Shown here: positions 1 through 64,000 of the stretch, piece after piece | How positions within the stretch are numbered: the stretch's first letter is position 1 | Layout: each line of letters begins with the position of its first letter | NCBI GenBank assembly: GCA_015501585.1 | Contig: JADNRY010000102.1 | Span: 62,001-126,000, forward strand | Direction of reading: 5' to 3' | DNA: 64,000 nt | Source of the DNA: Rhodocollybia butyracea | Taxonomy: Eukaryota > Basidiomycota > Agaricomycetes > Agaricales > Omphalotaceae | Notes under the pieces: generated by a model | Databases searched by the model: none | What the model saw: the letters and a program-made list of their open reading frames with translations, nothing else | Told to the model about the DNA's origin: nothing | Translations under genes and position numbers: made by a program

Positions 1-1460
1 TACCCATGCATAAACAAGCTTTTAGGCCGCTTTGCTGGCATTCTAAATATGGTAATAAAACAGCTTTGACCGCAGCTATCGCTGTAATTTCGCTTCAGGG
101 ACCTATTATATATGTAAAGATACTATCTACACTCTTATAGGGCGGAATATCCATGTAGAAGCAGGCTTTTTAGGCCGCTTTTACTGTTTTGATGGCATTA
201 CCCAATTTGGTAATGCTCAGCCAGCTTTGACCGAACATCATCTAGATTTGATTTTTCAATGCAATCCATCCTCTTATGGTGCCTAATCCACCTCGGAGTA
301 GTGCTCAAATATTAATACATTATATATAGTCTTTTTGGGGCTAGCTACCATCCCAGAAATTGCCTAAATAGGCCCGTAAATAACCTATTTTCGTCCAGCC
401 ACCCAAAAGCTGCAATGAACAAGTCACATGACCTCATCAAATGCGAACACAGAGGGATTAAAATGCCCCTACACTCTTACTGTACAGTAGCTTACTGGGT
501 TTATTATCATAATCTCCACAACAGGTACTGGGGGTATTTAAATAATGCTACTGAAGCAGCTGGTATGCCAAGCGAGAGGATAGGGACTTCGTTAACAATG
601 ATCAATCTCTGCTGAAAAGAATCAGGAGATAATAAATAATAAGAGGCTTTAACTTTATTAATTTTTGCATTCTTCAAAATATAGACCTGTTTTTAATAAA
701 TCTACTTGGCCCAAAACATCTAAACGTCGTGAGGCTATGGAGTCTACCAAAGTTCCCAGTGGTATGCCATTTGAAGCTAGGAGATAAGAGGGTACTCTTC
801 GGGCGGAAACCCAGAAGTTCACCGCCCGTTCAATGCCCGTCTATTTTTTTTGGTTCGACTTGTTTAACTGCAATAGGTTTGATGCCCCCAGCAACTTGGT
901 GAGCTGGACTGCTGCACGGTGCGCTAGATGTTGAAGAGGTCATCTCTTGTTTTGACCGTTGGAGAAGAAACAAGGGACACGCCAAGAGAATGCAAACAAA
1001 ATGTACCGAGTGTAAACTTTATCCTCGATATAGTCAGCCTGACTCCGCTACCAACAAGACAGTCTCTCACAGTATACGGTACTCCTCGCATACGCATCCT
1101 ACTCTCCCTCCCCAAAAACGACCAAGCCTCTCACAGCATGCAGCTGCATATCTGCCACTTCTCTTCCACATCGCATACGTGCTTTACTCTCACCACGCAC
1201 TGAACCAATATCCATGTCCCAACGCTCTAATTGCATTCTACGTTGTTTATTCAATCATTGTCATCGTCGCCCGATTTCTGCATTAGATGGAACTGGAATA
1301 ATCTACATTACCAGAGAACAAGTGGGCTAGGTGATTTTGCTATGCTGCCGGTGTGTGGTGTGTGGTGCGTGCACATGTAGATTACAGAGTAACTTTTGAC
1401 TCTAAACTGAGGAAGAAATATGTATTCCCAAGTTGAACAAGTCAATAAGAGTATAATATG
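1..1460. other. Unassigned region with degenerate repeats
   Basis: I see no supportable gene. Two imperfect direct copies of a roughly 60-70-bp segment lie at about 20-77 and 167-235; both contain TTTTAGGCCGCTTT and CAGCTTTGACCG. Near 800-845 a stretch with GCCCGTTCAATGCCCGT resembles the central part of the CACTA-like foldback elements found later in the window, so this may be an old copy of that family. Confidence 0.4.
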
Positions 1461-1502
1461 TTCATTGTACTACTAGAAAATTGGTAAGAATAACTTCAAA
1501 CA

Positions 1503-1811
1503 ATGAAGTGGACTTGGTACTCAGTACTCTCAGTAACCACGCACGCACTTGCACGCAACATGCATGGACTGCATGGCAAAGTGTATGTGCCGCGAGAGCG
1601 AGTGATGGCCAACAGCTGTTGGATACTGAAGATTGGCATGACAAAGAATCTGGCCTGTAGGCTGAAGGAACATCGGCGGAACTGCCCCAATCCAAATCCT
1701 CAATTGTGGTGGTTCAAGGGCGTTGGATTCAGACGGCGTATTGGTGCGTGTACAATCGGGTTTTTTCTTTGTAGATCTAACGAGCTTGGGCAGAGGCATT
1801 GTTTCACCTAA
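1503..1811 (+). pseudogene. Possible GIY-YIG (T5orf172-like) domain fragment
   Basis: A short plus-strand frame contains a segment of about 30 residues (LKIGMTKNLACRLKEHRR followed by NCP) that matches the pattern of the T5orf172/MUG113-type GIY-YIG domain: a Lys-Ile-Gly strand, then a helix with the conserved Arg, then a Cys-Pro. The preceding YIG half is not clear, and downstream reading frames up to about 1980 are interrupted by stops. I read it as a decayed fragment. The identification rests on one motif and could be chance. Confidence 0.3.
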
Positions 1812-1814
1812 ATG

Positions 1815-4098
1815 TTGAGGCCATTTCTGGTGATAGGCCTCAGACTTTTGTAGGTTTTTGTTTCCTATCTGCGGCATTCCATTCACCTTACTCCAGGCCA
1901 CCGACAACACGTCGAACTTTTTATGCTTATGCCTCACCAGATCTCAACTGAGCTGCTCCCACTCTTTGCGCATCTTTCCTAAATCTAAATTGATTTTTTT
2001 GTACTTGAAAAATTGCTGTATTATTATTCGTGCTATAGAACACTTTGGCCGTTAACTGTGTATATGAAATTAATCACTGTTTTTGTTTTGAATACTGCTT
2101 TATTTACATTGTACAATATTGTATTACTGTATATTGTAGCTACAGTATTACAGGTTAATCATGGTTTGTAAATTGTCAATACTACTATAGTGCTTTCTTT
2201 TAAGTCCGGATTGCCGAAACAGATCATGATCAGTCAGCATGCGCGCGCTTATTCTATTTTGCGCCTGGATTCTTACCGCCATGTCCAAACTCAACTCTAG
2301 GATGCCTTTATTGCTGCAAATAGAGTGTGAATGACTGGGAAGGCCAAACTTCTCTTGCCTCTTCATCTCTTTTCCGAATCTTTCTTGACAACACTGACTC
2401 TGACAGCGTTATATACGGCAAGCCTCAAATCCACCTTTGGCGCTACACTGGGCTGAGAAAGATACCGGAAATTGTTGGGTCGATTCGTGCCCCTTGGCTC
2501 AAACCCGTTGGCATATGCTGAGCTTGTAGAGCAGCTTCATACGATCTCGAGGGTCTGTGGCTCCACGCTTCTTGCAGATTGTGTGCTCGATTTTGGAATT
2601 TTTATCTAGGCTCTGTATCTCAACTTCACTCCAGGTTTGCCGTCCTCTCGCATTCTTTTTTCCGGCCCCAGTTCTATGCTGTATGGTTAAGAGCATGGCG
2701 TATAATCGGGCCCATAGCTTATTCACGGCGGCTCTGTACTTCCTCTCCATGTCAGTAAGTTTTCTAGTTCTTCCTGACTCTCGTGATCAACCGCTGACGC
2801 TGAAGAGCTGCAGGCTCAATGAAGATGTGCAATCCAATGATGACACGCCTCGTGTCGATCGTGGAAAAGCTATCTCTTTGTTTGTCTGCCCTATATATTT
2901 ACCAGCATCTGTAATTCCACTCGCTCTTTCACCATCTCGCATCTTTGCCAATGGCCTCTCCGAATACTCCTCCTCTACCCAGGCGTTTTATCATCATTTC
3001 TTTTCCAATTGGACGTGGCCGTGGCCATAGTGAGGGTGTGTCTCTCAAACCGTCTATTGCTCTTTTACTCATTCGCTCAATCAACCTACATAGTGGCTCA
3101 CAATCGGGCTATTCCCATCCCTATTCCAACCAACCACCACTCACGTCAAACCCAAAAGGAGCTGCTCAACATCATGCCGGTTGGGTTTATCATAGGGGTT
3201 TTTGTAGGGAATATTGACCGCGTTGCCAATTGTGAGCTCGTTGCTCGTTTGGGTTCTATGAAAACTGCCAACGCGTTTCTTCAGGTGTTCTCCCCCTTCC
3301 CATCGACTTGGACGCCATTGTCAATAACTTTGCTATTTTCATTGTTCCTCTTTCTGCTCTTTGTCTCAAAACCTGGGTAAGCATGCAATATCCTCGAGTC
3401 TGTGGCACTCTTTAACCATGCCATAGCTTGCTATATACGTCGCCATCGTCATTACAGTGATGGTCGTCGCCCTTTTCCGTAGAAGTCGTGCTCATATGGA
3501 ATAGTAGGAAAGAATGGTGTCGGTTCTCAGGAAAGGTCACAATTGCACTGGTGGCAAACTGGCTCAAATTAAGTAGCTATTCCTGACCAAAGAACATGAG
3601 ATTTCTGTAGCATTAGTACTGCTTGAATATCAGTTGGCTACTCTGCCTTCACAACTGGAACATGTCAGCTCTGAGCATTGATCCCAGTATTAAACGCCTC
3701 TGGTTAGGCTGAATGTGGTAAAGTATTGATACAGGCTTTCCACTGGCTCAACTCAAGTAGCAATTGAATGGACACCCAAGTGTTGAGCACGGGCTTTGAA
3801 TGGGCGTTGAAAAACTCAATTCCGGTAGCAATGTTGACACGAAGTTGCCAATTGTTATTCGGCTACTCAATCCGTCCCTTGCTTTCCTCCTTTCTCAAAG
3901 TCAGCGTGGCGCACGTGAAAGCAGTGTGAACGCGGCGAGCTAATTCCTTTGATATTGGTTGATCGATGCCATGGTACAATTAATGGAAGAGCTCTGTCCC
4001 TCTCTGCAAGCTATCTACGTGAACAAAGAATTGGAAAGTGAGCTTATGCATCAGCTTCAAATTTGAGCATCAATATCTCAATTTTAATTATGTGGTAA
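1815..4098. other. Region without a recognisable gene
   Basis: A minus-strand frame at 2499-2750 is basic and free of stops for 83 codons but matches nothing I recognise. Open plus-strand frames at 2557-3380 change frame and look like chance. Around 3540-3840 a degenerate unit with CTGGCTCAA and AAGTAGCAATTG recurs two to three times. No remaining integrase or second LTR of the neighbouring gypsy element is visible here. Confidence 0.4.
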
Positions 4099-4522
4099 AG
4101 CATTGAGATGTCCAAGCAATGGGTGAGCACCCTTTCTCAGCCCTCAAGTCGCCTGTTCAGTGACCAGTGAAAGCCCATTCAATGCCCACTCATTGCCCGT
4201 TGCTTTTTGCGGCTGAAATATAAAACATATTTCAAAGGAGATAAATATTGAAATATGGAACCTTTTTCGCAGGAAATATCATATATATTTCAGCAGCAAT
4301 TAGGCTGGATAGTACTCTGAAGCATGGAGATGTCCAAGCAATGCGTGAGCACCCTTTCTCAGCCCTCAAGTTGCCTGTTCAGCAACCAGTGAAAGCCCAT
4401 TCAATGCCCACTCATTGCCCGTTGCTTTTTGCGGCTGAAATATAAAACATATTTCAAAGGAGATAAATATTGAAATATGGAACCTTTTTCGCAGGAAATA
4501 TCATATATATTTCAGCAGCAAT
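4099..4522. repeat. 222-bp tandem duplication
   Basis: Bases 4099-4300 and 4321-4522 are near-identical with a constant offset of 222 bp. Both units contain GAGATGTCCAAGCAATG, GCCCATTCAATGCCCACTC and CAGGAAATATCATATATATT. The duplication lies inside the right half of a CACTA-like MITE. Confidence 0.9.
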
Positions 4523-4799
4523 TGGAGCTGAAAAAGATAATCTGATCCGGCAGAAATATTGGCCGGAATATCACTTCTTTCTCGGCGGAAATTTAAGAGA
4601 TGTAACTACAGTAAAATATGAGTATTTACAATATATATTTCAGTGGAGATAGGGAGCATAATATATGATCTTTTTCGGCATATATTACTGGAGAAATATA
4701 TGTAATTTTCCTTAGGAGATATGAACCGAAATAGGGTTTGAAATATATGATATTTCTCTATCCCTTTTTCGGCAGACATATACCCAGGTGCTGGCAGTG
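4099..4799. mobile_element. Right half of a CACTA-like foldback MITE
   Basis: The segment ends in GGTGCTGGCAGTG at 4799, the same terminus (TACTGGCAGTG) as the two complete elements at 17636 and 20842. It also shares their motifs: CCCTTTTTCGG near the end and a central GCCCGTTGCTTTTTGCGGC. The end abuts an interrupted integrase frame, so the element inserted into the gypsy element. I cannot find the matching CACTGCCAG left end, so the left half and the rest of the gypsy element appear to be deleted. Confidence 0.7.
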
Positions 4800-7640
4800 A
4801 AACATGCAAGACAAACAACTCGGCAAGTTGCTCAGAGGTGATAGTGTCGTAAGTAGGAATAAAAATGGCTTGCTTCGAAGCGCAATCCACAATAACCAAG
4901 ATAGCTGTATAGCCATCAGAATCCGGAAGTTGTTCAATGAAATCCATAGAAATGGAATCCCATGGTCATGTCGGAACTGGTAAAGGTTTGAGTAATCCGT
5001 AAGGCCGATGGTGGCGAGACTTGTTCCAACCACACACAGTGCAGGAAGAAACATAATCCCAAACAAAGGTCCGAATCTTGGGCCAGGTGTATTGACGTCG
5101 GATAGACTCTAGAGTCCAATTTTGACTGAAATGTCCGGATAGTGGATGATCGCAGAGTGGAATGGTTGGGGACGAAGATCCGATCATCTAAGCGTAATAG
5201 TCCATCAGAACCTACTTTCCATCGGGACTCAGTCAGAGCTTTTGCAAGCTCAAGACCTTGAACTGTCTGGGGATCGAGCGCGAGTGAAGACCAAATGGAC
5301 TGGTGAAGTGAATTGATGTCCATAACTACCGAAGCTGCGAGGGCTGGACCTTCAAGGAAAGTAGCTTGGAGCGACACGGTCAATTGCTCGTTAGTAAAGA
5401 TAGGTCTGAAGTTGTGTGGATTAACTTGTGCGTAGCTGTTATCCCCTCTTTTGGGTAGATGTCCCAACATCTAGTGATGGAGTCCGGTTTTTTGCGGAGT
5501 TTTCCGGGGCGAAAGCGAATAACCATGTTGAAGGTGTGAAGGTATTCGGACCACCAAACCTGTCGCCAAGTTAGTACTTTAGTAGTAGAAAAATACTCGA
5601 GGTTCTTGTGGTCAGTCACCACGTCAACGGGATCTCCAGAGCCTTCCAGATAGTGCCGCCAGGCTTTAAAAGCCTCAAAGATGGCCAAGAGCTCTTTGTC
5701 ATGAGTGTCATAGTTGAGCTTGGTGGCGTGGAATGTCTGAGAGAGGAATGCGATCAGATGGATTTCGCTGTCCGAAAGCCAAATAGAGAGGATGGCTGCA
5801 AGAGCGTAATCAGAAGCATCAGTTTCCACAATAAGTGGCCGATTGCGTTCCCAATGGGCCAGGATCGGGGTGTGAGTGAAAGCATATTTCAGCTTGTCGA
5901 AGGAATCCTGACATGCTGAAGTCCAGAGCCAAGCTATACCCTTCCGAGTAAGCCGAGTCATTGGCACAACAATGTCACTATAGTTAAAAATAAAACATTG
6001 GTAGAAATTAGCGAAACCGAGAAAGGATTGAACATCCTTGACTTTGCACGGAACGGGCCAGTCAACAATAGTCTTAACCTTATCCTCGGCCATGGTTAAA
6101 CCCGAAAGAGAGAGAATGTAGCCGAGGTATTCCACCGTATCAACTGACCAGAAGCACTTTGCCGGGTTGAGGAAAAGACCGTTTTCCCGAAGTCGGCAAA
6201 GGACTTCCCGGACATGCTCCCGATGTAATTCCGGGTTGTCCGAGTAGATAAGAATGTCGTCCAGGTATACAATGACACAAACATCAAGCATGTCAGAGAA
6301 AATGTTGTTGACAAACCTTTGAAAAGCTGCCGGGGCGTTAGTAAGACCGAAAGGCATAACTAACCATTTGTAGGAACCCCATTGGGTCCGGAAGGTAGTC
6401 TTCCATTTGTCACCATTGGCAATTCAGACGAGATGATAGGTGTGAGCCAAGTCGAGTTTGGTGTAGATTTGAGCTTTTTTTGGAGTGTCCAAAAGATCTG
6501 AAATCAGAGGCAGAGGGTAGCGATCCTTCTTGGTAATTTTGTTGAGACCTTGGAAGTCCACACAAAGCCGAAGCTTCCCATCCTTTTTGGGAACAAAAAG
6601 GACCAGGGTGCCATGCGGCAAGGAAGGCCGAATCACTCCCATAGCAAGTTGCTTGTCCAAGAACTCGCGAAGAGCCTGCTGCTCTGTCGGAGAGAGAGGG
6701 TAAAGGTGACTGAGCGGAGGCTCAGCACCATCCACCAGATCAATTGATGCGACCTCATCAAAAACGTCAGTGAAATCAAGGTAGTCTGAGGGGATCAGAG
6801 GAGCTTTGGATGAAGCTTTCCAAGCAGTGGGGCCAGTGGCCGCAAACTGTGCCGAAACTTCTGGGTCAATAACCCTAAGAAGAGTAGGCTCCCTACCTGA
6901 ATCTTGACAAGCCCTGTGGAAGGCAGCGGCACCAACAAGTGCGATATCGACCCCAGGCCCGGTCTCTGTGCATGAGGCCATCTGCGCGACTGAAGCGTAG
7001 GAATAGATGGGTTCAAAAGGAAACCTGTCCACAAGGGGACGAGGCTGGCGAGAGTGAGTCCGAGAGGGCGGCGCAGGCGGCTGCCAAATCGGAGTAGAGG
7101 TTTGTCCCAAAGAGGAGACAGATGCTTTCAGTCCTAATGCGGAGCCAAAGAGCGAAGACGTCTGAGCGGAAGCAGAATGCTCGGTGTTACGGAAATGTAT
7201 GGTTCTGGTGACCCAGTCAATCAATGGATTGTAGCGGGACAAGAAACTGTATCCTAAAACAGCTTTACAAGATGAATCCAAGGAAGTGACATAAAACGTC
7301 AAAGGTAGCAGCCTGCCAGATGGAAACTGAACTTCCAAAGTAGCAACTTTGGAGATTGGTTGCCGAGAAAGGGACCCATCAAAAAGTCGGAGATTGATCA
7401 GCGGAATCGGAGAAGTTGGAATAGAGTTTAAATTCACATAACAAGAATCAATGAAACAATTGGTAGAACCAGAGTCTACGAGAGTAATAAACTTCAAAAG
7501 AGCGGAGGATTCATTGGAATCCTCAGGAACAGGGAATTCAGTAGATAAAGAAATTGTAAGTGATCGTTCATAATCAGAAAGAGCGGATGTGTTGAGATAG
7601 ACTTCCCCAGAGGCACGAACCTGATCAACGCAGCTCCTGT
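4800..7640 (-). pseudogene. Pol of the truncated gypsy element (protease, RT, RNase H, partial integrase)
   Basis: The aspartic protease is marked by TLVDSGSTNCF near 7480. The RT has LRLCVDFQGLNKIT, MPFGLTNAPAAFQ and the catalytic VYLDDILIYS. RNase H begins with VETDASDYALAAIL. The integrase keeps its zinc-binding tail (CTVCGWNKS) and the first catalytic Asp in MDFIEQLPDSDGYTAILVIV, then stops at the MITE boundary at 4799. An in-frame TGA at 6424-6426 lies where the family has Arg (HLV-R-IANGDKW). Another TGA at 4966-4968 precedes PWDSISMDF, again an expected Arg. One-base frameshifts lie near 5455 and 5150. Both stops fit CGA to TGA transitions. Confidence 0.9.
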
Positions 7641-7667
7641 TTTGTACCGGGGTCCAGGAGCTGTGGA

Positions 7668-10092
7668 CTATTCTTCCGAACCAGCATTGGTTGGATTAGT
7701 CGCAGATTCCTCGGTAGAAGTGGCGCGGGCGCGAGAATCGCCGGACCTCTTCTTATCACAATTCTCCGCTTTATGCTTTCCACCACAAATCATGCAGAGA
7801 CCTCCCTTCTTTCGGTGTTCCACTTCGGAGGGCTTGAGGCGACCGTCAGCGCCGAGAAGGTTGGCATAGGGCTTCGGTGCAGAGCTGACCAAAGATGCAG
7901 ATTTGTGGTTGTTGTTCCAAGGCTTTTTCGGTTGTTGCCCAGAGCTTTGGGAGGCATTGTTCGGTTTGTTAAAACCAGAGTTCTGTGAAGAGTTATTTTG
8001 AGAGGAAGAGTTTGAAGAACCCTTTTTCATTGGAGAGGAAGTTTTACTGCCGGAGCCACCTCCGGAACTCATTGCGACCTCTCTTTTATGTTCTTCATTA
8101 CGCCACCAGTGCTGATTATCTATTTCAAGCACTTTCGTGCGATATGCGGAAAGCATTGCCAGCGTCGGACCGTGAACCATTTTGTCCTTGATCCTAGTAG
8201 CCAAACCACGCTGATAAGCCCATTTAAGAGTGACGTCATCCCATCCTGTCATTGCCGCCAAGGTGTTGAATTGGGTGTTGTACTTCCGAACTTGCTCATT
8301 CTCCTTCATCCAAATTAGAGATGTCCATGAGTCCGGATCCAAGTATACTTGGATCCGGAGCGCAAGTACTTGTGGCCTAAAAGGCCTGACTTGTGACCCG
8401 CGGCTGACTCATGGGAAACGGGTCACTGACTTGCAAGTATTACTTGCGGGTCTCACAAGTACTTGTGGATCCGCACACTAATCAAGTAGTTACAGCTATA
8501 TTCACAAGTATTTACCATTATTTACTTGCATACAGTGATTGTACAGTGTATAATGCTATTAAAAACCTGTACCTTACTTGTTACACTAATTTCATACTAT
8601 GGTATGAAGTAAAAATGTACTGACAGTTAGGCGTTGGATTGTAGACAGCCTACGGCGATTGGGCGCTAAAATAAGCGCTCAGTCGCTGTGAGCTGTCTAC
8701 AACCTCAAACATGTGTGGCAGTACTTGATAAGTACTATAATAAATATGATACTATTAATTACTGTAAGTTTTGATCACCAACAACAAATATAGTCACACA
8801 AGTACTTGCAAGTCAACCAAAAATTGCAAATGTCTGACTTGTGACCCGCGCCTGACCCGTGGGAAATGGATCCTGGGATCCGCAAGTCACATACTTGCGG
8901 GTTTTCCCACGGATCTTACCTGTGAGTACTTGTGAAGACTTGCACTCGTGGACATCTCTAATCCAAATATTACCGAGCTTATCCTCGGCTTCACCCTGGG
9001 TGTCGAAAAGACCAAAATGGTCTTGACGTTCCTTCACGAGTGCCGAGAAGGAATTCATCCATGCCGGGGGGTTCATCGGGTTCAGATCCAGAATGTCCGG
9101 TACGAACCATTCCCGAGCGGATCCGCTAAGGAAGGAAAGAGCATACATGACCTTTTTCTGGTCAGTGAAGTATGAAGGGTGGTCAATAAAGACTAAGGAA
9201 AGGGAAACGAGAAACTCCTTGAGTTTCCGAGGTTCAGAGCCGTCAAATTTGTCGGGCTCCTTGACTTTGGCTTTGGCTTCTGATGGTTTGGTAGACTTGC
9301 CACCAAGGAGGGTCAAAGCGTTTGCAATGGACTCAATGGAACCTCCAAATTTGTCCATGAGCTCCAATACTGCGCCGGCATCAGGCTGGCCGCGAGCATT
9401 GATATATCTTGCACTTCGACAGGGACCACCAGGGGGACCACCACCACCACCATTACCTGGGGGGGAGGCGGAGGAGGACCACCACGACCTCCACCATCAC
9501 CGTTATTGGGGTCGTGCGGAGATCCAGGGGGTCCAGGAGGATCAGGAGGGAAATTTCCTTCACCTTGGTCAAAGTCCTCAGGGAGATCACCGGGATTTGG
9601 GTCATCACCACCTCCATCATTGCGATTGTCATTACCATGAACAGAGCCATGGGTTTCTTCTTCGGGCTCCGGTTCTCCTGGTTGCTCCACAATCGGAGGC
9701 TGGTTGGACATGGTTGTAGTAGGAGACCGGTTGCCTGCGAGCAAAGCTCCTTGGAGTTGTTCAGCAAAGGAAGTAGAAGGAGTTGGAGTGATTCTTCCAT
9801 GACGAGGAGTGAGGATTAGTGCAGGACCACTTGCACTGGGAATTTCTTTAATGTCGTATTGATCAACGTTGATGTTACCTAGAACTGCCTCAGTAGAGAC
9901 AGAAGTGTTCAGAACATCTGTTGCAGGACCGAATCCACCCGAGCCATGTTGGCGAGGGTTTCCGGCCGCAGAAACAGAATTGTTGTAAGGCACAAATGAC
10001 TGAGCATTGGCCAAGAAAGGATTAGGAGTCTCGGTTGGTTGGATCCGAGTCTCAGAGACTGTCCGAATTCTAGGAGGTTTTCTTGGAGGCAT
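7668..10092 (-). pseudogene. Gag of the truncated gypsy element (interrupted)
   Basis: The frame starts with MPPRKPPRIRT, runs through a Gly/Pro-rich linker, then a retrotransposon Gag domain (EPDKFDGSEPRKLKEFL, later SGSAREWF), and ends in a zinc knuckle CMICGGKHKAENC (C-x2-C-x4-H-x4-C) about 30 residues before the stop at 7668. Two lesions break it: a one-base slip in the homopolymer tract near 9455-9470, and a MITE at 8316-8960. Across the MITE and its duplicated 8 bp the Gag frame resumes cleanly, so the insertion is simple. Confidence 0.88.
8316..8960. mobile_element. hAT-like MITE with 8-bp target duplication
   Basis: A 645-bp insertion is bounded by inverted ends TAGAGATGTCCA(T/C)GAGT and flanked on both sides by ATCCAAAT (8308-8315 and 8961-8968). 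An 8-bp duplication with a TAGAGATG-type terminus is characteristic of hAT elements. It has no coding capacity. The interior repeats ACTTGTG and ACTTGCAAGT motifs and carries a short stem near 8631-8702 (GTAGACAGC and GCTGTCTAC). Confidence 0.88.
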
Positions 10093-10116
10093 TTAAAACA
10101 GTTTTGTCAGATACGG

Positions 10117-10737
10117 TGTTAACAAGTACAAGTTTAAATATACTGTTAAGATCGTGCAAGACCGGAGGGCCTGAGTCGGGACTGAGAGGGATATATCAAC
10201 AAAGTTAGTCTCGGACCAATATTGGAGATGATAGAGAGAGTGGGACATGTGGTATAGCTATTAGCTAGACCCTTGTCATGCTGAGTAGTCCCAAAGAGAG
10301 AGACCAAGATAGATTTGGCCTATGAAGGGCTGAAGAGTATAAAGACGAGAGTACTAAGACAGAACTTAGTTGGACAGAGTGTCTTAGTTATCCAAGTTGA
10401 TATTTAAACTGAGGTCTACATTACAAAGTACCACTACTTATATACTAATGGAAAAGACAATAGCCGGGGACGAGTTCGGGAGACCGAAGTAAGTAATATC
10501 AATATAAGACAATAGTAATGAATGATTCGGGAAGGTAATAGATTCATAAGATAATAAGGACCAGTGATGTGATAGTCCGAATGAGTCTGAGACCTTCTGG
10601 TATTGGATGAAGATAAGATGTGAGAGATAAAGGAATTGATGAGATAAGTATTGGAAAGGAATCAGAGAGATGCCAGACTGATGGCCATGATGATCCAAAG
10701 GTGATCTGAGACTCAGCGAGTCGGCATGATCGTAACA
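10117..10737 (-). repeat. 5' LTR of the truncated gypsy element
   Basis: The segment starts TGTTAACA and ends GTAACA, so it has TGTTA...TAACA inverted ends, and lies directly upstream (minus sense) of the gag start at 10092. Length is 621 bp. No second copy is in the window, so the boundaries rest on the terminal motif and position only. Confidence 0.6.
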
Positions 10738-10862
10738 CTGATCTACAACCATCAGTGGGGACAGGGGAGGTAGCCAAACTCAATGTCACGATTTAGGTGT
10801 GCACTGACATGTACCACATCCACCGTTGACACGTGAAACCCATTGGAAGCAGGAGGGAATAA

Positions 10863-11200
10863 TGGTCAAGTGAAACAGAAATCATAAGAAATCAAAATTA
10901 AGGAACACAAAATTATACCAGAAATAAACCTGACCCGTCTGACTGCTATGGTCCACCCCTGGCCAAACTGAAGAGTGGAATCGATAGAGAGGATGCTGAG
11001 GGTCCTGGAGAAATGTATTTCGAGTAAACAAATTGTGTCAATAAGTGGAGGAATGGCCAGCAAAGTCAATGTGAATTTGTAATAATGGCCATCAGTGATT
11101 TTGATGTGCCAAATCACCGATAACTATATCCGGCTTGCTGAAAGAGTTGTGTCTTCCCATCCAGAGGGAGGTAAAGGAAAAGGGAGAGAAGGTAGAGAGC
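10863..11200. repeat. Repeat copy A, inverted relative to 15330-15730
   Basis: The sequence from GTCAAGTGAAAC through AAATCAAAATTAAGGAACA, GGCCAAACTGAAGAGTGGA and GGGTCCTG matches the reverse complement of 15330-15730 with substitutions and small gaps. The pair encloses the proteasome pseudogene and the miniature LTR element. I cannot tell whether they are the termini of one composite element or independent copies of one repeat. Confidence 0.75.
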
Positions 11201-11439
11201 AGGTGTGGGTGTGCAGAGCTTTGGTTTGTGGATTCCAGATCCTATTTCTACAGAAGAGCTGAGGGCGGTGAGCTGAATAGTCACATTGATTGTAGAGTAT
11301 TAGAAAAATAATTACAATCTGATACTGATTAGGTGAGAAGAATTGGAACTTGTTACATTTGAAGTAACACTAGAAATTATACAGGCCATACAGATGGATT
11401 TTACTGTATTTGTGTCTAATACCCTCTGCAAATGACCAG

Positions 11440-12433
11440 TTTGTCTCAACACTGTGGGACTCCGGGATCACCACTCCATCTGCAGATATTTTGGCAATTT
11501 GATATATGCATAAGCAATAAAGAAGTCAAAATAAAAAATTGACACACCTTGTTCAGACTTTGTGTGTCGCAGTAAAACAACACCTTCATACATTGTTCAA
11601 GAATCTTTGCAGCTTTGTCCTTGGTGAGTGTATCTTTGTTCCCTTCAACAGCCTTACAAAGGAGCGGTTGCACAATATACGATCTGTGTCCCATGGCCAG
11701 TGTTGAAGCAGAGTAAGTGGTACCAAGAAGATCCACATATGATAGAAATCTATACCAAATTATCAGCCAATCTCGATGTATAATGTAGGCCCCACGTACC
11801 TCTTCCCATCCTTGAATCCACCAACAATCAATGTGTGTTCCATAATGGGTCCATCTTTGACCTCTGTGCATTCATGATGTGCAAGAGGTATTCGTGAATC
11901 TCACTAGGTCCCAGAGAATTCAGACATCATGCTCCATAAATTCTCCAATCATTAACTCATCAAGCAGCGCCTGGATGTACTGGAAGTCAGACATGTCGCC
12001 CCCTGCACCGATAACAGTGTTGGTTCCAAGTTGGTTCCAACGGGGTGTAGACAATGTATGTCCTTGAAACAAGCAAGCAAGCCATATGAAGCTGGAAGTC
12101 GAGAAAGAAAAGGTTACATATTGAGGAAGAGAAACAATGTATACTATGGAACACCATCTTTATTACTTGATAGCAAGGACACTTGTGCCCATCACAATAG
12201 ACTGCCTATACACAGGGTTAGTCATTATCTTCTTCATCTGAGAAGCCACTGCTGAACTCCTGCTGAAAGCACATCAACTTCTCCCTTATACATTCACTGA
12301 GCAACTGGATATGTGCTGTACACATCAAAGGTGTCCTTTTACTGGGTAAGAATGGTGTTAGTAGCAAGGACTGGAAGTAATTAGTGAATTCGAAATATAC
12401 CAGGTGACCCCATTGCATAGGAAAATGGTCCAT
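11440..12433 (-). pseudogene. Proteasome subunit beta type-4 (beta-7) pseudogene
   Basis: Minus-strand fragments in several frames reproduce the PSMB4/PRE4 protein in order: MDHFPMQWG (12433), the mature N-terminal region around IVMGTSVLAIK (about 12190), GAGGDMSDFQYIQALLDEL (about 11990), RFLSYVDLLGTTYSASTLA (about 11740) and LEQCMKVLFY...SLNK (about 11560). The functional protein is a non-catalytic beta subunit of the 20S core. Stops and frameshifts occur throughout, for example after EHDV near 11930. Intervening AT-rich segments sit where introns would be, so this is a DNA-level copy, not a processed retrocopy. Conserved Arg residues have become Cys or Gln (FYRDAR to FYCDTQ, LLRKAVE to LLCKAVE), as expected from CpG transitions. 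No intact parent is in the window. Confidence 0.85.
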
Positions 12434-12714
12434 TGTAAGTTGAGGTCAAGAATAGAGGAACACATTATGTCAGCCAGCCCAGTCGTGCTAATACTATAAA
12501 ATACTATTGTACCGTGAACAAGTAATCTGTCCTGGGTCATGGTCATAAGTAATGAAGTTCATGGAGTCTTAAGATATTTCGCTCACTACACCCACCATAC
12601 ACAAATTGTTTTACCACCCTCGGCCACCTTATTCATCAAATATTCATCCATTTCAATGTTCAGGGGATACCTCTTTGGAGGGGATGTCATATCCTTAACG
12701 CCGTACCGGCGATC

Positions 12715-14183
12715 TGTAAGAGCCCTGACTCTTAACTTGAATGCCTCAGACCATGAGTAAGATCTTGTTCTATTAGAGAAATAGACCAAAACAAGTATGT
12801 GGTATGAGGATAAGAGTAGACTAATTATGTAATATCGGCGCTAATGGCAATGAACGTGCCATAGGCGTTACACATGCCCCCTAGATTGACCCCACAGGTC
12901 CATCTTGCCCAAAAAAAAACAAAAGAGAAAGATGGAAAAGGGAAAACATAACAAAGAGAAACATACAGTCATCTAATAGGTAACGTACAATGTAGTATGC
13001 TGGCAATTTCCATAAGTGCAGAAGAAGAGAAAGTGTCCTGTGAAAATCGCCGGATTCTCTGGATGCTGACACTAAGTCCAGATTGAGATGGTGGTGGCAC
13101 ATTGGAGACAGTAGATCTCCAGTGCCATGAATGGGAGCATTGATTGGGAGCACAAATATGGTGATGGGGAGTTTCAGTGGGTGAAGGTGATGGCATGAGT
13201 GTACCAGATTGGGATGGGCAACGACTTGAACGAAGCAAGAGTGAACCAAACGCACCATACACATTGTGTTTGACACATTTACGAAGGCCTGTTGGTGGAA
13301 CAGCAGTCACAGGGGCAACATAAGGCACAGGTGTACACTCGGTTGGAGTGTTTGAGAGATGAACACGAGCTGGCAGTGCACCAGCTGTGTGTTCAAGCCC
13401 CATGACATGTTCATCCATGAATACTTCAAGTTTCCAGCCTGCTTTCCGCAGTTCAGCCACCTCCCGTGCAAACTCTGAGGTTGGTTGGAGTCGAAATGAA
13501 GGGGAAGTGGGTTTGGAGGGTGAAACCAATGTCAGAGCATGTGGAGATGATTTTGATGTGTTTGATGTGTTTGAAGCGAGCATGGGAGTCAGTGATGAGG
13601 CAGTAGGAGCGGTCAAAGGTGATGGAGAATTCAGAGCAGGAGGTGGTGTTTGAGATTTGGACAGTTCCATCCCAAACTCTTCTCCCAGTCTCTTAATAGA
13701 CTCTATCATCTGAAAACAGACCTCTGCCTGGAAACCTTCTTCCTTCACTGCCCAGATCTTAATGTTGAATCCTGCACCACTGCCTCTGCCAAATCCCTAC
13801 CAGCCACTGAAAGACCATGTTGTTCCCAGAGCTGCTTAAAGTTGAATAGCAGCTGTTGAATTCCCTGGGAGGAGAAGTCCAGGATCCCAGAGATGTGTGA
13901 GAGAGGACCATGAGGGAACATGGAAAGGATTTGAGAGAGAAAAGAGTAAGCCAGAGTCATGGCTTGAGTTGTGCTGTTGTGTGGTCATATTGCTGTAATA
14001 GTCCTATTCAGGACAAGGTTGCTCAAAAAAGTGTAAGAGCCCTGACTCTTAATGCCTCAGACCAGGAGCAAGATCTCATTCTATTAGAGAAATAGACCAA
14101 AACGAGTATGTGGTACAAGAATATGAGTAGACTAATTATGTAGTATTGGCGCTAATGGCAATGAACGTGCCGTAGGCGTTACA
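12715..14183 (-). mobile_element. Miniature non-autonomous LTR element (TRIM-like)
   Basis: Two direct repeats of 158 bp (12715-12872) and 152 bp (14032-14183) begin TGTAAGAGCCCTGACTC and end GGCGTTACA, so both have TGTAA...TTACA ends. They enclose 1.16 kb. Flanks are CGATC (12710-12714) and CAATC (14184-14188), a 5-bp duplication with one mismatch. Read on the minus strand, the purine-rich tract AGGGGGCATG precedes the second LTR, which fits a polypurine tract. There is no protease, RT or integrase, so it would need proteins from another element. Confidence 0.8.
12969..13976 (-). pseudogene. Gag-like or unknown reading frame inside the TRIM-like element
   Basis: The minus-strand coding-like sequence starts near 13976 and covers almost the whole interior. 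The first part has MFPHGPLSHISGILDFSS and a helical stretch; after a frame change near 13745 comes a helix (KRLGEEFGMELSK), then a long Pro/Ser/Thr-rich segment and a C-terminal part ending at 12969. The layout, a helical N-terminus and a low-complexity linker, recalls a retrotransposon capsid protein, but I see no zinc knuckle and no diagnostic motif. Gag-like is an inference from position. Confidence 0.4.
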
Positions 14184-15329
14184 CAATCCCCGATTCCCCA
14201 GAGGACCTAAGTCTATAGTAAGATAGATACAATAGAGATAAGTAGACCATTTTCAAGACTCAATGAAGTAACAAGGATTACCACACAATTGTGCTACAAT
14301 TGCCATTCATATGAGTACCTGGCAATGTGCAAGTCTGGGGATATTGCTGGTACATGGAGCCAGGAGCAGTAGTCAAGTGTCACAGGTGAGATGCCCAGCA
14401 TGTGCTTGGCACCGTGGTTGTTCATACATGGCTTAGGGGTACCGTGGCTGTATTGTGGAAGGAAAGGGAATGACTGACATGGTACAGTCACGGCACGGGT
14501 ATACCCATATATTCCCGTCCGTAAAATACCGTCACGGTCGTAATACAGGTACAGTTTTACCAGTCAGATTAGGCTGTCTATTTTGTTTCCGTTAAGCCCA
14601 AGGATACTATCTATTTATGAAGGTTCTCTATCTGTGTATAATCTTACAGTGGTCTCACATTATAAGAGATCTACAATGCAAAATTAGGGCTTGGGAGATG
14701 AAGGAAGTGACCTTGAGGTGGTCCAAGTTTACAGGTCTAGCCCCTTGTGAGTCAAAGTATTAGTAGAAATAACTCACTTACCCAGAGTCCCAGAGATCCA
14801 ATATTCCATGACCGGAATTCTTTATTGACAATGGGACTCATTAAAGGACGGTCAAAGTGTCCTCTATCCGATGAGTCCCGTTGTTTCACGTCCTCTTTTA
14901 TCCTAAGTATTCCTTTATTCATTCTCGTGTTTTTCTATCCTCTCTTGGACTCAATTATTCAATCTCTCTCCCTTTGGACTTATTCTTTTCATATCTGTTG
15001 ATTTGGACACTTTGGACTATTAATTTAGCTTCAGACCCTAACCTAATTACTTACTCTGGTACTTGATTTCTATATATATAGTAGTACTTTATTGTTTTGT
15101 TGTAGTTGCCAATCTGACAATGATGTCATGTCAATCCGGAACTGATAGTCTTCCAATGTACAGTAGTTTACTGATCTACTTACCAAGCTACTTACTAATA
15201 CTTACAGATCCGGCAGACACCCCATAGGTCAGGCATGGCTTGAGCAATGTTCACGAGGCAGGAGATGTGATAGTGGTATCAAGGCCAAGTGGCCATGGAC
15301 TAGAACAACAGTTGTATTCTCTTATCCCT
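14184..15329. other. Non-coding region
   Basis: I see no supportable gene. Around 14440-14560 the sequence is rich in repeated TACCGT/CACGGT motifs in both orientations (for example GGTACAGTCACGGCACGGG), suggesting the end of another small inverted-repeat element whose limits I cannot define. Confidence 0.35.
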
Positions 15330-15960
15330 TTACACTGTATACTTACATTACAAATCACATTGTACATGAGAAATGTTATCACTTCCTCTTCATTCTTTAC
15401 CTCTCTTTTCTATCCTTTCTTTCCGCATCTCTGGACACAACCACACAACAACTTTAGCAAACCGGGAATGGCTATCAGTGATTTCGGCACATAAAAATCA
15501 TTGGTAGCCATTATTACAAATTCAACCAGCTTAGCTTGTCAATGTTTCATGCATCAACACACCTTACTAGCTCAAAATACATTTTTGCAGGACCCTCAAC
15601 ATGTCCTCTGTTGAGTCCACTCTTCAGTTTGGCCATGGGAGGGCTGTAACCATTTTAGCGTTTCAATTTATTCTCGGTATATTTTGTTCCTTAATTTTGA
15701 TTTCTTTTGATTCTTGCTTCACTTGATCACTTGCCAACATGTATCAATCCACCTTATCCACTCAAAATACATTTCTGGAGGTCCCCTATCATGTCCTCTT
15801 TCACTTTTGTATCTCAGTGTGAGCACAGATGGACTGTAGCAGTCAGATGGGTTCAGTTTTATTTGTTATACTCTGTATTCCGATTTTTTTGTCCCTGTTT
15901 GGTTTCTGTTTTCTGACGCCCTCATTCTCCTGTTGTCCTCCCTTCCTCTCAATGTACCTC
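15330..15960. repeat. Repeat copies B and C, inverted relative to copy A
   Basis: Bases 15330-15730 match the reverse complement of 10863-11200. A further partial copy follows directly at about 15730-15900 in the same orientation (CTCAAAATACATTT, then TCCTCT, then GGACTGTA). Copies B and C therefore form a head-to-tail pair facing copy A 4.5 kb away. Confidence 0.7.
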
Positions 15961-17635
15961 TCTCACCAGTACCATTTGCATGCTCTACAAACATGGCTTT
16001 TCAATAGTGCTGCCCCAGTGGATTCTAAATACCCCAACCAATATTATAGACTGCAGTAATGGCCTCTTAGATGTTGATGAAGTATTTGCCTGGTTGTCCA
16101 GTAATTGGCTTGGTTCGTACTGGGGTGTGAAAGGTGCTATAAAACAACCTATCAAATAAAATACTGTGCCTAACCAGACTATCAACTTGTTTAAAGGGAG
16201 TGAGGCTGGGTTGTCAAAGATTCCCCGCAGAATAGTATAAGATCAAATATAAGCTAGAACATGCTCCAGTGTCAAAACAATGAACTAGCGAAGTGGTGAC
16301 AAAATCTAAGATGTTTGTAGAACTGAACTAGCAAAGACTATTGTCAAGTGTGTGTGTGTATAACCGAACCAACAAAACAAAACCAATTACAATGAAGTCA
16401 AAACACTCCTAGCCAAACTCTGGCTCTAGCTAGCGAAGTAACAATGAGGTTTGAAACTGTAAGGACCTAGGCGGAATCCTTCAAGCGCGGTTTACGAACC
16501 TGGAAACCAAAGTGCGGATACGCTCCGTACTGCCGTTGTTCAGCCGAACTGGGAAAGTTGGTTTGAGATGTGAAAGGATGTGAGTGTAGAATGGTTCCGA
16601 AGTGCCTATGGGATGTAAGACTCGTGTCGGGATCGTCCAAGGGACTAATGTAAGGACGGCAAGTCTGTACAGGCGATAGAATGAACTCGGCAAGTAAGCC
16701 TAAGAGTAGATGAGTTTCTGACTCAAAGGGTAGGACCCACAAAGTGCAAGCAGCTTTGATAGCAATATGAGCAGAAGCGGAAGGTCAAGCGGTAGCTGAC
16801 CTGATGCAACGCAAACAGAGCAGAACCAAATAGATGATAGTAAACTGCAGAGGTTGTGAAAACGATGGAGTGAAGAAACAGAGTTGAAGAAACAGATAAA
16901 GTGGGAAACCGGAACACACAAGAGCACACGAGTCAAGGGGTTAAGCAATATTTCCAATTTACTGTACTTGACATGGTACGGAACTATATAAAGGGTACTC
17001 GAGGACTGGAGTAGCGATAGGTAATAATCTGAGAGTAGAAAAGACAAGAATAGCCAAAAGAAGTACAAGGGATGAAAGACAACAATGAACATAAGCGGAA
17101 GCGACGGGATGAGCATAAAGCATATGTATGATTGTAAGAATGATGGAGAATGGATCGATGGGATCATAGAAAGTGTACAGTGAAGGAAAAAGTAAAACGG
17201 AAGCAAAGTGGAAGTGTATCGGAACCGGAAATGCGGCGGAAGCGGGTTATGTAATGGTAAGCAGGAAACGTCGGCAGTCTGTATATGCCTAGGGCACGAC
17301 AGAAACACTCCTGGGCAAGCTCTGGCTCCAGCTAGCATAACACCATAATGTCCCTGACCAAACTCTGGGTCAAGCTACGAAACTGTAAGTGATACCAAAT
17401 CCCTAGGAACTTGCACCACAATTTTAGTGGCTTGCTAAACTTCGATTAAAAAGCTAGCTAAGGAACCCTCACTCTGGAGCCAAATAATTCCTTACTAGAT
17501 ATCATCCCCGCTAAGGAAATACCTAGATTCACACTTAAGACCGATTAAATCTCAAATGGGCACAAAAGCTGTTATGAAGTATATTACACTCAACTTCCAA
17601 CTATGTTAGAGTGACAGCTACGCAACCCCGCAAGC
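15961..17635. other. Repeat-derived region, possibly LTR sequence
   Basis: No gene is supported. A long hydrophobic minus-strand frame (17338-16700) is Leu/Ser/Phe-rich and pyrimidine-driven, typical of LTR sequence read by chance. A short unit with AACTCTGGCTC or AAGCTCTGGCTC followed by AGCTAGC occurs at about 16404-16440 and 17306-17332, roughly 0.9 kb apart, with GAAACTGTAAG beside each. This suggests LTR ends or a solo LTR, but I could not find matching target duplications. Confidence 0.35.
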
Positions 17636-18314
17636 CACTGCCAGTACATCAGTATATTACCTCTGAAAAAGGGATAGAAGTATAATAGATTTTTCCCTTG
17701 AATTTTAACAAATTTTTCCAGTGAAAAAGAATGAATATTGCCCTGGAAATAGGCATGGGAAAATAAGTACTTTTTCGGCGGCTATTTTGCCGGAAATAGG
17801 GCGCTAAATATGCCATCAATTTCGTCTGATTTATTAGTAATTTTTTGATATATTTTTCCTTTGTAATCTCTTTGATATTTCCTTGGAAATATGAGTGGCA
17901 ATAGAAAATATATTTCAATTGTAATATGTTAACTATTTCAGCCGCAAAAAGCAACGGGCATTGAATGCCCATTGAATGGGCCAAAGAGCCCTTTGTCCGG
18001 TCTGCCGCTCAATGCCTGTTCCTTTTCGCAGCCGAAATAGTTAACATATTTCCATTGAAATAGATTTTCTTTGTCTAAAGAAATATGAAAGAAATTGATG
18101 CCGAAAAATTACTAATAAATCAGATGAATTGATGGCATATTTAGCGCCCTATTTCCGGCGAAATAGCCGCCGAAAAAGTACTTATTTTCCCATGCCTATT
18201 TCTGGGGCAATATTCATTCTTTTTCACTGGAAAATTTTGTTAAAATACAGGGGAAAAATATATTATACTTCTATCCTTTTTTTTCGGAGATAATATACTG
18301 ATGTACTGGCAGTG
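17636..18314. mobile_element. CACTA-like foldback MITE, copy 1
   Basis: The 679-bp element starts CACTGCCAGTACATCAGTAT and ends in the inverted TACTGGCAGTG. The 3 bp AGC flanks both ends (17633-17635 and 18315-18317). A CACTG terminus with a 3-bp duplication fits the CACTA/EnSpm superfamily. Nearly the whole left arm is complementary to the right arm, with GGCATGGGAAAATAAGTAC on one side and its reverse complement on the other. It has no coding capacity. Confidence 0.88.
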
Positions 18315-19731
18315 AGCCCTCACCGGTCTACTCTGAACGCTAGTGTAAAATATAATATAATAAACTTCAACAATGAATACAAGTAACCGAACCAGCCTGA
18401 TGAAGATCACTAAGGACTTCAAGAACGGGGTTGCCCAGGCCTATTATATGGGAACAGGTAAACTTCAGCAGTGAAGAGACTCTTAACTTTGTCACAACAG
18501 GTGGTTATGAGAGGTGGCAAGATAACTTGTTTTATTGGATAAATACATTGGGCTTATATACTGGATTTATTCTAGTTTTATACGAAAAGAGATGAAACAG
18601 AGACGGAAGAAATAGAAAAACAAGGAAAGTGGGGAAATTTAGCTAGGAAAGGAAACTCCCGCCTGGATTTAATATGACAACCTTGAGAAATCTGCCAAAA
18701 TGTGTATATGGTCCAGACTTGGCTATGAAAATAAAAATGGTTAAGATATTCTGGTCCTAGAAATCTGGTTCCACATCAGACCATCCGCTCCACCGGAGGT
18801 ACTATGTTTCATGCCCCAAGGGCTGTTCACCTAGGCTCTCTGATGTAGTTTGGACACTTCGAGTTTCCCCCTTCCAGTCCCGTATCATAATAACATGTTC
18901 AGGCGTTGAGCCTTTTCGCTAGCTGTACAAAGATACCCAGAATGCCCAGGACATATACATTGGTACAAGTCACAAAGTGCACGCAAGTGCCTTCCACATG
19001 CTTGGCAGTAAGTGCCCTACTACCCAGTTCCTTGAATTAACGTATTAGGGTTTCACTAGTCAATAGTTGGCCAATATCATATATCAAATACGCTTCAACG
19101 AGATCTCTGCCGCGGGTCCCTCTTTTGTTCCGACCAGCCAAATCATTACAACTGAGATCCACTGGTCCGTAAGGCAATCCTAGATCTGTTCCTCCAGCAT
19201 TTGTCTTTCCTCTAGCCAAGTACAAGGCTTGCTCCCTCTAAGTCCTTCCCTTAGTAACACGTCTGCTAGCACTCATCCCACTTCGAGACATCCTTATATG
19301 CAGTCGTAAGCAATTGGGTGGGTAGAAACTAGACTGACAATCTAGTGCTAATGTCTCTGGGCACCTTGAGTATACTTCGCTAGCTTAGTATCAGGCTGTG
19401 CTTGTGGGCACATCATCATGGCTAACTGAGTCTTACCGTTGAGATACTAAGCATTGGCTACAGCTATCATGTTTGGGCTCCGTATAACTCTCTCTTATTG
19501 TACATGTAGACCGCATACTGTGTCAAAATATACAGCTACAAGCCTAGGCACAAAATCTGTGTATTACTGGCCACTCTGCTTGTCTCATATATGCTTCCAT
19601 TTGCCTATATATACTTGTACTATTACTCATTATCTGATCTTCTTTTCCCCTCTGTTTTCATTGCACTCTCAAGATCCCCTCTCCATAGAAGTTTCCCTGC
19701 TGCTTGTTTCTCAACATTAATCCTATTTTCA
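18315..19731. other. Region without a recognisable gene
   Basis: I see nothing firm. A minus-strand frame at 19037-19225 (starting MYLARGKTNAGG, 62 residues) is polar and unlike low-complexity noise, so it may be a remnant of some protein, but I do not recognise it. Confidence 0.3.
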
Positions 19732-19732
19732 C

Positions 19733-20055
19733 AAAAAAAAAAAAAAAAAAAAAAAAGATAAAAATTACCTTTAGTTTCCTGAGCCTGACATCAATGAAGT
19801 TGGTTTCTTTCAAAATGATTGTCTTGAAAAACTGTTCCAAATGTTTGGACACTCTGAATGATTGTTTGCCCAAGGCAATCCTAATGATTGTCCTCAATAG
19901 CAGGCAGTTTAAATGATTGTCTTAATTTGGGCACTCTAAATGATTACTTGCTCCAGACAATCATTTTGATTGTCCTCAATAGTAGGCAATCCAAATGATT
20001 GTCTTAAATTGTGGGCATTCTAAATGATTGTTTCAGACAATCAAATTAATTGTTT
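19733..20055. repeat. A24 tract followed by degenerate tandem repeat with AATGATTGTC core
   Basis: A run of 24 A residues (19733-19756) is followed from about 19849 by two and a half copies of a unit of about 84 bp. Each unit holds AATGATTG or AATGATTGTC several times together with CAATAG(C/T)AGGCA. The A tract alone could mark a retroposed 3' end, but no retrogene lies to its left. Confidence 0.6.
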
Positions 20056-20134
20056 TTCCTTCCCATAGTGGTTCTGCATATCTTGTTTTTCTGGTTGCCT
20101 ATGTTGCCAATGCAGTACCTCTAAATATCATGGT

Positions 20135-20456
20135 ATGTATAGTACTCCAGAACTCTTATCCTGCTCTGCCACCTATGAGGTAACAATCATTAGCCCGGAG
20201 TCAATTGAGATACCGGGTGGCAAACCAGACGAGTTCCAGGTAAATATTAAGTCAGCTGTGGAAGAAACCATGAAGGAGGGGCAGTGGGTGGGCAATGTTA
20301 AAATGAAAGATACATTGCACAAACAGGCAAAGGGTCAAAAAAGCCATGTTTGAAGTTAAGGGTCCTTCCTCTTCAAAGCGCAAGGGTTCTTTCACTGCAA
20401 AGGCCAATGGTGCACTTGATGCTACCAAGGCTTTTGGAATGGAGCATCAGGCTTGA
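20135..20456 (+). pseudogene. Unrecognised protein remnant
   Basis: A plus-strand frame (20135-20353) with balanced composition (IISPESIEIPGGKPDEF) is followed after a frame change by FEVKGPSSSKRKGSF and a stop near 20456. Composition and length suggest a fragment of a real charged protein rather than chance. I do not recognise the family. It has CACTA-like MITE sequence on its right. Confidence 0.3.
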
Positions 20457-20841
20457 TAGCCCAAGTAGAACACCATGTATAGTTTCTGTCTCTTTTTGAG
20501 CATATTACATAGAAGGTTGATTGAAAGTTCAGTGCATTTCAGTTGTGGTTTTGATCATACAGATACTTACAAGAGAGAGTGAGGGTATTGAAGATTACAC
20601 CTGTACACTGCAGCTCAACTATGACACCAGAGTAACTTATAATGGGGGGTAATGCCCTGATATAGCGGTTGGGGGGGGGGAAGGGAAGAGGAGGTATTTG
20701 GATGTTGGCTTACGGTAACATTTCTCCCTCCCTCCCCCTTGTTTCTTGTCCCTCTCAAGGCAGTAGTAAACAGGTCTTTATAATCAGCTTATCACCACTT
20801 GTCAGGAAATTGGGTCAGCAGGTTGAAGGCTTACATGCTTT

Positions 20842-21477
20842 CACTGCCAGTACATCAGTATATTACCTCCAAAAAAGGGATAGAAGTACAATATATTTTT
20901 CCCCTGAATTTTAACAAATTTTTCCAATGAAAAAGAGTGAATATTGCCCTGGAAATAGGCATGGGAAAATAAGTACTTTTTCGGCGGCTATTTCAACCGA
21001 AATAGGGCGCTAAATATGAAATCAATTTCCTCTGATTTATTAGTGATTTTCCGGGATCAATTTCTTTCATATTTCTTTAGACAAAGAAAATTGATTTCAA
21101 TGGAAATATGTTAACTATTTTGGCTGCAAAAAGAAACAGGCATTGAGAGGCGGGCCGCCCGGGCCGGACTAAGGACTCTTTGGCCCATTCAACGGGCATT
21201 CAATGCCTGTTGCTTTTCGCAGCTGAAACAGTTAACATATTACAATTGAAATAAGGAAAAATATACCGAAAAATTACTAATAAATCAGGCGAAATTGATG
21301 GCATATTTAGCGCCCCATTTCCGGCGAAATAGCCGCCGAAAAAGTACTTATTTTCCCATGCCTATTTCTGGGGCAATATTCACTCTTTTTCATTGGAAAA
21401 ATTTGCTAAAATTCAGGGAAAAATATGTTATACTTCTATCCCTTTTTCGGAGGTAATATACTGAGGTACTGGCAGTG
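20842..21477. mobile_element. CACTA-like foldback MITE, copy 2
   Basis: The 636-bp element begins CACTGCCAGTACATCAGTAT and ends GGTACTGGCAGTG. TTT flanks both ends (20839-20841 and 21478-21480). The arms share long stretches with copy 1, including the centre with CAACGGGCATTC-type sequence. Copies 1 and 2 have different 3-bp flanks, which confirms the termini and independent insertion. Confidence 0.9.
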
Positions 21478-21639
21478 TTTTCTAATGAAATGGATCCTCT
21501 GCAAAGCGGTTTCACAGCCAGGCACATCAGGTTTGGATAACAAGAAGGCTAAGGCTTGTAAGCTGTGAGGAAGAAATTGTAGTTCCTTTACTTTATTGTG
21601 TAATACCATTGTGTAACTCTTGTTTTAACTCACTCATCA

Positions 21640-23927
21640 TCGAGGCAACTGCTCTTTCTTTGAACCAAATACTAAATACATATATAATAACTATAGCTAT
21701 GTGCAGTTGTATGCACATCTTCCATCTTGTATCTTCTCCCCCGAATCACTTGAATTTATACACTGTAAAGAATGCTTGTAAAAGAATTGATTGGAAGAAT
21801 CATGAAAAAACTCACCACAAGCACCGCTGCTTGGTTTCGTAGCAAAGATCACCTCGTTCAAGGCTTCTTCCTTCAGATCTTTATAAGGTCCATACCTTTC
21901 GCTGACTTTCTCGATAAAGTTGTTGATGTCAGACTCGAGGACAAGAGAAACATTGCATGCTCCCCATCCAGCACCTGAAACTCAATCAAAGTACATAAGT
22001 TTCAATTCTGAATTATAAAAATGAGGGCGAAACCTGTACCCGTTAGTCGACTTCCAAGAGCCCCGGCATCCCGCAAGATTTTGGTCAATTCATTCAGTTC
22101 ATTGCATGGTAGAGTAGATCACAACTGATCTGGGATTCATTCATCAGCCATCCGAGGTTTTGGCAACATCAATTGGTGATGGTGGTTTGGTGGATGGATT
22201 GGAAGCTTGTGAAGCTGCGGAGAGACAAGTTTGGCAGAATTGAAGGACTCGGGAAGCTTTGGAGAAGACATGTTTAGCACGTTTGTAGAGCTGGAAGTGG
22301 GTAGCTTTGACTGTTGGAGAGATTAGATGTTTTCAGTTGAACTGTAGATGGTAGATTGATCTTACCTTCCACCCAGGATAAATACACCTGATTGAATTCT
22401 TCTGTACTCAGCTGCTCATCTCAATCACATCAGGAAAAGCTGTTTTTGCCTAGGTGACCCCAGAGAGGCCTAAAGCAAACTAGGTGACCTATGAATCCTG
22501 TGGCATCCTAGGAATTTGGGCTTGTCCCTTGCCAGTCAAGGCTCTTGAGGATTCCCTAGGGTATCCTAGGCAAGCCTAGGTCTGCCCAGGTTTGCCCAGG
22601 TGTTCCCAAAGTTGTCCTGGAGTTTCCCTGGGGCTTCCTAGGATACCCTAGGATACCCTGGGGAATCCTCAAGAGCCTTGACTGGCAAGGGACAAGCCCA
22701 AATTCCTAGGATGCCATAGGATTCATAGGTCACCTAGTTTGCTTTAGGCCACTCTGGGGTCACCTAGGCAAAAACGGCTTTTCCTGATGCATCTCCTCCA
22801 TTGTTACTCCCAGCTGTCTGTCCTCAGTGGCATTATGAGGCTTCAATCTTTCTGCTTCGCGTTCCATCCTGTGCAATGTTTCTGAGAGCCATTCAACAGG
22901 CATTTCACCTACTTCCTCAACCTCTCCCGCCAATTGTCCAACAACCTCTCTAAGCATCACTTTTTTGTCTTTTTCTACCTTGATGCCCAGAGGTTGTGCG
23001 AGAATCCTAGCCACAGCAAGTGTTTTGACAGCTCAGAGATTGTAGTTTCGCTTCACAATAACAGCCTTGTCAGAGACCATGAGAGAATCTGCAATAATGA
23101 ATACTGCGCCCGGTGGAAGAGGAACTACAGAGGCGGAAAGCTCTGGGAAGAAGGAGATATAGAGTGCGGAAGAGGGTATGAAGATGACTGATGTGGCTAG
23201 GTCCTGGACATGGACTGTGCATACAATAATGTTGATACATGGGATAAGACAAGAAAATTAGAATTTATTTGCCAGAGTTTATACCAACACGCTTCTCATT
23301 GCAGAGAGCCATTTGGACAAGTTGACCTTTGGAGATTTGAGGGCCGGCACCTGTAAAGTTTGGTTCAAGCTAAGGACAGATGTGTAAGATAAAAAGTACA
23401 AATAAAAGCGAGAGGAGAGACAAACAACCTTTCCATTGATAGCAAGGAGCGGGAGAGTGCTGCCTACCACCATTGCGGCACTAGATGACAGACCAGATCT
23501 ATGGGCGCTCGGCATCTCGGTGGTGGGGCAAAGACCTGACAAATATGCATGGTATGCATGTTTTCAGCGACGACACTTCCATGCATATTCTAGATGGTGT
23601 GGTCTTGGACTAATCACGATTAACATATCATGTTCAAGAAACGCAGCTGGTAGGACACTGAGAAGACAGTAATCAATGTGTTCACCTGAAACGTCAGAGT
23701 TATTGTGCTTTGTTATTTGAAATGTGTTGTTTCAAGATCATTACCGTATAATTGGGCTACGAAAATAAGTTTAACACAGACATGAAACAACAGCGAGGGA
23801 TAAAGATCTTACTTGAGTTTGCCAGGAGCTTTTGCAATGTATGCTGCTTTCCAGACAAATATGCGCTGGAATTCTTCTGCAACCATGTTCCACTTTTCAG
23901 CGTGGTTGAGACTGGTTCCGAGGTTTC
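21640..23927 (-). pseudogene. Galactokinase pseudogene (main part)
   Basis: This is a second copy of the galactokinase gene at 50344-52374, on the same strand, keeping introns and 3' flank (homology runs from about 21640). Recognisable exons include SLNHAEKWN, QRMEREAERLKPHNATED-like sequence and the last exon region. It is broken by stops, small indels, a 362-bp foldback element (22428-22789) and a 23-kb transposon. That transposon moved the first part of exon 1 to 47001-47060, where the start codon has become TTG. Substitutions relative to the intact gene are dominated by CpG to TpG/CpA. Confidence 0.93.
22428..22789. mobile_element. Palindromic CCTAGG-rich foldback MITE
   Basis: A 362-bp insertion in the galactokinase pseudogene begins CATCAGGAAAAGC and ends in the exact inverse GCTTTTCCTGATG. 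CA on each side is a probable 2-bp duplication, judged against the intact gene. Almost the entire left half pairs with the right half. The tip is packed with CCTAGG, CCTAGGC and GCCCAGG motifs. The superfamily is uncertain. Confidence 0.82.
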
Positions 23928-24145
23928 CCACCTGTAAAGCCCCAGTAATGACTTGTTTACAAGCCAATGTACGGTTTTGGAATCCGCTTGTAGATAAGTG
24001 GCTTAGATTAATATTACCTATATGCCTAAATACCAAAGATCTTAAGGCCTTTTAGGCCTGAAATAGCTCTCAGTTGCTCTTGGGCCCTCGGGATTGATAA
24101 GATCACATGATACCGTCGGACATCGTGCCTGACAGTGCTTGGGAG
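23928..24145 (+). repeat. Left terminal inverted repeat of the KDZ transposon
   Basis: The first about 115 bp match the reverse complement of the right end at roughly 95% identity by eye. Similarity continues with gaps through ATAAGATCACATGATA and GTCGGAC to CTTGGGAG at 24145. Confidence 0.92.
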
Positions 24146-24321
24146 ATTATTGTCAAAATAAACTGGCTAACTATAGTGACATAGATTGCTGATATACAGA
24201 ATTTTACAGTGTAACAAGTGCTCAAAAATATCAATTAAATGTAATATTATAAACTGTAGTATACGGGTCAAAATGCGGCCAAGACAACAAGAAGAAAGTC
24301 CAAAAACTTGAACAGCCAGAC

Positions 24322-26237
24322 CTATGTATCATCATCAATGTCCCCCTCCTCCTCCTCCTCCTCCTGATCCCGCTCCTGATCCTGATCCCACTCCTGCTCC
24401 TGTTCCCACTCCTCCTCAAGCTGGACTTCGGCGACGACCCCTTCTGCGAGACCTTTTGTAATGAGGCCGCTGAGGCTTTCTTCACCTTTGGCTTCTTTTG
24501 AGCGGGGCGATTTTTTTTCACTGTCTTCATTGTTGTCATGATTGCGTCTGTTGGAACATTTGCCCTTCGACTTCTTCTTTTGAGAGCGGCGATCGTCTTT
24601 GTCTTCATTGCCGTCATCTCCATTGGTGCGTTTGCGCTTCTTATGAGATCCACCAGCATCACTCCGTTTTGTCGTAGATTTCGGGTTGAGCTTCCCATCA
24701 TTCTCCAGGCCTTGAACATACAATTTATGGTCCAAGAAGGACATGCGCTCCCAGCGAATAGTGCCCATTTTCCATCCCTGGTATACGGCCCTGACATTCT
24801 CTGCAGAAAGCTTCTGAGGACTCCCCAGCGTGACTTCCTCCGGCCACCCAACAATCCTGACCTTGTGAGGTACAACTATGGCTCTTGCATATGCAGTATA
24901 GCTCATCAGAATGTTATTCAGGCCAGTGATCTCATCTGTGTCATATAATAAGTGCATAAATGAACATGAAATAACGTACAACTTACGCAAACAGGAGGTG
25001 ATGAGCTTGGCAAGCTCTTTATCTATTTCACCTTGGGTGAGCTGTCGATCACCACCTAGATAATAAGTCCATGAGTAGCAGATATTGAGTACTGATAGAA
25101 AGGACTTACACTTCTCCAGCTTGCATATGTGATTCTTCCATAAGATTGCCATATCTTGAGCGCCAATTTTGAAGTTTTTGCGAAGAAACTCATTGCCAGG
25201 GCCAGTGCCGTAGTAGCATGAATGTACCATATGATCCCATGAACCCCGAGCTACAAACCCAAGCATTTGACAATGCATTGCTTCAACCAAGAAGTCTGCC
25301 TAGAGAGACGTGAGCTACCAAGGACCAAGGGCAGAGGAGCGGAAAAAGAGATAAATGACTGACCTCTTGTTGCAACTGGTTGACTTTTCCCGCCACAAAC
25401 TTTGCTGCCAACTTCTTGCTTACCTGGATGGCTTTGAGCGAGTCCTCCTTCTTCTCAGAGTCATACTGCTCTCGGAACTCCTGCATTTGCTCAGGGTCAT
25501 TGAGTGCGGCCATAAGTTCTTCATCGGCCTTGAGCTTTTCGCAAGAGCTTCTGCTCTTCAGGACCCATCTCTGACCTCTTCTTCTTCTTCTTCACCGGTA
25601 TGCCGCCTGAAGCAGATAGCCTATTGAGGCTCCCAGAATCCTCAATGCAATTTTCAGAGCCTCGAGGAGCATTCCTGATGCTCAAATTTCCACTCAATGC
25701 ATCATCGTGCCTGTCGGGAGGTGAACCACCATCTGAGATGCTGCGATTGTGGCCAGATCCTCTAATGTGACTACCAGAGGTTTGAGGGGTAAAGGTGCCA
25801 GAGCTGGAACTTGATAGGCCATCAGGATGCAAATGGCTGTCTTCATCATGATGATTTGTCAGCGCAGAGGCTAAAGCCCTTTTAGATATAGGCTGAGTTT
25901 GGCCATTGTCAGCCTCAGCGCAACTAGATAGCGCAGACATGAATGAGCTTTGTGTTGGAGCATAGTTAGGCTTAGGAGCTGGAGCTGGTGGGTACAAATC
26001 TGGGGAGAGAATGCCGCCAACATATCAGTTCAAATAGATAAGAACAAGGAAGATGTCATTGTTGAAAATGCCAGCCAAACCAGCGAATCAAAAAAAAAAC
26101 AAGGAGGATAAAGAAAGAAACGCACTGATCAGCTCGGCAGTTTTCAATGAAGCGTCAGGCAACATTGCGCTCTTGTTAAGTGCAGCCACATCCACAACTT
26201 CAGCCACCTGCGGAGTTTGCCATTGAAGCCCAGCCAT
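24322..26237 (-). pseudogene. KDZ-transposon passenger: conserved hypothetical protein with acidic tail
   Basis: The start is MAGLQWQTPQ at 26237; exon 1 ends at 26126 (donor GTGCGT) and exon 2 begins at 25999. Exon 2 carries a Ser/Pro-rich disordered region ending in a Lys patch (KKKKKR). The next exons encode a folded part (MHCQMLGFVARGSWDHMVHS, later GGDRQLTQGEIDKELA and RIVGWPEEVTLGSP), then a Lys/Arg/Asp-rich stretch and a Glu/Asp-only tail ending at 24322. Exon 2 (25999-25364) is out of phase by one base; the break is near 25545. I recall similar hypothetical proteins in Agaricomycetes but know no function. Basic and acidic blocks suggest a nuclear protein, which is inference. Confidence 0.65.
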
Positions 26238-26277
26238 CAATGTACAGGCAGCAAGAAAAACGATAAATAGCTGAACC

Positions 26278-27013
26278 TAGGGTTTGAAGGTCTAATTCAA
26301 TGGACTGCAGAAAACTGATGAATTGCACTGAACTGAACCGCAAAATGAACTGATGATAGATGGACCGGTCCATGATTTAAACCTGGTCCAGTTCATGGTT
26401 CATCAAAATCTCAGAAAAAAGTGAACCACAAAGAATCAGTTTAAACCGGTACAGCCACATAGCAAAAATAATTTAGATAAATGAGTATATTTTCTCCAAT
26501 TTTGATCAATAAAATTAATATTTTCTAATGGTCTCAAGCAATAAGCTTATACAAGACTGGAAAGACTACTCATAACCTATTGAACAGTACCATGCAACAA
26601 GTCTGAGAGCCTGACATGATGCAATACACTATCCATGGTCTGTTTTAACAGATGACCAATGACTGCCAAACCTGGAAAGCATTTCTGCATGGTAAAAGAG
26701 CAGTGTAAGGCAGCCTAGAGCATATATTGAATGTTTTATATTGATTTATAGTAGTTTCTTACATGGTCTCACTTGTTACATATCTGAATATCTTTCATGC
26801 ATGTGCAGTTTAAATCAGTTTAAACCGGTATGCACCAGTGTAAATTTGCACTGATTTAAACTGCATGAACCAGGATGAATTGGACCAGTGGACCAGTGCA
26901 ATCAGTGCAGGTCCATGGTTCATACAGATTTAGGTTTTTTATGGACCGCTCCAATTCATGATTCATTGAATTGTTGGTAAATAAACTGAATTGGATTGGA
27001 CCTTCAAACCCTA
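26278..27013. mobile_element. hAT-like MITE inside the KDZ transposon
   Basis: The 736-bp insertion has inverted ends TAGGGTTTGAAGGTC(T/C)AAT and an 8-bp target duplication GCTGAACC (26270-26277 and 27014-27021). The interior has many GGACC, GGTCC and CAGTTCAT motifs and no coding frame. It lies just upstream of the acidic-tail gene and differs from the hAT-like MITE at 8316. Confidence 0.88.
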
Positions 27014-27289
27014 GCTGAACCAACTTGAAGTTTTGTCAACACCCAGTAGCTGTGGCGAAGCTTGTGATCAGGTAAGCTGAACTAGAATCAATGGGGAATA
27101 CATACAAAGTGTCTCTTGCCTTCGTACCACTGCCATCTCATCATCATCGTCGTTGCCATCCATCACAGAGCCAGACTTTTGACTGTGGAAGTAAAACACA
27201 AAAACATGACCGGTAATGATTTCATCATATCATATCATATGACTGACATAACATATGATATTTGAATAGAAACAACTCTCCCACCCAGC

Positions 27290-28429
27290 CAATGTGTTAC
27301 GGCTGAAGCTCATGCTAAATGGCTTGCAGACATCATTGATGCTCAGGCCAGTAAGGTCACCGACGATCAGCATGCAACTCAACAATCTGCACTCCAAGAG
27401 GTTGCAAAAACAGCCATTGGTAAAATTTTTTTGTTTTTTTTGTTTTTCTGTTTTTTTGTTCAACTTTTCACTTTAGCCTTGCATGATGTAGAAGTTGCTT
27501 GAGCTAAAGCTCAAGCCAGTCTCATGCTTGCTGAGAATAGCGTCAACGAAGCGTTGGAGACCGCCAACAAAAGCTTTTGTGAGCCTTTGCAACCTTGCTG
27601 CAGTTTCCCAGTTTTGAACTAATAAAATTTCTTCAGCTTTTCTTCAGACCAGCTTTGCCCCTCCAACCACGCCAGCGTGGGTTTCCACAGCTGCGCCGAT
27701 GTCTGGTGCTGGTGGAGCCTTTCCAACTGCGCCACAGACTCCGATGCTTCTCAGCAAGGCTGTCGTTTCTTCAGCTGCGCCTCAGACTCCGACGTGCCTC
27801 GCTAAGGCTGTTACTATGCCTTCTCCCTCCCCATCTAAGCCACTTTTTAGCCCTGGAGCCCATATTCAACTGACTCCAGTAGTTCTGACTGTGTGGTACA
27901 TTGTCTACCATGGCGTAGGTGGATCTCAGGGCCTATTTGATCAATGGGAGGGTGGAGACGACGCTATTGGCGCTCAGGATATTGCTGCCCACTGGTACCC
28001 TCACCGCTCTGTGAAATCATTCAAGGGCTTCAGCACTGCAAAGAGGTACTATGATGAAGTTCATGACGCTGGTATTCTAGATCTTTTGAAGCCAGTCCCA
28101 GTCCCGAATGAGGTCTTCATTGTCATTCAAGGGGTCCATCCAGGTGTCTACACCAAGAGGTTGGCCTTTTGTTCTAAGTTTTTCTTCTGCGCTGACCTCG
28201 CCGATGCTCCAGATACGAGCTTTTGAGTAAAGGCCTTGGCTGGCAGGGCGGCTATGTAATTGGAGCCGCTGGCACTCGAGATCAAGCCATTCAGGAGTTC
28301 GGCTGTCACATCCAGGACATCGAAATGCTTGATGCGCATGGCCCTTGCTCTGATGTTGACTATGTGCTGTCCCCCGACAATAAAGGTGGCAAGGAAGAAG
28401 ATGTCAAGGTGAAGGCCAAAGCTGCATAG
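27290..28429 (+). pseudogene. KDZ-transposon passenger: RNase H1 N-terminal/viroplasmin-like protein
   Basis: Exons can be joined across short introns. First comes an Ala-rich helical segment (AEAHAKWLADIIDAQASK, 27300-27420), then a second helical stretch with an in-frame TGA at about 27499, then a Pro/Ser/Ala-rich linker (27650-27860). The folded part follows: VWYIVYHGVGG, SVKSFKGFSTAKRYYDE and VFIVIQGVHPGVYTKR. The intron after GVYTKR restores YELLSKGLGWQGG and the end at 28429. The WY-VV-G...GVY and KGF(S/K)T pattern resembles the RNase H1 N-terminal (caulimovirus viroplasmin) module, seen here possibly twice. The start codon is uncertain. Confidence 0.5.
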
Positions 28430-29444
28430 TTGTTGAAGTGGCTCTATCTATCGTATATCACAAAATCTTACTGAATCGCTATATTTCTTGATGCCAATGT
28501 AATACGCATTGAAATTGACGCTGTTGAACAGTTTTTTTGTGAGACCATTTGAATTCTCAGTAAAGACTAATTGATAAGTGAACTAGTAAGAGTTATCAAT
28601 GAATTCTCAGTAACGACGAAGTTAAATTGAACTAGTAAGAGCCATTGATTTCAACAAGAGCTGCAACCCAACTATGTAGGTACTTCACAAAAATACCAAA
28701 GTATATCATCTGTTCATCGCATCTTTTGCTATCATCCATCGCAACTCGGAGCCTTACCAAACATTGGCTGATAGTTGACAATGAGAAAGAGCAAAGCTCA
28801 CTGTGCCATTTGCGTCTTCGCAGTTTTGTTAGTTTGACCCTTATTTCTATGAGCAGAAGGGAGTTAGCAGATAGAATAGTTGATAAGCAGATATTAAAGC
28901 TAGTAGTATAAAGGAAAGGACTTACTTGAGGCAGTATCATTTGGAAGCCTGTCAAGCATTAGCCTTCCAAAATTGCTCTTTGGTGGCTTTGTCCTGCTTA
29001 GATTTTCAGATTGCAGAGGCAGTGTGTTCCCTTGCCATTACTGGGCCCTCCTCAAGAGTTTACAATGAGAATTTGAAAGAGTGGTCAAAGTGGTCCACGA
29101 AAAGACAAGAAAAGCAAGTAAGCGTGCAATACATTTGAAATATCAAAGCTATTTCATGTGAACGTTAAGCGTTCCTCAAGTAAAAGAAACCATTTTATAT
29201 CAGAAGGTACCACGTACAGATGCACAAAAGAATTATGCTCGCAGATACCACTAGTATATGCAGCCAACATCCAATAATATTAGACTTATCCACTTACTTA
29301 CTAGCTCACAATACACAAAATAAATCAAAAACAGTGTTTTATGAGTTCATCACGAGTTTGTACTTCAAGTATAACTTGCTCAAACACACAAATCGTAGTG
29401 ACATTCTTATATACAGACAGTGTTATACTATACTATGGTTGCTA
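28430..29444. other. Intergenic region between convergent passenger genes, with 50-bp tandem repeat
   Basis: No gene is supported. GAATTCTCAGTAA(A/C)GAC...AACTAGTAAGAG is repeated twice in tandem with a 50-bp period (28551-28600 and 28601-28650). The rest is AT-rich with no other structure that I can see. Confidence 0.5.
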
Positions 29445-30967
29445 CTAGTCCTCCTGAAGTAATTTGAGGCCTGTCTCCCAAAGCTTTGCTCGATATTCAA
29501 CCCACGCCTGAAGCTGGCCAGGGGATGCCCGCTCCTTAAACTCCTTGTTGGACATATAACCGTTGTGAAACCACCTAGCGATTCCAGCAGGCGTAAAGAA
29601 AGCAATCGAGTGACAAACCTCATGTGAAGCAATTGGGACATTCGCATGAGTGACGCAGGCAGACGGAACATATATGGTGGCACCAGGAGGGAAAGGGAGA
29701 ACCACGCCAAGAGACCAGGCAATGAACTGCCCACTTCAAGTATGGTCATATTTTCCACTAGCATGGATTGCACACATAGAGAAGATGATGTTGAAGAAGT
29801 CTTCATGGTCCTTGGTCCAGGCATTATGCAAGTTGAAATGGCATGTGGCGTAGCAACACCCCTCAAACATGCGCTGAACGTCAGGCCCATCTGCAAGTAT
29901 TTTCTCTTGGAGATTGGCGAGGAAACGATGTAGTTTTAGAAAATAAGCTGCTAACCCAGCTGAACGGGATGTTAGCCAGAGAGCGCCAGAACATGTACCG
30001 TCAACAAGGCGAGCTATTTGACAAATGGCAGGATCCTTCAAAACATCCTCAACAAGCTGAGTATTGTGAGGCAAATTAGCATAGTTGCCAGGACAGACAT
30101 GGCCCCCGCCAAACCCAAATCCTGCAGGCAAGGTAACATAGCGGCCTCGACGATGGTCACTATGAGCTAGGTCAACGACAGCATGCTGGTACAGCCGGTC
30201 AAGCGCAGCATCTGCAGCAGTTTTATTTGCGGGCCAAGTATCCCCCTTAGGCAGCGGCATGTAGGCCATCAGCCGTTGTCTGCATGGAGTCCGCAAGGTA
30301 TGGCCAACACTAAGGGAGAGTAAGCAAAAGGGAGAAGAAATTTAAGAGCAAACAACTCACTCAAGTTCCCACTCAATGTAACAAAGCCCCAAAATCTCAT
30401 ACACACTCTTGACAGATAAGATTTTAGGCCTGGCGGCCAGCTGTAGCCCAGCCCATCCACTGCCAAGGGGCACCAGAGCTAAGTCTACAGAAATAGAGCC
30501 AGCTTCCTGCACATGGCGCCGAACAATAGCCTTCACTACAGAGCCTGAGGACTCCTGCTCTGCAGCGCGAGTGGCATGATGCTTGGCGCGGTAGCTTTCC
30601 TTCTGCCAAGCCTTTCGGGAGCCTAGTAGGCCGGGAGGTATCAGAGGACCGGGGATCCGGGGGTGTTTGGAAGAAGCTGGGAGATAGGCACAGGCCCAGA
30701 GAACCTGCTCTGCCAGAAAGATACTGGAGGGAGGAGAGAGGAGAGAGGAAGAGAAGCTATGCGGGGCTGTTTTGCCTGCAGGCTGTAAACCCGGCTAACG
30801 GCAACCTCATCGTGGTCATAGCTGGCCTCAAAGGCATCCTCCTGCCTCTTCAGAGCTCCTGCAATCAGACCCCCTGGGTCCAAGTTGAGAAGAACAATGT
30901 CGGTGCTTCGGCTTGAGCCACTAAACTCACAACCACTGCGGAGAGTATGGAAACCATCTACAAACAT
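29445..30967 (-). pseudogene. TET/JBP-family 2-oxoglutarate/Fe(II) dioxygenase, KDZ-transposon passenger (decayed)
   Basis: Minus-strand exons read DGFHTLRSGCEFSG (30960), the segment around SILSVKSVYEIL and MPLPKGDTWPANKT (30240), then the double-stranded beta-helix core. The core shows CHFNLHNAWTKDHEDFFN with the metal-binding H-x-D, then GQFIAWSLG, FPPGATIYVPSACVTHANVP with the distal metal His, and AGIARWFHNGY near the end (stop 29445). This is the fungal TET/JBP pattern; such enzymes oxidise 5-methylcytosine. Two key lesions: an in-frame TGA (29736-29738) just before SGQF, fitting CGA to TGA, and a Cys where the H-x10-R-x-S motif needs the 2-oxoglutarate-binding Arg (CGT to TGT). The protein is therefore probably inactive. 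Confidence 0.82.
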
Positions 30968-31069
30968 ATATCAGCAAGAGATGCAGGGGCATAGAGCAAT
31001 AAGAGGCCAAATGGCGTAAGAGACACGTCGCCTCCCCAGGTTTGTGGTGGCAGAGCGCATCACATACGA

Positions 31070-32879
31070 TGATACGCCCGAACTTGTTTTGTCCTTAAAA
31101 ATGTGCATATATGCTAATTGGAACAACTGTATGTGTAGTACGCAGTGTCGAGGCAGCGTCGGGAGTGTTTCCCACGCTCTCGCGGTCACTAAAACCCATC
31201 CTTAGAGATCTACGACGACCTGAGAAGTACCTAATTGGAGAAACCTGCTGTAATTGGCATTTGACGTCCCAGTGCTGATTATTTGATAAGCGGCATACGA
31301 AAGATGAAGTATGGAAGCGAAATTGGCTGAAGCCTTTTGTAACACCTTTATATCCACTATTCCCACTCGTTCAAGGCCTCCTCAGCTCGGAGTCCATCAA
31401 TGATAGCTCATGAAGCAATTATTCCCTACTTAGGGTTTTTCTGCTTTAAGGATTGTTCCTCCGCATAGACACAGCGAAAGCACGACTTGCGGGGACACCT
31501 ATAACTTGAAACGAAGTTTACCCGACTCCGTCGCAGCCATTTCCACCGTTGACGACAAGACCACCAGCAATACTCCGCCGGCGGAAGCGAATATACTATA
31601 AAAGTCCGAATCTCCGGAAACATTAGTAATTCCCTGCCTTCCCGGTGTCCACATGCAACGACATTGCACAAATAGAGTATTTCGGATCCGATTATACTAG
31701 GATAGCTTCAGCTAAGCCATAATCACCGTGCAAGCCACCTAAAACAGCGCCCTCATTAGACATACCTGCCAATATTAGCAATCTGAATGACAGAGCAAAA
31801 GATGAAGTTCAATGGCGCATACAGGCCGGGGAATCATTGAAACTAGTGAGTATCTCATTGGGACTACCTTATTTCACCGTTCCGCCGTCGGTATCACTCA
31901 AAGAACAGCGGAGTTCACTTGAATCTAAGCGGAACCGAAGAAAATCGGAGTTATGGCACTATTTAATGCTGTAATTAATTGAAGCGAGATCTCCGCTCAC
32001 AATAGCACTCCGTCTCGTCCAGTGGACTAGAGACAACTAACAGAACATTAGAAGGAGTATTTGGGACAATCCCAATAGTCCCAAGTACGACCCAACAGAC
32101 ACTAGAGCTACCCCCAACCTGGGAAGTGTTTCATTGATAACCAAGATGGAGTACTTGATATTTCGGCTCAAGCTCCGAATTACTTGCACCCCAGACCGTT
32201 TAAATGTGCATATATTCCCATAGATGGCTACATCACATCTGGAGGTTGCCGCTTTACAGTTTTATTCCCACAGAGCGGTGACCTTTCTTGTATAAAAGCT
32301 AGCCTAGATTAACCATGAAGCTTAAGCCCCCCACTTCACTGAGAAGGTGACAGCAGCTGTCTAGTTGTTCTTTGAGGGATTATTGCTTCAGACAGACCAT
32401 ATCATTTTGTGCACCTTGTGTCATTGTGTAATTGGTTGTACCAGAGTTACCAGAGTTTTACCAGAGCTATCAGAGTCATCAGAACTAGTTGCGCACCAGT
32501 GTATCTTGTCAGACTTGAAAGCAGACCAGAGTTGAGAGTGACCTAGTCTTGAAAGTCTTTGTACCACCAATTTCTAAAGTATTGGGTCAAAGTTCAGTCA
32601 AGTGCAGTGTTATTTTCAGTTCAGAAGTCAGAGTCTAGTTTGATTAAAGTATTACAGTGTGTAGTGATAGTCCATTTGACTTAAAACAAAACCTGTGTTC
32701 GCCTTTTGTGCACCCTTAAAAGCAATAGTTTGATTTGAGGTTTTCTATCTGTCACTAAGTCCTCCCAGAACACAAAGGAGTTGATTTATTAAGTGTGTGT
32801 TGGTGTTAGTAGTTGGTTGTATTGGTTGTTTTATTCCATTGCACCCTACTTTTGTCCTCATACCCAGTCACCCCTATCA
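31070..32879 (+). repeat. 5' LTR of the young gypsy element
   Basis: 1810 bp, TGATA...TATCA ends. A TATAAA-like box (TATAAAAGC near 32292) precedes a pyrimidine-poor region and may mark the promoter. It is identical to the 3' LTR except for one missing G near 31492. Confidence 0.97.
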
Positions 32880-32881
32880 TC

Positions 32882-32899
32882 TGGAGCCCACCGCGAGGG
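32882..32899 (+). promoter_or_regulatory. Primer binding site candidate
   Basis: Two bases after the 5' LTR comes TGGAGCCCACCGCGAGGG. TGG complements the CCA tail of a tRNA, as expected for a minus-strand primer site. I do not assign the tRNA. Confidence 0.6.
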
Positions 32900-33378
32900 A
32901 GGGTTAAACAGTTGAAAACTTTCTTTGCAAACCTTTGCACTTGGCTTCATAGCCACACCCAAAAGAGTACTTTATTTACTCACAGACAAAAAGGCCTACC
33001 ATAGCCCACAAAAGAAGACAGAAACCTACTGTTCCCAGTGATTCTGTTGACAAACAGGCTCAACTTGAACACCAGAGTAAAGCCAGGGATCTCAGAGCAG
33101 CCAAAAGATCACAGCTATCTGAATCTCTAAGTCATCAGCCTTCCACTAGTGCAGTAGCTCCTCAGAGTTCTTTCCCAGATCAGAGTTCTTCTACACCCAT
33201 CAGAGACAGAGCAGCATCTTTGGCCAGTGGTGTTACTCAAGAAAGAATTCTTTCTAACTTGGAATCTCAGAGACACAGACTTGTTTCACAATCTTCACCC
33301 CAAAACCCTTCTGGTTCAACCAGAATAAACTCGCAACTTTCAAACCAAACCCACCCAATAAACAATCAGACAAACAAA

Positions 33379-35079
33379 ATGCCTCCCTCTATGCCAAGAC
33401 CTGGTTCTAGAGATGCTCCCACACTTGCTAGTGAAGGAACGGATGATCCAATGAAAGTCAGAAGATATTTTGATGATTTGGAGAATCTCTTCGCAGAGTG
33501 TAACATAGCAGACAATGCAGAAAAGAAGAGATGGTGTATCAGATATCCAGATGGCCAAGTATCTTGGGAATGGAAGGCTCTGCCTGAATTTCTTAATGAT
33601 GCAAAGTCATTCTTGGAGTTCAAAAGAGCAGTCCTGTGCAGCTACCCGGGTGCAACCGATGAAGAAAGAGGCACTATAAGGGAGTTGAACAGACTTTTCA
33701 AAAAGTATAAGAATATTGATAGTAGTGATCTGGATGAGTACCTTGCTCTCTTGAGAAAGTTCAGGGCTATCAAACTAGAGCTAAACCCACCAGCTATTCC
33801 AGGCGCAACAGTTCAATTGCAACCCCTTGTTACCAACCGAGAACTTGTAGAGAAGTTCACAAGTGCTTTGGATCCTGGTTTCAGCAGTGCAATTTTTTCT
33901 GCTTTGCATTTGAAAGGAAAAACCAGAGTCGTTCCTCCTGGACAGAAAGTCAGGCAGGATGACAAATATGAAATAGATGATGTGATTGCACAAGGAGAAG
34001 AGATTGTCAGAGGTACAATTCCTGGGACAGATCCTTTGTCTTATGGTGGTGCCAGGGCAATCTCAACTTCTGCCGCCTCTAGCAGTGCAGTAAAAACAGA
34101 ACAAATCAAACAGCATATGGATGAGTTGTTCTCCGAGAAAATTTCCGTCCTCATGGACACTATCAAAGTTTCTCAGGAGCAACTTAGACAAGAGAACTCT
34201 AAGCAGCTCAATGACCTGATGAGAACATTTCAACAGAGCAATATCAGTAGGGGCGCTCCTCCACAAGGACACCACTATAGTTCTGGAACAGAAGGACATG
34301 GCTTTGCTAATAGTTCTCATGGTCAATACCCGAATCATAAATGCTTCTTCTGTAATGAAGAAGGGCATATGATTAATGACTGTCATCATATGCAGGATTT
34401 AGTAGAGCTTGGGAGGATCATTCTTGTGAATGGAAAAGCCAGACTTCCTGGTAACTACCCAATTCCTAGAGAGCCCGTTGGGGCAACTTGCATAAAAGAC
34501 AGAGTTGACTATTACTATGCCGGAAAAGCAAAAAGAGAAACTTCCCAGCAAGTGAACTTAGTGCAGAGCGCCTCTGGACATGTGCCAGGGATGATTAACT
34601 CTGCAGCTATGTCCACTTACTTGAGTAACCAACTAGATGACAGAGAAATGAGAATAGCTCAATTAGAAAGGGAAATGCAGAGTTTGAGGAACCCTAGCAA
34701 TCAAATGTACAATGTACAGGATGCTAGACCCCAATTTTTGCAAAGGCCTTATGCTACTCAACAAATGTCTCCGATGACAGGACCAAGCTCACAAGTTGGA
34801 TGGACACCACAGGGCCAGTATAGCTACATGTCCTCTGCAGAGCCTCCACAAATGGGACAATTCCTACATCAGAGCCAGTTTAGCCCAAGCCCTGGGCTTA
34901 ACTATGCACCTGGTCCAATTCAACAATCTCAAATGTTGAATGCTATGCCTATCTCTCAATATGTGAATCAGAGTCAATCATCAGCACAGCAACAGATACC
35001 AGGCAATGCTACTTTAGCAGAGCTTGAGGCATTTGTTCAAACCAGAAGACAACAAGAACAAGAGCAGTTGGGAAAATGA
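33379..35079 (+). CDS. Gag of the young gypsy element
   Basis: The capsid/nucleocapsid precursor. The first ATG is 33379 (MPPSMPRPGSRDAP), giving 566 residues; the frame is open upstream to about 32954 without any ATG, so an unseen splice or non-AUG start could extend it. The Gag capsid region includes RRYFDDLENLFAECN and FLEFKRAVLCSYPGA. A zinc knuckle CFFCNEEGHMINDC lies about residue 330, followed by a Gln/Pro/Ser-rich tail. The stop TGA (35077-35079) directly follows the heptamer GGGAAAA and overlaps the ATG of the next frame (ATGA). Confidence 0.9.
   Translation: MPPSMPRPGSRDAPTLASEGTDDPMKVRRYFDDLENLFAECNIADNAEKKRWCIRYPDGQVSWEWKALPEFLNDAKSFLEFKRAVLCSYPGATDEERGTIRELNRLFKKYKNIDSSDLDEYLALLRKFRAIKLELNPPAIPGATVQLQPLVTNRELVEKFTSALDPGFSSAIFSALHLKGKTRVVPPGQKVRQDDKYEIDDVIAQGEEIVRGTIPGTDPLSYGGARAISTSAASSSAVKTEQIKQHMDELFSEKISVLMDTIKVSQEQLRQENSKQLNDLMRTFQQSNISRGAPPQGHHYSSGTEGHGFANSSHGQYPNHKCFFCNEEGHMINDCHHMQDLVELGRIILVNGKARLPGNYPIPREPVGATCIKDRVDYYYAGKAKRETSQQVNLVQSASGHVPGMINSAAMSTYLSNQLDDREMRIAQLEREMQSLRNPSNQMYNVQDARPQFLQRPYATQQMSPMTGPSSQVGWTPQGQYSYMSSAEPPQMGQFLHQSQFSPSPGLNYAPGPIQQSQMLNAMPISQYVNQSQSSAQQQIPGNATLAELEAFVQTRRQQEQEQLGK
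35070..35076 (+). promoter_or_regulatory. Candidate -1 frameshift site, gag to protease
   Basis: In the gag frame the bases read TTG GGA AAA TGA, so the heptamer G GGA AAA fits the X XXY YYZ slippery rule exactly and sits against the stop. The next frame is -1. The overlapping ATGA also permits termination-reinitiation. Confidence 0.55.
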
Positions 35080-36257
35080 GAGGTTCAATGATTGGGACTA
35101 AGGCTGTCAAAACCAATAAGTCCCTTGAGAGCCAATCCAAAGCAGCCACCCGAGCTTTTGTTGAAGTGCCAAGATTAAATGAATTTGAAAAACAGAAGTA
35201 CAAGAGTGTTGGGTTTAAGGAAGGAGAAATTCCTGCCAACCCATTCATGAATGTGAAGGATGTATCAGAACTGCCTATGCCAGGATTGTCTAAAGTTGAA
35301 AAACACTTGGATATGATCCCAGCTACAGTGAAGGCGCCTGACTCTGGACCTTCATACACTTTTGTTGCACCAGTTGAAATGCCTGGAACAGTAAACCAGC
35401 TTGTGGATAAAATTCTAGAAAGTAATATTTCCATCAAAGCCAGTGATCTGTTATCAGCTGCTAAGCCCATCAGAGAAGAATTGAAAAACAGAGTAAGCCA
35501 ACAGAAAGTTTCTACTACCAAGTCAAAACTTCCAGAAGTTACAACCCAGTTTACAGGGATGGAACATGAAAGTGATGCTATTGATGTACAAGCTTTACCT
35601 AATGTAACCTGGCAAAAGCATGAGCAAGTGAAATCTAATAGTGGAGAAACCGTCTCTGCCTATGTGGTTGGAGATGTAGTACTTCAATATTTAGAGACTG
35701 TACCAGATGATGAAACACCCAAAAAAATTGTGGTGGCTAAGGATTCACAGAGTCTGAGGTCGATCTACCCACTCTTGAATGGCAGGATTCACGTGGAATG
35801 TTTACTAGATTCTGGATCACAGATTGTGTCCATTTCACAAGACAAAGCAGAAAAATCAGGCCTAGTGTGGGATCCTGACATTGTGATATATATGCAAAGT
35901 GCAAACAAAAGCCTAGATAAGTCTTTGGGATTGGCAAGGAATGTACCGTTCCTCTTTGGTGATATGACTGTCTTGTTACAGGTCCATGTTATTAAAGAGC
36001 CTGCCTATGACTTGTTACTGGGAAGACCCTTTGACACTTTGATGCAAACACTTGTTCAGAATTTTGCAGATGGAAGACAGACAGTCACCTTATTAGAACC
36101 AATGACAAATAGGAGGTTAACCATACCTACCTTTGCCAGAGGAACTGCTGCTCTTTTATCATCTAAGTCCAAACCCAACAGCATAATAGAAAAACCACCG
36201 GAAGAGTCAATTGCAAAACCCGTAACTCAGGGTTTTCTACTAACCTCAATGAGTTGA
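35076..36257 (+). CDS. Protease-containing frame of the young gypsy element
   Basis: A 393-residue frame in -1 relation to gag. The N-terminal two thirds are a poorly conserved linker. The retroviral-type aspartic protease is at about residues 245-340: ECLLDSGSQIVSIS with the catalytic DSG, then a flap region and YDLLLGRPF as the second conserved strand. The frame ends TGA at 36255-36257, 19 bases after a second slippery heptamer. It either fuses to Gag by frameshift or initiates at the ATG that overlaps the gag stop. Confidence 0.85.
   Translation: MRGSMIGTKAVKTNKSLESQSKAATRAFVEVPRLNEFEKQKYKSVGFKEGEIPANPFMNVKDVSELPMPGLSKVEKHLDMIPATVKAPDSGPSYTFVAPVEMPGTVNQLVDKILESNISIKASDLLSAAKPIREELKNRVSQQKVSTTKSKLPEVTTQFTGMEHESDAIDVQALPNVTWQKHEQVKSNSGETVSAYVVGDVVLQYLETVPDDETPKKIVVAKDSQSLRSIYPLLNGRIHVECLLDSGSQIVSISQDKAEKSGLVWDPDIVIYMQSANKSLDKSLGLARNVPFLFGDMTVLLQVHVIKEPAYDLLLGRPFDTLMQTLVQNFADGRQTVTLLEPMTNRRLTIPTFARGTAALLSSKSKPNSIIEKPPEESIAKPVTQGFLLTSMS
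36230..36236 (+). promoter_or_regulatory. Candidate -1 frameshift site, protease to pol
   Basis: In the protease frame the bases read CAG GGT TTT CTA, so G GGT TTT fits X XXY YYZ. A -1 slip enters pol as TCT ACT AAC CTC AAT GAG TTG with no stop. The two frames overlap for about 80 bases and pol has no ATG in the overlap. Confidence 0.55.
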
Positions 36258-39200
36258 TCAAGAAAGATCAAGGAGAGGTGGCTGTGATCTTTGAGATTGG
36301 TCCCAATGAAGAAGTTAGAATTGACAGTTATTGTTTACCTGATAAGAAGAGGTTTACTCAAGCAAAGCTGAGAGATGCTTACTTGACTAAGTCCCTTGAA
36401 GCAACGGAAACTGATCAACCGGCTCATTATACCCTTGCGACTTACTTAAATTCTATTTATTCTACAAAATCTGGTTCATCTGTCAAAGTTGACCAGAATG
36501 AGCATTGTCAACTTGTTATGGAAAATGTGGACTTGTCCACCAAAAATCTAAAAACATTTAATAAACCGAAAAGGCCTGTAAGGGCAACAAAAACATCAGA
36601 AAAATATAAAACCCAAGAAAAACTTGAAAAACAGAAAAACCCAAAAATAATTCCTAAATCTTGTGGGAGTTCCTGTTCCCACACTCCTTTATCTGATCCT
36701 GTGCATGATAATTTATTTGAGCCAAAATCAGTATTTGCTTCCAGGAAGTACAAACCTGTAGCCAAGAAGGTTAAACCTGTCATTGGTGAACTTCCTCAAA
36801 AGTTTAGAATCATTAGAGAAATTAAAGGTAATCCTTTGCAGGATATGCCTCAGTTGATGACTCACCCACCAGAGTTCACTCCCACTGGGAGATATACACA
36901 AGAAAGAAAAGAGATAATAGATCAAGTCCATAGTGAAGATTTCCTGTGGCCCGAAGAGAGAAAACTCATGCACCACTTTATGATGGTACAGGAACAAGGT
37001 TTTGCTTGGAATGATCAGGAAAGAGGGAAATTTAGAGAAGATTTCTTCCCACCTGTTGAAATGCCAGTGATACCGCATACTCCTTGGGTTCAGAAGAACA
37101 TTCCAATCCCACCTGGCACCTATGATGAAGTGTGTCGAGCGGTTAGAATCAAAATTGAAGCCGGAGTATTTGAGCCATCAAACTCATCTTATAGATCAAG
37201 ATGGTTTGGAGTTCTCAAGAAAGATGGCAAAACTATCAGACTAGTACAATCATTGGAACCATTAAATAAAGTCACTATTCAACATTCAGGACTACCACCT
37301 GCAACAGATGAATTAGCAGATCAGTTCGCTGGTTACTCCTGTGGAGCAGTTTTAGACATGTATGTTGGATATGATGAAAGAACATTGGCCAAGTCATCCA
37401 GGGACTTGACTACTTTCCAAAGCCCTTATGGTGCACTCAGACTAACAACCTTGCCAATGGGTTGGACAAATTCTGTTCCAATTTTCCATGATGATGTGAC
37501 TTATATGCTACAAGAAGAAATCCCACATGTAACAAGGCCTTACATTGATGATGTTCCAATCAAAGGACCTTTGACAAGATATGAATTACCTGATGGAGGA
37601 TATGAAGTAATCCCTGAAAATGCTGGTATCAGAAGGTTTGTCTGGGAGCACTTCCAAAATGTTAACAGAGTTGTGCAAAGAGTAAAATATTGTGGAGCAA
37701 CCTTTTCGGGTTACAAAGCAATTTTATGTGCATCTGAGTTCAAAGTGGTTGGATACAGATGTACATACCAAGGAAGAGTTGTAGACCCGGATTTAATGGG
37801 TGTAATTGAAAGATGGGGTCCTTGCAAAAATATCTCAGATGTCAGAAGTTTCTTAGGAACTGCTGGACTCTGCAGAATGTTTGTAAAGAACTATGCAAAA
37901 ATTGCTGAACCTATCAATAGACTCAGAAAAGATGGTGTCCCCTTCACTTGGACAGAAAAAGAACAAAAAGCAATGGATGACTTGAAACAAGCTATTAAAG
38001 ACTCACCTGCACTTCGAAAACTTAGATATGACATTGATGCCCCAGTTATCTTGTCTGTTGACAGTTCTTTCAAAGGTGTTGGGTTTTATATTTGCCAACA
38101 AAGTGAGACAGATCCTAAGAAAAGGCACTATGCTAGATTTGGGTCAATCACATACAACGATAGAGAAGCAAGGTTTTCACAACCTAAAAGAGAGCTATAT
38201 GGCTTATATAGGGCATTACAGGCCTGTAAGTACTGGCTCTTTGGCATAAGAACTCTTGCAATTGAAGTGGATGCAAAGTACATTAAGGGCATGCTTCAAC
38301 ATCCTGATGAAGTCCCTAATGCTGCTATCAACAGATGGATTGAGCAGATCTTGATGTTTCACTTTAACTTGAAGCATATACCTGGAAAGAAGCATGGTTC
38401 AGATGGACTTTCCAGAAGAGATGAGCAACCGGGAGATGAAGTGTACTTTAACCCTGAAGCAGAATATCAGGAAGAAGAACATTCATTTACGGTGACATTT
38501 GAGAATGGGATCGATACTACAATTCCCTTTGAAGAATTTAAAAACAAAATAGATACCAGAACAGGTTTCACTCAGCATCTGGCAGAGTCAGTACAAGACT
38601 TAGTCAAAGAAGTTGAGATAGCCAGTGAATTAGAGCTTAAATTGAGATCTAAGATTGCAGAGGAACAGCCCTCCAGTGCATCTTATGTGGCAACTCTACC
38701 TCAGATTGTCAAGTCTCAATCATTCATTAGTAAAGAAGAGTATGTTGAAAAACATAGATCAGAAAGAGCCAAAGAACAGGACAGTAGACTCCTTCTTGTG
38801 AGAAGATGGTTGAAAGATCCTGGTTGGAAACCAGAAAACATGACTGAAAATCAATATCTCAACTTCAAACAGTTTGCAAGACAGTTCTTCCTCAAGGATG
38901 AAAAGCTGTATAAAAGAGATATTGAAGGAAAGCATAAATTAGTTGTGGGCCAAGAACACAGAATGTCAATGATGAAGGCAGCACATGATGGCCTAGGTCA
39001 TAAAGGTGTCTATGCAACCAAAGCCTTACTCACAGAGAGATTCTGGTAGCCTGAATTAGATAGAGATGCCAACTGGTATGTGAAAACATGCCACTTGTGC
39101 CAAGAGAGATTAAAAGACTTGATCAGAACTCCACCGAAGTTGACAACGACTCCGTCTTTATTCCAAGTTCTTCATGCAGACACTATGCATATGCCAGATT

Positions 39201-40279
39201 CCAATAAAAAGAAGTACTTCGTGCATGGCAGGTGCCATGTTACAAGTTGGATGGAGGGGAGAGCTTTGGTCAAACAGACTGGAAAGGCCATTGGAGACTG
39301 GTTATTTGAAGAGATTATTTGCAGATGGGGATGCCTTGCAATCATTTATACAGACAATGGCACTCCATTTGTCAAAGCATTAGAATATTTGACAGAAAGA
39401 TATGGGATTAAAGGCATTAAAATTGCTCCATACAGGTCACAAGCTAATGGGAAAATAGAGCGACCTCACTGGGATGTCAGACAAGCTTTGTACAAGGCTG
39501 CTAATGGTGTTCAAGGAAGATGGTCTTACTACGTTCCAGAAGTTATGTGGGCTGATAGGATAACTGTTAGAAAGAGACTTGGTTGTTCACCATTCTTTGC
39601 TCTGACTGGTGCTCATCCTGTATTACCAATGGATATTATGCAAGCTACTTGGCTTATGCAAGTCCCAGGGCATGTTCTTAGTACCACAGAATTAATTGGA
39701 CTTAGAGCAAGAGCATTGGCATTACATACAGACAGAGTAAAAGAAATTATGAGCTCAATAGATGATAAAAAGAGGAAGGATACTTTGAGATATGAGCACA
39801 TGCATGCACATACTATAAAGAACTTCAACTTCAAACCAGGAGATCTTGTACTTGTAAGAAACTCACAGGTGGAGAACTCCTTAAGCGCAAAGATGCAGCC
39901 CATATGGCTGGGCCCCTGTATTGTCATTAGAAAAACAATGGGAGGATCCTATGTCATAGCAGAAATGGATGGGGCGGTATTTCAGAATAAGATCTCTCCA
40001 TTCAGGGTTAGACCCTATAATGCAAGACACAGAGTGACTCTTCCCACAAATTTACCAGCACTTACTGGTATCTCATTTGAAGAATTAGAGAAAATTGTCA
40101 ATGGGCCTGAACCAAATGACAAAGAACTTGAAGCAATCAGAGAGGCCTCTCTCAATCGGGATGAGCACTTTGAAATGAATTATGAAAATGACAACTCCAT
40201 CATAGAGCCCAGAATCAGAGGTGAAATAAGCGATGACATAGACTGTAACCCTGATGAGGACTTCAGTGATGAAGAATAA
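36237..40279 (+). pseudogene. Pol of the young gypsy element (RT, RNase H, integrase; one UAG)
   Basis: RT: KDGKTIRLVQSLEPLNKVT, then FQSPYGALRLTTLPMGWTN and catalytic RPYIDDVPIKGP (about 37540). RNase H: VILSVDSSFKGVGFYICQ and LAIEVDAKYIKGML. Integrase: zinc-binding H-H-C-C (HDGLGHKG to KTCHLCQERL), then catalytic D in LHADTMHM, D in YTDNGTPF and E in GKIERPHW, and a basic C-terminal part ending in an acidic tail at 40279. A TAG at 39047-39049 replaces the second Trp of the usual FWWPE in the zinc-binding part; the frame continues unbroken on both sides. So this copy yields full Pol only by read-through, or the stop is a recent mutation. Confidence 0.9.
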
Positions 40280-40450
40280 AAACATGAGTTTAAGCATAAT
40301 TGAGCAATACTACAGCTCCCTTTTGATAACCAAGTCCATGACATGACTAGAGACCCTCAGGAGCAGCCTCAGCAGAAGTAGAAGACCCCTCTGCTTGAAG
40401 CGCCTTGACAACTCTGCCATGCTCTGCAGCTAGGGAATCATGGAAGCTGA

Positions 40451-41377
40451 CTACATAATTGAGCAAGTTAAACTACAGCATTTTGTCTTGGGAGCAGGCT
40501 CTTCAATAGTGACTGTAGCACCAGGCATGGCCTCATCCACACTGAGCTGAGTAAAGAGATAACAGATAGCATACAAGGCATCCATGTAATGGGGAGCTAG
40601 ACATACCTCAGTAGTGGTCCTTAGTGCAGACAAAGTGGAATCACCCATGACCACATCCCCAGCAGATATGGAGACCAGGTCTTCATCTGAGGAATTGTCA
40701 TCCACTATGGTAGCTGACTTAGGGGTCCTCTTCCTATTTCTGCCGCCCTAGACAAGAATAATCAGTACAACAGAGTAACAAGAAAAACAAGGTCATACAT
40801 ACTTTGGGCTTGACAGTACCAGAATCAGCATTGGGAGTAGCGGAAATAGAATTAATAGCTGCAGCCACAGAAGTAGCAGGTTCATCAGGGGTTGAACTCT
40901 CCCTAACCTGATGAATCCAGCCAGTGAGGTTTTTGACAGTGGTGTAACAAGCGGGTTTTTCCATAGTCTCCCCAGGCTTGGCTGCACCATACACCTTCTC
41001 CAAACTCTCGAACTTCTGCCTGGCCAGAAAAACGGAGTTATGAAAATCTGTATCTGCCACCAGCTGAGGCCTAAAATTGACTAGTCTAGCCTAAAAATTT
41101 GAGTTGAGCTTCATTAGAGATTGGAATTAATCAGAGTAACAGAATAACCCACAAAAGAATCACCAACGGTAGCTGCCAGGTCGAAGAGGGCAGAGTACCT
41201 TCCCTTTGCAATCCAAGAGGGATAGTATTTATCATAGGCGACAAGCTCGGCTAGAGCCTCAGATTTGACCTTGTCATAATCAGCAGAAATGGCAGCAGAC
41301 ATGAGAGAAATAACAGAGTTAGAGAGTTTTTGAGCAACTGAGTAGAGATGCGAGAGCTGAGGGAGCTTGTGGAACAA
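40451..41377 (-). CDS. Spliced antisense gene between pol and the 3' LTR
   Basis: The minus-strand frame is open from 41377; the first ATG is 41302 (MSAAISADYDKVKSEAL). Exons: 41302-41153 (donor GTGGGT), 41090-40803 (donor GTATGT), 40747-40607 (donor GTATGT) and 40546-40451. All junctions are GT-AG and phase 0, giving 224 residues. The protein is helical at first (VKNLTGWIHQVRESS), then a Lys/Arg patch (GGRNRKRTPKS) and an acidic Ser-rich stretch (DDNSSDEDLVS), and ends CSLTCSIM. I do not recognise a family. Antisense genes in this position are known in some plant gypsy lineages; a regulatory or nuclear role is inference. Confidence 0.6.
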
Positions 41378-41600
41378 AGAACAGATTTTTTTAGTCCTTT
41401 TATACCAATCACAAAGCTAATTCTCGCTTCCATGCAACATTTGTTAATGCTTCAGCCTGGGCATAGATAATAGATCTAATAGAGACTTCGTCAGAACCGA
41501 AAATCGGGTAAGATCCCTGGCATCCAGTGTATTACTAGCACACGAGTTCCAAAAACTAAGCAGCATGATCCCTATGAACTGGGGACAGTTCAAATTAAGT

Positions 41601-41610
41601 GAAGGGGGGA
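41601..41610 (+). promoter_or_regulatory. Polypurine tract of the young gypsy element
   Basis: GAAGGGGGGA abuts the 3' LTR and is the expected plus-strand primer site. Confidence 0.8.
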
Positions 41611-43421
41611 TGATACGCCCGAACTTGTTTTGTCCTTAAAAATGTGCATATATGCTAATTGGAACAACTGTATGTGTAGTACGCAGTGTCGAGGCAGCGT
41701 CGGGAGTGTTTCCCACGCTCTCGCGGTCACTAAAACCCATCCTTAGAGATCTACGACGACCTGAGAAGTACCTAATTGGAGAAACCTGCTGTAATTGGCA
41801 TTTGACGTCCCAGTGCTGATTATTTGATAAGCGGCATACGAAAGATGAAGTATGGAAGCGAAATTGGCTGAAGCCTTTTGTAACACCTTTATATCCACTA
41901 TTCCCACTCGTTCAAGGCCTCCTCAGCTCGGAGTCCATCAATGATAGCTCATGAAGCAATTATTCCCTACTTAGGGTTTTTCTGCTTTAAGGATTGTTCC
42001 TCCGCATAGACACAGCGAAAGCACGACTTGCGGGGGACACCTATAACTTGAAACGAAGTTTACCCGACTCCGTCGCAGCCATTTCCACCGTTGACGACAA
42101 GACCACCAGCAATACTCCGCCGGCGGAAGCGAATATACTATAAAAGTCCGAATCTCCGGAAACATTAGTAATTCCCTGCCTTCCCGGTGTCCACATGCAA
42201 CGACATTGCACAAATAGAGTATTTCGGATCCGATTATACTAGGATAGCTTCAGCTAAGCCATAATCACCGTGCAAGCCACCTAAAACAGCGCCCTCATTA
42301 GACATACCTGCCAATATTAGCAATCTGAATGACAGAGCAAAAGATGAAGTTCAATGGCGCATACAGGCCGGGGAATCATTGAAACTAGTGAGTATCTCAT
42401 TGGGACTACCTTATTTCACCGTTCCGCCGTCGGTATCACTCAAAGAACAGCGGAGTTCACTTGAATCTAAGCGGAACCGAAGAAAATCGGAGTTATGGCA
42501 CTATTTAATGCTGTAATTAATTGAAGCGAGATCTCCGCTCACAATAGCACTCCGTCTCGTCCAGTGGACTAGAGACAACTAACAGAACATTAGAAGGAGT
42601 ATTTGGGACAATCCCAATAGTCCCAAGTACGACCCAACAGACACTAGAGCTACCCCCAACCTGGGAAGTGTTTCATTGATAACCAAGATGGAGTACTTGA
42701 TATTTCGGCTCAAGCTCCGAATTACTTGCACCCCAGACCGTTTAAATGTGCATATATTCCCATAGATGGCTACATCACATCTGGAGGTTGCCGCTTTACA
42801 GTTTTATTCCCACAGAGCGGTGACCTTTCTTGTATAAAAGCTAGCCTAGATTAACCATGAAGCTTAAGCCCCCCACTTCACTGAGAAGGTGACAGCAGCT
42901 GTCTAGTTGTTCTTTGAGGGATTATTGCTTCAGACAGACCATATCATTTTGTGCACCTTGTGTCATTGTGTAATTGGTTGTACCAGAGTTACCAGAGTTT
43001 TACCAGAGCTATCAGAGTCATCAGAACTAGTTGCGCACCAGTGTATCTTGTCAGACTTGAAAGCAGACCAGAGTTGAGAGTGACCTAGTCTTGAAAGTCT
43101 TTGTACCACCAATTTCTAAAGTATTGGGTCAAAGTTCAGTCAAGTGCAGTGTTATTTTCAGTTCAGAAGTCAGAGTCTAGTTTGATTAAAGTATTACAGT
43201 GTGTAGTGATAGTCCATTTGACTTAAAACAAAACCTGTGTTCGCCTTTTGTGCACCCTTAAAAGCAATAGTTTGATTTGAGGTTTTCTATCTGTCACTAA
43301 GTCCTCCCAGAACACAAAGGAGTTGATTTATTAAGTGTGTGTTGGTGTTAGTAGTTGGTTGTATTGGTTGTTTTATTCCATTGCACCCTACTTTTGTCCT
43401 CATACCCAGTCACCCCTATCA
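41611..43421 (+). repeat. 3' LTR of the young gypsy element
   Basis: 1811 bp, identical to the 5' LTR apart from one extra G near 42035. It is followed by the ACGA target duplication at 43422. Confidence 0.97.
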
Positions 43422-43454
43422 ACGAGCAGACCAGCAGCGGGAGTGTTGACTTAC

Positions 43455-43512
43455 ATCCTGAAGAGAGAGTATCTTCTAGTCCCTCTTCTTGGCTAGCGCG
43501 CTTGCGTTTCAT
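43455..43512 (-). CDS. Probable first exon of the TET/JBP gene, displaced by the retrotransposon
   Basis: Just right of the LTR retrotransposon, on the minus strand, ATG at 43512 opens MKRKRASQEEGLEDTLSSG and ends at a good donor (T|GTAAGT, 43454). The basic start suits a nuclear localisation signal. Only 29 bases separate the donor from the retrotransposon. Without that element an acceptor (TTTGTAG) near 30966 would join it to the TET exons, giving an intron of about 130 bp. The linkage is inferred. Confidence 0.45.
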
Positions 43513-43633
43513 TAGTGCTCTGGGGCAAAGACATATGATGAAAGTAGAAGCTTAAGAGTGGGCGCTTAAGCAACTTCGTGCTTTTCTACATGCCAGGCAC
43601 ATGATCAATGGGCGGTGGTCATGTGCTTAAGAC

Positions 43634-46600
43634 ATGTCTAACACACGCCGGTACAACAACGCTGTGAAAGCAAGAACAAACCGAAATCTTTGAGGACCAT
43701 CCCATGGACTTCACAGTGACAGTGACTCTCAGAGAAAGGCGACTACGCAGCGAAGGGCAACTCAGTCTCTACAACTTTCACAAGTCAACGCTGAACGCGA
43801 CAAAGGAGCAGCAGCAGAGGCTTGGCGTATAATTCTACAGGCACCAGATGTAGTGGAGTCGCAAAATCACTCCATTCCTGTAGACACTTATTGCGACTAT
43901 AACACTCAAAACTACAACAACGCGATGGAATGGGACAATGACCCTGACTGGGTTGCTGTACAAGAAGAGGGAAATGTTGACAACAATCTTACCAAAGCTC
44001 TGAAAGAGATACGGTACATATACCGTGATTTCTGTACCAGGCGAGACCGCATGCAAATATCGAACAAGCACTGGGCTCCTCAGCTGGACGAAATGGTAGA
44101 TGCTTATATGGACTTCTGCTGCAGAGTGAAGGCTGGAAACTTACGAGAGGGAGAAGAAGATGCTACTGCTATGGTTCTGGAAGTAATAGATGTTTTTGGT
44201 ATGTCTCATCTCTGACCTCAAGGCCATCCTACTGACTGAATCTTAACCTTGCAAGTACTGAATTAAAACCCATCCCTTCCTCTAAAGATAGGTAGCAATC
44301 TGCAACTCTAGTGAGGTCAGGCATTATCCCCACCTCCCCTCTTGTTCACAGTAAAGGAATCACCATCCGCACACTTAGCCTGTATCACAAGCTCTTCGTT
44401 CAGTGCTCAAGGCTTGGGGTCCAATCCTTTGCAAAGTCGTTGTGCAACCTTGATGAGACGCCGTTCAGGCCTTATCTCTCTTCTGAGGTATATGTTGCCT
44501 TTGACGTCTACATCTCCATTCTGCGAGAAGTTTGTAAATGCACAAGAGCTTTGCTTAGGCCAGAGGGCCAGGAATGGCAAATGCTAAATGCCTGCCTGTC
44601 TTGCCAGTACCAGCTTAAAGAGGATGATGAGCAGGATGTCTGAATGCTGATAGCAATGGACAGTAATGACTCCTTGAAGCGTGTCAAACGCAAGGAGGAC
44701 ATTCTCCAAGAGCGGGAGGATGCAGGAGAAGATTTGCCAGCAGCATCAAAGGAATGCATTGACTGTCAGACAGCAGGAGAAGATTACTTTGTCTCCTGGG
44801 CTGAAACTGCCAAGTGGGATGAAAGGGGCTGGGAGTCGCTTCAGTTACCTCAGGGAGACCCTTCCGCACCGCCTGAAAATTTCTGGGCAGACAGCGGCTG
44901 TGAAGAGAAGTGGCAGAACATGGATGAGAAGAAAACTGCCAAGGAGACCTTGAAATTCTTTGAAAATGGATGGTTTGTACTGCTCTGTCGCCACATGATA
45001 ATGATCCTGGCTTGCAATATGGTGAGGAGCAGCAAGTTGTAAGCCATTTCTTCAATTCTCGACAGTGTTTGGAAGCTAACGATGTTATAGATACCAATAC
45101 CCACTCGCGCTGCTAGCTATCTATATGATCGCCAAGAAAGAAGAGCGTGAAAGAAACAGAGAAGGGCCGCCCAAAGGAAAGCTTGCGAATGCCTATGACA
45201 TGCACTGTAAATTCTCAAAACACATTAAATGCAGCCCTCTCAAATTGATTGCCAAGTGGTCAAAGTATCTTCCGGTCATAGGGACGATGCATGGCTACGC
45301 TCACAACTGGCAGTGCCAGCTCTTATTCCTCATGCTTTATATCATAGGCATTGGTATTGAGGATGGGAAGGTATGTGAGAGCTACTTCAGTATCTCAAAC
45401 GCTCTTGCTGCCATCAGTCATTACCAATTGGCCTTTCATTGACAACAGTCCATCTCCAAATTCATATACTACCAGGATCTCCAGCCATATTCAAACATTA
45501 GCAAGTTCATCTACGGGAATTACAAGCAGGCTTTGTCCATAGTCCAAGAGGCCCCTGTCCTTCAACAAAGCATGCTTGATGCTGGTATCAACTCTCCTAA
45601 CGTTTTCTTCAAGTGGCTGATGGAGGAGGGCGAGTACTTACAAAGTCTCTCTTGGACGCTGCTGAAAGAGACTTTGGAGTCTGAGTACTATCTGAGGTTG
45701 GAAGCGTTGAAAGCTTGTCAGGATCACCTTCAGAAGGCTCGAAAGGCTTGGCTATCCTTTCTGCCTGGTGTCCGTGACCAGACCAACATTCTTGAAACCA
45801 AACACAGAAATGAGTAAGAGAATGAATGCAAACTTCTGGCAGACGTGCATGCTTTGGAGGAGAAGCTGGCGATCCAGATATGTTGGTCAGAGGGCTCTGA
45901 AAAGTGGGAGGAGGCTAAGAAGGCAGTGAAGGAAATAGCTTATAGGAAAGCATTAGATAAGTTGGAAGGCCTCCTCGTTGCTCAAGTATTCGAGATGAGT
46001 TGCTTGAACGTCATGGGAACTGGTGAGTCTTTTACAGCTGGGCCCATTTCTTATACTGAGAGCAGATTACTAGGTTACAAACTTTGGAAGCACATCGCAA
46101 ACACCATGAAGATCCATTCAAAAACCATCTCCGCTGCTATCATCTTGTATAACAATGCAGTGACAGCCCTCACCCCTCCCTGATCAACACTCAAGTGTGA
46201 GGAAGCGCTTGAATATGTTTACCTTTCAGAGTTCAATATTCTGCAAAATGCAAGAGAGGAAGTGGGCTACCCCCGGAAACCAACTTATCATGACAAGATT
46301 CTTCAAACTCATCCGCACAGAGGAAGAGATATGTCGACTACATATGGAGATCCAGCGTTTGATCACCCACATGTTTGACAAAGAGGATCTGATATTGAAT
46401 AAGGCAGAAGATATGGAACTGGAGAACCCTGGGCTGGTGCTGCAGTTGCGGTCTTATTGGAACGAGCAGGGAAAGTTCAACAAGCTCCACCATAGGCACC
46501 TCTTTGCAATCAAAAAGCTGCCAGGATTTCAGCCCGAAAATATACACTACTTTCGCCAAGGAACGCATGTTAGCCAGGAAGATACCTCTATGGGTCCAGA

Positions 46601-46745
46601 GAGTCTGCGTGGCCATGCAGATGCCAGGGCAGAGCCTGATGAATCAGCTGAGCCCTGGGTTGAGGATGAGGACGGAGGTGACGAGGAGGATGAGATTCTT
46701 CTAGATTCAGCAGACGCTGTCATGAACCTCACCGTCGATGAGTAG
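43634..46745 (+). pseudogene. KDZ transposase with CxC-type cysteine cluster (degenerate)
   Basis: The transposase that would mobilise 23928-47000. ATG at 43634 (MSNTRRYNNAVKART); the N-terminal part contains WAPQLDEMVDAYMDF. Next is the CxC cysteine-cluster region (GIIPTSPLVHSKGITIRTLS, CNLDETPFRPYLSSEVYVAF, ACLSCQYQ), then MLIAMDSNDSLKRVKRKED. The KDZ core follows: LLCRHMIMILACNMVRS, AYDMHCKF, GYAHNWQCQLLF and GIEDGKVCESYFSISNALA, then a long helical C-terminus with an acidic end. In-frame stops at 43691, 44641 and 45440 (all TGA where Arg is expected) and a TAA near 45815, plus probable introns near 44215-44310 and 45040-45090, leave it non-functional. Identity rests on recalled family pattern and is strong. 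Confidence 0.9.
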
Positions 46746-46810
46746 ATGTATATATTCATAGTGTATTTTGAGTATTTAGCTGTGCTGGAATGAGAAAAGT
46801 GAACCCCAAA

Positions 46811-47000
46811 CTCCCAAGTGCCATTGGGCACAACGTCCGACAATATCATGTGATCTTATTGACCCCGAAGGCCTGAGTAGCTATTCCAGGCCTTTGGTAT
46901 TTAGGTGTATAGGTAGTATTAATTTAAGCCATTTATCTACAAGCGGATTCCAAAACCGTACATCCGCTTGTAAACAAGTCATTACTGGGGCTTTACAGGT
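46811..47000 (-). repeat. Right terminal inverted repeat of the KDZ transposon
   Basis: It runs from CTCCCAAGTG at 46811 to the terminus CTTTACAGGT at 47000, and is the inverse of 23928-24145. It lies just 3' of the transposase stop at 46743-46745. Confidence 0.92.
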
Positions 47001-47060
47001 GAGGTTTCTGTATAGATCGTTCAAGTTGGCACAAACAGGGATAGCTCGTTCTGCGGCCAA
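47001..47060 (-). pseudogene. Detached 5' end of the galactokinase pseudogene
   Basis: Immediately right of the KDZ transposon the minus strand reads AAERAIPVCANLNDLYRNL, the start of galactokinase exon 1 (MAAEQPIPVYTNLNDLYGSL in the intact copy). Homology continues about 25 bp into the 5' leader. The start codon is TTG (47060). It begins with the 8-bp target duplication GAGGTTTC. Confidence 0.92.
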
Positions 47061-48928
47061 ATAGGTACAAGGCAAAGGAAGAAAACAGTAGAGCATATTG
47101 AGAAGTAAAATTATAATATTGCGCCATGGCTCTGTAGCCTGGCTAGTAGCCGTCTTATAGTTCACAAAAAACCTCGTCTGGGAACAATATTGTAGGTTGA
47201 ATTTATTAGCGAACGACTTATCCTCGCTGACTACAAGACGGCTAGCCAGGCTAGCCTAGCTCGCTGCCTTTTGTGCAGAGAATACTCGTTCACATATAAA
47301 GCCTGGTGGCCGTGTTCAATTCCTTCAAACTCCGATCACTTGCCGTGTGGTTTCCGGCCCATTGTAATCATAACATCGTAATACTCATTGCTGATAAGAT
47401 ACTAATGCCTCACAGAAGATCCTTTCACCTGAAATTTCTATCTCTGGTGATGAATATTTGAATCATAGACTCCCGGACCTTCTTCTCGCCCAATCCACCC
47501 CCACAGACCATAGACCAGCAACTATGCGGCATCACGCGGCAAAGGCTCGGAATTGAACACTATAGCGCTCCAGGATCACGTGTTCGACTCTCGAACACTT
47601 TGCTCCTTGATTTCCTCACCCCATGTCTGAGTCTCACCAATTATTCTATTTCGCCGTGATGGAAGGATCGGAGCCTTTTACTTTTTGGGGTTCCAGCATT
47701 TCTGTCAATCCAGACCTCAACCCCAGTGAAAATCGACATGATTGAAATTGGTTCAAATCGAGTGATATTGGTTCAGATTGGAAACTGTCAGCAAATGACA
47801 GGTGTATTCACTTGTCATCATAGGAGAACCGATCTCCTTCGAAAAGTGAGACTTTAACCGATTTTTTTTGTTTAAGATTGGATGGAATTGGTTTCCATTG
47901 TTTCACATTGGTTCATATCTATCTACATCGGAAGAAATTGGTTCCTATTATTACAGTTTTTTGGCTTTCAAATCTGTTAAAATTGATTCATGTGCATTAT
48001 CATTGGTTCATACATATATTGGTTCATATCTATATACATTGGTTCAAATTGATTCTATATACATACATGTGCACCACACCATACTAGCAGCAAGAAAAGT
48101 GGCCTGAAGTTCGCATCAGCATGTAAATAAAGGCAGTGAAAAGTGGTACTTACAAACAATTACTAACGCGAGCTCCTCAATGCAGATCCCGAAGCCTTCA
48201 TTTATTGAATCAGTTTCACATGTATGGAGCACGAAAACAGATGGAACTTACCAGCTTTGGAGCAGCCAATTTTGAGACCGACATTTATTGAATTAGTTTT
48301 ACATGTATGGCGAGAATGATGAGGCTTACCTGCTTCTTTGGAGGGGCTGCTGCCTACCCGACACCGCCTCGCTGCCTCATGGTCTTCGCCAAACTTGATA
48401 GCACCTGCTGAGGAAAGAAGGAAGGAAGGAAGAAGGAGAAAGAACAATAAAGTGGGTGGTCAAGAAATATCGAAAATATGGCGTGATCATCAAATTTTAA
48501 TTTAGGGCAGACACCGGCTGCCGGCCATTTGACATGTTCTAATATCTATTATCTTTGTTGGAAAATGTAGCGGCGGCCATGAATTTGAGCTCAAAAACAT
48601 TGTTTGTTGGTCGTTGACCACTGACTTGCACACAGGCAGGAAAAAGTAGTTACGATGTATCAAAAATTCCCAATACTTGAAGTTTTTTTTGAGGTTCTCC
48701 CTGTCCTGTGTACAGATTGTACAAATCGCCACCTATATCAATTGCATATCCTGATGCACCGATACAGATGACTTATATCGATACATACTGATACAGATAG
48801 AAGAGCTGACCTACATGTCCCTACTTCTGATACGAGGTGTACAGGAAGCTACACACACATCAGCGAGGGATACACATCATTTTAGTGTTTCCTGATGTAG
48901 AATTTACGCATTTACATCGATAAAAGTA
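47061..48928. other. Non-coding region with several small repeats
   Basis: No gene is supported. At about 47130-47260 CTGGCTAG(T)AGCCGTCTT and its inverse AAGACGGCTAGCCAG form a small inverted-repeat element. From about 47745 to 48065 the motif ATTGGTTCA, with close variants, recurs about ten times at irregular spacing. At 48190-48330 a unit with CATTTATTGAAT(C/T)AGTTT(C/T)ACATGTATGG occurs twice about 90 bp apart. Confidence 0.5.
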
Positions 48929-49800
48929 GTGAAGGCCGTGGAGAACCAAAAAGAACAGACCACAAGATTTTCTAATTGTGCTGAATCCGATTCAGCCGGG
49001 CTGGAACCAATATTATCCGAGCTCATGCTATTTCAACTGATCCTAACAGATCCTAACCAGTCTGAATCATTTCCAACCAATCTCATCATGTTGATTTTCA
49101 CTGGGCCTCAACATTGGCTCTCTTCAGGATGAGCTGGTTCGCAAGTATTCAACGTCTCACAGCTGCTTCACTGCCACGCTTTTCCAGGTCAGTTCTGTAC
49201 ATGTATGTATATTTTCTATCGGTCCTGACAAGCCTATAGCAGATTCAAGCATGTGAACTTACCAGAGACCTCGCTTATACCAAATTTCCCGATATCGGCA
49301 ATCTACACCACAAAGCCTTCCCAGTGCGCCTGCGAACCCTTGTTAAAGATCTTGCCGATGAAGATTATGTTGTTCTCTTGAGTTGCTACACTCGTACGGT
49401 ATCTGCAGCACCCGTTGCAACTTTTGGAGGTCGGTGATATTAATATGGTTGAAGCATTCACCAATGGTCTGTGCTCTGCGTGATTACTCTCTCAATTGCT
49501 TACCAGCGATCGTCCTATGCAGACTTTGCGAGGTACGTCAAAGGTGTCATGAACTGCTATCCGCTGAGGACTTGATCTTTTGATGAATCAATACAGGATC
49601 GCATCAGATTCATAGATTTTGATTGGGCAGGAGAGGATGAGAAGTTGAGGTATCCATTTCAGCTCACTAGTGTTGTCTGCAAGCCCTCTGTTCGGATTGC
49701 GAACACCAGGAGAGCATGTTTCGCAACCTATGATCCGCAACATTATCTCTTAATGTCTGTGGTCCTTTTAGTTTTAGATCAATGTATCTCATGCACTGTC
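48929..49800 (+). pseudogene. Kinase-like remnant
   Basis: Broken plus-strand frames. The best segment, 49595-49665, reads DRIRFIDFDWAGEDEKLRYPF, which resembles the DFG-like metal-binding loop of a kinase-like family expanded in basidiomycetes (IDFDWAG then RYP). Upstream LHHKAFPVRLRTLVKDLADE and ARYVKGVMNCY are plausible helices of the same domain but lie in other frames with stops. It may be related to the gene at 62493. Confidence 0.4.
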
Positions 49801-50343
49801 TCTTTTTGTAATGTGTTCTGGCTAACATAATTTTTTCAAATCGCCTCGCTGTACTCGTTGTCTATTGTCTTGTATTGCAATCGAGTAGAATTGCAAGGCC
49901 GTTCCTTGTTCTGACCGCTCCTCATCTGCGGCGTGCAGCTTTCAAGCAGAACAGAAACTCAATATAGTTCATCATTCGGCGACTCCTTTAAACGAAAAAG
50001 CTAGTTTTTGAATACTGGTCGAATGCCCGGTTGATTCCTGTGGAACTCTGCGGACTCCACAGATAAGAATGAATATCTGGGAATTTGAGTATACGCACAG
50101 AAAATGAAACTGGCGGTCGTATAGGCGCACGAGAGCATCTTGAATGCTCAAGTAAAGCAAACTCGCGACGCTAATCAGCGCCGTAGAGCTGCTCCATTTG
50201 CGGAAGGAGATCGTGCATATATCTCCACAAAGAATATTTCTTTCCTCATACCTTTGCTTATCATCGAGACTAAACACATATATAATAACAATAGTTATAT
50301 CCAGTTGTATGTACGTCTTCCGTCTTGTTTCTTCTCCCCCGAA
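49801..50343. other. Downstream flank of galactokinase
   Basis: No gene is seen. From about 50220 to 50343 the sequence matches the 3' flank of the galactokinase pseudogene at 21640, so the original duplication included downstream sequence. Confidence 0.5.
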
Positions 50344-52374
50344 TCACTCGAACTTATACACTGTAAAGAATGCTCATAAAAGAATCGATTGGAAGAACCG
50401 CGAAAAAAACTCACCACAAGCACCGCTGCTCGGTTTCGTAGCAAAGATCACCTCGTTCAAGGCTTCTCCCTTCAGATCCTTGAACGGTCCATAGCTTTCA
50501 CTGACTTTCTTGATAAAGTCGTCGACGCCGGACTCGAGGACAAGAGAGACAGTGCATCCTCCCCATCCAGCACCTGAAATTCGATCCAAGTACATAAGTT
50601 TCAATTCTGAGACATAAAAATGAGAGCGAAACCCGTACCGGTTAGTCGACTTCCAAGAGCCCCGGCATCCCGCGAGATTTTCGTCAATTCGTTCAGCTCA
50701 TCGCACGAGCATTGGTAGAGTTGATCGCAGCTGGTCTGGGATTCATTCATCAGTCGCCCGAGGTTTCTGACAACATCGATTGGTGATGGTGGTTCGGTGG
50801 ATGGATTGGAAGCTTCGGAAGCTGCGGAAAGACAAGTTTGGCGGAATTGAAGGACTCGTGAAGCTTCGGAGAAGACGTGTTTAGCGCGTTTGTAGAGCTG
50901 GAAGTGGGTAGCTTCGACTGTTGGAGAGGTTAGATATTTTCAGTCGAACCATGGACGGTAAATTGATCATACCTTTCACCCAGGATAGGTACACCTGATT
51001 GAACTCTTCTGTGCTCAACCCGCTCATCTCGATCATCTCCTCCATCGTTACTCCCAGCTGCCCGTCCTCAGTGGCGTTACGAGGCTTCAATCTTTCCGCT
51101 TCGCATTCCATCCTCTGCAATGTTTCCGAGAGCCATTCAACAGGCATCTCACCTACTTCCTCGACCTCTCCCGCCAATCGTCCAACAACCTCTCTGAGCG
51201 TCACCTTTTCGTCCTTTGCGACCTTGATGCCCAGAGATCGTGCGAGGATTCTAGCCGCAGCAAGCGTTTCGACAACGCGGAGATTGTAGTTTCGCTTTGC
51301 GGTAACAGCCTTGTCGGAGACCACGAGAGAATTTGCGATGATGAATACTGCACCCGGTGGAAGAGGAACTGCGGAGGCGGAAAGCTCTGGGAAGAAGGAG
51401 ATATAGAGGGCGGAAGAGGGTATGGAGATGACTGATGCGGCTTGGTCCATTCTGTACGATATGTCGATTTACATGGGACAAGGAAAGAGAAAGTTGGTAT
51501 TTACCCGCCAGAGTTTACACCGACACGCTTCTCATTTCCAACAGCCATTTCAACAAGTTGACCTTTGGAGATTTGAGGACCGGTACCAGTAAAGTTTGGT
51601 TCAAGCTGAGGGCAATCGCGTAAGATAAAAGTAGAATGAAAGCGAAGAGAGACAAAAAACCTTTCCATTGACAGCAAGAAACGCGAGAGTGCTGCCTACC
51701 ACCATCGCGGCACTAGACGACAGACCCGATCCGGCCGGTACAGTTCCAGTAACAAGAATATCCACAGGAACAGGAGATCCTCCGCCCGCAAAATAATTGA
51801 CCAAAACCCCATAATACCCTGCTTTGATATAGCTTTCCCATCGAAGCTCCTTCGTATTGATATCCAGATGCCACTCTTCCATATGAACTTCTTCTTCCGA
51901 AATGCTCGCTCGCCGTCTCGGTGCTGGAGCAAAGACCTGCCGAATATACTTGGTGTGCATGTTTTCAGCGACGACGCTTCCAGGTGCATGTTCCTGGTGA
52001 TTTGGTCTTGGGCTTATTGCGATTAGGATATCGCGTTCGATAGCGGCTGGTAGGACACCAAATAGACAGTAATCGATGTGTTCGCCTGGAACCTCAGAGT
52101 TAGTGTGTTTTCGTTACTTGAAGGGTGTTATGAAAGATCAGTACCAATCAGGCTGCATAAAAGGTTTTAACACGGACATAAAAAGACGTTGAAGATGGAC
52201 ATCTTACTTGACTCTACCAGGAGCTCTTGCAATGTACGCTGGTTTCCTGCCAAATCTGCGCTGGAATTCTTCTGCGACAGTGTTCCACTTTTCAGCGTGG
52301 TTTAGGCTGGTCCCGAGGCTTCCGTATAGATCGTTCAAGTTGGTATACACAGGAATAGGTTGTTCTGCGGCCAT
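50344..52374 (-). CDS. GAL1: Galactokinase
   Basis: Phosphorylates alpha-D-galactose at C1 with ATP, first committed step of the Leloir pathway, in the cytosol. Eight exons: 52374-52208, 52152-52145 (8 nt), 52085-51661, 51605-51505, 51451-50973, 50917-50639, 50573-50415 and 50360-50344. All introns are GT-AG and phases agree, giving 1635 nt and 544 residues, typical for fungi. GHMP-kinase motifs: RVNLIGEHIDY at residues 54-64, spanning the micro-exon; GLSSSAA at 179-185; LTGAGWGGC from about 485. The galactose-binding N-terminal signature is complete. The start (MAAEQPIPVY) is the first ATG. The gene appears intact; a decayed copy lies at 21640-23927 plus 47001-47060. No GAL7 or GAL10 is adjacent. 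Confidence 0.96.
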
Positions 52375-54590
52375 ATTGGTACAAGGTAAAAGAAGAAAAC
52401 TGTGGAATTATTTAATTATGGTCGCACATTGAGGAGCACATGAAAAAGACCGGGCCGCGCGTCCGAGTTCTTGCGCCCACCTCTTGGCAGCTCCTAGCTA
52501 GTGGTTCAAAGTTCTGCTCGTGGTTCTCGAAAAGTGGTGTTTTCTCCTGAGGCCTGTTTGAATCGTCAAGCTATTTCGGAATACTCATTCACAGTACCGG
52601 GGAGCGTAGCGCCAATTATTTTGAACGCTTTACGCCTAAATTAGTGATTCGGACCGTTCGGACCGCATATCGCACATCGCATCTTTGTTCTCCTTGGTTG
52701 TTTGCTGTTCTTTGCTCCTGGTTCCTGAGAGGGACAGCCAACCAGAGACGCTTTATGTCAGTTTGCTATCGTTGTTGCCTGATGATACTTGCTTATCATT
52801 CAATTTTGCAGTGATAATCTAGTTGTTGTGAAGTTGTTGGTAGGAGTTGAACGTTGAGGTTGCAACTGACCTGTACCGAGCTGTAAGGCCATATGTATAC
52901 TTTATCATACTAGTTACTAATACTTCACTTGATGACTTTAGGAAGAAACCGGCAAACGCGGTATTTTAGCTAAAAACGTTTCGGCAGAAATACAAAAATC
53001 ACTCTCCCCACGTTGTTCGAGGTTAAAGCGCTAACACAGAAACAACTCCCGTAAGTTACTATATCGTTACTGAGGATAAAACTATTGAGAAACCCCAATT
53101 TTTGCAGAAACCCTCTCGAAAAGTCACTGATGGGTTTCTGGTAGCCGGCCGGTGACCGGCCGTGCGCTTCTAGCGCCTGGTCCGACAACCTTCGACGCGA
53201 GAGTTAGTCGCGGCCTAGAAGGCCCAGAATATATTAGGACTTACTGACAACACGAAGACTTGGGAGCTTTACAGATAGTAACTCTTGACAAAAGCAGAGA
53301 GCTCAGAGAAAACTTTGTAGTACATACTTATACTATGTACACAAAATAGAACTCAAAAAATCAGTGTTCCGAGAAGCTGCACTGTGTCATTCTGTGAATC
53401 TCCGCTGACAGATTGAAACTTGAAGTCAAGCTTCTTTCAAGCTTCTTGAAGTTTTGATAATTTCAGCTATACTATCATTGAGTCAATGGCAACATTTCAC
53501 TTGCGATTTTACGAGTCGAAAAATCTCGGGAAACGCAGTTCAGGGCCCAGGCGACTCGGAGTGCATGAATCGCTGCAAATCTGTGAAAATATCTAGTCGC
53601 TTCTCGACCATTAGCCCCATACAGACTCGGAATAGTAACCATTCTGGGCCTGTATACTTATTTGTACTTATTGATTGGCTATCATGCCATATAAGAGTTA
53701 TGGGCATGTAGTAATACTACTAGTAGTACTACAAACATTGCATTAATGTTCAATCAAAATCACAAGATTCATTTTTGAGACACTTCCAAGAACTGCATTG
53801 ACTCTGAGCCCAAGATTGGCAGGAAGGCACTCTATTAAACCTCTCTGCACTCTTCAAGTTATTCAAGATGAAATGCCATTTGACAAGACTGCAAGGCTGA
53901 ATGAGATGAATATCCCAACGATCCTTTACCCAGTCAAGTACCCAGTTCATACTTGTTTTGAGCATCCGAGTCGTACTTTTGATCCAGGGCGATTGGTTAA
54001 TTGCTTTGCTGATTCTCTATGCCGCGAAGAATGTTTGATTACGGGCTAACGGACAGGTACAAGGTCAGCTCTACCTCATTCGTTGTCAGCGGCGCTACTC
54101 ACTTTCATCTCGTTTTACTCTTCGCAACGACTTCGCAAATTGATGGCACTAATTCGGTGCCCGGTATTACTAATCCGGGGTCTGGCCGCAACAACCATGG
54201 GCTCCTGCATAGTCAAAGGGTTTCTCTGATGGGTTTCCGCGTGAGTTGGGGTTTCTCAATAGTTTTATCCCGTTACTGACGTACCATTCGACTGCCAGAT
54301 GGATGGACTGTATGCACAAAGATGTCGAAATCCTTACTACAGCCTATCACAAGATCGCGGCAAGAGAAGACGGCCGTACCTTGCATGCTTCTGAATCTTT
54401 ATTGGAGACGTCGACACCACCCGGACACCACTGTGCCTCAATTGGTTTCTCCAAGAACTATCACGCTCGTTCCTTGAATAGACCTATTCAAACGACCAAG
54501 GCTCTTTGATTTCTGTCACACGTAAAAAATGGGTGAGCGCGTGGTACGTTAAACGTGCGCCACTGGCTTCTGCTTTCTGTGACCCGAGCC
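52375..54590. other. Intergenic region between divergent GAL1 and acid phosphatase, with inverted repeat
   Basis: It should contain both promoters. No protein-coding gene is supported. GGATAAAACTATTGAGAAAC plus CCC at 53074-53096 recurs inverted at 54248-54270, with weaker similarity outside both, which suggests a small transposon of about 1.2 kb. A GC-rich palindrome CGGCCGGTGACCGGCCG lies near 53146-53162. Confidence 0.55.
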
Positions 54591-56899
54591 ATGAAAAACT
54601 TTGCGCTGCTCGCAATTCTTGTCGCCAGTGTGGGCTTTGTCGTCGGTGCTCCTCGACCTGACGTTGACACGGCATTTCCATACACTGGACCTGCAGTTCC
54701 AATCGCTGACTGGGTTGATCAAACCATCAATGGAAATGGGAAGGGCTTCCCCCGTCTCACCAAACCTCCTGCTGTAGAGCCCAAGTCGAAAAGGCCAACG
54801 AACAACATCAACGTAATCACGACATCTTACATTCCCTCGGGTATCAATATCCATTTCCAGACGCCTTTCGGAATTGGTCGCTCTGCTCCAGAAGTCAAGT
54901 TTGGTCGATCGGCCCATGAGCTTAACCAGAAAGCTGTCGGAACTACACACACTTATGATCGTACCCCGCCCTGCGCGCTCGTCTCTGTCACTCAGTGCAG
55001 CCAGTTCTTCCATGAAGTCCAGCTCAAGAATCTTCATCCCGATACCGAGTATTTCTACCAGATTCCTGGAGGAAACGGGACAACCGAGTCACAAGTTTTG
55101 AGCTTCCGCACTGCTCTGAGCCCTGGGCAGCACGGACAGTTTACTGTTGCTATCATTAACGACATGGGATTCACCAACGCCAAAGGTCTGTTTAGGTTTG
55201 CAGCTTCTGATTCCGTATCTGATTTCGAACTAGGCACCCATAAGTTCCTTACTGCTGGCGCCGAGTCTGGCGAGTTTAGTTTCGCTTGGCATGGAGGAGA
55301 TATCAGTTATGCGGATGATTGGTATTCGGGTGCGGTCTCTTTGCGCACTAGCTTTCATCCTTACGAATAACATGTTGTCTCCGTAGGCATCCTTCCCTGC
55401 GAGTCCGACTGGCCTGTCTGCTACAATGGAACAAGTTCCGAGCTCCCTACTCCTGATGGCACCATAGACAATCCCGATTATCTTATTCCTCTTCCTAAGG
55501 GCGAAATCGCTGACCAAGGAGGCCCGCTCGGAGGTGACATTAGCGTCGTTTACGAGTCCAACTGGGATCTCTGGAGTCAATTTATGATGCCTATCTTTTC
55601 AAAGATTCCTTACATGGTGAACCCGGGTAATCACGAAGCATCGTGCGCGGAGGCAAGCCTTTTATGCGACGGCCGAGTTACACATAATAGCTAATGTTCT
55701 TCTTCTTCAGTTTGACGGACCTAACAACGAACTGACGGCTCTCCTCAACGAAGATATTCTCAATGGTACTGCTCCCAAGTCAGAACTCACTTACTACTCC
55801 TGCCCGCCTTCTCAACGTAACTTTACTGCCTATCAACATCGCTTCCGCATGCCTGGTATTTCTTTCTCTCACTCGTGCATTGAGACGTTTTGATGGGTTT
55901 TTTTTAGGTGAGGAGTCTGGCGGTGTCTCCAACTTTTGGTATTCGTAAGTTGTTTCGGTCTTATTTAACCTAGCTGTACTGACCGCCTTTCTCCCAGCTT
56001 CGACTAGTATGTTCTTAACTACTTCTCTAGGTTACCAAAAACTAACATTTGCTAACCAGTGGACTAGCCCACTTCGTCTCATTCGACGGTGAAACCGACT
56101 ATGTCAATAGTCCCGAGTTCCCTTTCGTTGCTGATCTTTCTGGAAACGAGACTCACCCTCAAGAGAACGAGACCTTCCCCACTGACAGTGGACCGTTTGG
56201 ATACATTAACGGCTCCTTCCGGGTAAGTTCGATCCATTGACTGACTTGCTGAAAGAAATCCTTTCCTTACTTTCCTTCATCCTAGGTCAACGAAAATTAC
56301 GAGCAATACCAGTGGCTCAAAGATGAATCTCGCTGCTGTTGACCGCGCCAAGACACCTTTCGTGTTCGCAATGAGTCACCGCCCTATGTACTCTACCGGA
56401 ACTGCTTCATATCAGACTCACATGCGTACCGCTTTTGAGGACCTCTTCCTCGAGGCCGGTGTCGATGCGTACCTCTCAGGTCACATTCACTGGTACGAGC
56501 GCCTCAAACCCCTTGGTCGCAATGGGACAATTGACACTTCCGCTATTGTCAATGAAAACACCTACAAGTTCGTTCTTTTCTTCCCCACATTGTATATATT
56601 AATAAATGTTCTTGTAGAACCAATAAAAACGTTTCGATGGTTCATATCGTCAATGGCCAAGCCGGAAACATCGAGAGTCATAGCACCCTTGATGGAGAAC
56701 AGATTCTTAACATAACAGCTGTGTTGAATACTGTTAATTATGGCTTCACCAAACGTGAGTTCTCCTTACAACGTGCTTGTTCTTACCTCATGGCCCGCTT
56801 ACAGTCACTGTCTTCAACTCTACTACGGCCAAGTTTGAGTTTGTGGCTGCTTCGAATGGGAGTATCATCGATACCGTGCATTTGATCAAGGGTAGATAG
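54591..56899 (+). pseudogene. Purple acid phosphatase, secreted (one-base frameshift)
   Basis: A dinuclear-metal phosphoesterase that releases phosphate from organic esters outside the cell or in the vacuole. Exons: 54591-55329, 55387-55652, 55711-55855, 55908-55944, 55998-56006 (9 nt), 56060-56222, 56286-56567, 56618-56754 and 56805-56899. The intron after 55652 is GC-AG, the others GT-AG. The N-terminus is a signal peptide (MKNFALLAILVASVGFVVGA). The five metallophosphatase motifs are present in order: INDMG, GGDISYADDW, NPGNHEAS, MSHRPMYS and SGHIHWYER. A fibronectin-like domain precedes them. Exon 7 has one base too many: WLKD continues as ESRCC-stop, where deletion of one A near 56325 gives DLAAVDRAKTPFV. 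Without it the product is 623 residues. It is either a real lesion or a sequence error. Confidence 0.92.
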
Positions 56900-57204
56900 T
56901 ATGTAGTGTGATTAGGAATAGCTTTTTGTTTAGGGAGTCGCCAAATTATGAACTATTCAAATATTGACTTTCTGTTCTACTTGAAAGCTGCAAGCTGCAG
57001 AAGACCCAGATGAGAGGCGCTCAGAGGGGGGGAATGGCCTCGCAATTGTACTCATGATCAATTGCAATGCAAGACGATAGACAATGAGTGCAGCAACAGG
57101 CGATTTGACAAATTTACAGTAGCCAAATGCCGACACAGTATAGAAAGAGATGGCGTATGGTAGACAAACCAGCGTCAGCCAGATCACACACCGTCTGTCG
57201 TGCT

Positions 57205-57262
57205 AATCGCGCTCGGAGGCGACATACGAGTCCAACTGAGATCTCTGAAGTCAGAATATACT
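57205..57262 (+). pseudogene. Short copy of acid phosphatase exon 2
   Basis: CGCTCGGAGG(C)GACAT...TACGAGTCCAACTG(A)GATCTCTG(A)AGTCA repeats, with changes and a short gap, part of exon 2 of the phosphatase (about 55526-55580), including the VYESNWDLWSQ codons. It looks like a remnant of a partial tandem duplication. Confidence 0.6.
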
Positions 57263-57424
57263 TCAAGGGATGACTGAGAGATATTTATCCGTTACTCATA
57301 ATTTCCGTGGAGGTCATCTTCACGGCTCTAATAGTACAGCTATTTCGAAGTTCTCCGCTTCCAGTATCGGATATTACTACATATAAGATTCTTTTGCTTG
57401 AAGCAACAGCAAAAATCCAGAGTG

Positions 57425-58476
57425 CTAGTTATTCAAGAAAGCTGAAGCATCAATAGAACCCAATCCCTCCACTCCTAATTTCAGATACCCCCCCTTTCCT
57501 TCGACCAGTTTCTGAATCCTGAGGTCAGCCTTCAACTCGGTAACGTCCCAGTGGGCCCACACGAAACGGCCATGCAACCAAGATGCCTCGGGGGACGCAG
57601 CCCAAACTGCAAAATTAGCTGGCAACTCAACTGAAAGTGGACGGGTACATAGTTACTACGTTTGAACAAATGCTTTTGAGCATGAAAAAACGTACATGAA
57701 TCCCATTTGAACAACGATTTATCATGAAAGGTTCTCGCAGCACCCTAAAAGCTAAACGTTCAGAACATTTGTGACCTGCGGCAAACCGGGCTACTGACCT
57801 CCGAATAGAGAAGCCCAGGATGAAACGAAATAATCTGAACATCCTTGACCGAACGTTCATCTGCAATTCGTCCGATTAAAGAAGTAAATGCCGTCTTCGT
57901 AGTCACATACAAAGCGTCGGGCACAGGATGTGCATGTATACCACCGGTCGAAACGTTGATGAGATGCAATTGCTGTCCAGCTGGGCGTAGAGCCTGCTTG
58001 ACAAATTTGGCACTCATGTGGAAATTTCCGCCAAAGTTAGTCTCCATTGCTTTCATAAGTTTTGCCTGTTCTATGCTCAGGGTATCGTTTCCGTGAATCG
58101 AACTGTCCTCTGATACGTATACTGCGTTGAGCACTAGGACGTGGACGAAGATGTTTTGAGAGTATAAAAACTCCCAAAGAGATGTGATGGATTCGTCAGA
58201 GCCGATGTCTCCTTGACGAGTGATGAATTCGGTGGTCTCGAACTCGTTGCGGAGCTTCGCCGCAGAATCATCGAGTACAGCACTCCGTCTGCTCACGATG
58301 ACAATCCTAGTAGCAGAGGCTTTGGCGAAAGAGCGAGCGATTTCGAAACCGATTCCACTACCTCCACCAGTGATGAGGATCGTTTTACCGGACTGGTTGA
58401 GAGAGGGATTAGTAGGTGAGATGGCGGGATACGTGTCGGTGTGATAGGTAGTAGTCACTGTTAGTGGGGAAGACAT
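57425..58476 (-). CDS. Short-chain dehydrogenase/reductase
   Basis: An NAD(P)-dependent oxidoreductase of the classical SDR type; substrate unknown. Exons 58476-57799, 57744-57696 and 57630-57425 with GT-AG introns and consistent phases give 933 nt and 310 residues. Rossmann cofactor motif TGGGSGIG at residues 36-43. Catalytic Ser176 (LINVSTGG), Tyr190 and Lys194 (YVTTK) keep the usual spacing. The NAG strand is LNAVY, a slight departure. FHPGLLYSE is the usual PG turn after strand 6. The C-terminal [21 protein letters not shown] is common in fungal SDRs that act on secondary metabolites or small ketones. It is convergent with the phosphatase; no cluster is evident. Confidence 0.93.
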
Positions 58477-59821
58477 GATGTGCAGAAGAGTGCCCTACTC
58501 CTGTATTTTATAGCCCTCCTACTTCCGCATATTTCGGGAAACAGGATGATAAAGACTTCCTAGATCTTGTAACATGCCTGCGGTAAGGCGCTAGTGGGTA
58601 ATTCAGTCTCGGGTATGCCGTCGGGTTACGAATCCGGATATCGCGCCTGGTCTTCAAAGTATTGTTCGCCAGTCTACAGAAAGGCCACTTCTGTTTAGGC
58701 ATAGACCCTCAGTGTATCTAGGCTGGTTCAATACTTAACTATACTACAAGTTGTAGACTAAGATCGTGGGGTGACGAGAAATCCATCAACTCTCGAAGCT
58801 CACGGTTACTGCCTAGCAATTTACCGAGTAATTCACTTCTTCCCTTTCTTTTAACTCATAAGTATCCACGATGCGATTGTGAGTTTATATGTACGGAAGC
58901 TATGCGTATGCCAGTAGTCATCAGAATGCACTATCTGCCACGGTTTACTGTAAGGACTATACTCTGGACCTGGTCGCTTTTTCGTGGAAGTCAGTTTTCA
59001 ACTGGCTAGGAGCTGAAAGGATGTCGTTCAGTCTTGACAGAGCACTAGCGAAAGGAAGCACACGTTGAGAGAACCACGATATATTCTAGAGGCGAAGTTG
59101 GGCTTCAGGCGACAGGAGGATACAAGGTGGTGGTCTTTATACGGGTACCATATCAGTCATACATAAGACGATCTCGATAAGGTGCTGCACATGTAGTATG
59201 CACCATACTTACAGGAGTGTCTGGGCCCGGATGTGAAGACGAGACCACAGACTGAGCAATCTGTTGTTTCGGAGGTACTTAACACCTTTCTGGGTCAATG
59301 TCTACTAGTAGCAGGGATAGTGTCGCGAGAAATGAATATTCTCGGGGTCAAGCTCTCGCCTACGGTTTGCGACAAGGCTAGCTGGAAAACCCTTTTGGGA
59401 AGCACAAATCATAAAAAGAAGATTTTTATTGCTTGATTTGGTTTCTATAATACATACGTCAAGGCACTTCTCTGGTAGGGCTTGGTTTTTTTGAGCAGGC
59501 TAGGCCCTCTGGGATGTCAAAGAGTTGAAAGCTACTAAACTCACGATCACTAGTATGCCTCAGTACTTGCAGATCCCAGGAGTCCAGAGTCGATTGATTA
59601 ATCAAAGTCAGATTGTGAGTGTTCACGCTCACGTTTCTTCGAAACTGTGGTTAAGGAAAGGTGGACCAGACTCAAGGAGATTGAAGAGAGCCAGTTCATA
59701 AGTGAAAAGCATAGTTATATTCAAAAACGCAACAATTGTGAAGACATAATACCACCCTGTTAATTTGAAGGTGCAAAATGAGCAACGTTCCAAATGGCGG
59801 ATAGACTATGAAAGCTTACCA
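58477..59821. other. Intergenic region without a recognisable gene
   Basis: I see no gene. Open frames such as 59233-59436 have no homology I recognise and no consistent splice structure. Confidence 0.45.
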
Positions 59822-60278
59822 TTACCAATGAGCATCCTCTAACTGCTTAAAAGTAATGACAGGCTTCTCCGCCGTGCCGTTGACGTGATATCTAGCCTGC
59901 TTGTTGGAAGTAGGGTTGAACTGGAGTACTGTGAGGTCAATAGCTCCACCCCCGGCGCTAGAGACTACATGAGCTTGGACCTTATTATGTAGTCAGTAAG
60001 CTATGCTCTATCGCACAAGATTCGGGAGACCGACCTTGTGCAATAGCTCCAGCTTGAGATCCGAGAGCGCCGACAAGTCAAAGTGGTGGACCTTCCCAGC
60101 CGGAATTTTAACAAGGGAGCGACGAGATGTTTCTACATGGGTTGGGCCATCCAAAACGTAGATTTCGCATGCAGATTGGAGGTTGTTATTGATAATAAAG
60201 TAGCGAGCCTTGTGAAATTGTGAGAGCATTAGCACAGTTTAATAAGAGCTACGATGCGCAACGTACTTCGGATGCCAT
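59822..60278 (-). CDS. Small protein of unknown function, 114 residues
   Basis: Three exons, 60278-60267 (MASE), 60208-60035 and 59980-59822, all GT-AG and phase 0, give 114 residues. The predicted protein is globular and without signal peptide: ARYFIINNNLQSACEIYVLD, then KIPAGKVHHFDLSALSDLKL, VQAHVVSSAGGGAIDLTVLQ and an end FKQLEDAHW. Alternating hydrophobic residues suggest an all-beta fold. I do not recognise a family. The clean splice phases and even composition make it more credible than the neighbouring open frames. The 12-nt first exon is the least certain part. Confidence 0.6.
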
Positions 60279-62492
60279 GTCGAATAGGTCAGTGGTTCTC
60301 GAGATCGATGTGAGGTATACCGTAGCTCAACCAATGACGCTTTTATACGACGCGGCGACAAAAACTGCCCAGCTGACAGAGCTGTCAAATCCAACTATGG
60401 TTCCCGAAAATAGACTGGCACTCGTTGCTGCATGCATGCAGAATCAGACAGGCAGAAGGAGCAAACCTGAATAATCCGTATAAAATCCAGGAGTAAACGC
60501 AATAAATTTACGTGGGAAAATGCTCGGAACACCTTGAAATCCGACTTCTCTTGAGTGGGTGTTCCTTCATTTTTTGTTACCTGAATTTACTTACAGAGTT
60601 AGTACTCGTTCCTTACCTCCCGAGAGCTAGGCGTCTAGGCAGTGTCTAGAAACGGATGTACCTATCTTTTGACTGGAAGGAGTCGGAGGATGATAATCCC
60701 GCTGACCACTGTCAGCCTGGTAAGTGTTAGTTAATAAGCTCAAACTTGAACGTTGAGCTCTTGCAGATTGTTCGACTTCTTGAAAGCTCACAGGACTCAA
60801 CTTCCTAGTGCCTTATTTGCAACAAAGTTAAGAACTCTTGATTCGAGCTCGATGCAGTATCGATCGGAAATTTAGGTCCAACCTTGGAAGCAAGCCTTGG
60901 CGATGTACCTGAACGTAAGATTCTATCTTTCATGCTGGGGCAATTGCATGTTTGTAGAATATACGAATCATCTCAACAGTGTGAGCCTGGCATATTAGCC
61001 ACCTACATTGGCTGCGCCTCTGTCCTTCTGTCTACAGGCGAGATCTCCACTACGTTGACAATTCAAGAACTAGAATTGGCAGTATTCCTTGTAACGTCTA
61101 GCTGTCAATTCGTTTTCAAAACCTACAGATTCATTATGCAAGCCTGACGCTAACCTAGCCTCGTATCAGCTCATGTTGGTGAGAGCTTGCACATTCTGTT
61201 TCGAAACTCTTCCGCCGTAGTTGACATTGGAGTTTCAGCGGGATTGAATGACCGGATTGTACTCCTTGAAGATTGTTATCATGAACTTTGAAGCGTCGTT
61301 CGGGGAGATGCTATTACGTTCCAAGTACTGTCAATCCCCAACCTGCTTTCATGAAACCTGAATGAACTGCTTGAGGTACCGGTTCCAGGTTACCGTTCGG
61401 TACAAAACCTTAGGATGTTCACGGTGGTAAATTTACTAAGACGAACTTGACATGATAATAACTCTCTTGTGAATGTACTTCCCTCCTTGGAGCACACCAG
61501 TCCGTCTCGCACGTTGATTGACGGCATAAAACTACAGCGGTGGAAACATTTCCTCATGCAGGCACTCCTAGATCTGGGGCATAGGAAAGGTTGAACAAAG
61601 GACGGAATAGTAGATAGAATATCAGTATTAGACATTGTAAGGAAATCGATGGCATATCGGAATAGAAAGGCGCCTTTCTTGGGCTACTACCAGTTCGTTC
61701 TTCAGGACGTGATGCGAGGAGAACAAAATAAGAATAGATTAGAGCGTATCTGTACTCGGTACCGTCTCCTTGTACTCTCTTTGCTCGGTGACTTTGGCCA
61801 CTGTCCAGTTCAATCTGAGTTCCGCGCACAAGGCGTGCTTTTTCGTAGTGCCAGAAGCCAACGGTGACGATCATTTAGCTAAAAATAATTGATCAAACCT
61901 CACACACCGTCCGCTCTACTATGACGATCCACATGAACAGAGGAGATGTCGGGTTTGAATTTGAGACACCGGAGGAGACAAAGATCGTGGCGGATGGGGA
62001 AAAGGGCATAGAATATTGAACATTTGAGTGCCTGAGCATGTCATGGTCCATGGAAAATAAAATTGACAGAGCCAAAGACAACGAGGAACACTGGCGAACA
62101 CTCGAGACAGATACGTCTTCGACACTTCATTTTTCCCCATATGTAGCGTTCTGGTAGGAGAAAAGGAGCGCACTAGTTGTCTTTGGGAGGGGCTTGAAGT
62201 TAGCGAAGAAAACTTCGATAGCCGCATGCTCGTATGAAAGGTCAATGGCATGGAAGTAGGTTGAACAGAGACTTCCTTGTGATTATGAGTAATAATGAGA
62301 GATATCGATATTACCGGGATCATGGCGTTATCAATGCATCAAGCTCAAGACCAAAAGTACTTGTTATGAGACTATTGTTATGAGCGATTGAGTTTGAGTG
62401 TTTCGACTATGCAGCTCGGTTTTGGAATGCTCTTGAAATAAAGCTAAGCTTTAGCTCACAGATATAGCCGGCCTGTCGCACAGGCGAACATC
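60279..62492. other. Intergenic region without a recognisable gene
   Basis: No supportable gene or repeat seen. Short frames on both strands lack splice consistency and known motifs. Confidence 0.4.
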
Positions 62493-64000
62493 TTGGATTT
62501 GGAAAGGCAACCATCGAACAGGAAGAAAGACGGAAAGATCTCCAGTACGTTGACAGAACAAAGCAAGAGTTTCTCTCCGGCGCCGACGGACCGCAACTCA
62601 ACCTCTTACCATCACGACCTTGACACACTTGTAACTGAGCTCAGATATATGTTCGCAGCCACGGAGGACGACAAATTAGTCAAATATGCGGGTAATACAA
62701 CGCTAGAATATGGTGGTCCGGGAGATGACGTGGACTGCTTTATCGCTCCCGTTCGAAAAGAGTGCCCCGGATTCTACATTCCCGTAGTGCGTCACGATGT
62801 TCTTCTTTTTCGTTTACTCTCGATCGATCGTAGGTACCGATACTGCTATAATGCATTCCCCTTCCAACACTCTCTGGGATCGCGTCCACCAATGTCGCCT
62901 GTCGAGTATTACACCGGATACTGGCATATCTGGGAGAATGGTCCACTTTCTGCTCCCATTCCACCCAAAGGCACATGTCTTTCTAGCCTTCATCGACATC
63001 AAGGACAAAGCCTTTCAGACGCTTCAGCATCCCTCGCTACTGGACTACTCAAGAGAGATGACTATTATCCCATTCCACTCTCCCTCTTGCAACACGAATT
63101 CGCAGCATTCAGCCAAAATGTCGTCTTCGGACCACTCGATCAAGATAAGGCACCCTCGCTTACAGGTGGAGAAGCGAAATTTCAGCACATTTCCTTACTG
63201 AAAACGAGCGAGAGCATAAATTCGGCGAGTTACTGTCTCAACTAATTGGTTGCAAAGTATCGAAAAAGAGATTTGGGTATTATGAAACTGACGGAGGCGT
63301 TGACTGATGATATGCTGTTGTTGGTTCTTCCGGTGCTTTTCAAGATCAAACTTGAAGATGCGAACGCTCTCTTTCAACTCGTACTCTATTACCTGGCGGC
63401 GCGCGCCTCATGCTCACGGATGATCGATGATGGTGAAAGACAAGTCTTTCCTCACTCCTCGTCGACATCGTTCACAATGCTACGTCGTCAGCTTTTTCCC
63501 TGGTGTTTGTCTTTGTCTTTGCTATACAAGCCCAAATGTACAAGCCTTCGGTGCAGTATATACGGAGGACCCATACATGGAGCCACTCTCGTCCTCTATT
63601 CCGCTCTATTTCAACGAGTTCAATACCACCTCTATGGAGACTCTTAGATTCTTGGCTTCACTCCGCTCTCTTTTCCGCTCTCTTCATGCGATTTACCGTG
63701 AGCCAAACAAGCACGCTGTCGACTTTGATCAAGTTATTTTTCCATATATCCGCTCTGACAAATCGTCTTGTGGCACCACAGTTCCATTCAAATACATCGA
63801 GCGCATTAACCAGATCCGCCTCGTATTCAGCGTTTGGACTGCAGCCAATCACAATATCACTGTCAAATTTGGATATGGCAAGTCGATGCGCACAAGGCAG
63901 CAGCGTGGTCTAATCTTGCTCCAGCTTTGTTGAACTATACCAATCTCAACGATGGATGGTGGATGGTGGTTATGGAGACTTTGGAGGATAGCGGGAAACC
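62493..64000 (+). pseudogene. Kinase-like family gene, N-terminal part, degenerate and cut by the window end
   Basis: Coding-like segments follow the order I recall for a kinase-like family expanded in Agaricomycetes: LVTELRYMFAATEDDKLVKYAG (62625), FYIPVV (62773), VFLAFIDIKDKAFQ (62980), VVFGPLDQDKAPS (63120), LLVLPVLFKIKLEDANALFQLV (63315), KDKSFLTPR (63430), FGAVYTEDPYMEPLSS (63545) and FKYIERINQIRLVF then ITVKFGYG (63790-63880), which would be the start of the kinase domain. These lie in different frames with stops between them (for example at 63243), so either several introns were missed or the gene is broken. The catalytic part would lie beyond 64000. Confidence 0.45.

Follow-up and report, generated by a model that had tools for sequence, protein, structure and literature searches.

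A Zisupton-like KDZ transposon carrying a predicted TET/JBP-fold dioxygenase in a galactokinase pseudogene of Rhodocollybia butyracea

KDZ transposons bearing TET genes are already known, and TET-bearing Zisupton and Kyakuja elements have been published for Agaricomycetes (Kojima 2025, PMC12730594). As described in the main text of that paper, which does not name the genus Rhodocollybia, Zisupton elements have 8-bp target-site duplications and terminal inverted repeats, while Kyakuja elements have 7-bp duplications and no inverted repeats. Three types of transposon-borne TET enzymes are distinguished there (AG, PE, and PU), of which the AG type has Gly or Ser at the position of CcTet residue 331 together with Asp at 337, and the PE type has HxE replacing HxD. 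CcTet of Coprinopsis cinerea, an unusual 5mC/6mA enzyme, is the only mushroom TET studied in detail. What is new in the locus presented here is a predicted active site unlike those of the two described mushroom types.

In the window (the whole 64,000-nucleotide stretch of R. butyracea DNA that was analyzed), exon 1 of a host galactokinase gene carries a copy of a KDZ DNA transposon, copy A. The coordinates of all features are given in Table 1.

Table 1. Features of copy A and its surroundings, in window coordinates
Feature	Position	Strand	Remarks
Galactokinase pseudogene, larger part (end of exon 1 and downstream)	21671..23928	-
Left target-site duplication	23921..23928	+	AGGTTTCC; register set by copies B and C
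KDZ transposon copy A with nested insertions	23929..47001	.	23,073 bp; based on termini common to copies B and C
Left terminal inverted repeat	23929..24148	+	221-column alignment, 77%
Third protein, without Pfam family	24322..26276	-	Public model P0124, 531 aa
Segment of about 750 bp restricted to copy A	26260..27012	.	45-bp inverted repeat (76%) at the edges
Fourth conserved reading frame, no function assigned	27618..28426	+	Conservation against copy B
TET/JBP-fold 2-oxoglutarate dioxygenase gene	29448..30794	-	Public model P0001 lies here
Nested Ty3/gypsy LTR retrotransposon	31070..43421	+	12,352 bp; ACGA duplicated on either side (31066-31069, 43422-43425)
5' LTR	31070..32879	+	1,810 bp; aligns with 3' LTR with a single gap column and no mismatches
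gag- and pol-like frames of nested element	32953..40279	+	Pfam matches
3' LTR	41611..43421	+	1,811 bp
KDZ transposase gene, several exons	43694..46745	+	Pfam KDZ at 44641-45048 and 45179-45475
Right terminal inverted repeat	46808..47001	-	Same 221-column alignment, 77%
Right target-site duplication	47002..47009	+	AGGTTTCT; 7/8 identical to AGGTTTCC
Galactokinase pseudogene, start of exon 1	47010..47092	-	TTG for ATG
Galactokinase paralogue, open frames	50269..52406	-	Serves as empty site; 5 kb away

The initial annotation had reported a KDZ transposase, and two exons in the contig matched PF18758, one exon of copy A with an E value of 8.8e-17; the match in copy B reached 3e-19, and both lay above the 26.6-bit cut-off. 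This domain and the flanking target duplication place the element in the KDZ superfamily. Transposases of copies A and B were 76% identical in amino acids over 720 codons, with a third-position excess of differences when counted exon by exon (118/85/332); an initial count of 250/152/186 lacked this excess because it spanned introns and a frame change. Judged by duplication length and inverted repeats (PMC12730594), the family is Zisupton-like. Kyakuja was ruled out by the 8-bp instead of 7-bp duplications of B and C and by inverted repeats of about 200 bp. The known TET-bearing members of Dileera come from rusts, whereas the present host is a mushroom. Shared with the elements of Kojima 2025 are a KDZ transposase and a TET/JBP dioxygenase within one element, the 8-bp duplications of Zisupton, CA...TG ends, and the occurrence of TET genes also in Plavaka.

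The inverted ends of copy A, likewise part of the initial annotation, aligned at 181 bits with 77% identity over 221 columns and 94% over the first 110 bp, while the best of 38 pairs of random 500-bp pieces from the window reached 27.4 bits. The initial annotation had named a lack of further copies with these termini as the outcome that would speak against it, and a genome search instead found copies B and C of 10,625 and 10,619 bp, which carry the 19-bp terminus exactly as in copy A at both ends and are each flanked by their own exact 8-bp duplication. As the duplications of B and C lie directly outside CACCTG...CAGGTG, they fix the register in copy A, whose outermost bases are the same. The ends had previously been given to the base; the 8-bp duplication stood, but its register, GAGGTTTC, was one base to the left of the corrected AGGTTTCC/AGGTTTCT, and the ends are now placed at 23929 and 47001. 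GAGGTTTC is also gapless against the paralogue, but the element's ends would then be asymmetric, and this register does not hold for copies B and C. At the single base in which AGGTTTCC and AGGTTTCT differ, the paralogue has a C within a CpG. Left and right ends differ by approximately 12% even within the young copies B and C, and the divergence of the inverted repeats was therefore not used for dating.

When the flanks of copy A were closed up around a single duplication, they matched the galactokinase paralogue without gaps over 184 bp at 52.2-52.4 kb, with the empty-site sequence GAGGCTTCCGTATAG at 52315. The flanks are thus the two parts of galactokinase exon 1 and the empty site is present inside the window, both as first proposed. 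The interrupted copy is indeed a pseudogene, which in comparison to the paralogue has TTG for ATG, lacks 169 bp, and holds a palindromic insertion of 362 bp (22428-22789). A genome search with the paralogue's 170-aa exon matched the pseudogene and the paralogue only.

The 23,073-bp segment is a composite and not the single 23-kb element of the initial annotation. Without the nested LTR element the core of copy A measures 10,717 bp, a correction that brings the family down to an ordinary size of 10.7 kb. The LTRs of the nested element end in TG...CA and differ by a single 1-bp indel, and reverse transcriptase, RNase H, and integrase follow between them in the order of Ty3/gypsy. RNase H (1.6e-15) and the integrase zinc-binding domain (5.1e-5) were over or near the Pfam cut-off, while reverse transcriptase (0.0012) and integrase core (0.14) were below it and the zinc knuckle was weak. 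Paired LTRs, the RNase H and zinc-binding domains, and a 4-bp duplication agree with Ty3/gypsy. Points of difference are the LTR length of 1.8 kb and the presence, between pol and the 3' LTR, of antisense frames, which had no Pfam match. A single 23-kb KDZ transposon with the reverse transcriptase genes as cargo would account for everything being enclosed by both ends and the duplication, but is barely credible, as copies B and C of 10.6 kb lack the inner 12.35 kb, a stretch with separate LTRs, TG...CA ends, and a 4-bp duplication of its own.

All structure was read from a repeat-rich assembly of 1,381 contigs. Among eight elements, five had exact 8-bp duplications, copy A matched in 7 of 8 bases, and two, the related elements C620 and C837, had no matching duplications. 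While these points would suit a join of unrelated repeats during assembly, such a join is very improbable, since several coincidences would be needed for the duplications, the independent empty sites of copies A and B, and the nested element's own duplication. The composite reading is preferred. Of the two galactokinase copies, one received an autonomous-type Zisupton-like element of approximately 10.7 kb in its exon 1, with 8 bp of target duplicated; the transposase presumably cuts at the inverted repeats and inserts with an 8-bp stagger. Copy A later decayed, partly via C-to-T changes at CpG. A Ty3/gypsy retrotransposon entered it recently, as its LTRs are identical but for one indel. We consider this anatomy and insertion history of copy A nearly certain.

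The copy in the window is decayed. Its transposase has in-frame stops at 44641, 45440, and 45815, and its dioxygenase has one in-frame TGA and Cys in place of the 2-oxoglutarate-binding Arg. The transposase frame is broken in all three close copies, with stops in A and B and a frame shift in C. The cargo of the core consists of the KDZ transposase, the TET/JBP-fold dioxygenase, which the initial annotation had not named, and two further conserved proteins. The remark that such cargo tends to be annotated as genes of the host fits, as the dioxygenase (BDP27DRAFT_1424736) and the third protein (BDP27DRAFT_1424734) are both listed as 'hypothetical protein' in the public record.

The assignment of the dioxygenase to the TET/JBP fold comes from the predicted structure of a relative, P0005 of Gymnopus androsaceus (pLDDT 95.5), for which TET structures topped both rankings and stood well above FTO and PHD2 (18.6 versus 13.1 and 12.8, respectively). 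P0005 has an open frame, as does P0004 of Lentinula edodes. An earlier model built from 10 close sequences was discarded (pLDDT 36.6). At E<=0.001, Pfam Tet_JBP matched 15 of the 65 relatives and did not match the window frame; its four genome matches were all under the cut-off. No TET was recovered when PDB sequences were searched with the window frame, two profiles, and two relatives; one profile's top hit (E 0.029) was unrelated in both fold and function and was set aside as chance. The fold is shared with NgTet1 and human TET2 at 12-14% identity and with CcTet at 15-16% in structural alignments, while the present enzymes are transposon-borne, unlike NgTet1 and TET2.

Residues were compared in an alignment (A4) of 65 relatives, hand-picked from 123 sequences; the match list considered comprised 120 of 160 matches. 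The iron ligands of HxD...H and the 2-oxoglutarate Arg occurred in 65, 63, 65, and 60 of these, respectively; the remaining two had HxN in place of HxD, and the HxE of the PE type occurred in none. Asn was present at D+3 in 65/65, aligning with TET2 Asn1387 where NgTet1 has Asp234, and relative to CcTet (PMC11040006), which lies outside this alignment and was mapped by spacing from the HxD Asp, Asn replaces Gly331 (65/65), Cys replaces Asp337 (64/65), and Ala, Ser, or Pro replaces Arg393 (64/65). The last position, R+8, is that of TET2 His1904 and NgTet1 His297, and no His stands there. By the residues printed in Kojima 2025, the family is predicted to be neither AG, for want of Gly/Ser331 and Asp337, nor PE, in a comparison covering these two types. 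The name KDZ reportedly comes from Iyer 2014, where this dioxygenase family may already be included.

Of 88 KDZ loci in the genome, 28 had a member of the dioxygenase family within 8 kb and 60 had none; among 88 Plavaka loci, 17 had one at this distance. Approximately 2 each would be expected under an even spread across 95.6 Mb. Genome match counts are lower bounds, with 144 KDZ and 140 dioxygenase matches merged by script into 88 and 130 loci, and 138 Plavaka matches collapsed by hand into 88; for Plavaka, 123 of 237 candidates were scored. In copy A the dioxygenase is oriented opposite to the transposase.

Differences between near-identical copies were almost exclusively CpG transitions, which matches the expectation for methylated DNA. 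Between B and C the changes fell most heavily on TCG, which did not hold for every pair. CpG decay was not regarded as new, as CpG-biased C-to-T hypermutation of repeats is reported in Agaricomycetes, for Rhizoctonia and Tricholoma (PMC4014442, PMC6980582). The bias and the mushroom-forming lineage are alike, whereas here the decay lies between near-identical TET-bearing elements and is strong despite the dioxygenase gene.

The dioxygenase would oxidize 5-methylcytosine on element DNA and thereby weaken methylation-based silencing, a role to which we give an even chance; the account as a whole, with the role as a conjecture within it, is highly probable. Alternatively, it may be a passenger that does not counter methylation, a 2-oxoglutarate enzyme acting on something else, such as a protein (as a hydroxylase), 6mA, or another base. 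The source names 'Prolyl 4-hydroxyl...' on P0023, P0025, P0034, and P0104 among the matches listed would agree with this, as would the fact that the 5mC-contacting Arg/His of CcTet and TET2 is not conserved and the continuing CpG decay of gene-bearing elements. It is nevertheless rather unlikely, given that TET structures rank above FTO and PHD2, that TET2 Asn1387, matched by the invariant D+3 Asn, bonds 5mC N4 and excludes 6mA (PMC11040006), and that the pairing with two transposase superfamilies is non-random. The anti-silencing reading extends, tentatively and with less than even confidence, to a further TET type beside AG and PE with a TET2-like Asn for 5mC and no Arg/His contact, which would be Agaricomycetes-wide, exchanged between KDZ and Plavaka within one genome in a fixed orientation per superfamily, and directed against CpG methylation.

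The weak Tet_JBP matches, the PDB searches, and the failed first model count against the preferred account as a whole, and so do Ala/Ser/Pro at R+8, the broken transposases, the KDZ loci lacking a dioxygenase, and the CpG decay. If a TET2-like substrate residue is indeed widespread in a mushroom family, that family would be well suited to testing which residues decide between 5mC and 6mA. With complete elements, a young B/C pair, and a clean CpG record in one genome, the effect of an element's own TET gene on its methylation and decay is testable.

Neither the third nor the fourth protein had a Pfam match. A database search with the third, its sensitivity limited to shared words, returned three proteins, all from this host and corresponding to the three copies. 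In the fourth frame, copies A and B agreed in 57 and 55% of amino acids, and there was a third-position excess, which was absent from the antisense control.

The ends of the KDZ transposon in the window (copy A) are inverted repeats that are 77% identical over 221 columns and 94% identical in the first 110 bp, and their alignment scored 181 bits compared to at most 27.4 bits in 38 random piece pairs. Searching the genome (95.6 Mb, 1,381 contigs) with the left end returned two further terminus pairs, copies B and C, both starting with CACCTG and ending with CAGGTG. The initial annotation had expected other copies with these termini, and each of the two is flanked by an 8-bp duplication (GCAAGATC for B, CAACCATT for C). 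The inverted ends it described were recovered, but its limits of 23920 and 47008 moved to 23929 and 47001 in the register carried over from copies B and C. The target duplication of copy A is thereby AGGTTTCC / AGGTTTCT. The galactokinase paralogue carries GAGGCTTCCGTATAG at this site, so the differing base of the right duplication is the C of a CpG turned T. The empty site could be reconstructed inside the window as proposed, since the flanks of copy A joined with one duplication copy aligned to the paralogue over 184 bp without gaps. For copy B, gapless empty sites were provided by two copies of the repeat adjoining copy C (identity 149/152 and 148/153).

The insertion into a galactokinase pseudogene was likewise borne out. 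Exon 1 of this minus-strand gene is split by copy A, its ATG is replaced by TTG, and 169 bp are missing. In the genome, the 170-aa exon of the paralogue matched nothing but the paralogue itself and the disrupted copy, the latter in three pieces. The disrupted gene also contains a palindromic insertion.

Locations of features in the window and of related elements elsewhere in the genome
Feature	Location	Strand	Remarks
Copy A	23929-47001		KDZ transposon
Dioxygenase gene of copy A	29448-30794	-	
Segment present in copy A only	about 26.26-27.01 kb		~750 bp; compared to copies B and C
LTRs of nested element	31070-32879 and 41611-43421		TG...CA; no mismatch, one gap column between them
Antisense open frames	40451-41416	-	between pol and 3' LTR of nested element
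Palindromic insertion	22428-22789		near-perfect, arms ~88% alike over its length; not in paralogue
Galactokinase paralogue	50269-52406	-	open frames, ~5 kb from disrupted copy
Repeat blocks	17636-18314 and 20842-21477		inverted and direct, 80-93% alike; related piece 4173-4249
Tandem copies	4098-4301 and 4320-4523		204 bp, 98% alike
Copy B	C1094:105178-115802		10,625 bp
Copy C	C531:12175-22793		10,619 bp
Plavaka-dioxygenase site	C25:20485-21558 and C25:26475-26930		outside window but on the contig that contains it
Related KDZ elements	C620:149-11253 and C650:324446-335512		right flank common, left flanks differ

The 23 kb had been taken as a single element, which did not hold: 12,352 bp belong to a nested LTR element with its own ACGA duplication, absent from copies B and C. 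It matches the RNase H and integrase zinc-binding domains and, less strongly, those of reverse transcriptase and the zinc knuckle, and by sequence it is a Ty3/gypsy element. Two frames antisense to it had no Pfam match. The remaining core of copy A (10,717 bp) is 64.5% identical to copy B (10,111 columns, gaps excluded), whose identity with copy C reaches 98.7% over 10,612.

The core carries four conserved frames. The transposase gene (plus strand, Pfam KDZ match) is 76% identical between copies A and B over 720 codons, with 118/85/332 differences by codon position. It has in-frame stops in copy A (44641 TGA, 45440 TGA, 45815 TAA), one in copy B, and a frame shift in copy C. The minus-strand dioxygenase gene differs at 59/33/148 positions over 273 codons; one Arg codon is CGA in copy B and TGA in copies A and C, and in copy A Cys replaces the Arg expected to bind 2-oxoglutarate. 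Differences numbered 47/38/97 in 212 codons of a third protein (minus strand; models P0124, P0125, P0126) and 49/46/98 in 187 codons of a fourth, plus-strand frame, compared to 36/39/25 in an antisense control. Pfam searches assigned neither to a family.

Direct sequence evidence for the identity of the dioxygenase is thin. The window frame had no Pfam match, 2 of 10 close relatives matched at E up to 1, and among 65 wider relatives 15 reached E<=0.001, the best of them 1e-7; a precomputed Tet_JBP domain occurred in 8 of 120 relatives among the matches listed (120 of 160). The predicted structure clearly points to a TET-like fold. The model of the Gymnopus relative P0005 (65 sequences; pLDDT 95.5, pTM 0.92) had the Coprinopsis cinerea enzyme CcTet as its top 12 Foldseek hits (best E 1.5e-10), followed by NgTet1 at ranks 13-16, and VIA-align scored NgTet1 18.6, CcTet 18.5, and TET2 15.6, with FTO next at 13.1.

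Of the predicted iron ligands, both His are present in all 65 relatives and the Asp in 63, with N in the other two; the 2OG Arg occurs in 60. D+3 is Asn in all 65, D+9 Cys in 64, R+6 Phe or Tyr in all, and R+8 Ala in 43, Ser in 15, Pro in five, and Leu and Gly in one each. According to the available part of PMC11040006, these places correspond to Gly331, Asp337, Phe391, and Arg393 of CcTet and to Asn1387, Thr1393, Tyr1902, and His1904 of TET2, and 5mC is bonded by an Asn of the TET2 type at D+3, with which 6mA would clash. On this mapping, which presupposes that nothing is inserted between HxD and the residues compared, the family has the TET2-like Asn without the Arg or His. It resembles TET2 at D+3 and differs at R+8, mostly Ala, Ser, or Pro instead of His1904, whereas compared to CcTet, which lies outside the alignment, Gly331 is replaced by Asn, Asp337 by Cys, and Arg393 mostly by Ala, Ser, or Pro. 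Two types are defined in the accessible text of Kojima 2025 (PMC12730594), AG by Asp337 with Gly/Ser331 and PE by HxE. The family fits neither, with Asn (65/65) and Cys (64/65) at the AG places, CcTet itself being unaligned, and HxD (63/65) or HxN (2/65) but no HxE.

Copies B and C differ by 137 substitutions, 128 of them transitions, of which 110 lie at CpG. The rate was 0.103 at CpG sites and 0.0019 for other transitions, a 54-fold difference. A further 28 locus pairs were compared, with some loci occurring in more than one pair, so that the pairs are not independent. Identity is 95% or higher in 22 of them, and 20 of these had a CpG ratio of at least 21; of the other two, one had two changes (ratio 9.3) and one had none. 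Six pairs at 91-93% identity had ratios of 5.4-6.9. The ratios of the galactokinase pair (3.7) and of copies A and B (1.8) are in line with expectation for sequences in which other changes have accumulated. TCG was most affected between B and C (50 changes at ~254 sites), followed by GCG (25/273), ACG (22/218), and CCG (13/209), a lead not seen in every pair. With copy A as outgroup at 104 sites, CG as the ancestral state was supported at 47, the changed base at 39, and neither at 18, as expected if CpG changes recur; this does not prove direction, which these sequences make only partly clear. CpG hypermutation in Agaricomycetes has already been published (PMC4014442, PMC6980582). Kojima 2025 proposes that such elements carry the dioxygenase as an anti-silencing means, and this proposal fits the R. 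butyracea elements. As their CpGs decayed despite the dioxygenase, any protection would be partial, short-lived, or past. The main text of that paper, as far as accessible, does not mention Rhodocollybia, Lentinula, or Omphalotaceae, and a literature search, with subscription journals mostly outside its coverage, found no paper on Rhodocollybia KDZ elements.

The genome holds at least 140 dioxygenase matches (130 loci) and at least 144 KDZ matches (88 loci). A dioxygenase lies within 8 kb of 28 of the 88 KDZ loci (~1.9 expected); in 27 the two genes have opposite orientations, with the dioxygenase located 5' in 17 and 3' in 10. This count leaves out copy A, because the nested element sets its genes 14.7 kb apart. 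The same distance holds for 17 of 88 Plavaka loci (~1.9 expected), with the dioxygenase downstream in the same orientation in 14. Of the 130 dioxygenase loci, 85 have neither transposon nearby. Six terminus groups were read in part. Elements on C620, C650, and C902 have CACCTG...CAGGTG termini and share 16 of 19 terminal bases with copy A, and those on C837 and C905 have CACCTC...GAGGTG; their inverted repeats span at least 305-361 bp. C650, C902, and C905 are flanked by exact 8-bp duplications. None was seen at C620 and C837, which, together with the C620 flank pattern, may be a sign that copies have recombined or were joined in the assembly. Another KDZ group with a different core sequence (L012-L015, L017, L019-L021, L038, L040) matched the copy B transposase weakly or partially, and only L038 (C1027:164821) has a dioxygenase within 8 kb. 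Elsewhere in the window, the repeat blocks probably represent another foldback family, and two tandem copies lie near its start.
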